Assembly: GCF_000729995.1 (NCBI RefSeq)
Contig: NZ_JNFG01000214.1
Location: 124,001-188,000, forward strand
Direction: 5' to 3'
DNA length: 64,000 bases
From: Caballeronia sordidicola
Lineage (GTDB): Bacteria > Pseudomonadota > Gammaproteobacteria > Burkholderiales > Burkholderiaceae
Under the pieces are notes generated by a model that saw nothing but the letters and a program-made list of their open reading frames with translations, was not told the DNA's origin and ran no database searches. Made by a program: the position numbers and the translations under genes. Shown piece by piece: positions 1 through 64,000 of this stretch (the stretch's first letter is position 1; each line of letters begins with the position of its first letter).

Positions 1-1533
1 GTCGTCGTTCTCTACGAATTCGTACACTGCGGCCGGGCAATAACGCGACTCCGGGCCCGCATACGTCTGCCAGTTCACCTTCACCGGCACCGACGGATCT
101 TTCAGCGTCAAATGCAGCGGCTGATTTTCCTCGTGATTTGTATTCGAGATGAACACCGATGAAAGACGATCGAATGTCAGCTTCCCGTCCGGCTTCGGAT
201 ACACAATCGGCTTACACTGTGAAGCCGGTTTCAGCATCTCGTGGTCCCAGTGCTTGTGATGCAACGTCCACGGCACATTGCCACCCAGCAGCTTCTGCTC
301 GATACCGACCATCAGCGTGCCCAGGTATAGGCCCCTGCCCATCCACTGCTTGAAGTTGCGCGCACGATGCAATTCCGTGTGCAGCCATGACGCCTTGAAC
401 GATGCCGGATACGCGCTCAGTTCGTCAGCCTGACGTCCAGCCTGCACAGCGTCGAATGTCGCGTTAGCAGCCAGCATGCCGGTCTTGATTGCCGCATGAC
501 TGCCTTTGATACGCGATGCGTTTAGGAAGCCCGCCTCGTCGCCCACCAGCGCGCCACCCGGGAACACCAGCTTGGGCAGCGACAGCAGGCCGCCCGCGGT
601 GATCGCCCGCGCGCCGTACGAGACCCGCTTGCCGCCTTCCAGTACCGCGCGGATCGCGGGATGCGTCTTGTAGCGCTGGAATTCCTCGAATGGTGACAGA
701 TAGGGGTTCGTATAGCCGAGGCCGACCACGAAGCCCACCACCACCTGGTTATTTTCCATGTGATATAGGAACGAGCCACCGTACGTGTCGTTCTCCAGCG
801 GCCAACCGGCCGTGTGCATCACTAGACCCGGCTTGTGCTTGGACGGATCGATTTCCCACAATTCCTTGAGGCCGATACCGTAGACCTGCGGATCGACGCC
901 TTCGCGCAGCTTGAACTTGTCGGTCAGTTGACGGCCCAGGTGCCCACGCGTGCCTTCGCAGAAGAGCGTGTACTTCGCGTGCAGTTCCATGCCGAGCTGG
1001 AAGTGCTCGGTAGGTTCGCCATCCTTGCCGACGCCCAGGTTGCCGGTGGCAACCCCTTTTACCGAGCCGTCGTCGTGATAGAGAACTTCTGCGGCCGGAA
1101 AACCGGGGAAAATCTCGACGCCCAGTGCTTCCGCCTGCTTACCGAGCCAACGCGTGAGATTGGCAAGGCTGATCACATAGTTACCGTGATTCTTGAAGTT
1201 ATCGGGCAGCGCCCAGTTCGGCACAGCCTTGGCGCCCGTTTCCGATAGAAACAGGAACCGATCCTCCCTAACCTCGACATCTAGGGGCGCGCCTTGTTCT
1301 TTCCAGTCGGCAATGAGTTCATTGAGCGCACGCGGGTCCATCACGGCGCCCGACAGAATATGCGCTCCTATTTCCGCTCCCTTTTCGAGCACACAGACGC
1401 CTATCTCGACGCCTTTTTGCTCTGCGCGCTGCTTAAGGCGAATCGCAGCCGACAGGCCCGCAGGGCCACCGCCGACGATCACCACGTCGTACTCCATCGA
1501 CTCACGCGAGCCGCTATGACCGGTATTGTTCAT
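1..1533 (-). CDS. Electron transfer flavoprotein-ubiquinone oxidoreductase, 3' end outside window
   Basis: Inner-membrane flavoprotein that passes electrons from ETF (reduced by acyl-CoA dehydrogenases) to ubiquinone. Reading the minus strand from the ATG at 1533 gives an open frame of 511 codons to the window edge. Residues 14-28 carry the FAD dinucleotide fold (YDVVIVGGGPAGLSAA). The frame continues through motifs typical of the family, such as FCEGTRGHLGRQL and GDEAGFLNASRIKG. The family is about 555 residues, so roughly 45 C-terminal residues, including most of the 4Fe-4S cysteine cluster, are missing; a CPAAVYEF segment near the edge should begin it. An alternative start is the internal ATG at residue 13. 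The link to the neighbouring glutaryl-CoA dehydrogenase is functional: that enzyme feeds electrons to ETF and then to this protein. Confidence 0.93.
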   Translation of the reverse strand, partial: MNNTGHSGSRESMEYDVVIVGGGPAGLSAAIRLKQRAEQKGVEIGVCVLEKGAEIGAHILSGAVMDPRALNELIADWKEQGAPLDVEVREDRFLFLSETGAKAVPNWALPDNFKNHGNYVISLANLTRWLGKQAEALGVEIFPGFPAAEVLYHDDGSVKGVATGNLGVGKDGEPTEHFQLGMELHAKYTLFCEGTRGHLGRQLTDKFKLREGVDPQVYGIGLKELWEIDPSKHKPGLVMHTAGWPLENDTYGGSFLYHMENNQVVVGFVVGLGYTNPYLSPFEEFQRYKTHPAIRAVLEGGKRVSYGARAITAGGLLSLPKLVFPGGALVGDEAGFLNASRIKGSHAAIKTGMLAANATFDAVQAGRQADELSAYPASFKASWLHTELHRARNFKQWMGRGLYLGTLMVGIEQKLLGGNVPWTLHHKHWDHEMLKPASQCKPIVYPKPDGKLTFDRLSSVFISNTNHEENQPLHLTLKDPSVPVKVNWQTYAGPESRYCPAAVYEFVENDD

Positions 1534-1680
1534 ACGGACGTATTCCAAGATTCAGTCAACTACAAAAAGCGCCGCCGGGAGAAAGTGTGTCGCCTGCGTT
1601 ACCTCCGGACCTCAGCATCCCGATGCCAGTCAATGCACATGTCCCCTTCAGCAGTGACACCCGAGTGGCCGCACGCTCCG

Positions 1681-2919
1681 TCAAACAATGCTCCCTCTAC
1701 GAAGCTGTTCGACGTCCGCGTCGCTGAGAGCGAGCCATGAACTCAGGACCTCGCGTGTATGCTGTCCGAGCGTCGGCGGTGCTTGGCGATAACTGACGGG
1801 CGACTCGGACATATGGATTGGGTTCGCGACAAGCGGTACAACTTTCGAGAGCGGATGATCCATCTCAATGCGCATCTCTCGCGACTGCACATGTGGATCG
1901 GAAAATACCTTATCCAGGCTATTGATCGGACCACATGGCACCCCGACGGTCTCCATGATAGAGATCCATTCGTTGGTATGACGACGCTTCGTGACGACCC
2001 GAATCAGATCGATGAGCTCCTGTCTGTGCTTCACCCGTTGGGAGTTCGTCGCAAACCGCTCGTCCGTTGCCCATTGCGGGCTGCCGAGTGCGGAGCATAG
2101 GTTAGCGAACTGGCCATCGTTGCCAACGGCGATGATCATGTAGCCGTCGGCCGTCGGAAAGTCCTGATAAGGCACGATGTTAGGATGCGCATTTCCCATG
2201 CGTCGTGGTAACAGGCCTCCGACAAGATAGTTCGCCGCCTGATTTGCAAGGCAGGCAATCTGCACGTCCAGCAATGCAAGATCGATGTTCTGTCCTTCGC
2301 CGGTGCGCTCACGTCGGGCCAATGCAGCGAGGATTGCGACAGTCGCATAAAGGCCGGTCATTACGTCCGTGAGTGCGACGCCAACTTTGAGCGGTCCCTC
2401 ACCTTCTGCGCCGTCTTCGCGCCCGGTCAGACTCATCAGTCCGCCCATGCCCTGAATGAGGAAGTCGTATCCGGCGCGCGGCGCATACGGTCCCGTCTGG
2501 CCAAATCCGGTTATCGAGCAGTAAACCAATCTTGAATTCAGCGCTTTAAGGCTTGCGTAGTCCAGACCATACTGAGCGAGCCCTCCAACCTTGAAGTTCT
2601 CGATTACGACGTCCGCCTTGCGAGCCAGCTGTTTGACCAGACTTTGGCCTTCGGGCTGGCTGATGTCTATGGTGACTGATCTCTTGTTGCGGTTGGCGCT
2701 AAGATAGTAGGCAGACTCACCAGTCGACGCACCGTCCTCATCGCACAGCCATGGCGGCCCCCAGGCGCGGGTATCGTCTCCCGCGCCTGGGCGTTCGACT
2801 TTCACGACGTCCGCACCCAGGTCTGCGAGCAACTGCCCTGACCATGGACCTGCCAGCACACGTGATAGGTCAAGCACGCGCAACCCCGCAAGCGCACCTT
2901 GATTGAGAATGTCATTCAT
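1681..2919 (-). CDS. Class III (CaiB/BaiF) CoA-transferase, probably glutarate-specific
   Basis: Transfers CoA between acyl-CoA and a free carboxylate. The ATG at 2919 (MNDILNQG) is preferred over an upstream in-frame ATG at 3009, because that one lies inside the preceding gene. The product is about 412 residues, normal for the family. It opens with LAGLRVLDLSRVLAGPWSGQLLADLGADVVKVE and has the catalytic aspartate at about residue 185 (VALTDVMTG). The gene starts 4 nt after the stop of the glutaryl-CoA dehydrogenase gene, so the two are almost certainly co-transcribed. By context it would activate glutarate with CoA, for example from succinyl-CoA; that substrate assignment is inference. Confidence 0.9.
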   Translation of the reverse strand: MNDILNQGALAGLRVLDLSRVLAGPWSGQLLADLGADVVKVERPGAGDDTRAWGPPWLCDEDGASTGESAYYLSANRNKRSVTIDISQPEGQSLVKQLARKADVVIENFKVGGLAQYGLDYASLKALNSRLVYCSITGFGQTGPYAPRAGYDFLIQGMGGLMSLTGREDGAEGEGPLKVGVALTDVMTGLYATVAILAALARRERTGEGQNIDLALLDVQIACLANQAANYLVGGLLPRRMGNAHPNIVPYQDFPTADGYMIIAVGNDGQFANLCSALGSPQWATDERFATNSQRVKHRQELIDLIRVVTKRRHTNEWISIMETVGVPCGPINSLDKVFSDPHVQSREMRIEMDHPLSKVVPLVANPIHMSESPVSYRQAPPTLGQHTREVLSSWLALSDADVEQLRRGSIV

Positions 2920-2923
2920 GGTG

Positions 2924-4111
2924 TCAGAACGCCGCAATGCCGGTGATAGCACGGCCAAGAATAAGCGCGTGGACGTCGTGCGTACCTTCGTACGTATTGA
3001 CCACTTCAAGGTTCACGAGGTGTCGTGCAACGCCGAACTCGTCGCTGATCCCGTTACCGCCCAACATGTCACGTGCAAGACGCGCGATGTCGAGCGCCTT
3101 GCCGCACGAATTGCGTTTCATGATTGAAGTGATCTCGACAGCGGCGGTTCCTTCGTCCTTCATGCGGCCCAGCCGCAGACACCCCTGCAAACCAAGTGCG
3201 ATCTCCGTTTGCATGTCGGCCAGTTTCTTTTGAATGAGCTGGTTTGCCGCAAGCGGCTTGCCAAACTGCTTGCGGTCGAGCACATACTGCCGCGCGCGAT
3301 GCCAGCAGTCCTCAGCCGCTCCCAGAGCGCCCCAAGCAATTCCGTAGCGCGCACTGTTCAGACAGGTAAAGGGGCCCTTCAGACCGCGGACTTCTGGGAA
3401 GGCGTTCTCGTCAGGGCAGAACACCTCGTCCATCACGATCTCTCCTGTGATGGACGCCCGGAGGCCGACCTTGCCGTGGATGGCTGGTGCCGAAAGTCCT
3501 TTCCAGCCTTTTTCGAGCACGAAACCACGGATCGCGCCTTCTTCATCTTTGCCCCAAACGACGAAGACATCCGCAATCGGGCTATTAGTAATCCACATCT
3601 TGTTGCCGGTTATCTGGTAGCCACCGGCGACTTTTTTTGCCCGCGTGATCATGCTGCCAGGATCCGAGCCGTGATTGGGTTCAGTCAGGCCGAAGCAACC
3701 GATCAGTTCACCCGCTGCCAGGCCGGGCAAGTACTTTTGCTTGGTCTCTGCGTTGCCGAACGCGTTGATCGGCACCATGACAAGAGAGGACTGTACACTC
3801 ATCATGGAGCGGTAACCCGAATCCACCCGCTCCACCTCCCTCGCGACCAAACCGTAGCATACGTAGTTCAGACCTGCGCCACCGTACTGCTCCGGAATCG
3901 TGGCTCCCAGCAAACCGAGATCACCCATCTCACGGAAAATACGCGGGTCAGTCTGCTCACGCCGAAATGCATCCAGCACACGCGGTGCGAGAAGGTCCTG
4001 CGAGTACACGCGTGCGGACTCACGGACCATGCGTTCTTCTTCCGTCAACTGCCGGTCCAACAGCAGCGGATCTTCCCATTCAAACGATACGGACTCGTGC
4101 TGGCTACTCAT
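2924..4111 (-). CDS. gcdH: Glutaryl-CoA dehydrogenase
   Basis: FAD-dependent acyl-CoA dehydrogenase that oxidises and decarboxylates glutaryl-CoA to crotonyl-CoA in lysine, tryptophan and glutarate breakdown. The product is 395 residues, the usual length. Visible features are the FAD segment [14 protein letters not shown] (about 139-152), the KMWITNS segment (171-177), the C-terminal domain segment [18 protein letters not shown], and the catalytic base in [20 protein letters not shown], with Glu at 375. It is the first gene of a two-gene operon with the CoA-transferase. Electrons leave through ETF and the ETF-quinone oxidoreductase encoded next door. Confidence 0.95.
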
Positions 4112-4297
4112 GTTGTACTCTGTGAAGGTTGTCGCGTGACTGATTCAAGGGCGGTCATGTGACACCACAACCGATCTATTTTCATTGACCTGTGCGAAAA
4201 GCGCATGTGTCAGTGGCACCGCACACGGCCATCGGCGACGGGCAGGTGAAGAGGAAACTGGTACGCAATACTCAGGTTCCCCTTCACCACGACACTT

Positions 4298-5467
4298 TCA
4301 GAAGCGCACGCGCAACCCGGCGCTCGTCAGGAACTGCTTGTTGGTGTACGACGGCCCGCCGCTGCCGCCAATGAATGCGCCGCTAAAGATCGTCCCGCTT
4401 GCACCGGTCACGTGTTGATATTCAGCCATCAGGTAGACGTCCGTGCGCTTCGAAAGTGCGTAGGTAGTCATCAGGTTGAACTGGTTCCAGCGCGGCTTGG
4501 CAGACACAGCAGCATTTGAATAGTTGCTGTCCGTAAATGTGTATGACCCCGCCACCGTCCATGCCGGGGTAATCAGGTAGCGGATATTGGCTTCGTAGTT
4601 ATTGAACGTCAAATCTGTCGGCTTGCCTGTCGACACGGGACTGAGCGTGCTGCCTCGATAGACCGCGGTCGCATTGTTATACGCCGAGTGGCTCCAGACG
4701 AGGCCCAACGTCGCCCCACCGATCACATATGCTCCGCCAACACCCCACACCTGTTGCCGGGCGGCATGGAAGGTCGCGTCTCCCGAAGTCGACGAGCCAT
4801 CCAGCGCGCCGGCGCTACCATTTCCTCCGTTATCGATGCGCATGTATGCGGCGCTGAGAGTAATCGGACCGCGACTATATGTTGCACCGGTGCTAAAAGC
4901 ACGGTTCTCCGTGAAGGCGCCGGCCGTGTTAGAGAATGCGTAGAGGCCGCCGAACTTTAGCCCGCTAAAGTCAGCGCTCGCAAACTTCACAGTATTATCG
5001 AGCCGGAAAAAATCGCCGAAGTTGTCATTGTCCATCGGGTGCATAAACTCCAGTCCACCGACGAAACTTTGTGCCAGACTTCTCGCGGCCAGGTAGTCGA
5101 CAACCGAGTCATACTGTCGACCGAGTGTGACGGTCGCGTAAGGGGCCGACAAGCCCACAAACGCCTGCCTTCCGAACAGCCGGCCGCCCTGCTGCAGCCC
5201 CCCGGTCGTACCGGTAAAACCGTTCTCAAGCTTGAACAACGCCTGCAGTCCGCCGCCAAGGTCCTCGTTTCCAGTCACACCAAATCGGTCACCAACTATA
5301 TTTCCCGTGGAAGCGAAGAAGTTGCTTTTCCCGGTGCCACTTGCGGTCCGCTGATCGTTCACATAGGACACGCCATTGTCAATGAGCCCGTAGAGCGTAA
5401 CCGTACTTTGGGCATGTGCAGCTACACTGATACAACCTAAAAATACGGGTACGAGAAGCCGTTTCAT
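4298..5467 (-). CDS. Outer-membrane porin, Burkholderia OmpC-like family
   Basis: General diffusion porin, 389 residues. A Sec signal peptide (MKRLLVPVFLGCISVAAHAQ, 1-20) is followed by the typical mature start STVTLYGLIDNGVSYV. Other family hallmarks are GDRFGVTGNEDLGGGLQALFKLENGF, the RLFGRQAFVGL and LGRQYDSV strands, and a terminal phenylalanine (GLRVRF) required for outer-membrane assembly. It faces away from the catabolic cluster that begins at 6297, with 829 nt between them containing a GCTAACGTTAGC operator. It may therefore be the uptake porin for the substrate of that cluster; this is inference from position only. Confidence 0.93.
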   Translation of the reverse strand: MKRLLVPVFLGCISVAAHAQSTVTLYGLIDNGVSYVNDQRTASGTGKSNFFASTGNIVGDRFGVTGNEDLGGGLQALFKLENGFTGTTGGLQQGGRLFGRQAFVGLSAPYATVTLGRQYDSVVDYLAARSLAQSFVGGLEFMHPMDNDNFGDFFRLDNTVKFASADFSGLKFGGLYAFSNTAGAFTENRAFSTGATYSRGPITLSAAYMRIDNGGNGSAGALDGSSTSGDATFHAARQQVWGVGGAYVIGGATLGLVWSHSAYNNATAVYRGSTLSPVSTGKPTDLTFNNYEANIRYLITPAWTVAGSYTFTDSNYSNAAVSAKPRWNQFNLMTTYALSKRTDVYLMAEYQHVTGASGTIFSGAFIGGSGGPSYTNKQFLTSAGLRVRF

Positions 5468-5996
5468 TGTTTGTCTCCAACCAGTTCTAAGGTTTAGTTA
5501 TTGTTGCAACGAATTTTTAATGCAGGCTTGATTCACGGGTATTGCTCGATCCAACCCGACCTGTCAGACAGGTCCGCCCACCGCATCGCAGTTTGCCGAC
5601 ACGGCAAAAAGCTCGCGATCATGCGCTTACAGAACGGGCGTGATAGCCCCCGGACGTGCGCTGACCAGGAAGGTGCCTGGAGCTGGAAACGCTCCAACGT
5701 GCGCGATAACGCATTTCGGATAGGCAAGCGATGCGCGAACGCTTTTTCTCGCATGCGCATAAAACCACGAACCGCATCGATGCGGCTAGGCATCGCTGAT
5801 CGCACCGGTCCGGCTTCTGCCTGACTCGATTGCTAATGCGAGTTCCACGCCATGTACAGTCATGCTCACGCATTTGGCTTCCTCCGTTCTTTAGTCATCC
5901 TTACAGTTGTGCAATTGCATCGCACCAATGACAGGCGACCCGCTGTTGCACCATTCGTTGCGACGGCCAGAACCAGTCTGAGTCTGCCTTCTTTGC
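5468..5996. other. Long intergenic region upstream of the porin
   Basis: About 530 nt between the porin start and the first GCTAACGTTAGC palindrome, with no convincing gene. Short frames here are rich in Arg and Ser with no recognisable domain. The length and the absence of coding signal suggest a decayed gene or a long regulatory region. Confidence 0.4.
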
Positions 5997-6008
5997 GCTA
6001 ACGTTAGC
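5997..6008. promoter_or_regulatory. Type A operator, perfect palindrome GCTAACGTTAGC
   Basis: Perfect 12-bp palindrome with a central CpG, about 290 nt upstream of the 2-hydroxyacid dehydrogenase gene and 530 nt upstream of the divergent porin. The same word recurs at 14903 and 19893, with near matches at 6162, 8623, 8731 and 19958. Central-CpG palindromes of this size are typical of LacI/GalR-family repressors; that link is inference. Confidence 0.65.
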
Positions 6009-6161
6009 ATTTGAAATTAAGTTTAGTCATTGTCGCTAAATGTGTCAATCAGGTTTTCATCCCGGCCCAGACGGCTTTATTGGCCCGTAAGCAGACGCTT
6101 TTGCGACTTCGGTGATTTTCTCTACGGGAATTTTCCGACTTGGCATACGCTCCGACGTCGT

Positions 6162-6173
6162 GCTAACGTTCGT
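6162..6173. promoter_or_regulatory. Type A operator, imperfect (GCTAACGTTCGT)
   Basis: The left half is identical to the perfect copies (GCTAAC); the right half has two changes. It lies about 125 nt upstream of the dehydrogenase start. With the perfect copy at 5997 it forms a pair 165 bp apart, a spacing that would allow looping by a tetrameric repressor. Confidence 0.5.
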
Positions 6174-6296
6174 GCAAACTGCGGAAAAACATGCTTTCAC
6201 AGGAACAGTGACTGACGAAGGTCACTATTCGCCAGCCGCTGTGCCGTTGGGCTCTCGAAGCGCAATCAGCCCTCACCCGACATCGGACTCCATTCC

Positions 6297-7265
6297 ATGA
6301 CTCATACCGTGTTACTGACTGACTACGCCTGGCCAGACGACAGCGTAGAACGAGAGATCGTCGAATCCGCCGGCATGCGCCTTGTGAGCGGACCGGCCGT
6401 CCCGCTGCCCGCTGCCGGAATCGAAGAACTGGTCCGCGAGCACGCTCCCGCGGCCATCCTTACGTGCTGGGCTCCGGTGTCAGCCATTGCGATTGCAAGT
6501 GCGCCGGCGCTGAAGGTTGTCGCGAGACTGGGGGTGGGGCTGGACAATATCGCGGTGGAAGAGGCGACCAAATATGGGGTGATCGTGACAAACGTCCCCG
6601 ACTATTGCGTCGAAGAAGTGTCTGATCACGCCGTCGGTTTCGCGCTCGCATGGACGCGCGGTCTCGTGTCTTTTGACCGCGAAGTCCGCGCCGGCCGTTG
6701 GGATCCTTCAAGCGCCCGTCTTCGCCGGCTGGCCTCCCTGACTTGCGGGCTCGTTGGATTTGGCCGGATTGCGCGCGCCACGGCACGCAAGCTCGGCGTG
6801 TTCGGATGTCGGTTACTGGTCAGTGATCCCTATCTGCAAGAGGACGCCGAAGGTGTTGAGCGGGTCCTGCTTGACGACCTGCTTGCGCAAAGCGACATCG
6901 TGATCGTGCACGCACCGCTTACAGATGGCACCCGACATCTCATCAACCGCGATGCAATCGCAAAAATGCGACCGGACAGTCTGCTCATCAACGTAAGCCG
7001 TGGAGGCATCGTTGACACCGACGCCGTCATCGACGCTCTGCAGACCAAACATCTGTCTGGCGCCGCTCTGGACGTGCTCGAGTCCGAACCGTCGGTCCCG
7101 GCAGAACTTCTTTCTCACCCAAACGCCATGTTGACGCCTCACGTTGCGTTTTCATCCGACGCGTCTCTGGTCGAGCTGCGCCGCCGAGCCGCCGAGGAAG
7201 TTGTCCGGGTGCTGCGGGGCGACGCCCCCCGCAACGCCTGCAACCCGCCCCGTGCCAACCCTTAA
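6297..7265 (+). CDS. D-isomer-specific 2-hydroxyacid dehydrogenase
   Basis: NAD-dependent oxidoreductase interconverting a 2-keto acid and a D-2-hydroxy acid; 322 residues. The Rossmann motif GLVGFGRIA (151-159) is followed by an acidic residue in VSDPYL (Asp177), which favours NAD over NADP. The family catalytic triad is present: Arg235 (NVSRGGIVD), Glu264 (DVLESEP) and His282 (LTPHVAFSS). It is annotated elsewhere in such organisms as phosphoglycerate-dehydrogenase-like, but it lacks the regulatory ACT domain of SerA. It ends 12 nt before the kinase gene, so the two form one transcription unit behind the type A operators. The real substrate is unknown; a 2-keto acid made in this cluster is the natural guess. 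Confidence 0.9.
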   Translation: MTHTVLLTDYAWPDDSVEREIVESAGMRLVSGPAVPLPAAGIEELVREHAPAAILTCWAPVSAIAIASAPALKVVARLGVGLDNIAVEEATKYGVIVTNVPDYCVEEVSDHAVGFALAWTRGLVSFDREVRAGRWDPSSARLRRLASLTCGLVGFGRIARATARKLGVFGCRLLVSDPYLQEDAEGVERVLLDDLLAQSDIVIVHAPLTDGTRHLINRDAIAKMRPDSLLINVSRGGIVDTDAVIDALQTKHLSGAALDVLESEPSVPAELLSHPNAMLTPHVAFSSDASLVELRRRAAEEVVRVLRGDAPRNACNPPRANP

Positions 7266-7277
7266 GATTGCAGAATC

Positions 7278-8309
7278 ATGATGATCCAACCCAACAGTCC
7301 CGATCCGCAGCTCGATGCGTTTCTCGTCTCAAGCAAGCTCGTGGGCCCGGAAGAGAAAGCCTGGTGGCATCCGCTGACCGGCGGCGTGTCGTCCGATATC
7401 TGGCGCGTCGATTTGTCAGACCGATCGCTATGCGTCAAACGGGCGCTTCCAACCTTGAAGGTTGCAGCAAACTGGGAAGCCCCTATCTCACGGAACGCGG
7501 ACGAATGGTCCTGGATGCAGTTTGCAGCACAGCATTGCCCGGACAACGTTCCCGCGCCTCTCGCGCATGACCCGACACTCGGCGTGTTCGCAATGTCTTT
7601 TCTTGAGCCGTTGCGGCATCCTGTGTGGAAAGCCCAGCTCATGTCTGGACAGGTCGATTCGCACACCGCCAGGGACGTCGGGCGTCTGGTCGGCCACCTT
7701 CACTCCGTCAGCGCCGGCCGCACGGACCTTCTGGCGAGATTCGATACGTCCGAGACCTTCCAGGCCATTCGGCTCGACCCGTATCTGATCGCCACAGCAG
7801 AGCGGCATCCGCAGATCGCATCGCGACTTGAGTATCTGGCAAAGCGCACCGCGAGCATACGGACAGCGCTCGTTCATGGCGATGTGAGTCCAAAGAATAT
7901 CCTGGTTGGTCCGAAGGGACCTGTACTCCTCGATGCGGAATGCGCCTGGTTCGGCGACCCTGCCTTCGATCTCGCATTCTGTCTGAACCACCTGCTGCTC
8001 AAGTGCCTGGTGCGCCCCGAAGCGCGGGACGCGCTGATCGCCTCCTTTAAGGCACTCACGGAAGCGTATTTCGACGAAGCGGACTGGGAACTGCGGGCTT
8101 CACTCGAAGCGCGGTCGGCAGAACTGTTGCCCGCGTTGATGCTGGCCCGCGTCGACGGCAAGTCGCCCGTGGAATACCTGACCCAGGACAGTCAGCGCGA
8201 GCACGTTCGCGCAACCGCCATCCCGCTGATACGGCAGCCTGTCGAATTTCTCTATCAGGTTGCGGACGCCTGGCAGGATCGCATCGGCCGACACCAGCCC
8301 GCGCTGTAA
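7278..8309 (+). CDS. APH-fold small-molecule kinase
   Basis: Phosphotransferase of the aminoglycoside-phosphotransferase/choline-kinase fold, 343 residues. The N-lobe has a loop like the P-loop of these kinases, PLTGGVSSDIWRVDL (32-46), and a likely ATP-anchoring Lys in LCVKRA. The catalytic Brenner motif is HGDVSPKNILV (His200, Asp202) and the metal-binding Asp219 lies in VLLDAECAWFGDPAFDLAF. It starts 12 nt after the dehydrogenase stop. Relatives act on sugars, amino alcohols, homoserine or methylthioribose, so the substrate cannot be named. Its position beside an enolase-like gene suggests it makes a phosphorylated or activated hydroxy intermediate. An antibiotic resistance role is not supported by context. 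Confidence 0.85.
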   Translation: MMIQPNSPDPQLDAFLVSSKLVGPEEKAWWHPLTGGVSSDIWRVDLSDRSLCVKRALPTLKVAANWEAPISRNADEWSWMQFAAQHCPDNVPAPLAHDPTLGVFAMSFLEPLRHPVWKAQLMSGQVDSHTARDVGRLVGHLHSVSAGRTDLLARFDTSETFQAIRLDPYLIATAERHPQIASRLEYLAKRTASIRTALVHGDVSPKNILVGPKGPVLLDAECAWFGDPAFDLAFCLNHLLLKCLVRPEARDALIASFKALTEAYFDEADWELRASLEARSAELLPALMLARVDGKSPVEYLTQDSQREHVRATAIPLIRQPVEFLYQVADAWQDRIGRHQPAL

Positions 8310-8622
8310 CGCCTTCAACACGGTTGCTTGTTTCACGTCTTTCCGGAGGGGAGCTATTGGGCCGCATCCGGCCGTGGATCGGCTCGACAGCGTGACGCCC
8401 GGAAACGTTGAACTGCCGTCCCCTACTCGGCTTACGTCGCCTAGCCCGGAACCGCCCATGCTGCACTGCCGGGCACCGTTCCCCGGCGGTGGACAAAGCG
8501 CCATCTCGCAAAGTTGCCGCGTCGAACGAGCGCCGTGCACGACCGAGCCGATTGGAGAAGCGGTTGTGGAACACAGACTGAAGCGCAGACACCGCTCACG
8601 TCTCGAAATGTGAGACATTAAT
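8310..8622. other. Intergenic region after the kinase
   Basis: Apparently non-coding stretch between the kinase stop and the first type A operator of the cupin-enolase transcription unit. Frames present are short and lack domain signatures. Confidence 0.4.
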
Positions 8623-8634
8623 GCTAACGTTCGC
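8623..8634. promoter_or_regulatory. Type A operator, one mismatch (GCTAACGTTCGC)
   Basis: Eleven of 12 bases match the perfect palindrome. It sits about 290 nt upstream of the cupin start and is paired with a second copy at 8731, 108 bp away centre to centre. Confidence 0.6.
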
Positions 8635-8730
8635 AATACTCATTTGCACATCAGTGAAAATCGCCAGCCAGGACGCACCCTTTCCCCTGAAAACTCTTGA
8701 CACGGTGGAATTGAGCCTGCCAGAATCTAT

Positions 8731-8742
8731 GCAAACGTTAGC
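8731..8742. promoter_or_regulatory. Type A operator, one mismatch (GCAAACGTTAGC)
   Basis: Second operator of the cupin-enolase-dioxygenase unit, 171 nt before the cupin start. The left half (GCAAAC) is also seen at 14741. A TTGACA element at 8697-8702 lies just upstream, so the operator lies downstream of a candidate -35 element. Confidence 0.6.
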
Positions 8743-8913
8743 AAAGAATTGCGATCAGAAAGGCGCCACCATCTACTGCGCCAGGGATCACCCAGGGGAA
8801 CGACTCACGGCTTCCTGGCAATTGCGGCTGTAGCGGCAAGTCCGTGTCACAGGCGTGGTTGCATGGCCCCGTCAGTCGGCCTCTGCTTCGAACACGATAT
8901 TAGGAGACAAACC

Positions 8914-9480
8914 GTGTCAACCGAACCTCTCACGGGTCATATCCCCTTGGCCCTTAGCCGCGTCGTGACCGGTCACGACGCGCGCGGCGCTTCGATGGTC
9001 GCTATGGATTGTGCGACGCCGCGCTCAGACGCATATCAGCAAATACCCGGTATGGCGTCGCGGCTCATCTGGTCGACCGAACCCGCACAACATCTGCCTT
9101 TCGATGGTGCTGACCCGACTCCGGATGTACGAAGCATCGTGCCGCCTATCGGCGGCACACGCTTCCTCGTTGTGACATTCCCGCCCGACAGCGTATTCGC
9201 CTCCCAAGGTTTCGATCCCCAAGCCGCTGCGGCGGAAAACCTCGCGATCAGCCCGGGGCTCGCGGAACTCTTCGAGCCCGACGGGATGCATACCACCCCG
9301 ACGATTGATTACGGCATCGTCCTTGAAGGCGAGATCTGGCTCGAACTCGATGAGGGACGCTCCCGACTCATGCGCAAACACGATGTTGTCGTACAGAACG
9401 GCACGCGTCACGCATGGAGAAACAAAAGCGATCAGCCGGCGACGCTCGCGTTCGTACTGATCGGGGCGAATCTCACGTAG
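8914..9480 (+). CDS. Cupin-domain protein
   Basis: About 188 residues. The GTG start at 8914 is chosen because AGGAGA lies 6-11 nt upstream; an in-frame ATG further upstream (8749) would put the operator region inside the gene. The C-terminal half is a single cupin barrel: motif 1 is around TIDYGIVLEGEIWLELDEG and motif 2 around KHDVVVQNGTRHAWRNKSD. The barrel has fewer metal-binding histidines than classical metallo-cupins (Tyr and Asp replace the first His pair), so it may be a binding or sensory protein rather than an oxygenase. First gene of the unit containing the enolase-like and dioxygenase genes; 95 nt separate it from the former. Confidence 0.8.
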   Translation: MSTEPLTGHIPLALSRVVTGHDARGASMVAMDCATPRSDAYQQIPGMASRLIWSTEPAQHLPFDGADPTPDVRSIVPPIGGTRFLVVTFPPDSVFASQGFDPQAAAAENLAISPGLAELFEPDGMHTTPTIDYGIVLEGEIWLELDEGRSRLMRKHDVVVQNGTRHAWRNKSDQPATLAFVLIGANLT

Positions 9481-9575
9481 TCGGGTACAGGTTTTATCTG
9501 GCTGCGCACGCCATCCTTTGTGAGTGCGGTGTGAACGGCGCCGACCCCTTCCAACTTCTATCTGGTAGATAACAC

Positions 9576-10871
9576 ATGAGTGATGCATCAATAATCGAGG
9601 TACATGGACGCCGCGTCTGGGATTCTCGCGGCCGACCGACTGTCGAGGTGGAAGTGAAACTGAGCAATGGTGCCGGCGGCCGAGCCATTGCACCTGCGGG
9701 AGCTTCCACAGGAAGCGGCGAAGCCCTGGATCTGCGCGACGGTGGCACGGCATTTGGCGGTCTCGACGTCAAGAATTCCCTCGCAAAGGTCAATGGCGAA
9801 ATCGCCAAAGCGCTGGAAGGGCTTGACGCGTCTGATCAGACAGCGATTGATGCGACGTTGGTGGAACTCGATGGCACACCTAACCGCGGCCGCCTCGGAG
9901 GCAACGCCATTGTCGCGACCTCGCTGGCCGTTTTGCATGCCGCAGCGGCCGCCAGCCGTCAGCCGCTGTGGAGCTATCTGTCCGAAGGTCGTCCGGTCCG
10001 CCTGCCGCTTCCAGAAATCCAGATTTTCGGCGGCGGCGCACATGCCGCGCGCCGTGTCGATGTCCAGGACTTTATGGTGATGTGCCCGGCCGCATCCAGT
10101 TTCACCGAGGCTCTAGAGTGGACCGCCGAGGTCTATCGCGCTGCTGGAGCGTTGATGAAGAGAGCGGGCAAGCTGCAAGGTGTCGCCGACGAAGGCGGTT
10201 ACTGGCCTGCCTTCGATTGCAACGAAGACGCACTGGACACGCTGATGGAGGCCATTGCGGAAACGGGTCTTCAGCCTGGAAAGCACGTAGGAATCTCGCT
10301 CGACATCGCGGCCTCCGAGTTCGGGCGCGACGGACAGTACACACTCGCACTGGATAGCCGCACCCTCGACACCGACCAGATGATCAGCATGCTCGGGCGC
10401 TGGCTTGAGACCTATCCGATTTACTCCATTGAGGATCCTGTCGCCGAAGACGACCCGGAGGGTTTCAGGAACTTCACGCAGGCCTACGGATCGCGCTGCC
10501 AGATCATCGGCGACGATTTCCTGGTCACCGATGCTGCTCGAGTGCAGGCGGCGGCTGCAAACGGTTCGCTCAACGCGGTTCTAATCAAACCCAACCAGGC
10601 GGGAACCGTGACCGAAACGCTCAATGCGCTGAAGGCCGGCAAGGCTGCAGGATTCGGCACAATTGTATCGGCCCGATCGGGAGAGTCGGAAGACGTGAGC
10701 ATCGCCCATCTTTCAATTGGCTGGGATGCTGGACAGCTCAAAGTGGGATCGTTTTCCCGCTCGGAGCGCATGGCGAAGTGGAACGAAGTCCTGCGCATCG
10801 AGGAAAGCCTTGGAGCGCGAGCGCAATTCAGCGGATGGTCGGCGTTGCCATTCACGCCCGCGTCGAAATAG
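9576..10871 (+). CDS. Divergent enolase (enolase paralogue with altered active site)
   Basis: 431 residues, full length for phosphopyruvate hydratase and collinear with it. Retained by alignment from memory to yeast enolase: Ser44 (Ser39), His156 (His159), Glu206 (Glu211), metal ligands Asp243, Glu286 and Asp313 (246, 295, 320), base Lys338 (345), Arg367/Ser368 (374/375) and Lys389 (396). Changed: Glu168 is Asp165 (VQDFM), His373 is Ala366 (VSARSGESED), and the first Ser of the mobile loop is Ala41. The usual NGG.HA segment reads FGGGAHA. Both changed acid/His positions contribute to the classical active site, so glycolytic activity is doubtful and a related substrate is likely. It sits in a catabolic operon rather than beside pyrG or kdsA, where the housekeeping gene of these bacteria usually lies. 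Confidence 0.85.
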   Translation: MSDASIIEVHGRRVWDSRGRPTVEVEVKLSNGAGGRAIAPAGASTGSGEALDLRDGGTAFGGLDVKNSLAKVNGEIAKALEGLDASDQTAIDATLVELDGTPNRGRLGGNAIVATSLAVLHAAAAASRQPLWSYLSEGRPVRLPLPEIQIFGGGAHAARRVDVQDFMVMCPAASSFTEALEWTAEVYRAAGALMKRAGKLQGVADEGGYWPAFDCNEDALDTLMEAIAETGLQPGKHVGISLDIAASEFGRDGQYTLALDSRTLDTDQMISMLGRWLETYPIYSIEDPVAEDDPEGFRNFTQAYGSRCQIIGDDFLVTDAARVQAAAANGSLNAVLIKPNQAGTVTETLNALKAGKAAGFGTIVSARSGESEDVSIAHLSIGWDAGQLKVGSFSRSERMAKWNEVLRIEESLGARAQFSGWSALPFTPASK

Positions 10872-11005
10872 GCCTTCGTTTTACGGTGCCTGGAGCCCTG
10901 GTTGCGTCGACCGTTCGCTTTCTGAACCATAACTGTGAGTTAGCGGCACACGCATCGGATAGTTTTCCGGTCCGCTTTCTTACCACCATCGATTGAGAGG
11001 TCATC

Positions 11006-12010
11006 ATGCTGCCCGCTGTCAATCTTAAGCCGCCGTTCAACATCACGCGTGCGAGCCATATCATTCTCAACGTAGCCGATCTGGCACGAAGCCGGGATTT
11101 CTACGTGAACATCCTCGGTCTCGTCGTGACCGAGGAAGACGCCAGCACGTGCTATCTGCGCGGTCTTTCGGAAGCTTGCCATCATAGTCTGGTTCTCGTG
11201 CAGTCAAATGAAAAGCACACGTGCAAGCGTATCGGATTCCGGGTTTTTCTCGAGGAAGATCTGGACGCCGCATATGAATTTTTCAAGAAAGAAGAACTGC
11301 CGGCGCAGTGGGTAGAAGTCGCTCACCAGGGCAGAACATTGCATGTGGAAGATCCGTTTGGCACCAAGATCGAACTGTGCGCACAGATGGAAACCCGTGC
11401 CCGCCTTTATCTGGATATCGAGAAGTTCAAAGGCGCACACGCTCAGCGGATCGATCACTTCCAGTTATTCTCGCCGAACACCCACGATTCCTGTGCTTTC
11501 TACAGCAGACTTGGCTTCCGTAACTCGGAGTATTTGGCCCACGGCGACACGATCCTTGGCGCATTCATGTACCGCAAAGGAACGTGTCTCGATCTCGCCA
11601 TCGTTCAAAATGATGGGCCCTGCATGCACCACTTCGCCTATATTGTTCCTGAATCGCACAACATCTTCACCGCATGCGATCTGGCTGGCATCTACGGGTA
11701 TGCCCACGAGGTAGAACGCGGCCCCGGTCGACATGGCCCCGGTGGCATGCTCTTCGTCTATCTTCGCGATCCCGATGGTCACCGTGTCGAGTTGTGCGAC
11801 GGCCACTATCAGACGATCGACATTGAAGTCGAGCCCGTGCGCTGGGACGCTGCGTCGCTGAACACAAGTGTTCGCTGGGGTCTGCCTGCGGAACACCGCT
11901 GGTACTTCGAAGCATCTCGCTTCGAAGGCGCCGGGATGATCGAAACGCCGAACAAGCCCAATCCCACAACACTGGAAACCTACATCCAGAATCGTCCCGC
12001 AAAAAACTAA
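11006..12010 (+). CDS. Type I extradiol dioxygenase-like protein (VOC fold)
   Basis: 334 residues with two vicinal-oxygen-chelate modules, closest by eye to homoprotocatechuate 2,3-dioxygenase (HpaD/MndD). Metal ligands are His151 (RIDHFQ), His209 (MHHFAY) and Glu262 (HRVELC). The segments MHHFAYIVPESHNI, ERGPGRHG and LRDPDGHR match that family. Second-sphere His243 and Tyr252 are present, but the position of the catalytic acid-base His200 of the model enzyme is Leu195. The family cleaves catechols next to the hydroxyls to give muconic semialdehydes. Here the substrate may be unusual. It lies 134 nt after the enolase-like gene, followed by the CMD-family gene 20 nt later. Confidence 0.85.
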   Translation: MLPAVNLKPPFNITRASHIILNVADLARSRDFYVNILGLVVTEEDASTCYLRGLSEACHHSLVLVQSNEKHTCKRIGFRVFLEEDLDAAYEFFKKEELPAQWVEVAHQGRTLHVEDPFGTKIELCAQMETRARLYLDIEKFKGAHAQRIDHFQLFSPNTHDSCAFYSRLGFRNSEYLAHGDTILGAFMYRKGTCLDLAIVQNDGPCMHHFAYIVPESHNIFTACDLAGIYGYAHEVERGPGRHGPGGMLFVYLRDPDGHRVELCDGHYQTIDIEVEPVRWDAASLNTSVRWGLPAEHRWYFEASRFEGAGMIETPNKPNPTTLETYIQNRPAKN

Positions 12011-12030
12011 ATCCGCAGAAGGAAAGTCAA

Positions 12031-12564
12031 ATGGCACGTGTTAAATATCTCCAGCGCTCTGATGTCACCGGCGTCAACGACGCTCTGTTCGACAGGCTTG
12101 AGCGTGAACGCAAAGTCCCCACCGCCAACATCTTTCGTGCGCTTGCGAATGCGCCCGGGATCCTCGACGCGTTTCTGACCTATGCAAACGCGATTCGGGC
12201 GTCGACACTCAGCCCAAAGCTTCGCGAACTGGCCATTCTCACCGTCGGCCACTGCACCGCGTCGGAATATGAAATTGCGCACCACCAGTCCCATGGATTG
12301 AAGGCGGGAATCAGCGAACAACAGCTCCAGGCCATCCCCGACTTCGAGACCTCGCCGCTTTTCGACGAGCTCGAACGGGCTGTCATGACTGTGGCAAAGG
12401 AGTCCACCCTGAAGGTAAATGTGAGCGACAAAACATGGCAGGCAGCCGCTCAATTTCTGAATGAACAGCAGCAGGTCGAGCTCGCGCTTAACGTCGCTTG
12501 GTATAACTCCGGTGTACGAATTATGGGTGCGCTCAATATCGAACTGGAGGAAGGCTATCGCTGA
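12031..12564 (+). CDS. Carboxymuconolactone decarboxylase (CMD/AhpD-like) family protein
   Basis: 177 residues with one CMD domain. The core helix reads LSPKLRELAILTVGHCTASEYEIAHHQSHGLKAG (about 65-98). The paired cysteines of AhpD peroxidase partners are absent (a single Cys in HCTAS), while the His-rich EIAHH element is kept, as in gamma-carboxymuconolactone decarboxylases and their relatives. Such proteins often accompany ring-cleavage genes. Start 12031 follows GAAGGAAAG and the gene lies 20 nt after the dioxygenase, so co-translation is likely. Exact reaction unknown. Confidence 0.85.
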   Translation: MARVKYLQRSDVTGVNDALFDRLERERKVPTANIFRALANAPGILDAFLTYANAIRASTLSPKLRELAILTVGHCTASEYEIAHHQSHGLKAGISEQQLQAIPDFETSPLFDELERAVMTVAKESTLKVNVSDKTWQAAAQFLNEQQQVELALNVAWYNSGVRIMGALNIELEEGYR

Positions 12565-12752
12565 GCCCGACGGGCTGGCGCAAAACGCTTGCCTACATTC
12601 GGGGCTCAAAGCGCGCGCACTGCTGCGTCAACCAGCTACCTCTCGGCCGCCGGGCGGGATTGATGCATCCCTAAGACACACTAACCTGAAATTATTCACT
12701 TTCGTTTTCGCATGCCGGGCTGGACGAAAGATTCACCGTTGAAGAGGAACTT

Positions 12753-13862
12753 ATGGAACGTACGATGGTTGCAGCACGGCTGCACGCCCTGCACACGCCA
12801 ATGACACTTGACACCGTCCCCGTGCCGAAGCCCCGGCCGACAGATGTCCTCGTTCGTGTAAAGGCATGCGGTATCGTGCCCAATATGGCGAATGTCATCA
12901 ACAACTGGCCAACCTGGTTCCCGCACCAGCCGCTGGCAAAATTTCCTGCAATCTTCGGACTTGATCCCGCAGGCGTCGTGGAAGAGGTTGGCGAAGCCGT
13001 GCTCAACGTCAAACCCGGCGACCGAGTCTACGTCAGTCCCCTGCGCTCGTGTGGTTCCTGCAAGGCCTGCCGCGCTGGCCGACGCAGCGAGTGCCGGCTC
13101 TATACGCTGAACGGGTACTTTAGTACGAGCCTCGAAGGCCAGCGCATTTTCGACCTTTATCCGTACGGCGGCTTCAGCGAGTACATGACAGCCCCCGAAT
13201 ACGCACTGGTTAACCTTCCGGACAACATGACGTTCGAACAGGCCGGTCGTTTCGGGTACATGGGCACCTCGTATGGCGCGCTCAAGAACGCGGGCGCCGG
13301 GCCCGGCCAGGTTGCACTGATCGACGGCATTACTGGAACTCTGGGCGTCGCAGCAACGGTCCTCGCGCTGGCGATGGGCGTGTCTCGTGTGCTAGGTACC
13401 GGCCGGGACGAAGCGTTGCTCCAGCGTGTCAAGGCACTTGATCCAAAGCGCGTCGAAGTGATGGCACTCGGTGAGGGCTCTACCGGGCAGTGGGCCAAAA
13501 CGCTCACCGACGGCGACGGTGCCGACTTCGTGATCAGCGCGCTCGGCGCCAAGGCACCGGTGGCAACCATGGTTGATTCCATGAAGGGTGTCCGGCGCGG
13601 CGGCAAGGTTGTGAACGTCGGCGGCGTCGCGGAAGACCTGCCCGTCGATGTCAAATGGCTCATGGACGAACAGATCCAGATCATCGGCTCGAACTGGTTC
13701 ACGACAGCCCAAGGTCAGGAAATGGCTGATATGGTAGCGACCGGCACGCTCGATCTGTCCTACCTTGAACATCGTAAATTCCCGCTCGAACGGGTGAACG
13801 AAGCGATCTCGGGCCTTAAGGATCGCGACGGCGGATTTAGCAATTATGTCGTGCTGCCCTGA
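12753..13862 (+). CDS. Zinc-dependent medium-chain alcohol dehydrogenase
   Basis: 369 residues of the MDR superfamily. Structural-zinc cysteines appear as CGSCKACRAGRRSEC (about 99-113). The catalytic-zinc region has Cys in KACGIVP and a GLDPAG segment in place of the usual GHE. The GxGxxG coenzyme loop is atypical (IDGITGTLGVAA). Because the first catalytic ligand region differs from standard alcohol dehydrogenases, substrate prediction is unsafe; an alcohol or semialdehyde intermediate of the cluster is plausible. 188 nt separate it from the CMD gene, with no obvious type A operator in the gap. A strong hairpin follows the stop, marking the end of the unit. Confidence 0.88.
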   Translation: MERTMVAARLHALHTPMTLDTVPVPKPRPTDVLVRVKACGIVPNMANVINNWPTWFPHQPLAKFPAIFGLDPAGVVEEVGEAVLNVKPGDRVYVSPLRSCGSCKACRAGRRSECRLYTLNGYFSTSLEGQRIFDLYPYGGFSEYMTAPEYALVNLPDNMTFEQAGRFGYMGTSYGALKNAGAGPGQVALIDGITGTLGVAATVLALAMGVSRVLGTGRDEALLQRVKALDPKRVEVMALGEGSTGQWAKTLTDGDGADFVISALGAKAPVATMVDSMKGVRRGGKVVNVGGVAEDLPVDVKWLMDEQIQIIGSNWFTTAQGQEMADMVATGTLDLSYLEHRKFPLERVNEAISGLKDRDGGFSNYVVLP

Positions 13863-13875
13863 TATGCAGTAAGCC

Positions 13876-13906
13876 GCAACGGCGCATCTGAACGGTGCGC
13901 CGTTGC
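13876..13906 (+). terminator. Hairpin after the alcohol dehydrogenase
   Basis: An 11-bp perfect stem (GCAACGGCGCA / TGCGCCGTTGC) with a 9-nt loop begins 13 nt after the stop codon. No U-tract follows, so it is either a rho-assisted end or an mRNA-stabilising stem. Confidence 0.6.
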
Positions 13907-14307
13907 GAGCATCCCTCACGCCTCATCCGGCGACTCTTCATTCCACCGTAGGCCCCGATATGACGCTGTAGTCGAGCGTCGCCGCGCCCGTCTTGCGGCG
14001 CACGAATGCACCCGGCACCTCAGGTAGCCAGCATTCACACGCCTTCATTGCGCAAGCTTCCGTCCCTACCTTTTCGCCCATCCTCAGCGCGTCCCGTTTT
14101 CGCGACTCGTTCCGTTCACACCGGTTAAAACTGACCGGAGGCCGATGCTTTCCCAGGTGCTCCGCGAGTCCAGTGTTGACTAAGGAACAATAGTGCGTTG
14201 TACATACAAGGGGTTTCCCCTAGAAGGGTTCCTTCTTATAATTCTTTCTAGGCACTGTCACACCGAAATTACGTCTTCAACGTCCAAAGAATTCGAGGTT
14301 TCTACCT
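13907..14307. other. Intergenic region upstream of the DUF4148 gene
   Basis: No gene recognised. Two short hairpins sit close together near the downstream end, GGGGTTTCCCC (14210-14220) and AGAAGGGTTCCTTCT (14222-14236), about 70 nt before the DUF4148 start. They may belong to the leader of that gene. Confidence 0.45.
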
Positions 14308-14580
14308 ATGAAGCGCTTCAATAAGATTATTCTCGGTACCGCCATTGCGGCTCTGCCGCTTGTTTCCTTCGCTCAGGCACAGGCGCCGCTGACCCGCGCG
14401 GAAGTGAAATCTCAACTTGCGCAACTTGAAAAAGCCGGCTACTCGACCTACGGAAGTGATCTGGATTACCCGGACAGTCTGAAGGCAGCTGAAGCCCGCG
14501 TCGCCGCTGAGCGTGCCGACTCCACCGCATCAGCGTACGGCGGCGAAGCGAACGGTACGTCTGCCGTTGGTGGTCACTAA
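14308..14580 (+). CDS. DUF4148 periplasmic protein
   Basis: 90 residues with a Sec signal peptide (MKRFNKIILGTAIAALPLVSFAQAQ). The mature part is the short DUF4148 motif APLTRAEVKSQLAQLEKAGY followed by a low-complexity Ala/Gly/Ser tail. Paralogues are abundant and uncharacterised in Burkholderia. It is flanked by a structured leader and a downstream hairpin, so it is probably transcribed alone, inserted between the two halves of the catabolic cluster. Function unknown. Confidence 0.85.
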   Translation: MKRFNKIILGTAIAALPLVSFAQAQAPLTRAEVKSQLAQLEKAGYSTYGSDLDYPDSLKAAEARVAAERADSTASAYGGEANGTSAVGGH

Positions 14581-14646
14581 CGCCCTACCGGCACTCGCCT
14601 AGCAGACACTCGTCCGCTGACACGATTTTCCAAGAGCATCTCTGGT

Positions 14647-14666
14647 TGGCCGGTCCACACCGGCCA
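14647..14666 (+). terminator. Hairpin after the DUF4148 gene
   Basis: Stem TGGCCGGT / ACCGGCCA with a 4-nt loop, 66 nt after the stop codon. No clear U-tract follows. Confidence 0.5.
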
Positions 14667-14740
14667 GTCACCGTTCAAATCCTGTATTCCTCGGCCCGTT
14701 GCGATAGTCGCTGTCGCAGCAGTCCTCAGCTTTTTGCGCT

Positions 14741-14750
14741 CAAACGTTTG
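14741..14750. promoter_or_regulatory. Type A-like palindrome CAAACGTTTG
   Basis: Perfect 10-bp palindrome with the same AACGTT core as the type A operators, embedded in GCTCAAACGTTTGCAT. It lies about 190 nt upstream of the FAH gene and 162 bp from the perfect operator there. This mirrors the paired spacing seen before the dehydrogenase and cupin genes. Confidence 0.4.
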
Positions 14751-14880
14751 CATAACATATGCTTTGCTTCCTGCGATTGAGCTGTCGCGGATGTCGAAAA
14801 GGTCACGACCAACCCTCGTACCCGGCAGCCCATAGTCGGGCGACAAGCAAAGAAGCCCCACGCCCGATCGAAGACCCAGC

Positions 14881-14914
14881 TTGACACGTCACGAAGAGAT
14901 GCGCTAACGTTAGC
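14881..14914 (+). promoter_or_regulatory. Promoter of the FAH gene overlapped by a perfect type A operator
   Basis: TTGACA at 14881-14886 is a consensus -35 element. The palindrome GCTAACGTTAGC at 14903-14914 covers the place expected for the -10 element, ending 25 nt before the start codon. This geometry fits repression by promoter occlusion and gives the best clue that the type A sites bind a repressor. Confidence 0.6.
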
Positions 14915-14939
14915 ATGACACTCAACCGCGCGAGAAAGC

Positions 14940-15719
14940 ATGAAGATCGTTCGTTACATAATTGATGGAAATTCGCATTACGGCGTCCTCGAAGACCAAT
15001 CCATCTCGAGACTCACCAGATCCCCTCTCGTCGAGATAAAGCGTACGGATATCGTCGATAGTCTCGACGCGGCCCGGCTGCTCAGCCCGTTCAATTACCC
15101 ACGCATTTTTGGACTTGGCTATAACTATCGCGCGCACTCAAAAGAAGTCGGCAAGCAAAGCCCTACCGTGCCTTGCCTTTTCATGAAGCCGAGCACGACT
15201 GTAATCGGGCCGGACGAGTCGATCGTGTATCCGTCTCACTGTGAGAACGTGCACTTCGAAGGAGAACTGACCGTCATCATTGGCAAAGAGGCGCGACACG
15301 TTAGTCAAGCCGACGCTTTGGACTATGTGTTTGGCTATACATGCGGGAACGACGTCAGCGATCGCGTATTGCAACGCAAGGAAAGCGAGTTCGGCTGCCT
15401 GCTTGTCGGTAAAGGATATGATACGTTCGCGCCGCTAGGCCCAGTGGTCGAAACCGAACTGGATCCGTCCAATCTTCATCTGGTGACAAGGGTCAACGGC
15501 GAAATCCGTCAGGACGGCACCACCGCTGACCTAGTCTTCGACGTTCCCACGCTCATCGCTTATCTCAGCAAATATATGACCCTGCTGCCCGGCGATCACA
15601 TCATGACCGGAACGCCTGCCGGCGTCGGTCCAATTAAACCGGGTGACTCAATCGAAGTCGAGATCGAAGGAATCGGCACGCTTCGTAATAACGTCATCAG
15701 TGAAGACCCCGTGGACTGA
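14940..15719 (+). CDS. Fumarylacetoacetate hydrolase (FAH) family protein
   Basis: 259 residues. The catalytic core starts at IFGLGYNYRAHSKEV (57-70). Metal ligands are Glu107 and Glu109 (VHFEGELTVIIG) and Asp138 (CGNDVSDR), followed by KGYDTFAPLGP and the late motif GDHIMTGTPAGVGPI. The family hydrolyses carbon-carbon bonds of beta-diketo acids or decarboxylates/isomerises oxalocrotonate-type ring-cleavage products, as in HpaG. In this setting it would act after the extradiol-type dioxygenase. It is the last enzyme gene of the type A operator group and has its own operator-promoter. Confidence 0.9.
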   Translation: MKIVRYIIDGNSHYGVLEDQSISRLTRSPLVEIKRTDIVDSLDAARLLSPFNYPRIFGLGYNYRAHSKEVGKQSPTVPCLFMKPSTTVIGPDESIVYPSHCENVHFEGELTVIIGKEARHVSQADALDYVFGYTCGNDVSDRVLQRKESEFGCLLVGKGYDTFAPLGPVVETELDPSNLHLVTRVNGEIRQDGTTADLVFDVPTLIAYLSKYMTLLPGDHIMTGTPAGVGPIKPGDSIEVEIEGIGTLRNNVISEDPVD

Positions 15720-16170
15720 TTCGCCCGCGACTCATTTGACGAACGCCGGGACCCGGCGGCCCGGATCTACGGTTGCGTGGCTCCAACTTTACTTCAATTG
15801 AAAATTCGCCGCAACGATAGGCGCGCACGCTGCTGTGTGACGGCCGGAACGGCGACGCGGAGACAATGATGCAACGTGAACAATGGGTGCCAATCGCCGA
15901 GTTGCTGGGATCTTCGCTACCGGTGGCCGTGGCCGTTGAAACCCGAGGGGGCGAAGAGTCAAATGGACACGATCAACTTCGTACGTCGAGCGCACCACCA
16001 CCTCGCTCAGAGGCGTGCGCAAAGAAAGAAGGAAATTTTAGACTGCCGATACTGTGGCGATTGAGGCGCGCGCTGCATGTGTGACGGCGCCCTCACAACC
16101 CCGCGCGGGCGCCAAAGGCGCGGCATGGGCACTTACATAGTCGGCTGAGATCTATGGCAGCCAGCCCGAA
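15720..16170. other. Convergent intergenic region between the FAH and LysR genes
   Basis: About 450 nt between the ends of two convergent genes. No gene recognised. It contains several GC-rich inverted words, such as GCCGGGACCCGGC at 15745-15757, that may serve as terminators. Confidence 0.4.
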
Positions 16171-17118
16171 CTAGCTTGTCGCTCCCACGTTCAACTTCAG
16201 CATCGCCTCATCGTAGCCGGCAAGGACCGTCGGCAGTTCCTCCCGCAGAAGATCGACCCATGCCCGAATCTTCGCGTCGAGGAAGCGACGGGACTGATAC
16301 AGGACATAAACGTTGACCGGTTGCACAGCGTGCTCGGGTAGAACTCTGACGAGCTCACCCGATATCAGCTTCGGCAGCGCGGCGCTCACCGGCAGCAGAC
16401 CAATACCGAGACCACTGGCGACTGCGGGCGCGAGCGCTTCCGGAGTGTTCGCCGTGAAGCGTAGTTCTCCAATGTCAACGGCATAAGAGCTGTCCGGACC
16501 TTCAAAGACCCACCGATCAGTGGGAAATACGGGCGTAGTGAGCAACAGGCATGAATGTGAAACCAGGTCTTCTGGACTTTTCGGCTGGCCATTCTCACGG
16601 ATGTAGGAGGGAGATGCGCAGATAACCCCGTTTATGGTTCCGAGCCTCACGCTCACCAGTCCCGAACTGGGGAGCTCCGGTGCCAAAACGATCGAAGTGT
16701 CGTACCCGCCCTCAATCATGTCGGGCACATCGCCAGAGAGTGTGAGCTCAACGCGTACCTTCGGGAATTGCCGTTGATACCGCAGTGATGCTGGCAGCAC
16801 GAGATCGTGACCAAAGCTCGACATCGCATGGACCCGCAGACACCCCGATATCTCCCGAGTCGCGGCACTCGCTTCAGCTTCGGCTTCCTCAATGGAGGCA
16901 AGTATTTTCAGGCATCGGCGCAAATACCTTTCTCCCGCCTCAGTCAATGACACATTTCTTGTCGTCCGATTGAGCAACCGGACGCCCATATGCTCCTCAA
17001 GCTGGACGACAGACCGAGACAGAAGCGCTGTGTTGAGATTGAGCTTACGGGACGCGGCGGCATACCCGCCTGAGACCGCAATCTGCGAGAAGATTCGCAT
17101 GCATTGGAGCGTATTCAT
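16171..17118 (-). CDS. LysR-family transcriptional regulator
   Basis: 315 residues. The N-terminal winged helix-turn-helix (MNTLQCMRIFSQIAVSGGYAAASRKLNLNTALLSRSVVQLEEHMG, continuing LLNRTTRNVSLTEAGERYL) is followed by a periplasmic-binding-protein-like effector domain. The first helix is of the CrgA/AaeR-like group, which often act as repressors of nearby genes. It is convergent with the catabolic cluster rather than divergent from a target, so its target is unclear. It is not an obvious owner of the CpG-centred palindromes, since LysR sites are T-N11-A. Confidence 0.92.
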   Translation of the reverse strand: MNTLQCMRIFSQIAVSGGYAAASRKLNLNTALLSRSVVQLEEHMGVRLLNRTTRNVSLTEAGERYLRRCLKILASIEEAEAEASAATREISGCLRVHAMSSFGHDLVLPASLRYQRQFPKVRVELTLSGDVPDMIEGGYDTSIVLAPELPSSGLVSVRLGTINGVICASPSYIRENGQPKSPEDLVSHSCLLLTTPVFPTDRWVFEGPDSSYAVDIGELRFTANTPEALAPAVASGLGIGLLPVSAALPKLISGELVRVLPEHAVQPVNVYVLYQSRRFLDAKIRAWVDLLREELPTVLAGYDEAMLKLNVGATS

Positions 17119-17329
17119 GTCAATTAGACCTGCACTAAGGGGTCACTTCTAAGGCTCACTTACAGCTTGTACGCGGCTGCAACGATCAAGTTTGAGCGTT
17201 CACCGCATCATCTCGCGGCGCGTTCGTTCGCACGCCGGCGCATGCGGACATGCCGGTGCCAGCTGGAATAGCAGGGAACAGATCACCGCCGTGGCGGACA
17301 ATTTCTATGCCTTCGAAAAAGCACCGTCC

Positions 17330-17798
17330 AATGGCAAGATTCGTCCAGAAACCTGTTGATGAACTCGACCGTTTTCGGACTTATGACCGCTCCATGGTCG
17401 ACGAAGACGGAGGTGATGCCGCAAGGTAAATGTCCGGGGTGCGCATAAGATTCACACCGAAACAGGCGGGGGTTTGACGCACGTGATAACTAGCGCCAAA
17501 ACCCCATAGGCGTCCCGGCAAAACGGTGGCAAACGGGAGCAGGCTTTCGGGTCAGAGCGCCGTTGTCGTAAGGACGTGATAGCACGTCTACAGCGTTCCT
17601 CAATACTGCGGGCACCGATCGGTTATATTCCCGTGTGACGAAGAGGGCAGTGTCAGCGCCGGGCACGGGGGCACGAACAACCTTCCACGAGGCTGGCTTG
17701 TCCGCTTCAAGGTCATCGTTTGCAAATAGGCGGACGCCGATTTCAACCATCTTGAACCTGGGTTGGTCGGGCTTGTTGAACCGCTCGTCCGGTGTCAC
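17330..17798 (-). pseudogene. Degraded NADPH-dependent FMN reductase
   Basis: The minus-strand frame from 17798 encodes a recognisable piece of the FMN reductase family: MVEIGVRLFANDDLEADKPAS, then PGADTALFVTREYNRSVPAVLRNAVDVLSRPY. The frame is lost after about 100 residues. A further in-family fragment, VISPKTVEFINRFLDE, appears near 17340-17390 on the same strand in another frame. The start of the flavodoxin fold (GSxR loop) is absent. This is a remnant with 5' loss and frameshift, directly abutting the end of the chemoreceptor gene. Confidence 0.6.
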
Positions 17799-17807
17799 GC
17801 ACAGACG

Positions 17808-19394
17808 TCACTCCCGTGAAACTCGCCCCTCCAGCGGGGTGCTCTGGTCCGCTACTGCAAACACACAAACTGCCAGATTTAACTTCCCAGTCTGCTCCTC
17901 GAGCGACTGCGCTGCTGCGGCGGCCTCCTCGACGAGCGCTCCATTGCGCTGCGTCAGAATATCCATATGTTCGACCGCCTGATTGATCTGCTCGATCCCG
18001 AGACTCTGTTCGGCCGAGGCATCAGCAATTTCACCGACGATTTGCGAAACCTGACTAATGGCATGTTTGACCTGCGCGATAGTGCCGCCGACTTCTGAGG
18101 CCTGCTGCGTCCCTCCTTGCACAAGGATGGTAGATGACTCGATGAGGTCTTTGATTTCCTTAGCCGCTGAAGAGGAACGATGTGCAAGTGCCCGGACCTC
18201 ACTGGCGACCACAGCGAAACCTCGGCCTTGTTCGCCGGCCCGCGCCGCTTCGACTGCAGCGTTAAGCGCGAGAATATTGGTTTGAAAGGCAATGCCTTCA
18301 ATCAGGCCAGTGATCTCGGAAATTCTGATTGAGCTGTGGCTTATTGCCGTGATCGTTTCAACCATACTTTGAACTGCCTCGTCTCCTGTTTCAGCCATGA
18401 TGGCAGCGTTGGCCGCCAGGAGCTTTGCGTGCTGGGCATTGTCAGCACCCTGTTTGACCGTCTCCGTCAGTTGCGTCATGCTGGCCGCAGCCTTTTCCAG
18501 AGACGCAGCCTGCTCATCGGTTCGCCAGGAAAGGTCCGCATTGCCTGCTGCGATCTGTCTTGTTGCAGTCTCAACGGTTGCAGCTGCCACCAAGACAGCG
18601 CCGATTGCCTCCGAAAAGCGCCCGATCAGCTCGTTGAAAGCGGCGGCGGTAGAGCCAATTTCATCCATCCGTTCCACAGGAGCCCGACATGTCAGATCGA
18701 GCGTGCGGCTCGTTTTGTTGAGTGCAGCCTGAATCCTGTCGAGACTGCGCCCTAGCAGTCTCATCTGATGCCATACGTAGGCACAAGCCATCGAACCGCC
18801 AAGCGTGATCAAAACGGCCATGATCGCCAGGATCCGCCTGTAGGCGACGTCGTCGCGACGGTGCGAATCATCGGCCTCCTCACTTAGAGCGTCAGAGAGT
18901 TGATCGATTTCTCGTCCCATCGATATTGCATATGGACGTACCTTTTGTGCCATCACGGCAGCCGCGGATGCCATATCGCCATTGCGTCCTAATCTCACCG
19001 CTTCAGTAAAGCCTTCCTCGAGCCGTACCCTGTTTTCAATGAATTTCCTAGCAAGCGCCTGCGTTGAGGCAGGCTTGTCGCTGAGCCGAAACAGTTCGAA
19101 CTGTCGATCCGCCGGCTGTTTCAGGATTTCAATAAGATCAAAGCGTTCCTTTCTCGCTTGAGCGTCGTCGATGGACATCGCCTCAAGAAGCTGGATTGCC
19201 CGGACGCATTGCAGACGGAAAGCATTCTGGAGATATTGTGCGGGCAGAACTCCCTGCTGATAGAAAACCTTGGCCCGGGCATTCGCGTCGGCGATGCTCT
19301 TTAGTCCGAACACAGCGACTATCACACATAGCAAAGCAAGTGCGGCGAAGCCTAAACCGAGCCGCGTCTTGAGACGCACTGACGACGTCGACAT
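17808..19394 (-). CDS. Methyl-accepting chemotaxis protein
   Basis: 528 residues. A transmembrane segment at about 11-30 is followed by a helical periplasmic sensor region with 4-helix-bundle character and a second membrane segment near 190-210. A HAMP linker and the cytoplasmic signalling hairpin follow, with the strongly conserved tip [35 protein letters not shown]. There is no C-terminal CheR/CheB docking pentapeptide. It lies next to the aromatic-type catabolic cluster, so it may sense a substrate of that cluster; that is inference. The ATG at 19394 follows a GGGAG-type ribosome site. Confidence 0.92.
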   Translation of the reverse strand: MSTSSVRLKTRLGLGFAALALLCVIVAVFGLKSIADANARAKVFYQQGVLPAQYLQNAFRLQCVRAIQLLEAMSIDDAQARKERFDLIEILKQPADRQFELFRLSDKPASTQALARKFIENRVRLEEGFTEAVRLGRNGDMASAAAVMAQKVRPYAISMGREIDQLSDALSEEADDSHRRDDVAYRRILAIMAVLITLGGSMACAYVWHQMRLLGRSLDRIQAALNKTSRTLDLTCRAPVERMDEIGSTAAAFNELIGRFSEAIGAVLVAAATVETATRQIAAGNADLSWRTDEQAASLEKAAASMTQLTETVKQGADNAQHAKLLAANAAIMAETGDEAVQSMVETITAISHSSIRISEITGLIEGIAFQTNILALNAAVEAARAGEQGRGFAVVASEVRALAHRSSSAAKEIKDLIESSTILVQGGTQQASEVGGTIAQVKHAISQVSQIVGEIADASAEQSLGIEQINQAVEHMDILTQRNGALVEEAAAAAQSLEEQTGKLNLAVCVFAVADQSTPLEGRVSRE

Positions 19395-19892
19395 GGAGAA
19401 CTCCCGTTTTTAATGGAATAACACCGCTGGTCACACGTAAGCAAGGGAGTCCTCCCAGTACTGGACACGGCGTCCCCTCCGCCGGACAACACAGGAAGTC
19501 GGAAGTGTCTTAACTGGCAAGAACGCCGTACTCGCGGGGGAGTGATATTTGACCGAATACGTTATTCTTTCACCGCACACGCAATTTCGGTCAAATGCGT
19601 CGGTCGAAATTGTCTGGTGGAATGACAGCCGCCATTTTGATTCCTGTTGTGCACACTCTTATCTCCTGCGTGTTTTTTGGTTTTTGAGACACGTACCTTG
19701 TCCCGCCGCCGGACTTTTAGCGTGATTGCGCGATGGCGTCTTCGCGAGGGGTTTCCGTTCTTGCGTTTCCCCATGCTAGCCCGCTCGAATTCTGGCCTGC
19801 CGCACGAGGTCCTTAGGCACCCTACATAAGCTGCTTTGGTCATCACCCCCTCACCGCAACCGCAAAATACAATCCGACCCATACATATCTAA
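19395..19892. other. Intergenic region upstream of the chemoreceptor
   Basis: About 500 nt without a convincing gene between the chemoreceptor start and the type A palindrome at 19893. Frames present lack domain signatures. Confidence 0.4.
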
Positions 19893-19904
19893 GCTAACGT
19901 TAGC
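19893..19904. promoter_or_regulatory. Type A operator, perfect palindrome GCTAACGTTAGC
   Basis: Third perfect copy in the window. It lies about 500 nt upstream of the divergent chemoreceptor gene and about 200 nt before the zwf remnant, so its present target is unclear. Confidence 0.6.
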
Positions 19905-19957
19905 ACAACAATACCAGCCCCGTTCTAAGACGTCAAATGGGATAGAAATCCTAATAT

Positions 19958-19969
19958 GCTCACGTTAGC
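19958..19969. promoter_or_regulatory. Type A operator, one mismatch (GCTCACGTTAGC)
   Basis: Near-perfect copy 65 bp from the one at 19893, completing another operator pair. The downstream sequence is the degraded zwf segment, so this may be an orphaned control region. Confidence 0.5.
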
Positions 19970-20099
19970 ATTTTCAGCAGCCAAGAGTGCTCCACGAGCG
20001 TTCGTTTGAGGTGCCTCGTAAGCGAGGGAATCAACAATGGTGATTGGACCACGCGAGATCCGCCCCTCCAGGGAGACGGCGTGCCATTAAGGACACGAC

Positions 20100-20550
20100 A
20101 GTATCTGCGTATCACACGGAGCCCGGTGTCAGGCAAGGTAGTGCGACCGAGACTTTCGTCGCGTTGAAAGTCGAGGTGGAAATCTGGCGTTGGGAGGGTG
20201 TGCCGCTTTTTCTGCGCACCGGCAAGCGGCTCGCGGGCCGCATCGCCGAGATTGTCGTCAACTTCTGGCCGGTGCAGCACTCCGCGTTGGAAGCGATGGC
20301 CTTGCGTCCGGGTTCGAACCGGCTGACGATCCGTTTGCAGCCGAACGAGTCGATCCGGCTCAGTGCGCTCGCCAAGCCGCCGGGCATGGGGATGACCCTG
20401 CAAGGCGTGCACCTCGATCTGGCCTTCGATCAATTCTTCAAGCAGGACCGGATGGAAGCTTATCAGCGTCTCTTGCTCGATGTGATCCCGGACGGCTCGC
20501 GCTCCTGGCCCTACAGGGACGCTTCGTCCCCAAGCGAGTCCAGACCTAAA
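20100..20550 (+). pseudogene. zwf: C-terminal fragment of glucose-6-phosphate dehydrogenase
   Basis: An open stretch encodes family-specific C-terminal sequence: SATETFVALKVEVEIWRWEGVP, LFLRTGKRLAGRIAEIVVNF, NRLTIRLQPNESIRL, and MEAYQRLLLDVIPDG. The first 300 or so residues, including the NADP-binding fold and the catalytic histidine region, are missing, and the end runs into unrelated sequence after WPYRDA. It therefore cannot encode an active enzyme. The fragment begins just downstream of a type A operator pair, which suggests a rearrangement junction near 20.0-20.1 kb. Confidence 0.75.
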
Positions 20551-20553
20551 CGC

Positions 20554-21111
20554 TCAATGCAATTCCATCTTGGGTAAGCCAACCTCTACCGAGGAAATCA
20601 AGTTGTCGATGTCCACGAGAATGAGCATCCGTTCATGCCCGTCACCGGGTACCGAACCGATACGCGTGATGAAGCTAACATCGGCTGCGGAGCTAAGTTC
20701 CGGTACGGGGCTGATCTGAGCGCTATCCAGAGCCAGTACGTCGCTGACCGAATCCACCACGACGCCAACGACACGCTTGCCGACATTCACCACAATGACG
20801 ACGGTTAGTTCATCGTATTTCACCGACTTGAGCCTAAATTTGATCCTCAGATCCAGGATCGGTGTAATGGTGCCCCGTAGATTGATTACCCCTTTGATGA
20901 ACGCAGGGGCGTTTGCGATGTTCGTCGGGGGATCATACGAGCGAATTTCCTGAACGTGCTGGATATCAATGCCGTACTCTTCGGCCCCCAGGTTAAAAGT
21001 CAGGAACTCGCCACCGGCTTGGGACGCAGCCACCTGGGGTGGATCCCCCGCTTGCGCGGAGGACGCTGCCAAGACCGTTGCGGCGCGAGCGCCCTCTTGA
21101 TTCGCTTCCAT
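20554..21111 (-). CDS. cheW: Chemotaxis coupling protein CheW
   Basis: Couples chemoreceptors to the CheA kinase. The ATG at 21111 (MEANQEGARA) is preferred over one 51 nt upstream, giving 185 residues. After a low-complexity N-terminal tail, the CheW beta-barrel begins at GGEFLTFNLGAEEYGIDIQHVQEIR and includes the signature KGVINLRGTITPILDLRIKF, then VVIVVNVGKRVVGVVVDSVSDVL. It lies 35 nt after the end of the chemoreceptor gene on the same strand, so the two form an operon. The tail of about 45 residues ahead of the barrel is longer than in enteric CheW. Confidence 0.93.
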   Translation of the reverse strand: MEANQEGARAATVLAASSAQAGDPPQVAASQAGGEFLTFNLGAEEYGIDIQHVQEIRSYDPPTNIANAPAFIKGVINLRGTITPILDLRIKFRLKSVKYDELTVVIVVNVGKRVVGVVVDSVSDVLALDSAQISPVPELSSAADVSFITRIGSVPGDGHERMLILVDIDNLISSVEVGLPKMELH

Positions 21112-21146
21112 GATCAAACCCCCCGTGTGCGCAATGTACGCCGAGT

Positions 21147-22898
21147 TCAAAACGTTTCCCACGCCGCGCTGGCGGAGGTAGTGGCACCTGCGGGGGCGAG
21201 TACGGCTCGCGCGGTCGACCGCTTGGCGAGCGGCGCCGCTGTCCTGGTGGTCGGCGCCGCTTGGCGTTTAGCCGGCGCCAGGCGGTGCGGTGCCACCGTT
21301 GCTCGATCGGCTGCGTGTTCGGGAGTCGCCGCACCAAGGCGGAAAAAAGCCACTGCCTCCGTCAAATGCCGTCCCTGTTCTTCCAGCGATTGAGAGGCCG
21401 CCGCTGCTTCTTCCACCAACGCGGCGTTTTGCTGCGTGACTTCGTCCATCTGCGTGACCGCCTGATTGACCTGCTCAATTCCGCGGCTCTGCTCCCCGGA
21501 GGCAGCAGCGATCTCGCCCATGATGTCGGTTACGCGCGAGATTGCCTGCGTGACGTCCGACATTGTCTTGCCCGCGTCTGCGGCCAGCGCCGAACCATCC
21601 TGAACCTTTTGCACCGAGGTCGCGATCAAATCCTTGATCTCCTTCGCCGCGCTCGACGAACGTTGCGCGAGGCTGCGCACTTCGCTGGCGACAACCGCGA
21701 AGCCACGCCCCTGCTCGCCGGCACGGGCGGCTTCGACCGCCGCGTTCAGTGCGAGGATATTGGTCTGGAAGGCAATCCCTTCGATGATCCCTGTGATATC
21801 CGCGATCTTCGTCGAGCTTTGGCTGATTTCACCCATCGTGTCGACGACCCGGCTCACCACCACATTGCCCTTTTGCGCTACTTCGGATGCGTTGGCGGAA
21901 AGTGAGCTCGCTTGCTGCGCGCTCTCGGCGTTCTGCTTCACCGTCGATGTCAGCTCTTCCATGCTGGCTGCCGTTTCTTCCAGCGATGCTGCTTGTTCTT
22001 CGGTGCGCGAAGACAAGTCCACGTTGCCCGCCGCGATCTGGCTCGACCCGCTAGCGATGCTCTCCGCCGCACTTCGAACCTGACCGATCAGCTTGACCAG
22101 GCTGCCTTGCATCTCGCCCATGGAAGCGAGCACGCTACCGGCAGGTGCGTGCTGCGCGCCAGCCACGGGACTCAAGTCGCCACCGGCGATGCGTTCAGCG
22201 ACCTCGCCCAAGGCAGTAGGCTCAGCACCCAAGGCACGCGTCAAACCGCGAGTGATCAGCACGCCAGCCAACGCAGCCACCCCAAGCGCGGCCAGGCAGA
22301 TCGAGATCAGCAGATTGCGCTGGCTCGCGCCGTGCTGAGCTGCCTCTTCCACCATCTGCGCCGCACGGCCGGCGGTGAACGTCGAATAGTCGTTGGTCGC
22401 CTTGATCAATGCCGCAAGCAGTGGTCTTCCTTCCTCGTTTATCTTCGTCACGGCTTCGTCACGCTTGTTGTCGAGAGCGAGATCGACAATGGCCTGCGCT
22501 ACCGGCCCATAGGCCGTTTCGATACGGTTGATCTCAGCCACGAGACTGCGGGCTTTCTCGCTCGTGTCAGTCGCGCTGGCTATCATTTCATTCAGCTTTC
22601 GAAGGCGAGACTGGACGTCATCCCGCGCCTGGATGACCGCGGCCTTCTCGGTTTCGAGGTCGGCGGGTTTGGTCAACAATACGAGATTATTAGTGGCGAT
22701 GACGCGCCGATCGACGGCGGTCCGAACACGCTCCGCTATGTCAGCGCGTGCGCTGATGCCCGCGACGTAGCTGGAAAATCGCTCATTCGAGTCGTTCAAT
22801 GCCTTCACCGACAGGCCCGATACAACCAGCACGATCGTGGCAAGCACGCCAAAGCCCGCGCTCAACTTCGCCTTAACGGTCATCTGATTAAGATTCAT
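21147..22898 (-). CDS. Methyl-accepting chemotaxis protein with CheR docking tail
   Basis: The ATG at 22898 ([17 protein letters not shown]) is preferred because a GGGAG ribosome site lies about 10 nt upstream and the longer frame adds non-membrane sequence before the first helix. The product is 583 residues: membrane segment at about 14-33, four-helix-bundle sensor, second membrane segment near 190-210, HAMP, then the methylation helices and the signalling tip [35 protein letters not shown]. The C-terminus ends AWETF, matching the xWxxF docking pentapeptide of high-abundance receptors. Co-transcribed with cheW. Confidence 0.93.
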
Positions 22899-23165
22899 TT
22901 GCTTTTGCTCCCGTCTACATAAAATGAGAACGCCCCAATGGCCGGGAACGCACTTTTGTCGTGTCAGAATGCGTGGTACATCTGACATGACAGCGCTCTT
23001 TGCGGCAAACGGTAGGCGGTACGTCTGCCCCTGCTTTACGGCAGCGGAGTCTTCCCCTTTAGAGGAACAAACCCTTGCCCGGTACAGGCCAAACACGCAC
23101 GTGTAGTTAAAGCTACGGAGCCGATGATCTCCGCACCTCCTCATAGGTCGCAACCGTCCAGCGAA
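22899..23165. other. Intergenic region upstream of the chemoreceptor
   Basis: About 270 nt without a gene between the chemoreceptor start and the degraded response-regulator fragment. I saw no clear sigma-28 promoter here. Confidence 0.35.
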
Positions 23166-23450
23166 TCAGGCCGCCATGGCTTGCCCCAGAGTTTCGCGCA
23201 ACACCGTGGCTAGCTCCTGCGCAACGAACTTCGAGATCTACGCATCGGCGCCGACCTTTATCGCGTGCTCCTCATTGGCAGATCCGGACAACGACAGCAG
23301 AGCGATTCTTCGAGCGAGCCGGTTACGAGCGGTTGAGCCGCGAAGGCGTCCCCGGCGAAGTGCGGTTATGCAGGCAATTCGCAGCGCTGTGTCCTTCGAC
23401 GGCCTCCCGCATGCGGAAGCGGCTGCGCACGGCTTCCTCGGCACTCATCG
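23166..23450 (-). pseudogene. Degraded chemotaxis response-regulator fragment
   Basis: The minus strand encodes the end of a receiver domain: RRIALLSLSGSANEEHAIKV, then GADA, then a TAG stop where Tyr is normally found, then ISKFVAQELATVLRETL and a final stop at 23166. The receiver Lys of the SKF motif is present. No phosphoacceptor aspartate half can be assembled in frame upstream. It resembles the receiver part of CheV- or CheA-type proteins. The fragment is directly upstream of the receptor-cheW operon and is probably a relic of a larger chemotaxis cluster. Confidence 0.55.
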
Positions 23451-23700
23451 CCGAGCGGCCGGTATCAAACTGATTTCCGACGCTCGACGCCAGTTCGTCA
23501 CCAGCTCTTGTTGGGCCGGTTTCTGCAAGCCGGCAATCAGCCGTAGTCGACCCACTTCGGTCAATCGAACGCGTTGATTCGGATATCTAACGCTCCGTTT
23601 CTAACGACTGGACGGATCTATCTCAACCGCGAGTGCCCATGCGTCAGGGACAGGCAGCAGACATCGTTGTATCCGAGGCATATCGACTGGCAAGTAACCT
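23451..23700. other. Spacer between two gene remnants
   Basis: No recognisable gene. Minus-strand reading continues in several frames with weak similarity to nothing I can name. Confidence 0.3.
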
Positions 23701-24200
23701 TCAGGAGATCATTTGAAACAGCCAGTAGAGCGCTGCGCACAATGCAATCGACGCCCGCAGTGTGAGCACCCAGGCAAGCACTAGGTTTCGCACGGTGCTC
23801 CATTGAAGCTCCGATCCATTTGCCGCCATCGTGCCGGCAACGCCTGAGGTCAGCACGTGCATGGTCGACATCGGGAGCCCATATGCATCCGCGGCCCCAA
23901 TGGTCAGCATCTCGACCACCTCCGCCGACGCACCCTGGCCGTAGGTCAGGTGCTGCCTGCCGACTTTTTTCCCCGACCGTCACGACAATCCGCTCCCAGC
24001 CGACCATTGTGCCAAGTCCCAGCGCAATGGCAACCGCGACCTTGACCCACGTCGGAATGAACTTGGTCGCGTGATTGAGTTGCTGCATGGAGTTGTCGAT
24101 GATGGCCCGGCCGTCGGCCGTGAAAGCGGGCTGCTGCGACCTCTCCATCAGACAGATTGCTTCCGATCCCAGACTGCTGAAACGCTTGATTTGATGCAAC
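23701..24200 (-). pseudogene. C-terminal fragment of PiT-family phosphate transporter, frameshifted
   Basis: Two adjacent minus-strand frames join into the C-terminal half of a low-affinity inorganic phosphate transporter. The first has FIPTWVKVAVAIALGLGTMV and GWERIVVTVGEK. After a frameshift near 23930 come VVEMLTIGAADAYGLPMSTM, HVLTSGVAGTMAANGSELQW and VLTLRASIALCAALYWLFQM, ending at a TGA at 23701. The family has a duplicated GANDVAN-type signature; the N-terminal copy is missing altogether. Not functional. Confidence 0.72.
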
Positions 24201-24365
24201 GGCTAACGAGTGAACAACCTTCAATATTTTGTCCTCGGTTTCCGCTTGCTTTGTCGCTCGACAAGCGAACACCATTGACGACCGTTGCCAAGTGCCGCCG
24301 AACCATCTGCCAGCAATCGAACTTGAAGCGCGAAGATCTTTCCCCTTCGCAGTCAAATACACATT

Positions 24366-24389
24366 AAGATATATTTCGAATGCATGCTT
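24366..24389. promoter_or_regulatory. NsrR-like dyad upstream of nnrS
   Basis: Two 11-nt arms, AAGATATATTT and AATGCATGCTT, separated by CG form an imperfect inverted repeat. They resemble the AAGATGCATTT half-site described for the nitric-oxide-sensing repressor NsrR. It ends 13 nt before the nnrS start and overlaps the leader, consistent with repression. Confidence 0.45.
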
Positions 24390-24402
24390 TGTAGGAGCTG
24401 GA

Positions 24403-25590
24403 ATGAGAGTCGCCGACCCACCACACCAAGAAGCATCAGACTTGGCAGTCCTTCGGCTCGGATTTCGACCGTTCTACCTTGGCGGGACCTTCTTCGGCGC
24501 GCTTGCCATCGCGTTCTGGGTGTTCGCCCTTCACGGCTATCCCGTCGCAGGTCGCCCTGAAGCGCTGAGTGGCCTCCTCTGGCATGCTCACGAAATGATC
24601 TTCGGCTTTGTTGCCGCAATCGTGGTGGGCTTTCTGCTGACAGCCGTGCGCGCGTGGACCTCGCTCGACACTCCACGAGGCTCATCGCTCGCGTGGCTCT
24701 GGCTCCTTTGGGCGGCTGGGCGTGTACTGGTCTGGACCGGCCCGGAGCCCGTCGCAGCAGTCGTGGATTGCGCCTTCCTGCCGATCGTTGCCGTCGTGTT
24801 GTTGCGGGTGTTGATCGCCGCAAATAATCGTCGCAACTTATTCCTGCCTGTTGCGTTGGCGCTCTTCGGGGTATTAAACGCACTTTTCCATTGGTGGGCG
24901 TGGCAAGGCCGTGGCGACCTCGCATTGCGCGACGCATACGCCGCGGTTGGACTCGTAGTTATGTTTGTCACTGTAATCGCGGGGCGAGTGGTACCGATGT
25001 TCACGGCGAATGCCATTCCTGGTTTTTCAATAAAACGCTGGAAACTGATCGAGAGCCTCGCCGCGCCGGTCGTCATACTCACCTTTCTCGCCGATGCGCT
25101 CCCAACACCGCCCTTGCTGATCGCGGCATGCGCGTGCGCGGCGGCAATAGTTCATGGCGTCAGGGTCGTGGGATGGCGCTCGTGGAGACTCGGAATGCGG
25201 CCCATTCTCTTGATCCTGCATGTCGCCTATGTGTGGATCCCCACAGGATTCGTCATGCTCGAGCTGGCAGCCTTTGGCGCCGTGCCGCACACGCTTGCGC
25301 TCCACGCGTTCAGCGTCGGTGCGATTGGCTGCGCCATCATCGCGATGATCACCCGCACCGCGCTCGGACATACCGGCCGCCCGCTTGTTGCGGGCTGGGT
25401 GGAGATCGCGAGCTACGCATTGATCATCGCGGCAGGGCTTCTGCGCGTCTTCGGACCGTGGCTAGGAGGCGGCACGGCACAACTCTGGATCGACGCAGCG
25501 GGGCTATGCTGGTTCGCGGCATTGGTTATTTATTTGCTGAAATACGTGCCCTATCTGACTGCGCCACGAGCTGACGGAAAGCCTGGCTAA
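24403..25590 (+). CDS. nnrS: NnrS family membrane protein
   Basis: Haem- and copper-containing polytopic membrane protein associated with resistance to nitric oxide. The ATG at 24403 follows AGGAGCTGGA and gives 395 residues. It contains about 12 hydrophobic segments and family motifs: the N-terminal LRLGFRPFYLGGTFFGALAI, LWHAHEMIFGFVAAIVVGFL, VTVIAGRVVPMFTANA, and HAFSVGAIGCAIIAMITRTA followed by LGHTGRPL. It opens the nitrate and nitric-oxide block and has an NsrR-like dyad just before its start. Confidence 0.92.
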   Translation: MRVADPPHQEASDLAVLRLGFRPFYLGGTFFGALAIAFWVFALHGYPVAGRPEALSGLLWHAHEMIFGFVAAIVVGFLLTAVRAWTSLDTPRGSSLAWLWLLWAAGRVLVWTGPEPVAAVVDCAFLPIVAVVLLRVLIAANNRRNLFLPVALALFGVLNALFHWWAWQGRGDLALRDAYAAVGLVVMFVTVIAGRVVPMFTANAIPGFSIKRWKLIESLAAPVVILTFLADALPTPPLLIAACACAAAIVHGVRVVGWRSWRLGMRPILLILHVAYVWIPTGFVMLELAAFGAVPHTLALHAFSVGAIGCAIIAMITRTALGHTGRPLVAGWVEIASYALIIAAGLLRVFGPWLGGGTAQLWIDAAGLCWFAALVIYLLKYVPYLTAPRADGKPG

Positions 25591-25615
25591 CACCCACCGA
25601 AACAATACTTCATAT

Positions 25616-25634
25616 TAAATCACGTTGTGATACA
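25616..25634. promoter_or_regulatory. Type B dyad TAAATCAC-GTT-GTGATACA
   Basis: Nineteen-bp inverted repeat of the class found at nine promoters in the 41.9-57.1 kb region, here between nnrS and the FMN-binding-like gene. Arms separated by 3 nt as in all other copies. It lies about 190 nt upstream of the first usable start of the downstream gene. Confidence 0.6.
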
Positions 25635-25684
25635 TAGACGCGCCTGCAGTAGTGAGACGCTGTTGATAACGGATCGATACCGAC

Positions 25685-25698
25685 TTGACATAGGTCAA
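25685..25698. promoter_or_regulatory. FNR/DNR-type box TTGAC-ATAG-GTCAA
   Basis: Perfect 14-bp dyad of the FNR/CRP class (TTGAC-N4-GTCAA), 70 nt after the type B dyad. The FNR-type regulator encoded at 37894 keeps the E-x-x-S-R recognition helix expected to read such a site. Confidence 0.6.
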
Positions 25699-25803
25699 AC
25701 GAAGGTACCCGGTACGGAGCGAAGCTACGACCATTGATGAGACACAACCGGCTTCGCGCGGCAAGGAGACACATCCACGGATGCGAAGCTGAAACAGCTC
25801 ATA

Positions 25804-26280
25804 TTGGAGATCATCGAAACAGGACGTGATCTGTCTCTGGCAACGCTGCGCGAGGACGGCTATCCTCAAGCCAATGCGATCGGTTACGCCAACGATAGCC
25901 TGACTCTCTTCTTCGGCACGGCGCGCACCAGTCAAAAAATCAAAAATATTCTGCGATGCAGCAAAGTATCGCTGACCATCAACATGGAATACAACGATTG
26001 GGAACAGATCAGAGGTCTTTCCATGGCTGCGACTGCGCACATACTGGCAGATGATTCGCCAGAACGTGCGCGTGCGACGGACCGGCTCCTCGCGCGTTTC
26101 CCAACAGCATGGGACATGTCACCTCCCGCCGAGCCAGGCCAAGTTGTCTTCGTCAAGCTCGTGCCAATCGTCGTCAGTGTGATCGACTACGCGCGAGGTT
26201 TTGGTTACAGCGAACTTGTCGAAATATGCGCAGGTGACCTGCCTGGCAAAGCGCCCGAATCTGGAGCGTGCGTGAACTGA
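25804..26280 (+). CDS. Pyridoxamine 5'-phosphate oxidase-like FMN-binding protein
   Basis: About 158 residues of the split-barrel flavin or haem-binding fold: LSLATLREDGYPQANAIGYA, LFFGTARTSQKIKNI, then VSLTINMEYNDWEQIRGLSM and the C-terminal VVFVKLVPIVVSVIDYARGFGYSE. The start is a problem. An AAGGAG ribosome site at 25763-25768 is followed in frame by ACA-TCC-ACG with no ATG or GTG, and the first usable codon is TTG at 25804. Upstream the frame is closed by TGA at 25738. Either the TTG is used or the native start codon has been lost. The promoter carries both a type B dyad and an FNR-type box, so expression under low oxygen is expected. Confidence 0.75.
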   Translation: MEIIETGRDLSLATLREDGYPQANAIGYANDSLTLFFGTARTSQKIKNILRCSKVSLTINMEYNDWEQIRGLSMAATAHILADDSPERARATDRLLARFPTAWDMSPPAEPGQVVFVKLVPIVVSVIDYARGFGYSELVEICAGDLPGKAPESGACVN

Positions 26281-26465
26281 AGCAGGATCCTTTTCGCAAT
26301 ACGAACCAAAAATGCATTACTGAAGAAGGACAAAACGTCACCCTCCTTTTTAGGCACGTTTTTCCGTAGTCCCTTCAAACGGGGCTATTGGCACCATAAA
26401 GATTCACAATAAATGCATATTTTCTGCATAAACGTCACGCAAATCGAACGTTAGGAGTAGATCGG
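26281..26465. promoter_or_regulatory. narG promoter region with ATGCA/TGCAT dyad
   Basis: Non-coding 185 nt before narG. It holds an inverted repeat ATGCA-N7-TGCAT (26413-26429) and a separate AATGCATT palindrome (26311-26318), recalling the ATGCAT core of the nnrS dyad. I see no full TTGAT-N4-ATCAA site. An AGGAG ribosome site sits just before the narG ATG. Confidence 0.4.
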
Positions 26466-29400
26466 ATGAGCCATTTTGTTGATCGCCTGAAATACTTCTC
26501 CACGTCGAGGCCGACCTTCTCGGAAGGTCATGGAATGACGACCGATGAAGATCGCGGGTGGGAAGATGCCTACCGGCAGCGCTGGCAGCATGACAAGATC
26601 GTGCGCTCCACTCACGGCGTTAATTGCACCGGTTCGTGTTCCTGGAAGATCTACGTCAAAAGCGGGATCGTCACCTGGGAAACCCAGCAAACCGATTATC
26701 CGCGCACCCGCCCTGATATGCCGAATCACGAACCGCGTGGCTGTGCGCGGGGTGCGTCGTATTCGTGGTACCTCTACAGCGCGAACCGCCTTAAATATCC
26801 GCTGATACGCAGCGCACTGCTTAGGCAGTGGCGCGAAAAACGACTGACGCTAGAACCGGTGCAAGCATGGAGCGCTATCGTCGATGACCAGGAGGCCCGT
26901 GCCTCGTACACGCGTCGCCGTGGCCTGGGTGGCTTCGTTCGCTCAAACTGGGACGAAGTCAACGAGATCATCGCGGCGGCGAACATCCACACGATTAAAC
27001 GGCATGGTCCGGACCGGATAGTTGGCTTTTCGCCGATACCGGCCATGTCGATGGTGTCCTACGCCGCCGGCAGCCGCTATCTCTCATTGATCGGGGGCGT
27101 AAACCTGAGCTTCTACGATTGGTACTGCGACTTGCCGCCCGCCTCGCCGCAAACCTGGGGCGAGCAGACCGACGTTCCCGAATCGGCCGACTGGTACAAC
27201 TCGACCTTCATCATGATGTGGGGGTCCAACGTACCGCAAACGCGTACCCCCGACGCGCACTTCATGACCGAAGTTCGGTATCGCGGCACCAAAGTCGTGT
27301 CGATCTTCCCGGACTATGCCGAAGGCGCCAAGTTCGGCGACATCTGGCTGCACCCGAAGCAAGGCACCGATGCTGCGCTTGGTCTTGCCATGGGCCATGT
27401 CGTGCTCACGGAGTTCCACGTTGCCGGCAAGAGCGCGTATTTCGCGGACTACTGCCGACGCTTTACCGACATGCCGCTCCTCGTGCGCATCGTCAAACAG
27501 GGCGAGCACTTTGTGCCGGAGCGCCTGCTGAGATCGGACGAGTTCGAAGACGCATTGGGTCAAGATAGCAACGCCGCATGGAAAACAGTGGCCATCGACG
27601 AATTGAGCGGAAAGCTCGTGACACCAGTGGGATCGATCGGGTTTCGCTGGGGCCAAAAGGAAGGTGGCGATGCCGGCAAATGGAATCTGAAAGAAGAGGA
27701 CGCACAAGGCGCACCAATTCGCCCGGTGATGTCGTTTGTCGAGGATCACCATGCGGTGATCGAGGTCACCTTCCCGTATTTCGGCAATGTAGAACATACG
27801 CACTTTACGCATACAGGCCATGCCAGCGTATTGCCGCGCCGCGTCGGTGTACGTAAGGTTGCGACCCGCGACGGCGACGTGCTCGTCGCCACGGTATATG
27901 ACCTGTTCATCGCCAACTATGGTGTGGACCAGGGCCTGGGCGGCGCCAATGTGGCGGCCAGCTTCGACGACGACGTACCCTATACCCCAGCCTGGCAGGA
28001 GAAAATTACGGGCGTCAAGCGCAATGAGGTCATCGCCGTTGCGCGCGAATTCGCCGACAACGCCCACAAGACCGAGGGCAAATCGATGGTGATCCTCGGC
28101 GCTGGCTTGAACCACTGGTTCAACATGGACATGAGCTATCGTTCGATCATCAACCTGCTTGTCATGTGCGGGTGCGTCGGCAAATCGGGTGGCGGCTGGT
28201 CTCACTATGTTGGCCAGGAAAAGCTTCGTCCGCAAACGGGATGGTTGCCGCTTGCGTTCGCAACCGACTGGCACAGGCCGCCGCGCTTCATGAACGGGAC
28301 CTCATTTTTCTACGCGCATACGGATCAGTGGCGCTATGAAACCATGAAGGTTACCGAGTTGCTGTCGCCGCTGGTCGATGGCAGCCAGTTTCCCGAGAGC
28401 CCGATCGATTACAACGTCCGGGCCGAGCGCATGGGCTGGTTGCCCTCCGCACCGCAGTTCAAGACCAATCCGCTTGAGCTCGGCCGGGCGGCAGCCGGGT
28501 CGGATGCCGCCGCCTACGTCGCGAAGGGACTCAAGGACGGCTCGCTTGAAATGTCATGCGTGGACCCCGACGCACCGGAAAACTTCCCGAGGAACCTGTT
28601 TGTCTGGCGCTCGAACCTGCTCGGCTCGTCGGGCAAAGGACACGAGTATTTCCTTAAGCATTTGCTCGGTGCCGAGCACGGCGTGCAGGGAAAAGACCTG
28701 GGCGCAAGCGCCGGGATCTTGCCCAAAGAAGTAAAATGGCACGATCAAGCGCCGCAGGGCAAGCTCGACCTGGTCGTGACACTCGACTTCAGAATGTCGA
28801 CCACGTGCCTCTATTCGGACATCGTTCTGCCGACTGCGACCTGGTACGAAAAGGACGACATGAACACGTCCGACATGCATCCGTTCATCCATCCGCTGTC
28901 GGCCGCCGTCGATCCTGCGTGGCAGTCCAAGAGCGATTGGGAAATCTACAAGGGCATCGCGCAGAAATTCTCTGAATTAACCGTTGGTCATCTGGGCATA
29001 GAACACGATGTGGTGCTCTCGCCGCTTCAGCATGACAGCCCCGGGGAAATCGCACAAACCGATGGGGTCGCCGACTGGGGCCACAATGAATGCGAGCCCA
29101 TTCCAGGCAAGACCATGGCGAGCGTCGTGACCGTCGAGCGGGATTATCCCAATACCTATCGAAAATTTACGTCTGTGGGGCCGCTTCTGGATTCACTCGG
29201 CAACGGCGGCAAGGGCATCACATGGCAAACCGGCGAAGAAATCGATCAACTTCGCGCACTGAATTATGCCGTCACTGATGAAGGCGTGTCGCACGGACGT
29301 CCCCAGATTCTTTCGGCAATCAATGCTGCCGAAGTGATTCTGTCGCTGGCTCCCGAAACCAACGGCGCGGTCGCGGTCAAGGCCTGGCAAGCTCTGTCGG

Positions 29401-30302
29401 CACTCACCGGCACCGACCACACTCATCTCGCGCGCGCACGTGAAGACGAGAAAATCCGCTTTCGCGATATTCAGGCGCAGCCGCGCAAGATTATTTCGTC
29501 GCCAACATGGAGTGGGATTGAATCCGAGCATGTCTCATACAGCGCAAGCTATACGAACGTGCATGAACTGATTCCATGGCGCACCCTTTCGGGACGTCAA
29601 CAGCTCTATCAGGATCACGCGTGGATGCGTGATTTTGGCGAGTCGCTCTGCGTCTACAAACCACCGATTGATACACGCAGTACGGTGGGCATGGAAGGTA
29701 GCCGCTCGAATGGCAACCTCGAAATAGCATTGAATTTTCTGACGCCGCATCAGAAATGGGGCATTCATAGCACCTACACCGACAATCTGCTGATGCTGAC
29801 GCTCTCGCGCGGCGGCCCCATCGTCTGGATCTCCGAGATCGATGCGAGAAAAATTGGCGTGGTTGATAACGACTGGATCGAAGCCTTCAATGTGAACGGA
29901 GCGCTGACAGCCCGCGCAGTCGTGAGCCAGCGTATTCCCGTGGGCGCCGTCATGATGTATCACGCGCAGGAAAAGATCATTAACACGCCCGGGTCCGAAG
30001 TCACCGGCGTACGCGGAATTCACAATTCGGTCACGCGCATCATGCCGAAGCCGACCCATATGATCGGCGGCTACGCGCAGCTCTCCTACGGCTTCAATTA
30101 TTACGGCACGGTCGGCTCCAATCGCGACGAATTTGTGATCGTACGCAAAATGAACACAGTCGATTGGAAGGATGAGTCGACGCCGTCGTCGGTGCTGTCG
30201 TCAGCAGAGGCCGCCCGTCACCAACACACCCTCGCCCATGGCGCCCCCACGCTTGCGATGGCCAACGCGACGGTCGACGATGAGTCAGGAGATAAAAAAT
30301 GA
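26466..30302 (+). CDS. narG: Respiratory nitrate reductase alpha subunit
   Basis: Catalytic molybdenum subunit that reduces nitrate to nitrite on the cytoplasmic face of the inner membrane; 1278 residues, normal for NarG. The N-terminal FS0 cluster ligands are His and Cys in HGVNCTGSCSWKIYVKSG, with the fourth in EPRGCARG. The segment YDWYCDLPPASPQTWGEQTD contains the aspartate that ligates molybdenum. Further bis-MGD contacts such as FIMMWGSNVPQTRTPDAHF are intact. No Tat signal processing is expected; like E. coli NarG it stays cytoplasmic. First gene of a tight narGHJI operon; its stop overlaps narH by 4 nt (ATGA). Confidence 0.98.
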   Translation: MSHFVDRLKYFSTSRPTFSEGHGMTTDEDRGWEDAYRQRWQHDKIVRSTHGVNCTGSCSWKIYVKSGIVTWETQQTDYPRTRPDMPNHEPRGCARGASYSWYLYSANRLKYPLIRSALLRQWREKRLTLEPVQAWSAIVDDQEARASYTRRRGLGGFVRSNWDEVNEIIAAANIHTIKRHGPDRIVGFSPIPAMSMVSYAAGSRYLSLIGGVNLSFYDWYCDLPPASPQTWGEQTDVPESADWYNSTFIMMWGSNVPQTRTPDAHFMTEVRYRGTKVVSIFPDYAEGAKFGDIWLHPKQGTDAALGLAMGHVVLTEFHVAGKSAYFADYCRRFTDMPLLVRIVKQGEHFVPERLLRSDEFEDALGQDSNAAWKTVAIDELSGKLVTPVGSIGFRWGQKEGGDAGKWNLKEEDAQGAPIRPVMSFVEDHHAVIEVTFPYFGNVEHTHFTHTGHASVLPRRVGVRKVATRDGDVLVATVYDLFIANYGVDQGLGGANVAASFDDDVPYTPAWQEKITGVKRNEVIAVAREFADNAHKTEGKSMVILGAGLNHWFNMDMSYRSIINLLVMCGCVGKSGGGWSHYVGQEKLRPQTGWLPLAFATDWHRPPRFMNGTSFFYAHTDQWRYETMKVTELLSPLVDGSQFPESPIDYNVRAERMGWLPSAPQFKTNPLELGRAAAGSDAAAYVAKGLKDGSLEMSCVDPDAPENFPRNLFVWRSNLLGSSGKGHEYFLKHLLGAEHGVQGKDLGASAGILPKEVKWHDQAPQGKLDLVVTLDFRMSTTCLYSDIVLPTATWYEKDDMNTSDMHPFIHPLSAAVDPAWQSKSDWEIYKGIAQKFSELTVGHLGIEHDVVLSPLQHDSPGEIAQTDGVADWGHNECEPIPGKTMASVVTVERDYPNTYRKFTSVGPLLDSLGNGGKGITWQTGEEIDQLRALNYAVTDEGVSHGRPQILSAINAAEVILSLAPETNGAVAVKAWQALSALTGTDHTHLARAREDEKIRFRDIQAQPRKIISSPTWSGIESEHVSYSASYTNVHELIPWRTLSGRQQLYQDHAWMRDFGESLCVYKPPIDTRSTVGMEGSRSNGNLEIALNFLTPHQKWGIHSTYTDNLLMLTLSRGGPIVWISEIDARKIGVVDNDWIEAFNVNGALTARAVVSQRIPVGAVMMYHAQEKIINTPGSEVTGVRGIHNSVTRIMPKPTHMIGGYAQLSYGFNYYGTVGSNRDEFVIVRKMNTVDWKDESTPSSVLSSAEAARHQHTLAHGAPTLAMANATVDDESGDKK

Positions 30303-31840
30303 AAATCCGCGCTCAGATCGGCATGGTCATGAATCTGGATAAATGCATCGGCTGCCATACGTGTTCGGTCACTTGCAAAAACGTCTGGACCTCGCGCGAA
30401 GGGATGGAATACGCGTGGTTCAACAATGTCGAGACCAAGCCCGGCATTGGTTATCCGAAGGACTGGGAAAACCAGGATCGCTGGAACGGTGGGTGGAAGC
30501 GCAAGACAAACGGCAAGATCGAGCTTCGCGCCGGTAGCAAGTGGCGTGTGCTCGCGACTATTTTCGGCAACCCGAACCTGCCGGAAATCGACGACTACTA
30601 TGAGCCGTTCACCTTCGACTACGCGCATTTGCACGACGCGCCGGACGTCAAGGTTGGACCGGTTGCCCGGCCCCGATCGCTGATCACCGGCGAGCGGATG
30701 GAGAAAATCGAGTGGGGCCCGAACTGGGAGGAAATTCTCGGCGGCGAATTCGAAAAGCGTAAGCAGGACTACAACTTTGACCAGGTGCAAACGGACATCT
30801 ATGGGGAGTTCGAGAACACCTTCATGATGTATCTGCCGCGACTCTGCGAACATTGCCTTAACCCTGCCTGCGTCGCGTCCTGTCCTTCCGGCGCGATTTA
30901 CAAGCGCGAGGAAGACGGCATCGTCCTGATCGATCAGGACAAGTGCCGAGGCTGGCGCATGTGCGTGTCGGGATGTCCATACAAGAAAATCTACTACAAC
31001 TGGCAAAGCGGCAAGTCAGAGAAGTGCATCTTCTGCTATCCGCGCATTGAGGCGGGCCAGCCAACGGTATGCTCGGAAACCTGCGTCGGGCGAATCCGCT
31101 ACCTCGGCGTCCTGCTGTATGACGCCGACCGCATCCAGGAAGCTGCGTCGGTTGAAGATCCACAGGATCTGTACGAAGCACAGCTTTCCATCTTCCTCGA
31201 TCCAAACGATCCGGCCGTGCGTGAGCAGGCCACTCGCGATGGCGTGCCGGACAACTGGCTTGAAGCAGCGCGTCATTCACCGGTGTACAAAATGGCGATG
31301 GAGTGGAAGATCGCCTTCCCGCTGCACCCCGAATACCGGACCTTGCCGATGGTCTGGTATGTCCCTCCCCTGTCGCCCATCAACTCAGCGACCAACGACG
31401 GCCGCCTCGGCATGAAGGGACTGCTCCCCGATGTCGATTCGTTGCGCATCCCCCTGCGTTACCTGGCCAACTTGCTGACGGCGGGACGCGAAGCGCCCGT
31501 GCGCCTCGCACTCAAGCGAATGCTCGCCATGCGCGCATTCATGCGCGAGCGCCACGTAGAGCGTCGTGAAAGTCCGGAACTGCTCGCTGAGGTCGATCTG
31601 AGCACCGCGCAAGTTGACGAGATGTATCGCTATCTTGCGATCGCCAATTACGAGGACCGCTTTGTCATCCCGACGGCGCATCGCGAATATGCCGAGGATG
31701 CTTTCGACCTGCGCGCATCGTGTGGCTTCTCGTTCGGCAATGGATGTTCAGATGGTACGACTGAAACCAGCTTGTTTGGCGGCCGCAAGGGCATCGGCAA
31801 GGATCGAAAGACAATTCCAATTCGTGCGGCGGGTGAGTAA
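30299..31840 (+). CDS. narH: Respiratory nitrate reductase beta subunit
   Basis: Iron-sulfur electron-transfer subunit, 513 residues. Four cysteine groups are visible: CIGCHTCSVTC near the N-terminus, CEHCLNPACVASC, CRGWRMCVSGC, and CIFC with CSETC later. The Trp in CRGWRMC replaces a cysteine, as in E. coli NarH, giving one 3Fe-4S and three 4Fe-4S clusters. The start overlaps the narG stop (ATGA) and the stop overlaps the narJ start by one base (TAATG), so the subunits are translationally coupled. Confidence 0.98.
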   Translation: MKIRAQIGMVMNLDKCIGCHTCSVTCKNVWTSREGMEYAWFNNVETKPGIGYPKDWENQDRWNGGWKRKTNGKIELRAGSKWRVLATIFGNPNLPEIDDYYEPFTFDYAHLHDAPDVKVGPVARPRSLITGERMEKIEWGPNWEEILGGEFEKRKQDYNFDQVQTDIYGEFENTFMMYLPRLCEHCLNPACVASCPSGAIYKREEDGIVLIDQDKCRGWRMCVSGCPYKKIYYNWQSGKSEKCIFCYPRIEAGQPTVCSETCVGRIRYLGVLLYDADRIQEAASVEDPQDLYEAQLSIFLDPNDPAVREQATRDGVPDNWLEAARHSPVYKMAMEWKIAFPLHPEYRTLPMVWYVPPLSPINSATNDGRLGMKGLLPDVDSLRIPLRYLANLLTAGREAPVRLALKRMLAMRAFMRERHVERRESPELLAEVDLSTAQVDEMYRYLAIANYEDRFVIPTAHREYAEDAFDLRASCGFSFGNGCSDGTTETSLFGGRKGIGKDRKTIPIRAAGE

Positions 31841-32520
31841 TGGACAACAACGGACCGATTTTCAGCATGTTGAGCGCGCTGCTCGACTATCCGGATGAAT
31901 CTCTCGTTGAGGGACTGGCCGAGATTCGTACGTCAATGGCACGGCATCGAGCCTTTACACCCGCCACACGTGACGCGTTGATCGCGCTGGTGGACCAGTT
32001 GGCGTCGCGACCCCTGCTGGACCTGCAGGAAGACTATGTTGAAACGTTTGATCGAGGCCGGGCAATGTCCCTTTACCTGTTCGAACACGTCCATGGCGAG
32101 TCACGCGAGCGGGGACAAGCCATGGTCGATTTACTTGCGATGTACGAAGCAAAAGAGCTGTTTCTCGGCGGAGGCGAGTTGCCTGACTATCTGCCCGTCT
32201 TCCTGGAATTTCTCGCACACGAAACACCCGCAAAGGCGCGGTCGCTGCTGGCTGAAATCGCCGACATCAACCGGCAAATTGCGACGAAGCTCGCCGAGCG
32301 CGGTAGCGCTTACTTCGCGGTGGTGGCCGCCTTGCTGCCGCTCGCAGGCGAGGCGCCGCTGGACGTCACGGCGCCCGCGCACGTAGCGGACTCGGAGATC
32401 GATGGCGAAGCGCTCGATCGCGAGTGGCAGGACACACCCGTCAGTTTCCTGGGCGCGCAAGCCCCTGTTTCAACGCAGCCTCAGCCTATCCAGTTTCATG
32501 AAAAACGACCACCGCGATAG
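31840..32520 (+). CDS. narJ: Nitrate reductase molybdenum cofactor assembly chaperone
   Basis: Cytoplasmic chaperone that holds NarG during insertion of the molybdenum cofactor and membrane docking; 226 residues, typical for NarJ. The all-helical TorD-like fold is suggested by the N-terminal FSMLSALLDYPDESLVEGL, the conserved LQEDYVETFDRGRAMSLYLF segment followed by EHVHGESRERGQAMVDLL, and ELPDYLPVFLEFLAH. The C-terminal tail is variable as usual. It overlaps narH by one base and is followed by a hairpin before narI. Confidence 0.96.
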   Translation: MDNNGPIFSMLSALLDYPDESLVEGLAEIRTSMARHRAFTPATRDALIALVDQLASRPLLDLQEDYVETFDRGRAMSLYLFEHVHGESRERGQAMVDLLAMYEAKELFLGGGELPDYLPVFLEFLAHETPAKARSLLAEIADINRQIATKLAERGSAYFAVVAALLPLAGEAPLDVTAPAHVADSEIDGEALDREWQDTPVSFLGAQAPVSTQPQPIQFHEKRPPR

Positions 32521-32536
32521 TCCCGCAAAGCGGGAC
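32520..32536 (+). other. Hairpin between narJ and narI
   Basis: GTCCCGC-AAA-GCGGGAC forms a perfect 7-bp stem with a 3-nt loop immediately at the narJ stop. No U-tract follows, so it is more likely an mRNA processing or stabilising stem that adjusts subunit ratios than a terminator. Confidence 0.5.
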
Positions 32537-32574
32537 ACCGTGTTCAAAAGCATGATTCTCGTTGGAGATGCCTC

Positions 32575-33258
32575 ATGAGTCAGCACTTCATCAATTCGCT
32601 TTTGTTTGGCATTTATCCCTATATCTGCCTCGCGATCTGGCTGCTTGGCAGCCTGATCCGTTTCGATCGGGAACAGTACACCTGGAAGAGCGATTCCTCG
32701 CAACTGCTCAGACGGCGGCAACTACGCCTGGGGAGCAATCTGTTTCACATCGGTGTACTGATCGTCATTGGTGGCCATTTTGCTGGTTTTCTGGCGCCGC
32801 ATTGGATGGTGTCGCCGTTTCTGAACGCCTCGCAGCATCAATTCATTGCGATGGCTGCAGGCGGGAGTGCTGGCATCGTTGCAATTATCGGGTTATCCAT
32901 TCTGCTGTATCGACGGCTGTCGGACCCGCGAATTCGCATCAACAGCGCGCATGCGGATATTCTGGTCCTGGTCATATTGTGGTTGCAGCTTGCGCTCGGA
33001 CTGTCCACCGTCCCGCTTTCATTGGCTCACATGGATGGGCTCATGTTCGAAACGCTGAGCACCTATGTCAAGGGAATCGTCACGTTCCAATCCGTCGCCA
33101 ATCTCATTGCTCCGGTGCCGCTCGTCTACAAAATCCATATCGTGCTGGGCTTTACGATCTTCCTCATTTCTCCCTTCACGCGTCTTGTTCATATCTGGAG
33201 TGGCATGGCAACCGTAGCCTATTTGTTTCGGCCGCACCAGATCGTGCGTAAGCGCTAA
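32575..33258 (+). CDS. narI: Respiratory nitrate reductase gamma subunit (cytochrome b)
   Basis: Membrane dihaem cytochrome that oxidises quinol and passes electrons to NarH; 227 residues with five transmembrane helices. Haem-ligating histidines lie in FHIGVLIVIGGHFAG and in VYKIHIVLGF with FTRLVHIWSG. The conserved start FGIYPYICLAIWLLGSLIRF and the DREQYTWKS loop match the family. It ends 15 nt before the parvulin gene. Confidence 0.97.
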   Translation: MSQHFINSLLFGIYPYICLAIWLLGSLIRFDREQYTWKSDSSQLLRRRQLRLGSNLFHIGVLIVIGGHFAGFLAPHWMVSPFLNASQHQFIAMAAGGSAGIVAIIGLSILLYRRLSDPRIRINSAHADILVLVILWLQLALGLSTVPLSLAHMDGLMFETLSTYVKGIVTFQSVANLIAPVPLVYKIHIVLGFTIFLISPFTRLVHIWSGMATVAYLFRPHQIVRKR

Positions 33259-33273
33259 CGCGAGGAAAATCAC

Positions 33274-34071
33274 ATGTCTTCAAACACGATTGACACATCG
33301 GCGGTATCAGACCTGGTTGAGCTCAGTGTCAACGGCGTCCTGATCGATGCAGCCGCAATTGATACCGAATCTGCGTCCCACCTGAATGAAGCCGATCCAG
33401 ACAGGGCCGCACGTCTGGCATTGGTGGTGCGTGAGTTGCTCACACAGCGAGCCGTGACGATGGGTTTGCTTGTGGCACACGCCGAACTCGATGATCAGGT
33501 CACTGACCGCCTGCTGGAACTGGAATGTGCGACTCCCGTGCCATCCGATGGGGAATGTCAGCGCTACTACGCGGCAAATTCGCAGAAGTTTCGCAGTCCG
33601 GACCTGGTCTTTGCGCGCCACATCCTCTTTGCGCTGACAGACAAGGCCGCCATGACCCAGGTTCGCGCCCGGGCGGAAGAGGCGCATCGAGAACTCGTTC
33701 AGCACCCAGATCGGTTCGAGGCGCTCGCCAACACCCTGTCAAACTGCCCATCCGGTCAGGTCGGCGGAAATCTCGGCCAGTTGACCCGCGGCGAAAGCGT
33801 ACCCGAATTCGAGAGGGCAATTTTCGACAGCAAACAGGTCGGCCTGCTGACGGGGCTCGTCAACACGCGCTATGGCTTTCATATCGTGTTGGTGGAGCGC
33901 CGGATCGAGGGGCTCGCGCTGCCGTACGAAGCAGTACGAGAAACCATCGGACGCTATCTTCTTGAGCATGTTCGGCATAAGTCGATTCAACAATATTTGA
34001 CGCTGCTGGCCGCAAACGCCGATCTGCGTGGCATCACATTGGATGTACGCCCCGGTTTGTTGTTGCAATAG
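33274..34071 (+). CDS. Parvulin-type peptidyl-prolyl isomerase of the nar operon
   Basis: 265 residues, no signal peptide. The C-terminal parvulin domain is clear: FARHILFALTDKAAM, RFEALANTLSNCPSGQVGGN, LGQLTRGESVPEFERAIFDS, and VNTRYGFHIVLVERR. The N-terminal 110 residues form a helical region like that of NifM, the nitrogenase accessory isomerase. Position directly behind narI, 15 nt away, suggests a folding helper for the cytoplasmic NarGHI enzyme. Such a gene is known in nar operons of several betaproteobacteria; the exact client is not established. Confidence 0.9.
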   Translation: MSSNTIDTSAVSDLVELSVNGVLIDAAAIDTESASHLNEADPDRAARLALVVRELLTQRAVTMGLLVAHAELDDQVTDRLLELECATPVPSDGECQRYYAANSQKFRSPDLVFARHILFALTDKAAMTQVRARAEEAHRELVQHPDRFEALANTLSNCPSGQVGGNLGQLTRGESVPEFERAIFDSKQVGLLTGLVNTRYGFHIVLVERRIEGLALPYEAVRETIGRYLLEHVRHKSIQQYLTLLAANADLRGITLDVRPGLLLQ

Positions 34072-34192
34072 TGATTTGCAGTGGGGTTTACAGCGAATCA
34101 GCATTCGCATTTGAAACGCGCCCATCGCCCCTAACTTGATCGATGACGTCCACTTGTCGCCATCATCGCTATCGTCCTGCTCTGGAGCAGTT

Positions 34193-35428
34193 ATGAGTTC
34201 ACGAAAAAGTCCAATGTTGGTGTTAAGTGTCACGACTTTGGCATTTTTGGTCTGCTTCGTCGTCTGGATGATGTTCGGCGTGCTCGGCATCGAGCTACGA
34301 ACCGAGCTTGAACTGAACAGCACGGAGTTTGGATTGCTCACGGCCACGCCGGTTCTGACCGGCGCACTATTGCGCGTGCCGTTGGGGATTTGGACGGATC
34401 GTTTTGGCGGTCGCGTGGTGATGACGCTATTGCTGGTCCTCTGCGCCGTCCCTGTGTTCCTGATCGCATACGCGACCGCGTTCTGGCAATTCCTTGCAAT
34501 CGGCCTGTGTCTTGGCGCGGTCGGCGCATCGTTTGCGGTAGGGACGCCCTATGTCGCGCGGTTCTTCCCGCCCGAAAAACGAGGCTTTGCGATGGGATTC
34601 TTTGGCGCCGGCACAGCCGGCGCCGCGGTAAATTTATTCATCACGCCTTCGCTGCAGGCGGCCTACGGCTGGCGCGCTGTCCCGAAGATCTATGCGCTCG
34701 CGCTGCTCGTCACGGCGCTGATCTTCTGGTTGGGCTCCGCGACCGACCCGGGCGCAGGGAAATCGTCCGGGCCATGGTACAAGCAGTTCGAGGTTCTGAA
34801 GAATCCAAAGATATGGAAGTACTGCCAGTACTACTCGATCTGCTTCGGTGGGTTCACCGCGCTGTCACTGTGGGTCCCGCAATATCTGAAGGGTGAATTC
34901 GGCTTTTCGGTCGTCACCGCCGCGGCGTTAGCCGCCGGCTTTTCGCTGCCGGGATCGGTATTGCGCGCGCTCGGTGGCACCTTGTCCGACCGCTTCGGTG
35001 CGCATAAGGTGACGTGGTGGGGCTTGTGGGTCGCGTGGGTATGTCTATTCCTGTTGTCATACCCGGATACCTCTTTCGTGGTGAGCACGATCGGCGGCAC
35101 GCGCAGCTTTCATATCCATCTGGGTGTCCCGGTCTTCATCGGACTTCTTTTCATTCTTGGCGCGGTCTTCGCGTTCGGTATGGCCTCGACGTTCAAGTAC
35201 GTCGCCGACGACTTTCCGGAGCAAATGGGCGTCGTCACCGGCATCGTTGGACTGGCTGGTGGATTGGGTGGCTTCCGGCTGCCGATCCTTTTCGGTGTGA
35301 TTCTTGATTGGCTCGGCGTACGCTCGAGTTGCTTCATGTTTCTGTACGGCATCGTCTGGGTGTCGCTGATTCTGCTGTATCAATCCAGCGTCCGACAGGT
35401 CCGCATCGACGGAACAGTTCCGCAGTGA
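34193..35428 (+). CDS. narK: Nitrate/nitrite transporter NarK
   Basis: Major facilitator, about 411 residues from the ATG at 34193 (MSSRKSPMLVLSVTTLAFLV); an earlier start would add a non-hydrophobic leader. Twelve hydrophobic segments are visible. Features of the nitrate/nitrite porter family are LLTATPVLTGALLRVPLGIW, DRFGGRVV, the Gly-rich GFFGAGTAGAAVNLFITP (first nitrate signature) and VGLAGGLGGFRLPILFG (second). The family's substrate arginine is seen in LLRVPLG. It lies downstream of the reductase operon, supplying nitrate or exporting nitrite. Confidence 0.94.
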   Translation: MSSRKSPMLVLSVTTLAFLVCFVVWMMFGVLGIELRTELELNSTEFGLLTATPVLTGALLRVPLGIWTDRFGGRVVMTLLLVLCAVPVFLIAYATAFWQFLAIGLCLGAVGASFAVGTPYVARFFPPEKRGFAMGFFGAGTAGAAVNLFITPSLQAAYGWRAVPKIYALALLVTALIFWLGSATDPGAGKSSGPWYKQFEVLKNPKIWKYCQYYSICFGGFTALSLWVPQYLKGEFGFSVVTAAALAAGFSLPGSVLRALGGTLSDRFGAHKVTWWGLWVAWVCLFLLSYPDTSFVVSTIGGTRSFHIHLGVPVFIGLLFILGAVFAFGMASTFKYVADDFPEQMGVVTGIVGLAGGLGGFRLPILFGVILDWLGVRSSCFMFLYGIVWVSLILLYQSSVRQVRIDGTVPQ

Positions 35429-35480
35429 CGGCAAAAGACCCAACGTACTGCGCCCTACCGACACGACACCACATGGATCA

Positions 35481-35897
35481 TTGATGATGAGTATTTCAAG
35501 TTTTGATGAGCTGATTCGCGTCGCGCGGCAACAACCTGAACCTCAGCGTTTGCTATTCGTATTTACCACAGCTGAGTTACCTGGGGACTCCACGCCCGAA
35601 CAGCGGGCCCGCTTCGAAGCTGGTGAGGGGGGCGCGTTGACGCCACTGATGTGCGTGGACAAAACGCTCGAAGAACTCGGCACGTTTAGCGATCTGGTCG
35701 AAGAATCGCGACAGGTTCTCCAGGAATGGGCAATCGTCTTCGTCGCCGCTCTCTCGGGTAAAAACGGGCGTGTGCCGCTGGCTGAGGACGCCGAAGCGCC
35801 GTTGAACAGGATGGTGGAATCTATCAAAGCGGGAACTGTCGGCATGTTTATTCCATTCGATACACATGGTCAGGCAGTGCTACTTGCTCCACCCTGA
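35481..35897 (+). CDS. Conserved hypothetical protein of the nar locus
   Basis: 138 residues; alternative ATGs at codons 2 and 3. No domain I can name. It starts MMMSISSFDELIRVARQQPEPQRLL, then FVFTTAELPGDSTPEQRARF, a Gly/Glu-rich turn, ALTPLMCVDKTLEELGTF, and EWAIVFVAALSGKNG. It looks like a compact alpha/beta soluble protein with one cysteine. Homologues in Burkholderia have sometimes been labelled ribonucleotide reductase subunit, a label not supported by any motif here. Placed between narK and the P450, 52 nt after narK, and probably co-regulated. Confidence 0.75.
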   Translation: MMMSISSFDELIRVARQQPEPQRLLFVFTTAELPGDSTPEQRARFEAGEGGALTPLMCVDKTLEELGTFSDLVEESRQVLQEWAIVFVAALSGKNGRVPLAEDAEAPLNRMVESIKAGTVGMFIPFDTHGQAVLLAPP

Positions 35898-36094
35898 ACA
35901 GATCTCTCATTGACTGCAATGGGCTCGACGATGACACGTTCCCCATGAAGAGGATCAGAGCGCAACGAAACGATTGCTTGAGCTACGCGGTGACGGAATC
36001 GCGCGACACCCCGCAAGCTGACAGGCATCAAGCCGTGCCCGAGAAGTCACGAAACAACCGGCATTCGATGCCAGGAGCAAGGTAAGGAATAAGC

Positions 36095-37249
36095 ATGAAC
36101 GAGAAGCCGACTAACGATTGGGACCCGAGGTCCGAGGCCGTCACGCACGATCAGGTTGCGGCGTATGATGAAATGCGGCACCGTTGTCCCGTCGCGCACA
36201 GTGACTATCTGAACTTATCCCTGTTCCGCCATGACGATGTCATGCGCGTGCTCAACGATCATGAAACGTTCAGTAGTGCGGTCTCGAGCTATCTCTCCGT
36301 GCCCAATGGCATGGATCCTCCTGAGCACACCCAGTACAGAACCATTATCGAGCCTTATTTCAGCCCGCAGCGGATGGCGGTCTTTGAGCCGCTGTGCCGG
36401 GAGATTGCCGCCACTCTGGTAAATGGACTTTCGAGAGGCGGCGAGGTCGAATTTAATGCTCAGTTTGCACAAGACTTTGCGATGAACATCCAGTGCGCTT
36501 TTCTGGGCTGGCCACTGGAATTGCGCGCGCCACTCCTTCGCTGGATTCGCAAAAATCACGGGGCCACACTAACGGGTGACAGAATCGCCCTCGACCGGGT
36601 GGCCGTCGAATTTGACACCTACATCAAGGGTTTGCTTGCGCAACGGCGGCAATCGGGCGCGGAAGCACCTGACGACATCACGACCAGCCTGCTACGTGAG
36701 CGGATCGGGGACCGGCTGCTGCACGACGACGAAATTGTCAGTATCCTGCGCAACTGGACCGTCGGTGAACTTGGGACAATTGCGGCGTGCATCGGAATTC
36801 TCGCTCATTACCTTGCCGAACGTCCCGATGTCCAGCAGCGGTTGCGGGAGCAGCCATCGGTATTGCCAAAGGCCATCGACGAAATACTCCGGATCCGGGC
36901 ACCGCTCATCGCCAACCGCCGCATCAGTACCAAGTCGGTGAAAATCGGCGGTCGCGAAGTACCCGTCGGCCAGCGAATCACGCTCATCTGGGCATCAGCG
37001 AACCGGGACGAGACGGTTTTTGGTAACCCCGACGAGTTCCGGCTTGACCGCGATCCGGCCAGTAACCTCCTATACGGGTCCGGCATTCATGTTTGCCCGG
37101 GTGCGCTGCTCGCGCGGCTAGAACTGCGTGTTGCCATGGAAGAACTCCTTGAGCGCACCAACTGGATTGCGCTCGCGCCGGGCAGCCCCCTCACGAAAGC
37201 CGTGTATCCGGCTGCTGGTTTTTCTGCATTGCCATTGCGCATCGAGTGA
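36095..37249 (+). CDS. Cytochrome P450 with atypical I-helix
   Basis: 384 residues, soluble bacterial class. The haem-binding loop is LLYGSGIHVCPGALLARLE with Cys334 as axial ligand. The ExxR motif is Glu263-Arg266 (DEILRI). The I-helix reads WTVGELGTIAACIG (222-235): aligned with P450cam, the proton-relay Asp251 is Gly227, while the threonine is kept as Thr228. Loss of the acid suggests an unusual oxygen activation route, peroxide use, or a reductive reaction, as P450nor does with nitric oxide. No ferredoxin or reductase gene accompanies it. Its place inside a nitrate/nitric-oxide locus makes the last option worth testing, but the sequence does not prove it. Confidence 0.9.
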   Translation: MNEKPTNDWDPRSEAVTHDQVAAYDEMRHRCPVAHSDYLNLSLFRHDDVMRVLNDHETFSSAVSSYLSVPNGMDPPEHTQYRTIIEPYFSPQRMAVFEPLCREIAATLVNGLSRGGEVEFNAQFAQDFAMNIQCAFLGWPLELRAPLLRWIRKNHGATLTGDRIALDRVAVEFDTYIKGLLAQRRQSGAEAPDDITTSLLRERIGDRLLHDDEIVSILRNWTVGELGTIAACIGILAHYLAERPDVQQRLREQPSVLPKAIDEILRIRAPLIANRRISTKSVKIGGREVPVGQRITLIWASANRDETVFGNPDEFRLDRDPASNLLYGSGIHVCPGALLARLELRVAMEELLERTNWIALAPGSPLTKAVYPAAGFSALPLRIE

Positions 37250-37319
37250 GTACGCTATTGCTCGACCACGCGCGCACTCAAAGTCCCATCGCCCCCTTGA
37301 AACGATCAGGAGTGACATC

Positions 37320-37736
37320 ATGGAAGAAACGCCCGCGCTTGCTGAATGGATAATCGAACAGACGGCTGACGCCGTTATCTATGCCGACCGTGCCGGTACC
37401 ATCGTGCGCTGGAACCGTGCTGCCACGGCGCTGTTCGGCTACAGTGCCGCGGAGGCGCTTGGCCAGAACCTCAATCTGATCATCCCGGAACATCTGCGGG
37501 CCGCACACTGGCGCGGCTTCGAAGCGGCGATGACAAGTGGCCATACAAGGCTGCATGGTCGCGCGACGTTGACCCGTGCGATCAGCAAGACAGGTCAGAA
37601 GCTTTACGTCGAAATGACGTTCGCGATGGTGAACAATCAGGAGGGTGAAGTGCTTGGCTCGGTTGCAATCGCCCGGGACGTCACCGCGCGTGTTGAACAT
37701 GAAAAATCTGTCTCTAGCAACAACGGCGTAATGTAG
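37320..37736 (+). CDS. Single PAS-domain protein
   Basis: 138 residues from the ATG at 37320, preceded by CAGGAG. One PAS/PAC unit fills it: WIIEQTADAVIYADRAGTIV, RWNRAATALFGYSAAEALGQ, NLNLIIPEHLRAAHWRGFEA, and a C-terminal GSVAIARDVTARVEHEKS that normally leads into an output domain. No kinase, cyclase or HTH follows. It may be a stand-alone sensor that binds haem, flavin or a ligand and signals by protein contact. It lies between the P450 and the convergent FNR-type gene, so a redox or oxygen sensing role fits the setting. Confidence 0.85.
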   Translation: MEETPALAEWIIEQTADAVIYADRAGTIVRWNRAATALFGYSAAEALGQNLNLIIPEHLRAAHWRGFEAAMTSGHTRLHGRATLTRAISKTGQKLYVEMTFAMVNNQEGEVLGSVAIARDVTARVEHEKSVSSNNGVM

Positions 37737-37893
37737 TACGGCATGACTTCATCGCGCCGGTCACTTCGGATGCGGTCGCTATATCAAGCGGTAGCCGACC
37801 CTTTATGAGCATTCTCAAGAAGCCGCGATATTTGCCAATTTTGGCGCCCCCCAGTCACATGTTACGTTACCGCGCACGTCCGTTTTGACAGGT
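37737..37893. other. Short convergent spacer
   Basis: 157 nt between the ends of the PAS and FNR genes. No gene or clear terminator stem recognised. Confidence 0.3.
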
Positions 37894-38628
37894 TCAGATG
37901 TGCTCGAGTCCGCCCCGGTCGACAATGTTTATCTGCTTGCCGCGCACCTCGATCAAGCTGGCCTTCTGGAAATTTGAAAAGGAGCGGCTAACCGTTTCAA
38001 GCTGTAAGCCTAGGTAGCTGCCCATTTCGTCACGTGTCATACGAAGGTGGAATTCCGCCGGCGAATAGCCGGCGCGCTGCAGCCGCGCAGAGATGTTCAG
38101 CAGAAATGCCGCGAGCCGTTCGTCGGCATTCATGGTGGCAAGCATCATCAGCAGACCCGCCTCCCGAACGATCTCCGCACTCATGATTCTATGCACGTGA
38201 CGCTGTACGGAAGCGACTTCCCTGCACAGCAGTTCGATCAACTCGAACGGCATGATACAGACGAGGCTGTCTTCCAGTGCGATTACGTCACAAGCATACT
38301 GGTCCGCACATATTCCGTCAGCTCCGAGTGTCTCGCCGACGAGATGGAAGGCGGTGACGTGATCCCGACCATCCCGATGCGCAACCATAGACTTGAACGA
38401 GCCGGCCCGAACTGAATAGAGGCTCCTGAAGATGTCACCCATACGATACAAGGGCTGGCCGCGCCTGACTGAGCGGAAGCGCCGGATCGCGGGGCCGAGC
38501 TTGTCAAAATCAGCCCGGTCGATACCGGCCGGTATGCAAAGATGGTGCAGCGCGCACCCTGAACACGGAGACGATGCGGTGCGTCGCCCGCGTTCTTGGG
38601 CGAATATGCCCGAACTCCCCTTGGCCAA
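37894..38628 (-). CDS. fnr: FNR/Anr-type oxygen-sensing transcription regulator
   Basis: CRP-family regulator, 244 residues. The N-terminal cysteines Cys22, Cys25 and Cys31 (PCSGCALHHLC) plus one of two cysteines near 107-112 (GICADQYAC) match the 4Fe-4S ligands of FNR. The cyclic-nucleotide-like beta-roll is followed by the HTH MTRDEMGSYLGLQLETVSRSF, which keeps the E-x-x-S-R recognition residues of FNR. It should therefore bind TTGAT/C-N4-A/GTCAA boxes, such as the one at 25685. It lies at the end of the nar block and is a natural activator for it under low oxygen. Confidence 0.93.
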   Translation of the reverse strand: MAKGSSGIFAQERGRRTASSPCSGCALHHLCIPAGIDRADFDKLGPAIRRFRSVRRGQPLYRMGDIFRSLYSVRAGSFKSMVAHRDGRDHVTAFHLVGETLGADGICADQYACDVIALEDSLVCIMPFELIELLCREVASVQRHVHRIMSAEIVREAGLLMMLATMNADERLAAFLLNISARLQRAGYSPAEFHLRMTRDEMGSYLGLQLETVSRSFSNFQKASLIEVRGKQINIVDRGGLEHI

Positions 38629-38763
38629 TCATATGTTGGTCGCGGCATTGCGTTCATCAAGTTCCAACGTCACACGTCCCCCGCCAGATTGTGACGGCAA
38701 AATTTCATTCGAGTGGAGATGGGCATCCGAGCACTCTCTGCAGATGGTTTTTAACTTCAGTTG

Positions 38764-39063
38764 TTAATCACGATCTACGTTCGATTCATGAAAACCTGAT
38801 GCGCAGGAACCTCGGCTAGCCGCTTGAAGTTCAGTTGAATGCGTGACGACCAAGGCGACGGTGGATTTAGTACTACCGGCCGCCGCGCTTAGGAAAAGAT
38901 ATCCCTGATCTGTGAGATTAAGGTACCTGCACCCCGACGTCAGCTTCTCGGGCGCAACGAGCTGATACTCCAATAGCGCATCCAGATCGGCGGGATTCAG
39001 ATCGTCTCGATCCGGCATCTCCCTCACAAGCATTAAGGTCGCGAATTCATGCGGACTGAGCAT
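38764..39063 (-). CDS. Small conserved hypothetical protein
   Basis: 99 residues starting MLSPHEFATLMLVREMPDRD. The N-terminal 65 residues look like a winged-helix or helical domain: LNPADLDALLEYQLVAPEKL, then RYLNLTDQGYLFLSAAA. The segment NLTDQGYLFL resembles the wing of MarR-like small proteins. The C-terminal third appears unstructured. Homologous short proteins are found in Burkholderia without assigned function. It sits alone between the FNR gene and the envelope operon. Confidence 0.6.
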   Translation of the reverse strand: MLSPHEFATLMLVREMPDRDDLNPADLDALLEYQLVAPEKLTSGCRYLNLTDQGYLFLSAAAGSTKSTVALVVTHSTELQAASRGSCASGFHESNVDRD

Positions 39064-39449
39064 TTTCGTCTCCTCGACGATTGAGCGTTCTCACCCATCC
39101 GACAAGTAGTCAACAGCCTAATCGTCGCAATTGGTTTGGGGGCGATCGTGCACCCTGTGACGGAGATCGCTAAAGCGTGTTCCTTTCGCGTCACTGATGT
39201 ATAGAGGATAGATGGTTCCGATACGCCGTCGACGCGCATTTTGTCGCAGGCGCTGGATTCCCTACGCATACCCACGGGCTGGTAGTAAACGCGACGCTCG
39301 TACCGTAGATAAGTGCCTCTTGAACAGCAGAGTTCAGGTCGAGACTTTCTTATTTGGCCGGGTCGATATGCGTTAATCAGTCAGTGTGCGTGAAGAGTTC
39401 GGCGTGTGCGACCGAATGCGCACCGGCGGGCCGACTATAACATCTACCT
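39064..39449. other. Intergenic region
   Basis: 386 nt with no convincing gene. Contains the upstream region of the small hypothetical gene and the trailing end of the minus-strand operon at 39450-41553. Confidence 0.35.
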
Positions 39450-39905
39450 CTATTTTCCAGCGCCCGTTTGTCGGACGCAGCTCAGCACCAGCGTGCTGCC
39501 TGCCCCGGCCTTCGGGCTGAGCGTGGCGGTATGAAACTCGGTTTTGCCGCAGCGCCACTCCGCGAGAAAATCCTTTGGGCATCCCGCGACGGGGTCAAGA
39601 ATCCTTCTCTGGTCAATGCGATATTCGCACGTGGCTTTCCCGTCGCACCGAGTCGCGAGATCGGATGTTGCGTTGCCGCGTTGCGCTCCGCAGTTCTGCC
39701 CGTAGGTACCGGATACCACCTTGATCGCGATTGCCTGCGCACTTGAACTCGCCAGCAGCGCCGCGATCCCGAAGATTATCCAGATGAGGTGGATTACGAT
39801 CGCCCGCTTTCCAGTCGGACCCAGGGTAGTCTGTTCACAGGCTTGCGGTGCAACGCAATAACGCTCGATTTCCCGTGAAGGCAACATCCAATCAAGGCGA
39901 TTCAT
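39450..39905 (-). CDS. Secreted Cys-rich lectin-like protein
   Basis: About 150 residues if started at the ATG at 39905; a second ATG at 39887 gives 145. A hydrophobic stretch (IVIHLIWIIFGIAALLASSS) ending AQA looks like a signal peptide core. The mature part has SGTYGQNCGAQRGNATSDLA, CDGKATCEYRID, DPVAGCPKDFLAEWRCG and TLVLSCV. This pattern of six cysteines resembles a SUEL/rhamnose-binding-lectin-like module. It overlaps the end of the sigma factor gene by about 14 nt, so it belongs to that operon. Start uncertain; function unknown, likely periplasmic or surface. Confidence 0.6.
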   Translation of the reverse strand: MNRLDWMLPSREIERYCVAPQACEQTTLGPTGKRAIVIHLIWIIFGIAALLASSSAQAIAIKVVSGTYGQNCGAQRGNATSDLATRCDGKATCEYRIDQRRILDPVAGCPKDFLAEWRCGKTEFHTATLSPKAGAGSTLVLSCVRQTGAGK

Positions 39906-40641
39906 ACTCGTTGCCGACCGAGCGATCTTCATCGGACAAACGCGCCAGTACATTTGCAACGACGCGGTTACAGTGAGTGCCGCCGAACTCGAATACATCG
40001 CGTTCGGCAAGATCGATCGCTTGTGCCAACGATTCACGCAGCAAACTCCTGGCGCGGAAATGTCGAGTGCGAACGGTTGCTTCGGAAATATTCAGGCACT
40101 GCGCTGTTTCCTCGATGCTGAGTTCCTCGACTGAACGCATCACGAATACAGTGCGAAAGACTTCGGGTAGTTCGTCCAGTTTGCGCTCGATCAGCGCACG
40201 CATCTCGGTGCGCGCCGCGGCCTTATCTGGTGGGTCGGACTCGATTGTGCTCATGGCATCGATGTCAGCTTCAGCGAGAGTGTTTGCGTTGACCATCGGG
40301 ATCACGTTCTGGCGGCGGACCTCCTTTCGCAAGCGGCCGAAGCATTCATTGAGGACCAGCCGCGACAACCACGTCAGGAGAGCGGAGTCGCCGCGGAACT
40401 GACCAATCCTTTTGTAGGCCGACAGATAGGCCTCTTGCAGCGCGTCCTCCGCCTCGGCGTCGTTGCCCAACGTGGCACGCGCGAGCCGATACAGGCGCCG
40501 GTTGTGCGTGCGCATCAGCAATTCGAACGCGGCGCGGTCCCCTACGGCAATACGGAGTGCAAGAGTCAGTTCGCCGCTTGCAATCGCGACCGGATAAGTT
40601 TCAGCTGTTTGCGTCATGGAACTCTCGTTATCCTGGTTCAT
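39892..40641 (-). CDS. ECF-type RNA polymerase sigma factor
   Basis: About 249 residues from the ATG at 40641, whose first bases overlap the cupredoxin stop (ATGA). Region 2 is visible as RLYRLARATLGNDAEAEDAL, QEAYLSAYKRIGQF and ALLTWLSRLVLNECFGRLRK. Region 4 is visible as LPEVFRTVFVMRSVEELSIE and ETAQCLNISEATVRTRHFRARSLLRESL. Sequence-wise it belongs with RpoE-like sigma factors without a C-terminal extension. No anti-sigma gene of the usual zinc type follows; the gene lies instead between two envelope protein genes. That makes the operon interesting as a self-contained sensing module. Confidence 0.92.
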   Translation of the reverse strand: MNQDNESSMTQTAETYPVAIASGELTLALRIAVGDRAAFELLMRTHNRRLYRLARATLGNDAEAEDALQEAYLSAYKRIGQFRGDSALLTWLSRLVLNECFGRLRKEVRRQNVIPMVNANTLAEADIDAMSTIESDPPDKAAARTEMRALIERKLDELPEVFRTVFVMRSVEELSIEETAQCLNISEATVRTRHFRARSLLRESLAQAIDLAERDVFEFGGTHCNRVVANVLARLSDEDRSVGNEYESP

Positions 40642-41027
40642 CGGACGGTCAATATTCCGGCCATCGCGGGGTGAAGGTCGCAGCGGTACGGATAAGTGCC
40701 TGGCTGGCCGGCAACATAAGTCCACGCAGCATCCGGCGCGATGCTGCGCGAATCGAATGCCTTCGAGCTTGCGCTCGCGGTGTGGGGAAACAGATCCTTG
40801 TTAACCCATGTCACGTGATCGCCGCGCCGTACCGTCAGCGCCGGAGGATTGAAACGCATCTGTTCGATCACGACCGTGTATGTCGTCGGTGAAGCGTCCG
40901 CCCCGCCGGAGAATGCCAGAACGAGCGAAGCCACCACACCCAGGTTAAGCGCAGATGTGCCCCGCCGGGGGTTGCCGCCGAAGTGGACACGGCGGCGGCC
41001 GGCGGCATCCAGCAAGAAATCATGCAC
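40638..41027 (-). CDS. Periplasmic cupredoxin
   Basis: About 129 residues using a GTG start at 41027 (VHDFLLDAAG), which overlaps the preceding gene by 8 nt; the longer frame reads into that gene. A hydrophobic stretch (LNLGVVASLVLAFSGG) followed by ADA marks a signal peptide. The mature part is a plastocyanin-like domain: MRFNPPALTVRRGDHVTWVN, then the copper ligands His (LFPHTAS), Cys, His and Met in YRCDLHPAMAGILTV. It likely carries electrons or stores copper in the periplasm. It overlaps the sigma factor start by 4 nt, so the two are coupled. Confidence 0.88.
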   Translation of the reverse strand: MHDFLLDAAGRRRVHFGGNPRRGTSALNLGVVASLVLAFSGGADASPTTYTVVIEQMRFNPPALTVRRGDHVTWVNKDLFPHTASASSKAFDSRSIAPDAAWTYVAGQPGTYPYRCDLHPAMAGILTVR

Positions 41028-41553
41028 CGCTTTTCCCCAGTTCCGCTTGCAAGTGCTTTGCGTGCTCGAGGTGCGCGACAAAAGCCGGCCGTACCTTGAC
41101 GAGAAGCGCTTTTAGCTCTTCGTTCTGGGCGCTTGGGATCAGCGTCTTGTCGAGCGCGTCCAGAACGTTTTCGTGGTAGGTCACCTCATGGTCAACGTAC
41201 GCCCGATCGAAGTTCTTGCCGCCAAGTCCCTTGAGCTTGGTCAGATTGTCATCGCCGCCTTGTTTGAGGCTCTGGCTGGTCGGATTTTCCTGTGGCGTCA
41301 CACCTAGCTTGTGCACCAGGTCGACAGCCGCCCGGTTGACGCCGCTATGGTCGGTGACCATTCGCTGCGCGAACGCCTTGACGTCGGCCGACTTCGTCTT
41401 CGATTCCGCAAGCTTGCCGGCATCGATATCGACCTGATTGGCGGTTACGACAATTGCCGCGATTTGCGGATCCGTGGGTCCAGTGCTCTGCGCCCAGCCC
41501 GGGAAACTGGCGAGCGCCAGTGCGCTGAACAATGCTGCATGAATGGCTTTCAT
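41020..41553 (-). CDS. DUF4142 periplasmic protein
   Basis: 177 residues with a signal peptide (MKAIHAALFSALALASFPGW, cleaved near AQS). The DUF4142 helical core is clear: IAAIVVTANQVDIDAGKLAE, KTKSADVKAFAQRMVTDHSG, and the C-terminal FDRAYVDHEVTYHENVLDAL with VRPAFVAHLEHAKHLQAEL. It is a ferritin-like fold of unknown function, common in proteobacterial envelopes. First gene of the operon with the cupredoxin, sigma factor and lectin-like genes. The type B dyad at 41877 lies upstream, between it and the divergent small membrane protein gene. Confidence 0.9.
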   Translation of the reverse strand: MKAIHAALFSALALASFPGWAQSTGPTDPQIAAIVVTANQVDIDAGKLAESKTKSADVKAFAQRMVTDHSGVNRAAVDLVHKLGVTPQENPTSQSLKQGGDDNLTKLKGLGGKNFDRAYVDHEVTYHENVLDALDKTLIPSAQNEELKALLVKVRPAFVAHLEHAKHLQAELGKSGA

Positions 41554-41876
41554 ATGATCTCTCTTGACAGTGACAGTGACATTGACAGGGCCGGCTGGCC
41601 ATTGCGCGTCGGTTTGTATCGAACGTGCTTATGTACTTAGATGTCACGTGCCTGAGTCCTGTTCCCGGTCGCACAGTTGCATACGAACGCCAAGAGGGAT
41701 TGGCATCGCGAGATGCACCTCATCTGCAGCCAAAGCCGGTTCCACGCTCGCAGCCAGTATCTCAGTCGGCGGCACCAGCACGTAGCCCGTTCTCGCACGA
41801 ACCAGCAACGGAGCATTGAATACCTTAATTCGCCTGTCATCCCGCTGTTTCACCAAAGTGTGATCCGCACTTTTGT

Positions 41877-41895
41877 TATATCACAACATGATGTA
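41877..41895. promoter_or_regulatory. Type B dyad TATATCAC-AAC-ATGATGTA
   Basis: Nineteen-bp inverted repeat in the divergent region between the DUF4142 operon (minus) and the small membrane protein and universal stress protein genes (plus). It is 73 nt before the latter start and 324 nt from the former. Confidence 0.65.
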
Positions 41896-41968
41896 TGATT
41901 TAATCGTGCATTTATTTTGGCGGGTTTGGGCTGCATTGGAGCGAGATCACGCGGCGGGAGGAAGAGTC

Positions 41969-42154
41969 ATGATCATTAGCAGCGACTTCGAAATTGGGTA
42001 CTTCCTGGCTGTCTTTGCGATGCTCGGAGCCATTCTGATCGGTAGCCTTCTCACCGCGGCGCATCTGAATCGATGGCATCCGAAATTGGTGGGTGCGGCG
42101 ATTGGCGTCTCGCTTGGTTTCGCGTTATTCGAAGCAGTTCCGCTCTTCGTCTAG
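41969..42154 (+). CDS. Small two-helix membrane protein (paralogue 1)
   Basis: 61 residues, MIISSDFEIGYFLAVFAMLG, with two hydrophobic segments separated by HLNRWHPKLVGAA. Preceded by GGGAGGAAGAG. A close paralogue lies at 51450 on the minus strand, with the same DFEIGY start, LxRWHP turn and ALFEAV/ALIEAV end. Both follow a type B dyad. Function unknown; probably an inner-membrane partner of the stress response. Confidence 0.75.
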   Translation: MIISSDFEIGYFLAVFAMLGAILIGSLLTAAHLNRWHPKLVGAAIGVSLGFALFEAVPLFV

Positions 42155-42241
42155 CCTGAGGCCGTCTGCGCCTGTAACGACGCACAACCCACGTCGCAGG
42201 GTGCGCTTCGGCACGTGAGCTATTGCGACTAGGGGTTACCG

Positions 42242-42739
42242 ATGCCTTCATTTGACCGAATCCTGCTTTGCTATGACGCTACACCTGAGGGGCAAGCCGC
42301 CTTGCGGTGCGGTGCGACGCTCGCGAAGCAACTGCGAGCGGACACGCACCTGGTCGCAATTTTCAATTGCGCACGTTGGACACGCGGATTCGACGTTTTG
42401 TCTTCGGTCGGTTTCGACGTCGACGAAAAATCGGCCCGCGCCATTCTGCAAAAAGGAGTCGATAGACTTCGGGAATGGGACATTACCGCGACTCAGCATC
42501 TGGTGACGGGAAACCCTTCCGATGAAATTCCCCGCCTGGCGAATAACCTTAAGGTGGATTTGATCGTCATTGGTCACCACCACGAAAATTTTCTCGCCCG
42601 CTGGTGGGGTGGAGAGAATCAGGCGCGGCTGCTTGAACAGGTGTCGTGTGATGTCCTGTTCAAAAGCGCTGATCCTGAACAGGATCACGAAATACTTTCT
42701 CCGCGGACGTCTGCGGACGTTGCCAGAGAACATTATTAG
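42242..42739 (+). CDS. Universal stress protein
   Basis: 165 residues of the UspA fold. The N-terminal MPSFDRILLCYDATPEGQAALR has the family Asp. The ATP-type motif reads DLIVIGHHHENFLARWWGGE, then NQARLLEQVSCDVLF, matching G-2x-G-9x-G only loosely, so nucleotide binding is uncertain. It follows the small membrane protein by 87 nt and shares the type B dyad at 41877. A truncated copy with the same ATPEG..ALRCG..LAK pattern lies at 51184, next to the paralogous membrane protein genes. Confidence 0.88.
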   Translation: MPSFDRILLCYDATPEGQAALRCGATLAKQLRADTHLVAIFNCARWTRGFDVLSSVGFDVDEKSARAILQKGVDRLREWDITATQHLVTGNPSDEIPRLANNLKVDLIVIGHHHENFLARWWGGENQARLLEQVSCDVLFKSADPEQDHEILSPRTSADVAREHY

Positions 42740-42928
42740 TGGTTCGTCAGCGTCCTATCAAACCGCTCTTTCCCGTTCTTCATTTTTCATTTTGAACAAG
42801 CGAACCGCAGTGCACGTAGATGCCATCACTGCGGGGCGCGGCCCTCTGCCCTACGTAAGCTGTCTCCCATATCGCAATGCCCATCAAGGTACCGGCTATC
42901 GATTCTGCGCGTTCAAGATTTTTCCTGA

Positions 42929-42947
42929 TATATCACTCCATGATACA
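42929..42947. promoter_or_regulatory. Type B dyad TATATCAC-TCC-ATGATACA at the marR promoter
   Basis: Nineteen-bp inverted repeat ending 34 nt before the GTG start of the MarR gene. Its position over the promoter suggests autoregulation and is the reason to link the type B sites with this regulator. Confidence 0.65.
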
Positions 42948-42981
42948 ATCTCGACCCAACTTCCTGACTGGACTATCGCCC

Positions 42982-43395
42982 GTGAAAGAAGCTATTCGCT
43001 CGCTGAGCAAGGAAGACTTTGCCCAACTGTCCGAGTTTCGCTACCAGATGCGGCGATTCGAGCGGTTCTCCGAGCAAGCTGCTCAGGACGAAGGCATTAC
43101 TCCGCTGCAGTATTTGCTGTTGTTGCATATCAAGGGTTATCCGGACCGCGATTGGGCAACGGTAGGCGAACTGGCTGAGCGCCTTCAGGCACATCACCAC
43201 GGCGTCGTTGCGCTCGTGTCGCGGTGTGAAGCGCTGGATCTGGTTAAGAGAAAGCCTAGTGAAATTGATCGCCGCCAGGTCGAGGTTCATCTGCTGAAAC
43301 CCGGAGAGAACATCCTCTCGCGGCTAGCCGAATTGCATCGGGCAGAACTGAAGTCGCTCGCAGGGACCTTCCGCGTTCCGCAGGTCGATCTTTAA
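42982..43395 (+). CDS. MarR-family transcriptional regulator
   Basis: 137 residues from GTG at 42982 (VKEAIRSLSKEDF). Earlier in-frame starts (ATG at 42940, which lies inside the dyad, or further up) would place the type B dyad within the gene and are less likely. The winged helix-turn-helix is complete: LQYLLLLHIKGYPDRDWATV, GELAERLQAHHHGVVALVSR, LDLVKRKPSEIDRRQVEVHL. It has no signalling cysteine in the style of OhrR. Nine other copies of the dyad at its own promoter occur in the window, so it is the best candidate for the regulator of the stress island. Confidence 0.85.
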   Translation: MKEAIRSLSKEDFAQLSEFRYQMRRFERFSEQAAQDEGITPLQYLLLLHIKGYPDRDWATVGELAERLQAHHHGVVALVSRCEALDLVKRKPSEIDRRQVEVHLLKPGENILSRLAELHRAELKSLAGTFRVPQVDL

Positions 43396-43445
43396 ATCGG
43401 TGCGTGCCGATGCAACAAACAAATCTGAATTGATCAGGAGTTAAT

Positions 43446-45257
43446 GTGCACGAAAACGCTTCACGAGGTGATTTTGCAGCGAATGCTCATCTGCCGCGCA
43501 TCACGGCCATTGCGGTAGTAATCGGCGCGTTGAGCACGGTGACGGCCTATGTCCTGCTCCACCTGATCAATTTCTTCACCAACCTTTTCTTCTTCCAGTC
43601 CCTGTCGTTCGAGAATCACTCGCCCGCGGAAAATACCCTCGGTCTTTGGGTGATCGTGATTCCCGTGATCGGTGGCCTGGTGATCGGACTGATCGCGCGC
43701 TATGGCAGCGAAGCCATCCGCGGACACGGCATTCCTGAAGCGATCGAAGCCATCCTGTTCGGCAAGAGCAAGATGTCGCCGAAGGTCGCGGTGCTCAAAC
43801 CGCTTTCCTCCGCGATCGCCATCGGCAGCGGCGGCCCGTTCGGTGCGGAAGGGCCGATCATCATGACGGGCGGCGCAATCGGCTCGCTGCTCGCACAGTA
43901 TTTCCACCTGACCGCCGGTGAACGCAAGACGCTGCTCGTCGCCGGCGCCGTAGCCGGAATGACGGCGGTGTTCGGTACGCCTGTCGCGGCGGTCCTGCTC
44001 GCGGTCGAACTGCTGCTGTTCGAACTGCGCCCGCGTAGCCTGTTGCCCGTTGCGGTGGCATGCGCGGTGGCTGGGTTCACGCGCCCCCTGCTGATCGGCA
44101 GCGGCGCCCTCTTCCCGTTGCAAACCCTCCCACTGGGTCCGCTCGGCCTGATTTCATGCGTGGTCGCAGGGCTCGTGGCCGGGGCCATGTCCTGGGGTTT
44201 GTCGTCGGCGCTATACAAGGTCGAGGACCTCTTCGGCAAATTGCCGATTCACTGGATGTGGTGGCCGGCGCTGGGCGGCATTGCTGTCGGCATAGGCGGA
44301 TATTTTGAGCCGCGTGCGCTCGGCGTAGGCTATGACGTCATCGGCGATCTGCTGCATAACCATCTTGCAGTAAGCGTCGTGGTCGGTTTGATACTGGTGA
44401 AGGCGATCATGTGGGTCATCGCCCTCGGTTCCGGCACATCGGGAGGCGTACTCGCTCCGCTGCTGATGATGGGCGCGGCCATGGGAACCATCTTTGGACC
44501 GTTCTTGCCTGGCGGGGAACCCGCAGTATGGCCGCTGGTATTCATGGCGGCGACGCTCGGCGGGATGATGCGCGCCCCGATCATGGCAACCGTGTTCGCG
44601 TTCGAACTTACCCATGACGCCAACGTACTGTTGCCCCTGCTCATGGCGTCGGCTGTCGCATACGGGTTCACCGTGCTGCTGATGCGGCGCTCCATCCTGA
44701 CCGAGAAGATCGCGCGCCGCGGTTATCACATCTATCGGGAATACGGCATCGATCCTCTTGAACGCCATTTCGTTGAAGAGGTGATGACGCGCAAAGTCGA
44801 GACGATTGATGCGGATATGCCGGTCGCCGAGGTGCTCGCAAAATACTTTGGTGAGAAGCAAATCCATCGCGCGTTTCCGGTGACACGAGACGGCGCGTTG
44901 GTAGGAATGATCGAGCGTGACGGATTTATCGCGCGAACCGGCAATCCAGCCATCCATGTCATGAGCGACCTGTTCGGCGCAAACACACCCATCATGGCGT
45001 TGCCCGGGGAAACCTGCAGGATCGCGTCCAACCGACTGGCCGTGCATGGACTCGAGCGCTTGCCCGTGGTGTCGGATCCGCAGTCGCGTCATCTCGTGGG
45101 CTTGATAAGCCGTAGCGATCTGGTGAAACCGTCGCTCGCTTTCTTCGAAGAAGAGGAACATCGCGAGATGTTCCGGCGCTCTCCCCTGCACCATCTGAAA
45201 AAACGGTTTGCACCGGTGCCCAGGCATCAAGATGAAGCAACCCGCGAGCGCCCGTAG
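43446..45257 (+). CDS. ClC-type chloride/proton protein with CBS domains
   Basis: 603 residues from GTG at 43446, preceded by CAGGAG. The ClC membrane domain (about 1-430) has GHGIPEAI (93-100, where E. coli ClcA has GSGIP), IGSGGPFGAEGPIIMTGGAIG with the gating Glu135, and FELRPRS with the internal proton glutamate conserved. A pair of CBS domains follows (VEEVMTRKVETIDADMP and LPVVSDPQSRHLVGLISRSD). The replaced selectivity-filter serine means anion preference is not certain. It follows the MarR gene by 50 nt and precedes cysM by 65 nt. Confidence 0.92.
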   Translation: MHENASRGDFAANAHLPRITAIAVVIGALSTVTAYVLLHLINFFTNLFFFQSLSFENHSPAENTLGLWVIVIPVIGGLVIGLIARYGSEAIRGHGIPEAIEAILFGKSKMSPKVAVLKPLSSAIAIGSGGPFGAEGPIIMTGGAIGSLLAQYFHLTAGERKTLLVAGAVAGMTAVFGTPVAAVLLAVELLLFELRPRSLLPVAVACAVAGFTRPLLIGSGALFPLQTLPLGPLGLISCVVAGLVAGAMSWGLSSALYKVEDLFGKLPIHWMWWPALGGIAVGIGGYFEPRALGVGYDVIGDLLHNHLAVSVVVGLILVKAIMWVIALGSGTSGGVLAPLLMMGAAMGTIFGPFLPGGEPAVWPLVFMAATLGGMMRAPIMATVFAFELTHDANVLLPLLMASAVAYGFTVLLMRRSILTEKIARRGYHIYREYGIDPLERHFVEEVMTRKVETIDADMPVAEVLAKYFGEKQIHRAFPVTRDGALVGMIERDGFIARTGNPAIHVMSDLFGANTPIMALPGETCRIASNRLAVHGLERLPVVSDPQSRHLVGLISRSDLVKPSLAFFEEEEHREMFRRSPLHHLKKRFAPVPRHQDEATRERP

Positions 45258-45322
45258 GCCGCTCCCAAGGCTGTACCATCCGACGCCTGGCGGCTCATCG
45301 CGTCGACCGATTGGAAAACGTC

Positions 45323-46225
45323 ATGTCTTACAAAACCATCGAAGACACCATCGGCAACACGCCGCTGGTCCAACTCCAGCGCATCCCTGATGACGACATA
45401 GCCAGGCGGGGCACCGTGATCCTCGGCAAGCTCGAGGGACACAACCCCGCCGGCTCGGTGAAGGACCGACCCGCACTGTCGATGATCAAGCACGCGGAAG
45501 CCCGTGGGCACATCAAGCCGGGCGACACATTGATCGAATCCACGAGCGGCAATACGGGTATCGCGCTCGCCATGGTGGCGGCAATCCGCGGCTACAAGAT
45601 GGTCCTGATCACGCCGGAAGATATCTCGGTGGAACGCCGCCAAAGCATGGCGGCCTTCGGCGCGCAAATAATCCTGACGCCGGCAACCGGCGGAATGGAA
45701 TACGCTCGCGATCTGGCCGAAAAAAAGCAACGGGAGGGCCAGGGCGTGATCCTCGACCAGTTCGCCAATCCCGACAATCCGTTGGCTCACTACGAGACCA
45801 CCGGACCCGAGATCTGGCGGGACACGGCGGGACGCATCACCCATTTCGTCTCCGCGATGGGGACCACCGGCACGATCATGGGTGTATCGCGATTTCTGAA
45901 GGAACAGAGCAGGAGCGTGGAAATTGTCGGCGTGCAGCCGGAGGATGGTTCCCGCATTCCCGGCATCCGTAGGTGGCCGGAATCGCATACGCCAAGGATT
46001 TTCGAGCGAAGCCGCCTAGATCGGATCGAGACCGTGAGCCAGGCGGCCTCAGAAGCGATGGTGCAACGCCTGGCTGCCGAAGAAGGCATCTTTTGCGGCG
46101 TCTCGGCAGCGGGTGCATGCGAAGTTGCTTTGCGGATCGCCCGTCAGGTTGACGATGCGACGATCGTTTTCGTCGTGTGCGATCGCGGTGACCGCTATTT
46201 GTCGACGGGATTATTTCCCGCGTAG
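45323..46225 (+). CDS. cysM: Cysteine synthase B
   Basis: PLP enzyme making cysteine from O-acetylserine with sulfide or thiosulfate; about 300 residues. PLP-binding Lys lies in NPAGSVKDRPALSMI. The phosphate-binding loop is STSGNTGIALAMVAA and the second Gly-rich loop is VSAMGTTGTIMGVSRF, as in CysM. The C-terminal FCGVSAAGACEVALRIA is typical. The ATG at 45323 (MSYKTIEDT) is preferred. Sulfur assimilation in a stress island may support glutathione or iron-sulfur repair. Confidence 0.93.
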   Translation: MSYKTIEDTIGNTPLVQLQRIPDDDIARRGTVILGKLEGHNPAGSVKDRPALSMIKHAEARGHIKPGDTLIESTSGNTGIALAMVAAIRGYKMVLITPEDISVERRQSMAAFGAQIILTPATGGMEYARDLAEKKQREGQGVILDQFANPDNPLAHYETTGPEIWRDTAGRITHFVSAMGTTGTIMGVSRFLKEQSRSVEIVGVQPEDGSRIPGIRRWPESHTPRIFERSRLDRIETVSQAASEAMVQRLAAEEGIFCGVSAAGACEVALRIARQVDDATIVFVVCDRGDRYLSTGLFPA

Positions 46226-46330
46226 GAACTCGGCCGTTCGTGGACGACGCCATGCTGTGTGCGTTGCCGATTTCCCGGCTGCTGAATGCTTGACCAATGC
46301 CTCACCACTATCTCCTGGCTTGGTTCATTC

Positions 46331-46349
46331 TATATCACATAGTGATATA
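46331..46349. promoter_or_regulatory. Type B dyad, near-perfect TATATCAC-ATA-GTGATATA
   Basis: The best copy in the window: both 8-nt arms are exact complements. It lies 56 nt before the first DUF1840 gene. Confidence 0.75.
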
Positions 46350-46404
46350 ATATCCGCATCGCGTTATTTCACACGAATGACTTCACTTCAGGAGGTGGCC
46401 TGCC

Positions 46405-46725
46405 ATGTTGATCACATTCAAATCGCGCGCATCACCCGATGTTTTGATGCTTGCCGATCTTGCAAATTACCTTCTTGGTATCGTTGGGAAACGACTTGGT
46501 CCGCGTGGGGTTATCGCGCGCGATGAGCTACCAGATGTCATTGGCCGGATGGAAGATGCCATCGCGGAAGACCAGAGAACTTCTGATGCACACGATGAGA
46601 TGCACTATGGAACACAAGCGGGTGTACACGAGCGCAGCGCAGGACTGGCACAACGCGCTTATCCTTTTTTGGACATGCTTCGTGAAGCTCAAAAGCAGGA
46701 CGCAGACATTATCTGGGGTCTGTAG
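46405..46725 (+). CDS. DUF1840 protein (paralogue 1)
   Basis: 106 residues, preceded by AGGAGGTGG. The domain spans the protein: MLITFKSRASPDVLMLADLA, NYLLGIVGKRLGPRGVIARD, then GLAQRAYPFLDMLREAQKQD and a conserved end ADIIWGL. It is a small soluble protein of unknown function found widely in betaproteobacteria. The paralogue at 55821 is about 65 percent identical by eye. Directly downstream of the strongest type B dyad, so probably a core member of the regulon. Confidence 0.88.
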   Translation: MLITFKSRASPDVLMLADLANYLLGIVGKRLGPRGVIARDELPDVIGRMEDAIAEDQRTSDAHDEMHYGTQAGVHERSAGLAQRAYPFLDMLREAQKQDADIIWGL

Positions 46726-47052
46726 AAACGTCCCTGCTGAGCCGTATGCAACGTTCACTAACACGCTGGCCGTTCAATGGGTTGTTGTCGACCGCGACGT
46801 GCGGGATTTACGCACCGAGCTGGGCAGCAGTGCGATGCGGCCGCGTGTACTAAGGATTCGCCCAAGCGCCTCGACGCCATGCCGTACAAATATCTCTGCA
46901 CTGGTCGCGACGTGCAACAGGACGCATCAAGGTGTGCCGTCTGGACATAGGTGCCCCAGCCATCGGCAAAGCCGAACAGGAATTGCCGGTACCTGCCTCT
47001 ATCTCACTTGGCCAACGAGCCAGAACCGGGATGTCGTCGGCGATCTTTGTGC
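46726..47052. other. Convergent spacer before cfa
   Basis: 327 nt between the DUF1840 stop and the end of cfa. No domain-bearing frame found; short frames here are shadows or decayed sequence. Confidence 0.35.
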
Positions 47053-48258
47053 CTAGCGATACATGTACCTTCGCGACCATGCGAGCGAATCGTCCCGCCG
47101 TCCGGCTTTCTGACATACGACCTGATAGATCGAGAGTCGATCCTGCTGAAAAGCGTGTGCGCATCCGGCGAGGTAGATGCGCCAGACTCGGAACGTTGCT
47201 TCTCCTGCGAGATCCTTAATCGATGGCGTGCTTCGTTCAAACGCATCCGTCCATGCGCCTAAAGTGCGTGCATAGTGTCGTCGCAGGTTTTCCACGTCGA
47301 GCGTTTCCAGGCCGCCTCGCTGCATTGCTTCGAGTACTTGGCCGATATGCGATAGTTCTCCGTTTGGAAAGACGTACTTGTCCATAAACCCACTGCCATC
47401 GACGGCCGGTGACCAGGCGATATCAGGGTCGGTCGACGTAATGCCGTGATTCATGGCGATTCCCTCTACTGTCAGCAACGCGGCGATTCGTGCAAAGTAC
47501 ACGGGAAGATTGGCACGGCCCACGTGTTCGAACATTCCTACGCTCGTGACGCGATCAAACTGGCCGTCAATATCGCGATAATCCTGGAGTCGAATTTCCA
47601 CCTGAGTGGCAAGGCCTGCTTGTTTTACCTGCTCAGTGGCGAAAGCGTACTGCTTCTCGGACAGCGTAATGCCGACGCATCGCGCGCCAAACTTTTCCGC
47701 AGCACGTATTACTAGTGTCCCCCAACCGCATCCGATATCGAGCAGCGTTTGTCCGGGTTGCAATGCGATCTTTCTGAGAATGTGATCTATCTTCTTCTCT
47801 TGAGCCGTGTCGAGATCTTCGGCGCCGTTTTCGAAATACGCGCATGAATACACCATCGTGCGACCAAGCCACAGGCGATAGAAGGCATCCGACACGTCAT
47901 AGTGAAACTGAATCGCCTGCTTATCGGATTTCCTCGTACGGTTGAACTGCTTGAAGTTCGCGAGGCGACTCGCAGGCGCGGCTTGCTTTCGTGCCAAGGC
48001 ATAGGCAACTGCAATGACATCCGGCAAACGTCCATCGATGTCTATCTCGTTGTTCACGTAGGCTTGCGCAAGCCCGTCTAGCGTCGGGCGGCGCAAGCGC
48101 CGCAGTGCGGACGCTTGCCTGATGTTCAGGGTGACCTGGGGCTCGCCGGAATGACCTACATTGAATGCTCGCCCATTCCACAAAACAAGTCGCGCTGGAA
48201 CCGGAACGAGTTTGCTTACGTCAGCAAGCCACGACTCAAGTTTATCTTGCCAGAACAT
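47053..48258 (-). CDS. cfa: Cyclopropane-fatty-acyl-phospholipid synthase
   Basis: Adds a methylene bridge from S-adenosylmethionine across double bonds of membrane phospholipids, a stationary-phase and acid-stress response. 401 residues. The SAM site is LLDIGCGWGTLVIRAAEKFG, followed by GITLSEKQYAFATEQ and DRVTSVGMFEHVGRANLPVY. The bicarbonate and lipid site residues fall in NNEIDIDGRLPDV and the C-terminal FRVWRIYLAGCAHAFQ. The upstream region carries a large dyad with a type B core (48433-48471). Confidence 0.94.
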   Translation of the reverse strand: MFWQDKLESWLADVSKLVPVPARLVLWNGRAFNVGHSGEPQVTLNIRQASALRRLRRPTLDGLAQAYVNNEIDIDGRLPDVIAVAYALARKQAAPASRLANFKQFNRTRKSDKQAIQFHYDVSDAFYRLWLGRTMVYSCAYFENGAEDLDTAQEKKIDHILRKIALQPGQTLLDIGCGWGTLVIRAAEKFGARCVGITLSEKQYAFATEQVKQAGLATQVEIRLQDYRDIDGQFDRVTSVGMFEHVGRANLPVYFARIAALLTVEGIAMNHGITSTDPDIAWSPAVDGSGFMDKYVFPNGELSHIGQVLEAMQRGGLETLDVENLRRHYARTLGAWTDAFERSTPSIKDLAGEATFRVWRIYLAGCAHAFQQDRLSIYQVVCQKAGRRDDSLAWSRRYMYR

Positions 48259-48432
48259 GAGCGACTCCTATGTTACCCGCATGAACCGCGTGGACAAGAG
48301 CGTTGGTGTCGACCAATACCAAAATGTGTCGTGAAAGACCCACGTTTGTGCCAACGACTACCGGCCAATGCCGCCAATTGGTAAGTCCTGCATTCCGTTG
48401 TAGGATGGATCGAAAACTGCAACGTCTCAACA
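48259..48432. other. cfa upstream region
   Basis: Non-coding sequence between cfa and the 39-bp dyad. No promoter element stands out. Confidence 0.3.
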
Positions 48433-48471
48433 GTATTCATTATATATCACAGCGTGATCTATAATGAATAC
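48433..48471. promoter_or_regulatory. Extended 39-bp dyad with a type B core
   Basis: The core TATATCAC-AGC-GTGATCTA (48443-48461) is flanked on both sides by GTATTCATTATA and its complement TATAATGAATAC, giving an almost perfect inverted repeat of 39 nt centred at 48452. It lies 175 nt upstream of cfa and about 490 nt before the next plus-strand gene. The extra flanking symmetry is not seen at the other sites. Confidence 0.65.
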
Positions 48472-48964
48472 AGCTTCGAGCCTGGTGGGTTTGCTGCTGC
48501 TGACGTAGCGAAGCGACGGGGCGTCGCTCCTTTCGCGTTGGCCGGCGTCTTCGCTATCCCTGGACTCCCGCAAACACCAAGGACCTTTCAAATGAGCCGA
48601 TCGCTCTCAACTTCGCTTGCACCTTGCGCTCACCGTGAAAGCTAAGCAGAACAGGCTGGTCAACTCTAGGGGCTTTATCAATCGCTGTTTCATAAAGTCT
48701 CCGAAAGTGCGGTCATTTTCGAAGTAATTCGTGAGGAAAAAGAGTCAGCTCTTTTCTCGGACGCCCGGCGCTGCGAGTCGAAACGATTGTTTGTTGATCG
48801 TTGCACTGAGGCGGGGATGCCGGAATATTGTAACGGCGAACAAAAGGACGAACTGCGGTGGATCGATGCATAAAGTTGGTGCGTCGGCATGCCTTTCGGG
48901 TCAGAATGCAATCCACGCGGGCACAGACCAGATCCGACAGGGACTCATCAAGTCGAGGACACAT
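48472..48964. other. Long leader before the small plus-strand gene
   Basis: About 490 nt with no recognisable domain. A 14-codon frame begins right at the dyad (ATG at 48464) with a hydrophobic Leu-rich end. It may be a truncated membrane peptide or a leader. Confidence 0.35.
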
Positions 48965-49156
48965 ATGTCAAATATGACAGTTACCTATAAAGGATATGTG
49001 CTCATCTCGCTGGCGGCGTTCGGCGAAGGGGCCTACACCGCAATGGTCATCGTTGAGCAGCCTGACCACTCACAAAGAGCGCCCGGAGTACCTAAGCGCT
49101 TCTCAAATCCAGACGAGGCCTGTCGCTACGCGGTTGAGTATGGGAGACCGAGATAG
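48965..49156 (+). CDS. Small hypothetical protein
   Basis: 63 residues starting MSNMTVTYKGYVLISLAAFG, with GAGGAC 5-10 nt upstream of the ATG; a much longer frame upstream lacks any ribosome site or domain. A two-strand hairpin with the conserved-looking pieces EGAYTAMVIVEQPDHSQRAP and FSNPDEACRYAVEYGR suggests a small alpha/beta protein similar in style to other stress-island peptides. Function unknown. Confidence 0.55.
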   Translation: MSNMTVTYKGYVLISLAAFGEGAYTAMVIVEQPDHSQRAPGVPKRFSNPDEACRYAVEYGRPR

Positions 49157-49270
49157 ATCGATGTCTGGATGGCAAAGCTCTGATCGGTGCAACCGGAAAT
49201 CCGCGGACGATCCTCGCTAGCTCGCCACACTTAACCTCTAAGCGCAAGCCATTAAGGTGAAGGTAATGCG

Positions 49271-49408
49271 ATGACCGAATTTACGGCAGCCGTCTTGATG
49301 GGCTCATTCGTGATCGTGTTCGCAGCGATTTTTGTAGCTTGCCACTATCGTCGCGAACACCGTCGGCAGCAGATATTCAGGAACATGGGAAAGGGTCACG
49401 GCCCGTAG
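49271..49408 (+). CDS. Tiny single-helix membrane protein
   Basis: 45 residues: MTEFTAAVLMGSFVIVFAAI followed by FVACHYRREHRRQQ and a basic tail. One transmembrane helix with a positively charged cytosolic end. A GAAGG ribosome site lies upstream. Below usual annotation length; likely real because this region carries several proteins of the same style. Confidence 0.45.
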   Translation: MTEFTAAVLMGSFVIVFAAIFVACHYRREHRRQQIFRNMGKGHGP

Positions 49409-49482
49409 CCGATGTCTCGCCAAATCGAATAGGATCGAAGGAGCGGTGACGGGTATAACGTCCCTCCTTTATCTGCTCAGGC

Positions 49483-50199
49483 ATGGGACGTATCTGCAAG
49501 AATTTTGGAGCGACTCATGCCCTCGAAGACATTTCCTTTACCGTCGAGGACGGTACGTTCGTGACCATCCTCGGTGCGTCGGGGTGCGGAAAATCGACTC
49601 TGCTGAATATGCTGTGAAGTCTTACCGCGCCGAGCTCTGCTCGACTCATGCTGGACGGCATACGCATCGTCAAGCCCGGACCGGATCAGGTGCTGGTGTT
49701 TCAAAGGGGTCTGTATTCATGGTTCTCCCTGCGCGACAACATTGCATTCGGCCTGAAGATGCGCGAAGCGCGACACATCGACTGTAAGCGCGTCGACCAG
49801 GTCATCGACGTCATCGGACTCAAAGGGTTCGAGAAACACCGCCCCTACGAATTGTCTGGCGGCATGCAGCAACGCGTGGCTATTGCCCGGGCATTGGTCA
49901 TGCGAGCACGTGTTCTGTTGATGGATGAACCGTTTGGCGCACTGGACGCGCAAACGCGCCGGACAATGGAGTAATTCCCGCTCGAACTGTGGGAGCCCAT
50001 CCACGCAACCGTTGGGTTCATCACCCACGACATTGACGAGGCGATTCTACTTGGGGAACAATTGGTGGTGAGCGATCGGCCTAGACGAGTGACCTTGACA
50101 AGCAGTGTCCCGCCAGCGCGTCCGCGCGACTGGGAAATGACGCTGCAAGCTACCTTCCTTGATCTGAAGCGTCAGGCGATGAGCATCCTTGCTATCTGA
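49483..50199 (+). pseudogene. ABC transporter ATPase of nitrate/taurine type, two nonsense codons
   Basis: One continuous frame of 239 codons encodes the whole ATPase except for two stops: TGA at 49615-49617 and TAA at 49972-49974. Intact landmarks include Walker [10 protein letters not shown], the Q-loop region [19 protein letters not shown], signature LSGGMQQR, Walker [13 protein letters not shown] and the H-loop FITHDIDEA. The first stop replaces the residue after Walker A (LLNML-stop) and the second follows TRRTME. No frameshift is present. The closest families are NrtD/SsuB/TauB. No permease or binding-protein gene lies next to it. Recent inactivation is likely because the frame is otherwise clean. 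Confidence 0.85.
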
Positions 50200-50292
50200 A
50201 TCGGCCACCGGGCAAAGGGGCTTTGCCAACCTGCCCAGACTGAGACGGCACGACGGCACGACGGCAGACAGGATTATCATAGAAAATCAGGT

Positions 50293-50380
50293 TATCGCTT
50301 CGCGCTATGGATCATCGTCTCAATCTGCTCAATCCGTCGACGTGAAGGACGTCTCGAGAAGGAGCACGGATCTAACCGCC
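50293..50380 (+). repeat. Diverged segment shared with 56187-56270
   Basis: DNA here and at 56187 can be read in the same frame as YRFALWIIVSICSIRRRE and YHLALMFIASICWIRRHE respectively, a short hydrophobic helix followed by a basic tail. In both places it is followed by a divergently oriented small membrane protein gene of the MxDLLV type. No start codon with a good ribosome site is evident, so these are probably remnants of one duplicated small gene. Confidence 0.5.
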
Positions 50381-50567
50381 GACGCGCCTTGGGTCCCGGG
50401 CAGCCTACGGACTGTTCTGATGCTCGGGCTGCGCTCCATTGACGCTGATTGACGTGATCTTGCATCGGAAGGGAGCGAAAACGATGCGAACCGCGTCGTG
50501 ACTTTGCACCGGTGATGAAGGCTCCTCAGCGGCTTTCGCGTTGCTGACACTTTCAAAGAGGCTTGAG

Positions 50568-50963
50568 ATGAACCGTTCGGCGCCATTGCGTTTCTTCGCA
50601 ACCACATTGACCATCCTTGGGCTAAGCGGACCGGGACTGGGTGCAGCGAATGAGGTGATGTCGATCCGTGACTGCACGGCAAGTTCCTGTGCAGACTGCT
50701 GCGCCGGTTCCAACCGTCCGATGACGAGCAGGCACGTACCTCACGCAGTCAGGCAGGCTGCGCACTTCGCGGCTGGGGCTTCAATAACGCTTACCGGACC
50801 ATACGGCAGCCTCCTGCCAGACTTGCCATCCAGCGGTCCGATCGTGTGCACCGGATGGCCGATTCGCGGTAGCACCGTATCGCATGGTCGTTGTCTCGGC
50901 AATGCAGCAAAGGCGTCCTCAAATTCAGGCCAACATGTGATTTTCATTTGGCCCGCGGTGTGA
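50568..50963 (+). CDS. Possible small secreted protein
   Basis: 131 residues: MNRSAPLRFFATTLTILGLS followed by GPGLGAANE looks like a signal peptide, then a Cys-rich piece CTASSCADCCAGSN. The rest has no domain and unusual composition, which is typical of a decayed or chance frame. A GAGGCTTGAG sequence before the ATG may be a ribosome site. Low certainty. Confidence 0.25.
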   Translation: MNRSAPLRFFATTLTILGLSGPGLGAANEVMSIRDCTASSCADCCAGSNRPMTSRHVPHAVRQAAHFAAGASITLTGPYGSLLPDLPSSGPIVCTGWPIRGSTVSHGRCLGNAAKASSNSGQHVIFIWPAV

Positions 50964-50990
50964 GGACCGCCCCGCTCTGCTCATTCAGCG

Positions 50991-51149
50991 TCAGCATTGT
51001 ACATGCGGTCGACCACGGCCGTCTCTACTGCGTGCTCGCGCGACAATTCGTTCACGAAGAGATTGTCGACGCCATTGGTCGATGACCAGGAGAACCACCA
51101 ACGCGAACGCCATCGTCGCGACAACGATTGGCACCAGTAAATCGACCAT
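50991..51149 (-). CDS. Tiny single-helix membrane protein (MxDLLV type, copy 1)
   Basis: 52 residues: MVDLLVPIVVATMAFALVVL followed by LVIDQWRRQSLRERIV and a basic tail. The ATG at 51149 has GGAGG 6-10 nt upstream, an unusually strong site. The second copy at 56421 begins MMDLLVQLVVVAVILAMLVL. It lies just downstream of the truncated universal stress protein gene and of the second two-helix membrane protein gene. Confidence 0.6.
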   Translation of the reverse strand: MVDLLVPIVVATMAFALVVLLVIDQWRRQSLRERIVARARSRDGRGRPHVQC

Positions 51150-51183
51150 ATGCGCCTCCATTTTGGAGGATTTATCGGGCAGT

Positions 51184-51360
51184 TTATTCGTCGAGACCAA
51201 AGCTAATCGCGGACATGACGTTGTACCCGCGTGCCCAATACAAGCAGTCGAAAGCTGGAACCAGGTGGCTCTCAGCGTCCAGTCGCTTCGCGAGTAACGG
51301 GCCGCAGCGTAGCGCAGTCCTGCCTTCCGGCGTTGCGCCGTAATGCAGCGGAACCCGCAT
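51184..51360 (-). pseudogene. Truncated universal stress protein
   Basis: 58 residues, MRVPLHYGATPEGRTALRCG, LLAKRLDAESHLVPAFDCLY, WARGYNVMSAISFGLDE, then a stop. It aligns end to end with the first 60 residues of the intact universal stress protein at 42242 and stops where that protein continues with KSARAIL. The upstream frame has no start near it other than this ATG. The nucleotide-binding C-terminal half is absent, so it is a relic of a duplicated stress gene. Confidence 0.75.
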
Positions 51361-51449
51361 AGACGGTGGAATCGTCGTCTCCGTCGCGAGAGCACCGGCG
51401 GCAGCCCGCCATCCGTCCAAGTGCGATCCGTGTGCCTCTCGACAGGTCT

Positions 51450-51632
51450 CTATGTGATCAGCGCAACAGCTTCGATCAACGCGACGCCCAAGAGCGCGCC
51501 CATCGCTGCACCAAGCATTTGCGGATGCCATCGGTCGAGATGCAATGCACTGAGCAGGCCGCCAAGCAAAATAGCTCCGAGCAATGCAAACACGATCACC
51601 ATATACCCGATTTCGAAATCATTGATGATCAT
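51450..51632 (-). CDS. Small two-helix membrane protein (paralogue 2)
   Basis: 60 residues, MIINDFEIGYMVIVFALLGA, then ILLGGLLSALHLDRWHPQML and GAAMGALLGVALIEAVALIT. The ATG at 51632 follows a GGAGGGGG ribosome site. About 60 percent identical to the protein at 41969. The two are placed alike: each is followed, on its own strand, by a universal stress protein or its relic, and each lies downstream of a type B dyad. Confidence 0.75.
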   Translation of the reverse strand: MIINDFEIGYMVIVFALLGAILLGGLLSALHLDRWHPQMLGAAMGALLGVALIEAVALIT

Positions 51633-51757
51633 CACGTCGCCCCCTCCACTATGGCCCCGATCTGAACGTTCACTGTGCGAAGGTCCATCAGTTGTCTCGT
51701 TCCAGCTGTCACACCATTGGCAGTTGCAGATTGGCCTTGCTATTGTCACGTTAATTT

Positions 51758-51776
51758 TATATCACTACATGATATA
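51758..51776. promoter_or_regulatory. Type B dyad TATATCAC-TAC-ATGATATA
   Basis: Nineteen-bp inverted repeat with one mismatch between its arms, about 126 nt upstream of the two-helix membrane protein gene (minus strand). Confidence 0.7.
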
Positions 51777-52020
51777 ACAAAGCAAGACCTACGCACCGAT
51801 CCTGTGTCCATGGGTAGTACAAGCAGCGCATCGTCGATCCGGTCGAAGTTCACACTGTTCTGACGGACATTTTTTCATATCAACTGGTCGAGAGGTGCGC
51901 GGGTTCGCGTGCTTCATAACGGCGTCACGCACGGCGAAAGAAGCGATCCGTTCGGATCGGGACCATAATCTGCGACGAGGAAGGCCGCCCAAATCTATCT
52001 GTTCAGCACGCGCAAACATA

Positions 52021-52039
52021 TGTATCGCGTTATGATATA
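52021..52039. promoter_or_regulatory. Type B dyad TGTATCGC-GTT-ATGATATA
   Basis: Less perfect copy, same 3-nt spacing, 216 nt upstream of the HiPIP gene on the plus strand. Confidence 0.55.
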
Positions 52040-52254
52040 ATCGTCTGCCCATCAATATCATCGATGGGCTGTCGACGAAATCGCAAAATGCTGATTTCGA
52101 GGCAGGCGAAGTGCCAGGCATCCGGTTATCTAGTCGGTGGGTATCGCATATGCTGACCAGTCTTTCATGGACCGACAGGATCCAGTCAACGTGACCGGAC
52201 AAAGGGCGGCACGCCTCGCATCCGTCTGCTCCATTTTCTATAGGAGTTCCTGCC

Positions 52255-52566
52255 ATGTCACTCTCCCGCCGGCATTTCATGATACTTGCCGCCTCCGTCG
52301 CATCGACAGCGGTTCTTTCCACTGAGTCGCGTGCCGACGCCCCGTTGCTTGCCGAGAACGATCCGACCGCACAGGCACTTGGCTACAAGATGGACGCGAC
52401 CAAAGTGGACAAACCAAAGTTCGCCCGGTACCAAGCTGGGCAGACTTGCGCCAATTGTCAGTTGTATCAGGGCAAGGCCGGCTCCGCAACGGGCCCCTGT
52501 CCAACCTACGGCGGCAAGCTGGTTTATGCAAAGGGATGGTGTAGCGCTTACGTGAAAAAGGCCTGA
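52255..52566 (+). CDS. High-potential iron-sulfur protein
   Basis: 103 residues. A twin-arginine style leader (MSLSRRHFMILAASVASTAV) precedes the mature electron carrier, which keeps the four cluster cysteines Cys65, Cys68, Cys82 and Cys96 with the C-x2-C-x13-C-x13-C spacing. The segment TCANCQLYQGKAG and the end YAKGWCSAYVKKA are family signatures. HiPIPs shuttle electrons from the bc1 complex to terminal reductases or oxidases. An AGGAG ribosome site is upstream. A role in low-oxygen respiration fits the neighbours. Confidence 0.93.
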   Translation: MSLSRRHFMILAASVASTAVLSTESRADAPLLAENDPTAQALGYKMDATKVDKPKFARYQAGQTCANCQLYQGKAGSATGPCPTYGGKLVYAKGWCSAYVKKA

Positions 52567-53002
52567 ATCTGGCGCACCGGTGCTCAGTCACATCGAGTCA
52601 CATGTTGCTGCATGAGTAACCCGTGTCGAACGAAACGATACGCTCGGCAGTGCGTGTCGATGTCCTGTCGACGTCCTGTCGATATCCATCAGGCATCGCA
52701 GCAGACCGCTCAATGTCTGGATGTTTTTCCTCCTGTTTGGCCTGGAGTCAACTCGGCCCCGGTCCATATTGAAGATCAGCGAAGAGACGAGGCACGGGTA
52801 GGCGCGTCATGGAGCAACGAATGCCGAGCTTGAATCCAGATCGATCCTGGCTGCAGGGATTTCCACCCCGGGGGCAGGGATCGTTCGTAGTTAAACCCCG
52901 CGACGCGTATTTGCAGAGCACGGGCGATAAACCGTGTACCAGCGCTCCGTTTAGGTCGGCCGCACGTGCAGGAACTGGCTAGCGCGGCGCACGTAGGGAA
53001 AG
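52567..53002. other. Intergenic region
   Basis: About 435 nt with no convincing gene on either strand. Confidence 0.35.
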
Positions 53003-53161
53003 TCAGTTGTCGTCTGACCGGACCGGCGGGCGCTCATGCGGTGCCGGTTCGGCTTTATCTGCGTCTGGACGTGGCGGTTCGGTCTGCGGCGTGGACGCAG
53101 GGACCGGCTTATCTCGCGTCGCCGGTGGCACGGTAGGATTTGCGGTAGGGTCTGATGGCAT
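53003..53161 (-). CDS. Small proline-rich protein
   Basis: 52 residues, MPSDPTANPTVPPATRDKPV, then PASTPQTEPPRPDADKAEPA and PHERPPVRSDDN. The ATG follows GGGAGAACGTG. Such short Pro/Glu-rich proteins recur in Burkholderia genomes without known function. The extended, charged sequence suggests a disordered linker-like protein or secreted peptide; no signal peptide is visible. Confidence 0.5.
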   Translation of the reverse strand: MPSDPTANPTVPPATRDKPVPASTPQTEPPRPDADKAEPAPHERPPVRSDDN

Positions 53162-53358
53162 CACGTTCTCCCAAGACTGGGGAAAATCCCGATCTTCAGA
53201 TTAGCACTGAATCAATCGATTGACTCGGGGCGCCAACATAACTAACTAACATCGCTAGCAGCGATAGCGACCTTCAGCGGCTGGGGTCGCCGCAATCATC
53301 AGAGGTGTCGCGTCGACCGATCGAGTCCACCTCATTCACTCCGCGTGTCGTCCGACGC
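53162..53358. other. Spacer between the proline-rich gene and hmp
   Basis: About 200 nt. No gene or clear terminator seen. Confidence 0.3.
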
Positions 53359-54585
53359 CTAGCGTAGGTCGCCGACTCCAAAAATCTCCGTGTGAATTCG
53401 CGAAATGTCGATGTGCAGTGCCTTCAATGCGTCGACCTGCGCACGCATGAACGGCATCGGCCCGCACACATAGTAGTCCGCGTCGCGAAGCAGAACGGCT
53501 TCGCGAATCTTCGCAAAGTCGAGGCGGCCGGTGAAATCGAAGTCTCTGTCCGGCACGTCGTTCGGGTCGACTTCTTCGTAGAAGGTGACCTTCGTCGCAT
53601 TCGGATGATCCGCAACAACGTCGTCGAGCCATTCGCAAAACGCGTGCACACGACGGTTGCGACAAGCGTGGAGGAAACTGACGCGGCGCGTGGCGGAATC
53701 CGTGACGATTGTCGCAAGCATGGAGATCATCGGAGTAATGCCGACACCGCCGCTCACGAGCACGACCGGTGTTCGCTTCGTGCGATCCAGGACAAAATCG
53801 CCATACGGCGCACTGACCTCGACATGTCCTCCAACATGCAGTTCGTCATGCAACAGGTTGGAGATTTGACCGGCCGGTTTTGTGATGTCTCCGTTGTCGG
53901 CTGCCTCGCGCTTCACGGAAATGCGCAGCCATTTTCCGTGCGGTGCATCCGACAGGCTGTATTGGCGCGGCTGTTCGAGACTGAGGTCGCCGACATAGCG
54001 CTTAATGCTAACGAACTGGCCCGGATCGAAGGGAGGAAGTTCCTTGCCGTCCGTTGGCACGAGATAGAACGATGAAATCTCCTCGCTTTCGTCAACCTTG
54101 CGCATGACCTCGAAGCGGCGCCAACCGATCCAGCCACCGGATTGCGTCGCACGCTGATCGTACAGCTCCCTTTCGGCGCCAATCATGACGTCAGCGAGTT
54201 CCTGGTAGGCGGCAGCCCAGGCGTCGCGCGTTTCCTCGTCGAAGGCATCGCCCAGGGTTTCGCTCATCGCTGCGAGCAAGTGCTTGCCCACGATGGGATA
54301 GTGCTCGGGCTGAACGCCCAGACTTGCGTGCTTCTGGGAGATGCGCCTGACGGTGGGCGCGAGCACGGCGAGATTATCGATGTTGGAGGCGTAAGCCCAA
54401 ACCGCATGCGCAAGGGCTTCCGACTGTCCGCCTGATCTCTGGTTGGCGTGGTTGAAGAGATTCCTCAACTCGGGATGATGTTCGAAGAGCCGGCAGTAGA
54501 ACCGAGTCACTACGGTCATTCCGTGCTCGCTGAGAACGCCGGCGCTCGACTTGATGATCTCGATCTGCCGTGGGGTCATGGCCAT
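53359..54585 (-). CDS. hmp: Flavohaemoglobin nitric oxide dioxygenase
   Basis: Converts nitric oxide and oxygen to nitrate using NAD(P)H. The ATG at 54585 (MAMTPRQIEIIKSSAGVLSE) has AAGGAG upstream and gives 408 residues, the standard length. Globin domain: distal Tyr30 (TRFYCRLF) and proximal His86 (ISQKHASLG). FAD domain: RQYSLSDAPHGKWLRIS. NAD domain: VSGGVGITPMISMLATIV, ending HTEIFGVGD. A type B dyad lies between it and the divergent gene at 54865. Together with NnrS it gives the organism protection from nitric oxide made during nitrate respiration. Confidence 0.96.
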   Translation of the reverse strand: MAMTPRQIEIIKSSAGVLSEHGMTVVTRFYCRLFEHHPELRNLFNHANQRSGGQSEALAHAVWAYASNIDNLAVLAPTVRRISQKHASLGVQPEHYPIVGKHLLAAMSETLGDAFDEETRDAWAAAYQELADVMIGAERELYDQRATQSGGWIGWRRFEVMRKVDESEEISSFYLVPTDGKELPPFDPGQFVSIKRYVGDLSLEQPRQYSLSDAPHGKWLRISVKREAADNGDITKPAGQISNLLHDELHVGGHVEVSAPYGDFVLDRTKRTPVVLVSGGVGITPMISMLATIVTDSATRRVSFLHACRNRRVHAFCEWLDDVVADHPNATKVTFYEEVDPNDVPDRDFDFTGRLDFAKIREAVLLRDADYYVCGPMPFMRAQVDALKALHIDISRIHTEIFGVGDLR

Positions 54586-54712
54586 TTTGGATCTCCTTTG
54601 AATACATCGCGCACGACCGACATTGCGGTTTCGCCGTGCCTCAATTGCAGCTGGATCACGACGCATAACACGTCTCGTACGGATTGAAGAAATCGGACGT
54701 CCATCTGAATTA

Positions 54713-54731
54713 TGTTTCACATTGTGATACA
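54713..54731. promoter_or_regulatory. Type B dyad TGTTTCAC-ATT-GTGATACA
   Basis: Nineteen-bp inverted repeat in the divergent region between hmp and the small gene at 54865, 128 and 134 nt from the respective starts. Confidence 0.65.
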
Positions 54732-54864
54732 TTTAGCGAGACCGTAGGCCGCTTAATTGACAGAGCCGAAGTAACGCCGAACGCGTTCGCATTCGAGAAA
54801 ACAGTCGACGTAGGTTGGACCAAATTCTGGGACGATTTCTACCGCCGTCGCAACGGAGGACCTC

Positions 54865-55107
54865 GTGACGATTCATCACAGTGAGACATATCGTGATTAC
54901 GCTATCTTCGTCGGCGAGCTGGCTCCTCAAACGTTCGAGATCACGATTCGAAACCTGAGCGGCGACAAGTTGGCTATCGACGAGCTGCAAGGCCAGGTCG
55001 ACTCGAGCATCAGTTTGCGCTATGAGTCGCTGGAAGAGGCACTTGATGCGACATCCCAGGTCCGCCACGCAATCGATGCGTTGCTCGCGTTCGGAAAGTC
55101 GGAATAG
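54865..55107 (+). CDS. Small hypothetical protein divergent from hmp
   Basis: 80 residues from GTG at 54865 (VTIHHSETYRDYAIFVGELA), with GGAGG 6-10 nt upstream. The sequence PQTFEITIRNLSGDKLAIDE, LQGQVDSSISLRYESLEEAL, and DATSQVRHAIDALLAFGKS suggests a small alpha/beta protein ending in a helix. No family name recognised. It shares the hmp promoter region and its type B dyad, so it may be induced with flavohaemoglobin. Confidence 0.65.
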   Translation: MTIHHSETYRDYAIFVGELAPQTFEITIRNLSGDKLAIDELQGQVDSSISLRYESLEEALDATSQVRHAIDALLAFGKSE

Positions 55108-55613
55108 GTGTTGGCATTGGCATTGCACATAACCAAGGCCGCGCTCGGTCTTGATGAGCTTCACGGCGGTCCTGTGAACTAAGTCTGGTTTAAGTAACCG
55201 AATCTATTCTGAACGTGAGGGGTACACACGCTTCGCGTCGCGAGCCGCTCTTGGGCCGGCATCTCTCGGTGGCGGCCCGCGGATGGCCCAGCCTCAGATA
55301 GGAAAGTGGCCAGCGGAACCTCCACCACTTGACTATGCAGACCATCCGCTTTGGGCCCGACAGAAACGCCGGGCCCCTTTTACAATGTCGTGCTCGCACA
55401 AAGCTGAGCCGCCGCGTTCCCCGTTCCGCTTTCCTCTAGGTCGAATCCAACACTTTGGTTGGTCGATCGTTCTGTTGCGCACATCTAAACGGGCGTTCTA
55501 AATCAGCCCCTGCCTCTGAGTCCCGCGCCGCTTGGCTGCATAGCCATCCCAGGATCCTCGATGCATACGGTTTAACGAAATCGAACGACCGAAACAGCGG
55601 CATTTTTGCTATT
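55108..55613. other. Intergenic region
   Basis: About 500 nt with no gene recognised, upstream of the type B dyad at 55614. Confidence 0.35.
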
Positions 55614-55632
55614 TACATCATGTTATGATATA
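55614..55632. promoter_or_regulatory. Type B dyad TACATCAT-GTT-ATGATATA
   Basis: Nineteen-bp inverted repeat, 189 nt before the second DUF1840 gene. Both DUF1840 paralogues therefore have the same element upstream. Confidence 0.65.
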
Positions 55633-55820
55633 AATAAAATGGTGTCTGTCCGGAACCATGGAGTGACTTTTCACTCCGCATACGACCGATGATCGCACCG
55701 CGGATTCTGGACAGACGGTTTCGGTTCCCGGCTGCTCGGTTCGTTGTCTTGACGTGCCTGCGCAAGAGCTTCCGACGGCTCGTGGCACGAGGCGGTATGG
55801 GAAACAGGAGGATAAAGATC

Positions 55821-56141
55821 ATGCTAATCACATTTCAATCAAATGCCACGCCCAATGTCCTGATGCTCAAGGATCTCGCAAGCTATCTGCTGGGAATTGT
55901 CGGCAAACGGCTAAACACCCGTGGCGTCATCACCCATGGCGAATTACCGCACGTCATCGAGCGCCTTGAGACCGCGATCTCGGAGGACGAAAAGGCGGCG
56001 GTTGAACACGATGAGCTCCACCGTTCGGTGCACGGCGGTCATCACGAACATCCTGCAGGACTATCTCAACGGGCCTATCCTTTTCTCGACATGCTGCGTG
56101 AAGCACATAAGCAAAATGCCGACATCATTTGGGGCCTCTGA
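55821..56141 (+). CDS. DUF1840 protein (paralogue 2)
   Basis: 106 residues starting MLITFQSNATPNVLMLKDLA, preceded by AGGAGG. It matches the copy at 46405 in length and in the pattern DLAxYLLGIVGKRL, the helix GLSQRAYPFLDMLREAHKQN and the last ADIIWGL. The middle is richer in histidine (HDELHRSVHGGHHEHPAG), which could bind a metal. Function unknown. Confidence 0.88.
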   Translation: MLITFQSNATPNVLMLKDLASYLLGIVGKRLNTRGVITHGELPHVIERLETAISEDEKAAVEHDELHRSVHGGHHEHPAGLSQRAYPFLDMLREAHKQNADIIWGL

Positions 56142-56186
56142 CGAGAACTTTAATTTGCAGCACGCCTCGATCACAGGGGACCACGC

Positions 56187-56270
56187 TATCACTTGGCGCT
56201 AATGTTCATCGCCTCAATCTGCTGGATTCGTCGACATGAAGCACATCTCAAGATCGAACGCGGATTTAGC
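56187..56270 (+). repeat. Diverged segment shared with 50293-50380
   Basis: Second copy of the short hydrophobic-helix relic; see the entry at 50293. Here it begins 45 nt after the DUF1840 stop and is followed on the minus strand by the second MxDLLV-type gene. Confidence 0.5.
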
Positions 56271-56420
56271 CGGCTATGCGCCGCGGTGCGAGCGGCTCTC
56301 GGGAGAGCTGCAGCTCGAGTTGCGCAGCGTGATAGCCGAACTGCCGTTACCCTGTGTCTGAAAGGAGCGACAACGACGCAGCCGGCGTCGTATCCGTCAA
56401 CGTCCGTTTTCCATCCGGTC

Positions 56421-56555
56421 TCACCGATGCCGGCGGTGTACGGTCTGGGAATCCTGATTCCGTCGGTGGGGCTTGCGATCCAGGGCCAAAATGAAAAGAA
56501 CCAGCATCGCAAGTATTACGGCCACAACAACAAGTTGTACTAGCAAATCCATCAT
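56421..56555 (-). CDS. Tiny single-helix membrane protein (MxDLLV type, copy 2)
   Basis: 44 residues: MMDLLVQLVVVAVILAMLVL, then FILALDRKPHRRNQDSQTVH and RRHR. The ATG has GGAGG 6-10 nt upstream. It matches copy 1 at 50991 in the first 20 residues and in design: one helix, then a basic tail. It lies next to another small membrane protein gene on the same strand. Confidence 0.6.
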   Translation of the reverse strand: MMDLLVQLVVVAVILAMLVLFILALDRKPHRRNQDSQTVHRRHR

Positions 56556-56615
56556 TGCCGCCTCCGTTTCCGTCTTGGTTACCTCTGCCTTCGTCGCCCT
56601 TTCGATCCGGACGGC

Positions 56616-56795
56616 CTAGCCCACTGACGCACAACCACTAGCTTTGCCGTTTCCGTCAATAACGTCTGTCCCGGTGCGCGACACGCGACCGTTCAATAGT
56701 GCGTTCCACGGGAAAAAGCGCGGCCAGCCCAAACCGATTGCGGCAAAGACGAACAATGAGAGCAAGAACAGCACCCAGTAAAAGTCGATATTCAC
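56616..56795 (-). CDS. Small single-helix membrane protein
   Basis: 59 residues from GTG at 56795 (VNIDFYWVLFLLSLFVFAAI), with AAGGAG upstream. A strongly hydrophobic helix is followed by GLGWPRFFPWNALLNGRVSR, TGTDVIDGNGK. The aromatic-rich interface region suggests a membrane partner protein. No family name recognised. It is 60 nt upstream of the MxDLLV gene on the same strand, so the two form a mini operon. A type B dyad lies 248 nt upstream. Confidence 0.55.
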   Translation of the reverse strand: MNIDFYWVLFLLSLFVFAAIGLGWPRFFPWNALLNGRVSRTGTDVIDGNGKASGCASVG

Positions 56796-57042
56796 GGTGA
56801 TCTCCTTTCGTCCCCGACTCCATGGGGACATCCACAATTGCCCTACTTTTCCATCGTCCACCAGCGCGCGAACAGGCTATACGGTGATGCTCGATGACGA
56901 CCAGGCCGACCTTCACCGAACGGCGAGGCGGGAGATCTTCAACAGCTCATCCAACATGGCGACAACGCCGTCAGGGATCCCTGCTCTACGGCTGAATCGA
57001 CACCAGCATTGCCACTGATGGACGATCGATTCATTTTAACTA

Positions 57043-57061
57043 TATGTCACAGAGTGATGTA
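57043..57061. promoter_or_regulatory. Type B dyad TATGTCAC-AGA-GTGATGTA
   Basis: Nineteen-bp inverted repeat, the last of the series, between the minus-strand mini operon of small membrane proteins and the plus-strand chemoreceptor. Confidence 0.65.
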
Positions 57062-57195
57062 TATTCCTCAATTTTCTTGTTACGCATTGGAACCGAAAGC
57101 ATCGGAGGCTCGTCTTAGTCAGCAGACACGAAAGCTGGCCGGGCATCGATTTTTCGCCGGCAGCGGCAAGGGAATGACCGAGGGTTTCACAGGAT

Positions 57196-57222
57196 GAAAC
57201 TTTCGCTGGGATCTGCCGATAA
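57196..57222 (+). promoter_or_regulatory. Sigma-28 (FliA) type promoter
   Basis: GAAA, a 15-nt spacer and GCCGATAA match the TAAA-N15-GCCGATAA flagellar promoter with a single change in the upstream box. It lies 120 nt upstream of the chemoreceptor start, as expected for a motility-regulated receptor gene. Confidence 0.6.
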
Positions 57223-57341
57223 CTCAAGCAGGAACCGCCCGGACGCCGAACAGTCGACCGGCGCCATCCGGCGCATCCATTCACGTGCCGCTTCGCACGG
57301 AATCCACGCGCGAGTTTCGTTCGGTTGCAAGAGGACTCAGG

Positions 57342-58961
57342 ATGCACAAACTCAGTTTTACGCAGAAGCTGTGGCTACCGCTAGTCATCAGCCTCGCCGC
57401 GTTGCTCATCGTCTCGGTGTCGGCGGCGTGGCAGTCGCGCGAGACGCGCATCGAGGAACGTAAGCACGACCTCACGAACGTGGCGCACGTCGGGCTCAGC
57501 ATCGTGACGGAGTATGCGGCCCTGGCGCAGAGCGGCGCGCTGCCGGAGGCGGATGCCCGCAAGCAGGCGCTCGAACGCCTGCGCGGCATCCGCTATGGGG
57601 AAGACGGCTATTTTCTCGTGATCAACTCGAAGCCACAGATGGTAATGCATCCAATCAAGCCGGCACTCGAGGGTAAGGATCTCGCGGCCAGCGTCGATGC
57701 CGACGGCCGTCACCACTACGTGACGTTCGCGTCGGTTGCACAGGCGCCGGACGGTGGCTTCGTCGACTACGTGTTCCCGCATCCGGGAGCGGCGTCGGCT
57801 CAGGCGGTCGGCAAGATCGGCTACGTGGTTCGCTATGCGCCGTGGGACTGGATCATCGCGACCGGCGCCTACGTCGACGACATCGACGCTGCGTTCATGG
57901 CGTCGCTGTGGCTGATCGGCGCGATCTTCGTGGCGGTGTCGGTGGTACTCGTGGCACTCGTCACGGTGACGAACCGCAGCATCGTGCGCACGGTCGGCGG
58001 CGATCCGGCCTACGCGGTCAGCGTGGCGGACGCAATCGCATCGGGCAACCTGACGGTGGCGATCCACACGCGCGACGGCGATATGTCGAGCCTGCTGCAC
58101 GTGATGCAGCGAATGCGCGATGCGCTGACCGGCACCATCTGCCAGATCAAGCACGCGTCCGACAACGTCTCGTGCGGCGCGAGCGAGATCGCGAACGGCA
58201 ATGCCGACCTGTCGTCGCGCACCGAGAGCCAGGCGGCGGCGTTGCAGGAAACGGCGTCGAGCATGGAGCAGATGACGGCGATGGTCCGCCAGACTGCGGA
58301 CAACGCACGCACCGCGAGCGAGCTTGCGGCCGGCGCCGCGAATATCGCGAACCGCGGCAGCGACATGATCACGCAGGCCGTTGCAGCGATGAAGGGCATC
58401 TCGAGCGAATCGGGCCGCATGGTCGAGATCATCGCGACGATTGAGGGCATCGCGTTCCAGACCAACATCCTCGCGCTCAATGCGGCTGTCGAAGCGGCAC
58501 GCGCGGGCGAGCAGGGTCGCGGCTTCGCGGTCGTCGCGAGCGAGGTGCGCAGCCTCGCGCAGCGTAGCGCGACCGCGGCGAAAGAAATCCGCGAGCTGAT
58601 TAGTCATGCAGTGAACGGCGTAGGCAGCGGCGCGACGCTGGTCGAGAACACCGGATCGACGATCGACGAAGCGCGCGACGCGATCATGCGAGTAACTGGC
58701 GTCGTGCAGGAGATCGCCGCGGCGGCGGCAGAGCAGAGTGCGGGAATTGACCAGGTGAATCTCGCGGTCACACAGATGGACAGCATGACGCAGCAGAACG
58801 CGGCACTCGTCGAACAGGCCGCGGCCGCGGCGCAGTCACTGAAAGAGCAGGCGATGAGCCTGCAACGCGCGGCCGCGGCCTTCCAGGTGGACGACGCCGA
58901 CCTTAGCGGCGGCGTACCGTTCGCGCCGGCTTCGGCGCCGCGCCGCGCCGTGTTCGCCTAA
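57342..58961 (+). CDS. Methyl-accepting chemotaxis protein with single Cache domain
   Basis: 539 residues from ATG at 57342 ([20 protein letters not shown]), with GAGGACTCAGG before it. A membrane helix at 9-30 is followed by a periplasmic sCache_2-type sensor ([58 protein letters not shown]), a second helix near 190-212, HAMP, and the signalling tip [35 protein letters not shown]. Cache receptors of this type sense small organic acids. Its codons look richer in G and C at third positions than those of its neighbours, hinting at separate acquisition. No docking pentapeptide at the end. Confidence 0.93.
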
Positions 58962-59383
58962 GAGCCAGCGCCGCGATATCGCAGCGAGCTGAGTGTTTCA
59001 TGGCACGCGCGCGCACGTCTTTGGACGGTCGCCGTCCGACCCAGCTGAGACGATCAGCAGTGCCGATAGCGGACGTTCCCACTGCACATTCCACCGTATC
59101 GGGTGTGCGGCCGATTCTGTTGCTCTGGGCTCTCTTGCAGAGCTAAGCAATCGAATCGGCCGACTGCAACGTCAGTGGTGCCATTAAGCACGCGACTTTC
59201 TCTGAGGCTGTATAGGCGGGATTTCCGCGGACTGTTATGCGGTTTCCTAATTTTGCCTCAAAGGCCGGATTTCGCTACACTGCATGCCAAAATGTCAGCA
59301 ACATTCAGGCGCAATGCATTTTGGATTCGCATCTGCGCTCTGCTTGATGACGTTCTATCAACCAACGCCGCCGGCAAAATACA
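58962..59383. other. Intergenic region
   Basis: About 420 nt with no gene recognised between the chemoreceptor and the amidase gene. Confidence 0.35.
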
Positions 59384-60067
59384 ATGCTCAGAGTGCTCAC
59401 TTCGAGGATGATCCCGTTTGCTTTCGTGCTGTGCGCCTCGACTTGCTATGCAGACTGGGTCATCGTCGATGCGGGTCATACACCTGCTCATCCGGGTGCA
59501 ACGGGGGCAAGCGGCAGGGTCGAGCATCTTTACAACCTGGATCTGAGCGCGGCAGTTGCGCGCGAGCTTCAGGCCGACGGTGATCGCGTTACACGCACGG
59601 GTGCGGACAATCGCGAAATCGCACTAGCCGACAGACCTAATGCCGAACCGGGCGCGAACCTGTTCGTTTCGATTCATCATGACTCGCTCCAGCAGGCGTG
59701 GATCGACGCGGGACGACGTCGCGAGTTCAAGGGCTATTCGATTTTTGTGTCCATGCTGAACCCGCATTATCAACAAAGCCTCGCCTGCGCGAAGTCAATT
59801 GGCGAAAGGCTGCTCGCGGCTGGCGAAACGCCCTCTCTTTACCATGCCACACCGATCAAAGGCGAAAATCGGCCGCTCATTGACCGGCGACTCGGTATTC
59901 ACCGTTTCGACGATCTGATCGTGCTCAAGACGGCTCCGATGCCGGCTGTGCTCGTTGAAGCGGGTGTCATCGCCAATCCCGACGAGGAACCACGCCTGCA
60001 GAACCCCGCAACGATTGCGAAGATCGCAAATGCAATTTCGGAAGGGGTCGTGGCTTGTCAGCCGTGA
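59384..60067 (+). CDS. N-acetylmuramoyl-L-alanine amidase
   Basis: Zinc hydrolase cleaving the peptide from the glycan of peptidoglycan in the periplasm (Amidase_3 type). 227 residues; the ATG at 59408 (MIPFAFVLCASTCYA) would give the more typical signal peptide. Zinc ligands are His32 (VDAGHTP), Glu47 (GRVEHLYN) and His98 (FVSIHHDS); the catalytic Glu lies in VLVEAGVIANPDE near 195. There is no cell-wall binding domain. It is followed 57 nt later by an LprI-type gene, so a cell-wall or lysozyme-response pair is likely. Confidence 0.9.
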   Translation: MLRVLTSRMIPFAFVLCASTCYADWVIVDAGHTPAHPGATGASGRVEHLYNLDLSAAVARELQADGDRVTRTGADNREIALADRPNAEPGANLFVSIHHDSLQQAWIDAGRRREFKGYSIFVSMLNPHYQQSLACAKSIGERLLAAGETPSLYHATPIKGENRPLIDRRLGIHRFDDLIVLKTAPMPAVLVEAGVIANPDEEPRLQNPATIAKIANAISEGVVACQP

Positions 60068-60124
60068 CGCGCAGGAATATCTCTGCTCAGCCAAGAATTT
60101 CAACCAAGAGAAGTGAGCGCGAAG

Positions 60125-60502
60125 ATGAAGAAAATTGCAATAGTCCTGATGGCGGTCGTTTTCCCCCTCGGCGCACACGCCGCGGGCTGTGCCAAGCCCC
60201 GTAACGCGTTCGATCAGGTCTACTGTGCGGGCAACTTGTTCTCGCAGGCGGACCGCGATCTGAATCAGGAATACACGGGCCTGCGCAAGCATCTCAATCC
60301 AACGCAACAGAGCTCGTTGAAGAATGGCCAGCTCACCTGGATCAAGCAGCGCGATGACCAATGCAGCGAAGAGAAGCCGACCGGCTTCTTCGTCAATCTT
60401 GACTGCGCGGTCGACATGACGCAGAAACGCATGGCATTCCTGCAGGAACGCGAACGCGAGTGCACCAGCACCGGCTGCGTCGAGTCGAAGCTCGGAGAGT
60501 GA
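60125..60502 (+). CDS. LprI/DUF1311 family lysozyme-inhibitor-like protein
   Basis: 125 residues from the ATG at 60125 (an in-frame GTG lies 12 nt earlier). Signal peptide MKKIAIVLMAVVFPLGAHAA. The mature domain has the family layout: CAKPRNAFDQVYCAGNLFSQ, ADRDLNQEYTGLRKHLNP, LTWIKQRDDQC and NLDCAVDMTQKRMAFLQ, with four cysteines for two disulfides plus two more near the end. Some members inhibit lysozyme. Follows the amidase gene on the same strand. Confidence 0.87.
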   Translation: MKKIAIVLMAVVFPLGAHAAGCAKPRNAFDQVYCAGNLFSQADRDLNQEYTGLRKHLNPTQQSSLKNGQLTWIKQRDDQCSEEKPTGFFVNLDCAVDMTQKRMAFLQERERECTSTGCVESKLGE

Positions 60503-60519
60503 AACTGCGTGATGGATGT

Positions 60520-60553
60520 CGCAACGCACGGGGGTCGTTTCCCCGCCGTTGCG
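60520..60553 (+). terminator. Hairpin after the LprI-type gene
   Basis: A stem CGCAACG / CGTTGCG with an inner CGGGG / CCCCG stem and a small bulge begins 18 nt after the stop codon. No U-tract follows. Confidence 0.45.
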
Positions 60554-60802
60554 GCGCAAGGTTTCTATCATAGCGTCGCGGAAATCGCGCTAACGTCCGT
60601 TGACGGGAGGTCGCTGCGGATGTCCCTTTGGTCGAACAGTGACTGTGCCTTGCGCGCTTCAGCGTTAGGTTCCGATCGGAGACCAACGCGGTCTCGAATA
60701 CCGCAGTGTCGTCGATACCGACTTGATATGGTGTCGCGCCCGCTTTCCATGAAAACACTCGATCGACGGACATGTTCGCATACAGCATTGCTGCGAAATC
60801 AT
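60554..60802. other. Convergent spacer
   Basis: About 250 nt with no gene recognised between the LprI-type gene and the end of the sensor kinase gene. Confidence 0.3.
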
Positions 60803-62026
60803 CTATAGCGATTGACGGCGGAATCGCCCGAGCCTGCTGGGCAACACTACCTCGAACACGCATCCAGCGCTCTCTTGCGAACGGAAGTCTATTTCACCCC
60901 CGAGCGATGCGACCAATTCTCGGACTATCGCCAACCCCAGCCCCGTTCCAGGAAAGTCGTCGCCGGCGGCCCGTTCGAATTCCTCGAACACGCGTTCCTT
61001 GTCTTCTTCGGCGATTCCCATGCCCGTATCAGTCACCCTAATCCGAAAATGGTGCTTGCCTACAATTGTCATGAAAAGTCCAACCTCTCCGGTCGCTGTG
61101 TACTTGGCAGCGTTGCCTAGCAGGTTCAGAGAGATTTGTTTGGTTTTGAGGCGATTCGATGTCGTCGCGCCGAGGAGCGGGTCGAACGTGGTATTGAACT
61201 TCAGGCCTTTATCTTCGACCACAGGTTGTATCGCCGCGACGAGGTCGTCGTATAGCTCCCGGAGTTCGAACGTCTCGAGCGTGCCGGGGTCGCGGCTACT
61301 TAGTACGCCTGCATAGTCGACCATCTCGTCGGTGAGCAACTTCATGTCCGACACCTGTCGATTGGCAAGCGCAAGCGCCGTCACCATTTTCGAGGGGACT
61401 TTCTCGGCGAGCTGAAGCGCGTTCGAGAAGATGTTAAGAAAATTTCGCAGGTCGTGCGTCACGCGCCGCGTGACTTGCAGACGCATCTCATAAAGCTTAT
61501 CTATGCGGCGTTTGCTGCGACCCAGTTCGTCGTTCGCTCGCTCCAGCTGACCCGTGTACTCGTCGATTTTGTTGTCGCGCTCGCGGAGCACCTCGCGGAT
61601 GGAACCGAGCGTAACGTAGCTAATGACTTCATCGACAACATATCGGGCTCTTCGTTGGTCCGAAACCTTAAACTGGTCGTCAGTCGCGGCGTATGGCTCA
61701 ACGGCATCCGTGAGCACCTGTCGAAACAAATCGAGCTCGCGCACGAGCTCGTCCAAGCAATAACCCTGGCGCCAGCGCCATTGCCCGTGTTCCCTGGCGT
61801 CTCCTTCAACGGCAACTTGTGCGACGTCCAAGTCTTGGTGCTCCAGCGCCGCGCAAATTTCTTCAAATATGGCGGGGAGATGGTCAGCCAGTTGCATACG
61901 GCTGAGTGCATCTGATTTCTCGACGTCGGCATCGCCGCTGACGATTTTCATCCAGCGCGCGACGACACTGTCTTTCTCTCGACGAAGATGATTGGCAAGC
62001 AGTCGGAACGGGCGGATGTCAGTCAC
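60803..62026 (-). CDS. Cytoplasmic sensor histidine kinase
   Basis: 407 residues without membrane segments. The N-terminal 140 residues form a helical sensor of the RsbR/RsbRD type (WRWRQGYCLDELVRELDLFR, VVDEVISYVTLGSIREVLRE), then a coiled coil and a HisKA domain with the phosphorylated His191 (RRVTHDLRNFLNIFSNALQL). The ATP-binding domain has N, G1 and G2 boxes: SLNLLGNAAKYTA, VTDTGMGIAEEDKERVFEEF, and FPGTGLGLAIVRELVASLGG. It is an orphan kinase with no response regulator beside it. Its neighbour is a hybrid kinase on the same strand, 240 nt upstream. Confidence 0.9.
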   Translation of the reverse strand: MTDIRPFRLLANHLRREKDSVVARWMKIVSGDADVEKSDALSRMQLADHLPAIFEEICAALEHQDLDVAQVAVEGDAREHGQWRWRQGYCLDELVRELDLFRQVLTDAVEPYAATDDQFKVSDQRRARYVVDEVISYVTLGSIREVLRERDNKIDEYTGQLERANDELGRSKRRIDKLYEMRLQVTRRVTHDLRNFLNIFSNALQLAEKVPSKMVTALALANRQVSDMKLLTDEMVDYAGVLSSRDPGTLETFELRELYDDLVAAIQPVVEDKGLKFNTTFDPLLGATTSNRLKTKQISLNLLGNAAKYTATGEVGLFMTIVGKHHFRIRVTDTGMGIAEEDKERVFEEFERAAGDDFPGTGLGLAIVRELVASLGGEIDFRSQESAGCVFEVVLPSRLGRFRRQSL

Positions 62027-62266
62027 AAGATATCGCTATGAAGTAGCGTTTGCGCGGCGGGGTGACGCACGCTTCGCCCAGTAAAAATCCCAATACGACG
62101 CGCATATTAGGAAGTAATGCCTGCGCCAATCTGCGTAACGTTCTTCACAGTTGCGCGCGAGGTGGTGGTCCAACTGTTGGAAAACCAATGATGCCTCAAC
62201 CAAAAAGACCTTAAATGAACTGTTGCTGAAACACGGTCGGCAGGCAAGCGCTGCCGCGGCGCCGCG
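62027..62266. other. Spacer between two kinase genes
   Basis: 240 nt; no gene recognised. Long enough to hold an independent promoter for the downstream kinase. Confidence 0.3.
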
Positions 62267-63907
62267 CTAGTGAGCTGGCTTGTTCGAGGCCCGAGCACGT
62301 CGCAAAAGCGCTTCTAGACTTGTGGCATCCACCGGTTTCGTCATGTGAGCGTCAAAGCCTGCTTCCATCGCAGCTATCTTGTCCGAGTCGGATGCATAGC
62401 CAGTAATGGCAACGAATGTAGTGTTCGCCAGACAGTCAAGGCCACGCATTGCCCTTATGAGCGCGTAGCCGTCCATGTCCGGAAGCCCTATGTCGCTGAG
62501 CACAACCTCAGGTCGCCACGCCTTGGCGATGGTGAGCGCTTCGGTCGCGCTATAAGCCACGCGCGCAGTATTGCCCGAGAGCTGCAAGTAGAGCGCAAGC
62601 GCGTCCGCCGTATCGTGATTGTCTTCGGCAATCAAAATGGACATGGGCAGGGTCGACGCCGCAACCTCGACGCGCCCGATGGCGGGTATGTCTTGAGGGG
62701 TCCCAAGGGGAAGGGTTAGCGTGAACTCGCTTCCGCGCCCGATGCCCTCACTGCGAGCAACGAGCGCCCCGCCGTGCAACTCGGCCAGTTTTCGGGCGAG
62801 TGTCAAACCCAGCCCCATTCCTCCCACGGACCGGGCGAGTGGCCGCTTCCCCTGCTTAAAAAGCTGAAATATGGCGTCAATGTCCTCGTGTGCGATTCCA
62901 ATGCCGTTGTCAGCCACTCGTATGAAAACGTTCAAGTCGTCGCTTTCAGCCGATAGGTGTATTCGCCCGTTGGCCGGCGTGTAGATGGCAGCGTTCTCGA
63001 TCATGTTCGCTATGACAATTGAGCATTGAGTCGAGTCGGCGGACGCATAGAGTGAAGCGCCGACGGAGGTCGAAACCGTGTGACCCCACTGGACGATTGC
63101 CGCGTTGGTAAGCTCCAGGGCGTTCTCAATCAAATCCGTCACGGCGACGGGTTCCGGATTGAGTTGCATGACGCCAGTGACGGCCAGCGAGGTCGATAGC
63201 AGGTCGTCGACGATATGGCCCATCTGTCCGACATAGCGGCGGGCAATCTCTCGCGCCCAGGCGCGGTCTGCGTCCGTGGCTTCAAGTCGGTCGAGAATTG
63301 CGATGCCCGTTTGAATGGGTGCCATCGGCGCGCGAAGCTCGTGCGCAAGCATTGCGAGAAATTCTTCCTGGTGCTGCTCAGCCTCGTCGAGGCGACGTCG
63401 CATTTCCAGCAATTCTGCCGATGCCTGCCGTTTTTCGAGATGCAGCTCGGCGTGTTCCGCCAGAGTTTTCAGTGTCGCTCTCTCGGACTCACTGAGATTC
63501 CGGGGCTCATGAGCAATTACGCATAGCGTTCCGAGGGCCATGCCGTCCGACGCCTTCAATACGGCGCCCACATAGAAAACGACGTTGCGCTCACCGACCA
63601 CCTGAGGATGCGTCCTGAATTCTTCATCGGCGGTCGCATCTGGAATAACGAGAAAATCGTTAGTCAGGAGGGCCTGCGCGCAAAGCGACTCTTCCCGCTT
63701 GGTCGACTGGGGCTCCATGCCCCACGCGGACTTACACCACTCTCGGGTTTCGTCGATGAAGTTGAGCAATGCAATCGGTGCCTTCAACAGACTTGCAGCG
63801 ACCCGGGTAATGGAGTCGAAATGCTCCTCCGCTGGGGTGTCGAGAATCCCGAACGTTTTAAGCGTGCGCAATCGATGAGACTCGTTAAATGGAAAGGCGA
63901 CGGCCAT
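62267..63907 (-). CDS. Hybrid sensor kinase with GAF and receiver domains
   Basis: 546 residues, soluble. A GAF domain fills about 25-155 (FDSITRVAASLLKAPIALLN, FYVGAVLKASDGMALGTLCV). HisKA follows with His189 (FLAMLAHELRAPMAPIQTGI), then an ATP-binding domain (MIENAAIYTPANGRIHLSAE, VADNGIGIAHEDIDAIFQLF, GMGLGLTLARKLAELHGG). A C-terminal receiver domain has the acidic pair in ILIAEDNHDTADAL and phosphoacceptor Asp in VVLSDIGLPDMDGYALIRAM. GAF and receiver in one chain is a common layout for soluble redox or small-molecule sensing. It is transcribed toward the other kinase, and the two may work on one pathway. Confidence 0.93.
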   Translation of the reverse strand: MAVAFPFNESHRLRTLKTFGILDTPAEEHFDSITRVAASLLKAPIALLNFIDETREWCKSAWGMEPQSTKREESLCAQALLTNDFLVIPDATADEEFRTHPQVVGERNVVFYVGAVLKASDGMALGTLCVIAHEPRNLSESERATLKTLAEHAELHLEKRQASAELLEMRRRLDEAEQHQEEFLAMLAHELRAPMAPIQTGIAILDRLEATDADRAWAREIARRYVGQMGHIVDDLLSTSLAVTGVMQLNPEPVAVTDLIENALELTNAAIVQWGHTVSTSVGASLYASADSTQCSIVIANMIENAAIYTPANGRIHLSAESDDLNVFIRVADNGIGIAHEDIDAIFQLFKQGKRPLARSVGGMGLGLTLARKLAELHGGALVARSEGIGRGSEFTLTLPLGTPQDIPAIGRVEVAASTLPMSILIAEDNHDTADALALYLQLSGNTARVAYSATEALTIAKAWRPEVVLSDIGLPDMDGYALIRAMRGLDCLANTTFVAITGYASDSDKIAAMEAGFDAHMTKPVDATSLEALLRRARASNKPAH

Positions 63908-64000
63908 GGCAGCAAACCGTTCGAGAGGGAGTCACCGAGAACTAGCAAAAATCATTCCGTAGTTGAAAAGTGTCTGTCCGAAAGCAATAGCCGTTGTGCC
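63908..64000. other. Window edge, upstream of the hybrid kinase
   Basis: 93 nt upstream of the hybrid kinase start. Nothing recognised. Confidence 0.3.

Follow-up and report, generated by a model that had tools for sequence, protein, structure and literature searches.

We asked whether the inverted repeats scattered through the window (the whole 64,000-nucleotide stretch of Caballeronia sordidicola DNA analysed here) are operators of a single regulator and, if so, which protein binds them. The initial annotation had listed ten copies with a constant spacer, all in intergenic or promoter regions, and had nominated a MarR-family protein encoded among them. All ten coordinates were right, the spacer is 3 nt in 10/10 copies, and 10/10 remained intergenic when gene starts were re-called, at distances of 35–281 bp to the assigned gene. 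The dyad consensus is TRTATCAY-N3-RTGATAYA; the copy at 46331 alone matches the listed repeat exactly, with 1–3 mismatches in 16 arm bases in each of the remaining nine. At ≤3 mismatches the window holds 10 dyads, compared to a mean of 0.04 (maximum 1) in 100 dinucleotide shuffles.

Dyads and their genes in the C. sordidicola genome

The first dyad (25616..25634, + strand) lies between the NnrS gene and a PNPOx-type flavoprotein ORF (25804..26280, +; Pfam PF01243) that precedes the respiratory nitrate reductase operon narGHJI (26466..33258, +), composed of narG (26466–30302, +), narH (30299–31840, +), narJ (31840–32520, +), and narI (32575–33258, +), the last assigned by position alone as it had no match in the NCBIfam search. 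The same layout recurs at C199:245428, so that two narGHJI operons in the genome are preceded by dyads; in the C199 copy the PNPOx ORF starts 27 bp further upstream. These operons had been missed by the initial annotation, in whose list of neighbouring genes the flavin-binding-like gene at 25616 has to be corrected to a gene of the PNPOx type upstream of narGHJI, and whose description as a stress and nitric-oxide island under-read a region that also encodes narGHJI and NnrS. An FNR-like box, TTGACATAGGTCAA (25685..25698, +; two mismatches to TTGATNNNNATCAA), follows the nar dyad at a distance of about 50 bp and is identical in sequence in both nar copies; the nar promoter is therefore probably under double control by the dyad and FNR. 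A gene for an FNR-type regulator is located at 37894..38628 (−); it encodes a rival regulator that we do not propose as the dyad binder.

The second dyad (41877..41895, +) lies upstream of genes for a 61-aa small membrane protein (41969..42154, +) and a universal stress protein (42242..42739, +; PF00582). The third (42929..42947, +) is positioned 35 bp upstream of the start of marR (42982..43395, +) and is the proposed autoregulatory operator; marR is followed by genes for a ClcB-type chloride channel (43446..45257, +), probably in one operon with marR, and a CysM-type cysteine synthase (45323..46225, +). The exact dyad (46331..46349, +) is upstream of DUF1840 gene A (46405..46725, +; PF08895), and dyads at 48443..48461 (−) and 51758..51776 (−) are upstream of the cyclopropane fatty acid synthase gene cfa (47053..48258, −; distance 185 bp) and of small membrane protein gene B (51450–51632, −), a paralogue of the gene at 41969. 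The remaining dyads precede genes for a high-potential iron-sulfur protein (HiPIP; dyad 52021..52039, +; gene 52255..52566, +; PF01355), the flavohaemoglobin and NO dioxygenase Hmp (dyad 54713..54731, −, 128 bp upstream; gene 53359..54585, −), DUF1840 gene B (dyad 55614..55632, +; gene start about 55821), and an sCache_2 chemoreceptor (dyad 57043..57061, +, 281 bp upstream; gene 57342–58961), the last being the weakest target assignment. A HiPIP-like gene in locus L051 and Hmp in locus L188 of other genomes are likewise preceded by a dyad.

Across the whole 10.26 Mb genome we counted 21 dyads at ≤3 mismatches versus 5 for the reversed pattern, and 11 versus 1 at ≤2 mismatches. The 11 strong sites are seven in the window plus C11:116407, C11:119276, C11:122657, and C199:245428, and with re-called genes 11/11 are intergenic, as the promoter enrichment foreseen by the initial annotation requires. 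Seven further matches outside the window have 3 mismatches; four were inspected, of which three are within long ORFs and one is intergenic. Of the four strong sites outside the window, three belong to duplicated stretches and so do not count as independent: window positions 42905–46730 share 92.7% identity with C11, and for the nar region and C199 the figure is 93%. As assembly contamination is 5.85%, these duplicated modules may be of mixed origin.

The MarR protein and conservation of its promoter dyad

The proposed dyad-binding protein has a GTG start and a MarR winged-helix domain (PF12802, E 1e-12; 48.5 bits with a cut-off of 27), and a 96%-identical paralogue is encoded on contig 11. An ATG at 42877 was rejected as it is not the conserved start. 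The best PDB sequence match is 2rdp with an E value of only 7e-7, and the best NCBIfam matches are far under their cut-off. Cys82 is nearly invariant, and histidines 49, 73, 103, and 119 are invariant. An apparent MarR-ClcB fusion in Burkholderia anthina (L145) was discarded because the long ORF is in another frame and marR ends at its own stop.

Among 80 related marR loci, the best 80 of 311 confirmed, a dyad (≤4 mismatches) lies 47–62 bp before marR in 73/80, with much less conserved flanks, and ClcB is encoded ≤1.2 kb downstream of marR in 75/80. The same best 80 of 311 loci contain 161 dyads at ≤2 mismatches (75/80 loci), whereas 150 arm-permuted palindromes had a mean of 0.26 and a maximum of 27 on them; this maximum belongs to the near-cognate TACATCAT. 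The gene set that recurs behind the dyads in other genomes comprises the HPP-CBS transporter, ClcB, universal stress proteins, the 61-aa membrane protein, DUF1840, HiPIP, and Hmp. A member of this set starts within 450 bp of 159/161 dyads in the best 80 of 311 loci, and outside the core operon this holds for 31/32 dyads versus 3.4% of random positions.

Outside the family, 27 marR loci were taken from a listing limited to 30 loci, 49 genomes having a MarR match; L206, L207, and L208 were removed as duplicate genomes ahead of the count. In 21/27 of these listed loci, chosen by protein score alone, a dyad (≤3 mismatches) occupies a similar place, and six lack it; the MarR proteins of dyad-bearing loci are 59–70% identical. 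Adding L209 and L210, from two genomes in which a dyad had already been seen, brings the count to 23/29, and permuted arms gave a mean of 0.05 (maximum 5) on the 29 loci. Within 1.5 kb of these 29, ClcB occurs in three and HPP in two, universal stress proteins and hmp are mostly absent, and a DsrC-like sulfur carrier gene is adjacent in 14/29. Orthologous marR promoters thus keep the dyad as the initial annotation had anticipated, with exceptions in the genus and among distant members of the family. In the own genus the dyad is just before marR in 12/30 loci, and the other 18 have a dyad (≤4 mismatches) about 1.2–1.45 kb upstream instead. In a hand-picked set of genomes from farther away in the family, a dyad is near marR in 8/17 loci and missing there in nine; one comparison set of 22 genomes was also hand-picked.

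Dyad and MarR also co-occur in samples drawn automatically from the family (398 genomes) and the order (250 genomes). In the family sample a dyad was detected in 269/294 genomes with MarR versus 35/104 without (the latter at ≤2 mismatches), and in the order sample in 16/52 versus 4/198, comparisons for which Fisher p values overstate significance because related genomes are not independent. The out-of-family check for MarR began with eight of the 17 dyad-holding genomes and was then extended to the full order sample. Matches at ≤2 mismatches in the MarR-less family-sample genomes were modestly above control (52 versus 36). Some weak matches represent another palindrome, TATAnCACnnnGTGnTATA, beside HigA-type-antitoxin-like genes (L077 and L202; by eye), and counts in MarR-less genomes may therefore be inflated.

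Comparison across genomes shows a conserved dyad that recurs ahead of a common set of genes and accompanies marR, which supports MarR as its binding protein. We accordingly regard it as likely, judging from the promoter scan and footprint comparison, that a conserved MarR-family repressor, the product of 42982–43395 and of the contig 11 paralogue, uses the dyad as its operator, in line with the single MarR-controlled regulon initially put forward. A different and more widespread regulator, with marR as merely one of its targets, is an unlikely but the best surviving alternative. It would fit perfect dyads at HPP-CBS/ClcB in Cupriavidus-like genomes whose MarR is unlinked or undetected. In 5/5 Cupriavidus-like loci examined, the dyad is located between HPP-CBS and ClcB without marR adjacent; the targets are thus kept, which we count in favour of the MarR reading. 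In L164 and L166–L168 the MarR gene is elsewhere and has no dyad of its own. No MarR was detected at E ≤1e-5 in genome G257, where two of the three dyads are at HPP-CBS/ClcB and Hmp; G262 has one dyad and no MarR match, and G190 and G314 have one and two dyads with only weak MarR matches (E above 1e-8). It would also fit nar, hmp, and nnrS being classical targets of nitrogen-oxide regulators, as known in part from passages of PMC1274295. On the other hand, the dyad follows marR across many Burkholderiales families in which the surrounding 1.5 kb mostly lack HPP, ClcB, universal stress proteins, and hmp, it is absent (≤2 mismatches) from 7/7 MarR-less genomes of the genus sample, and it is unlike the NsrR, DNR/NnrR, and HcpR motifs and, in its arms, the NorR sites quoted in PMC1274295.

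Promoter architecture and mode of action

The gene-side arm of the dyad often overlaps or abuts a −10 box. Of 98 sites compared, 68 have their better −10 match on the gene side and 15 have it on the opposite side, ties left out. Since this arm runs into the −10 box, we infer a repressor that blocks the promoter. The asymmetry is weak at HPP-CBS promoters (gene side better at 16, opposite side at 10; matches of at least 5 of 6 at 16 versus 22), and at the nar dyads the gene-side −10 is poor (3–4 of 6) and the far-side −10 better (5 of 6). No enrichment of −35 boxes upstream of the dyad-linked −10 was found in the 98-site comparison, for which reason we considered that MarR might instead activate from between −35 and −10 in a MerR-like manner. 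We judge activation slightly less probable still than a different binding protein: the −10 itself lies partly within or directly next to the dyad, a −35 box is dispensable for extended −10 promoters, and most MarR proteins studied are repressors. That the dyads are a promoter-carrying repeat family or mobile element rather than a regulatory site, as several copies in one island and the duplicated modules on C11 and C199 might suggest, is highly improbable, given that little sequence beyond dyad and −10 is shared around them, that they precede the same gene kinds in many genera, and that the footprint in marR promoters, in the best 80 of 311 loci and out of family, contradicts it.

With MarR as repressor, a dimer would bind TRTATCAY-N3-RTGATAYA and cover the −10 box; with this −10 in use, the dyad centre falls near −18 to −20. 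It would repress its own operon marR-clcB-cysM as well as the HPP-CBS transporter, DUF1840, and the universal stress proteins with the 61-aa membrane protein, and in this genome additionally PNPOx-narGHJI, hmp, HiPIP, and cfa, until displaced from the dyad by an effector or a change in redox state. Judged by these genes, the inducing condition would be oxygen limitation in the presence of nitrate, nitrite, or NO, or else a sulfur or redox signal. More tentatively, and rather doubtful in its entirety, the pair, which outside the family often has the DsrC-like gene as its neighbour, could descend from a redox switch of ancestral Burkholderiales. In Burkholderiaceae it would have gained control of anion transporters and universal stress proteins, and in this Caballeronia it would have come to govern nitrate respiration and NO defence as a second layer next to FNR, with a sulfur, nitrogen-oxide, or redox signal possibly sensed via Cys82 or histidines 49, 73, 103, and 119.

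If the MarR reading is true, a large number of Burkholderiaceae genes for stress, nitrate, and NO gain a shared regulator with a defined operator, specific enough for genomes to be scanned directly for the regulon, and these aerobes gain a candidate controller of low-oxygen persistence. A regulator and operator that stay together from family to family as their targets are exchanged would also be a good case of regulon evolution.

Comparison with known regulons

A limited literature search, including the arm TATATCAC itself, found no description of the motif or regulon. The dyad arms are unlike the CRP motif used for exclusion, TGTGA-N6-TCACA. FNR was rejected as dyad binder, the dyad not fitting the FNR box. 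The regulons of NsrR, NorR, DNR/NnrR, and HcpR overlap with the dyad set in target kinds (hmp, nnrS) and differ from it in protein family and in motif (for NorR, in the arms), as far as described in passages of PMC1274295. Among the motifs quoted there, the NsrR site gATGyAT-N5-ATrCATc differs in arms and spacer and the FNR/DNR site TTGAT-N4-ATCAA is not matched by the dyad, the FNR-like box at 25685 being separate, which bears out the dissimilarity to FNR and NsrR asserted initially; NorR sites are tandem GT-N7-AC with a sigma-54 promoter, and the dyads here are single, with arms unlike the quoted sites.

The low-oxygen-activated locus lxa of Burkholderia cenocepacia contains a cluster with six universal stress proteins (excerpts of PMC6127331, PMC9104464, PMC3759415, PMC9733578), and a flavohaemoprotein, a Cfa, and universal stress proteins of strain H111 have positive fold changes in micro-oxia (excerpts of PMC3759415). 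These are the same gene kinds as in the dyad set, a likeness by kind and not established orthology; the main text of the four papers names no dyad or MarR control, and the terms "motif", "MarR", and "palindrom" are absent from it. Universal stress proteins of B. thailandensis are lower in anoxia (excerpts of PMC3966863), which counts against a simple low-oxygen reading.

A close likeness is also to autoregulated MarR repressors, which share the PF12802 winged-helix domain and a palindrome in the own promoter, the latter present here in the window and in most loci of both marR comparisons (73/80, best 80 of 311, and 21/27 listed) and absent from that position in 18/30 genus loci. The system differs from them in its operator sequence, in its ClcB and HPP-CBS partners, and in a regulon that would span nitrate respiration and universal stress proteins; the regulator family is known and the regulon would be new.

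Dyads in the window and in the rest of the genome

The inverted repeat TATATCAC-N3-GTGATATA (mismatches counted over 16 arm bases) has ten matches in the window at ≤3 mismatches, against 0.04 expected. These are exactly the ten copies reported by the initial annotation, and all ten are intergenic by the gene starts assigned in this analysis. One of the ten sites matches exactly; read on both strands, the sites share the core T-R-T-A-T-C-A-Y-N3 plus its mirror, and none departs from the outermost T...A or the inner TC...GA. The assembly (10.26 Mb; 5.85% contamination) holds 21 dyads at ≤3 mismatches and 11 at ≤2, versus 5 and 1, respectively, for the reversed control pattern. Strong sites outside the window lie on contig 11, between a USP gene and an HPP-CBS gene, 5' of a second, 96% identical marR and 5' of a DUF1840 gene, and on contig 199, between NnrS and PNPOx-narG. 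The last three of these four are in duplicated DNA, 92.7–93% identical to the window, and are therefore not independent.

The NnrS-PNPOx-nar region (window 24285–33075; also locus L018) has two genome copies of 93% identity, the second on contig 199. In the window PNPOx gene before narG, ACG (25777–25779) stands at the position of the ATG start in the contig-199 copy, and an in-frame TTG follows at 25804, 3' of the ACG. A distinct though similar palindrome, TATAnCACnnnGTGnTATA, adjoins genes resembling HigA-type antitoxins (by eye) at loci L077 and L202 and has matches in genomes G125, G278 and G382.

Footprint upstream of marR and co-occurrence

Orthologs of the MarR-family gene at 42982–43395 (+), whose closest named relatives among the matches listed are from Caballeronia, often keep the dyad in their promoters. 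It lies 47–62 bp 5' of marR in 73 of 80 named loci (the best 80 of 311 confirmed), with flanks far less conserved than the dyad itself. Outside the family, it is present at 21 of 27 loci listed by protein score alone (59–70% identity) and absent from L239, L241, L244, L245, L252 and L253; its 5' end is 79–114 bp before the LSxFRY codons, about 40–75 bp before the likely marR start in loci inspected. In 17 more distant loci of the family, from hand-picked genomes, eight carry the dyad (L160, L163, L165, L169–L172, L175), seven of them with ClcB next, and nine lack it (L159, L161, L162, L164, L166–L168, L173, L174), L173 having a 4-mismatch dyad only, at −187. Within the genus, the dyad is directly 5' of marR in 12 of 30 loci and 1.2–1.45 kb upstream (≤4 mismatches) in the remaining 18, approximately the place of the HPP-CBS promoter in labelled named loci.

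Co-occurrence was assessed in three samples, ignoring shared ancestry. The 58 genus genomes contain 137 dyads (≤2 mismatches) versus 22 controls, with at least one dyad in 47 of 51 genomes encoding MarR (E≤1e-20) and none at ≤2 mismatches in the seven without it. Among 398 family genomes, the 294 with MarR have 749 dyads versus 68 controls and the 104 without have 52 versus 36; in 250 order genomes, a ≤1-mismatch dyad occurs in 16/52 with and 4/198 without MarR. The positional footprint is the stronger evidence. Footprint and co-occurrence make MarR, as initially proposed, a candidate regulator acting through the dyad that is well supported by comparison.

Putative target genes and island content

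In the 80 named loci (best 80 of 311), 159 of 161 dyads precede a member of the gene set within 450 bp: marR (62), HPP-CBS (44), USP (21), DUF1840 (16), the small membrane protein (10), ClcB (3), and Hmp, CysM and Cfa (one each). These loci are centred on marR, so the fair test of targets uses dyads outside the core, where 31/32 precede a set gene versus 3.4% of random positions. The dyad lies between divergent HPP-CBS and ClcB in all five Cupriavidus-like loci examined (L178–L182; genus tentatively guessed), and precedes a HiPIP-like gene at L051 and Hmp at L188.

The 'stress and nitric-oxide island' of the initial annotation does contain stress genes, and its content is wider: NnrS, PNPOx, narGHJI, a PPIase, an MFS transporter gene in the NarK position, P450, an FNR-type gene, a sigma factor, cupredoxin, DUF4142, USP, marR-clcB-cysM, two DUF1840 genes, cfa, HiPIP, hmp and an sCache chemoreceptor. 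HiPIP has no match in the 80 named loci and NarG is matched in one of them, so nitrate respiration seems to have been recruited locally and not to form the regulon core. The island also includes a short ABC-transporter ATPase piece (49648–49974), a truncated-looking USP-like ORF (51184–51531, by eye) and two genes (41969–42154, 51450–51632) for a 61-aa protein that is conserved, contains two hydrophobic segments and has no Pfam match reaching the cut-off; this gene is often 3' of a dyad and recurs at L053–L056, L059, L061, L068 and L069.

Promoter geometry, possible signal and regulator type

Viewed in gene orientation, arm GTGATATA often runs into the −10 box, with TATAAT at offset 15 in the marR class and 17 in the USP class. 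Across 98 sites examined, the better TATAAT match is on the gene side at 68 and on the opposite side at 15 (ties left out), and −35 boxes are not enriched; the preference is weak at HPP-CBS promoters (16 vs 10). A dimer on the dyad would cover the −10 box and thus probably repress. The nar dyads have a poor gene-side −10 and, about 50 bp 3', an FNR-like box identical in both copies.

A DsrC-like (PF04358) gene lies near marR at 14 of 29 out-of-family loci (those listed plus two added; L209, L210, L232–L237, L242, L243, L246–L249), divergently where inspected, and a Yip1-like gene at five of the 29, which points to sulfur or redox as a possible signal. In 24 aligned MarR sequences, Cys82 is nearly invariant and His49, 73, 103 and 119 are invariant. 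A role in nitrite transport has been discussed for HPP proteins, and nitrate can be carried by ClC proteins. For B. cenocepacia H111 in micro-oxia, the entries listed with positive fold changes include a flavohaemoprotein, a Cfa and USPs (PMC3759415), but in B. thailandensis USPs decrease under anoxia (PMC3966863). By sequence comparison, the dyad set is a putative new regulon under a regulator of a known kind.
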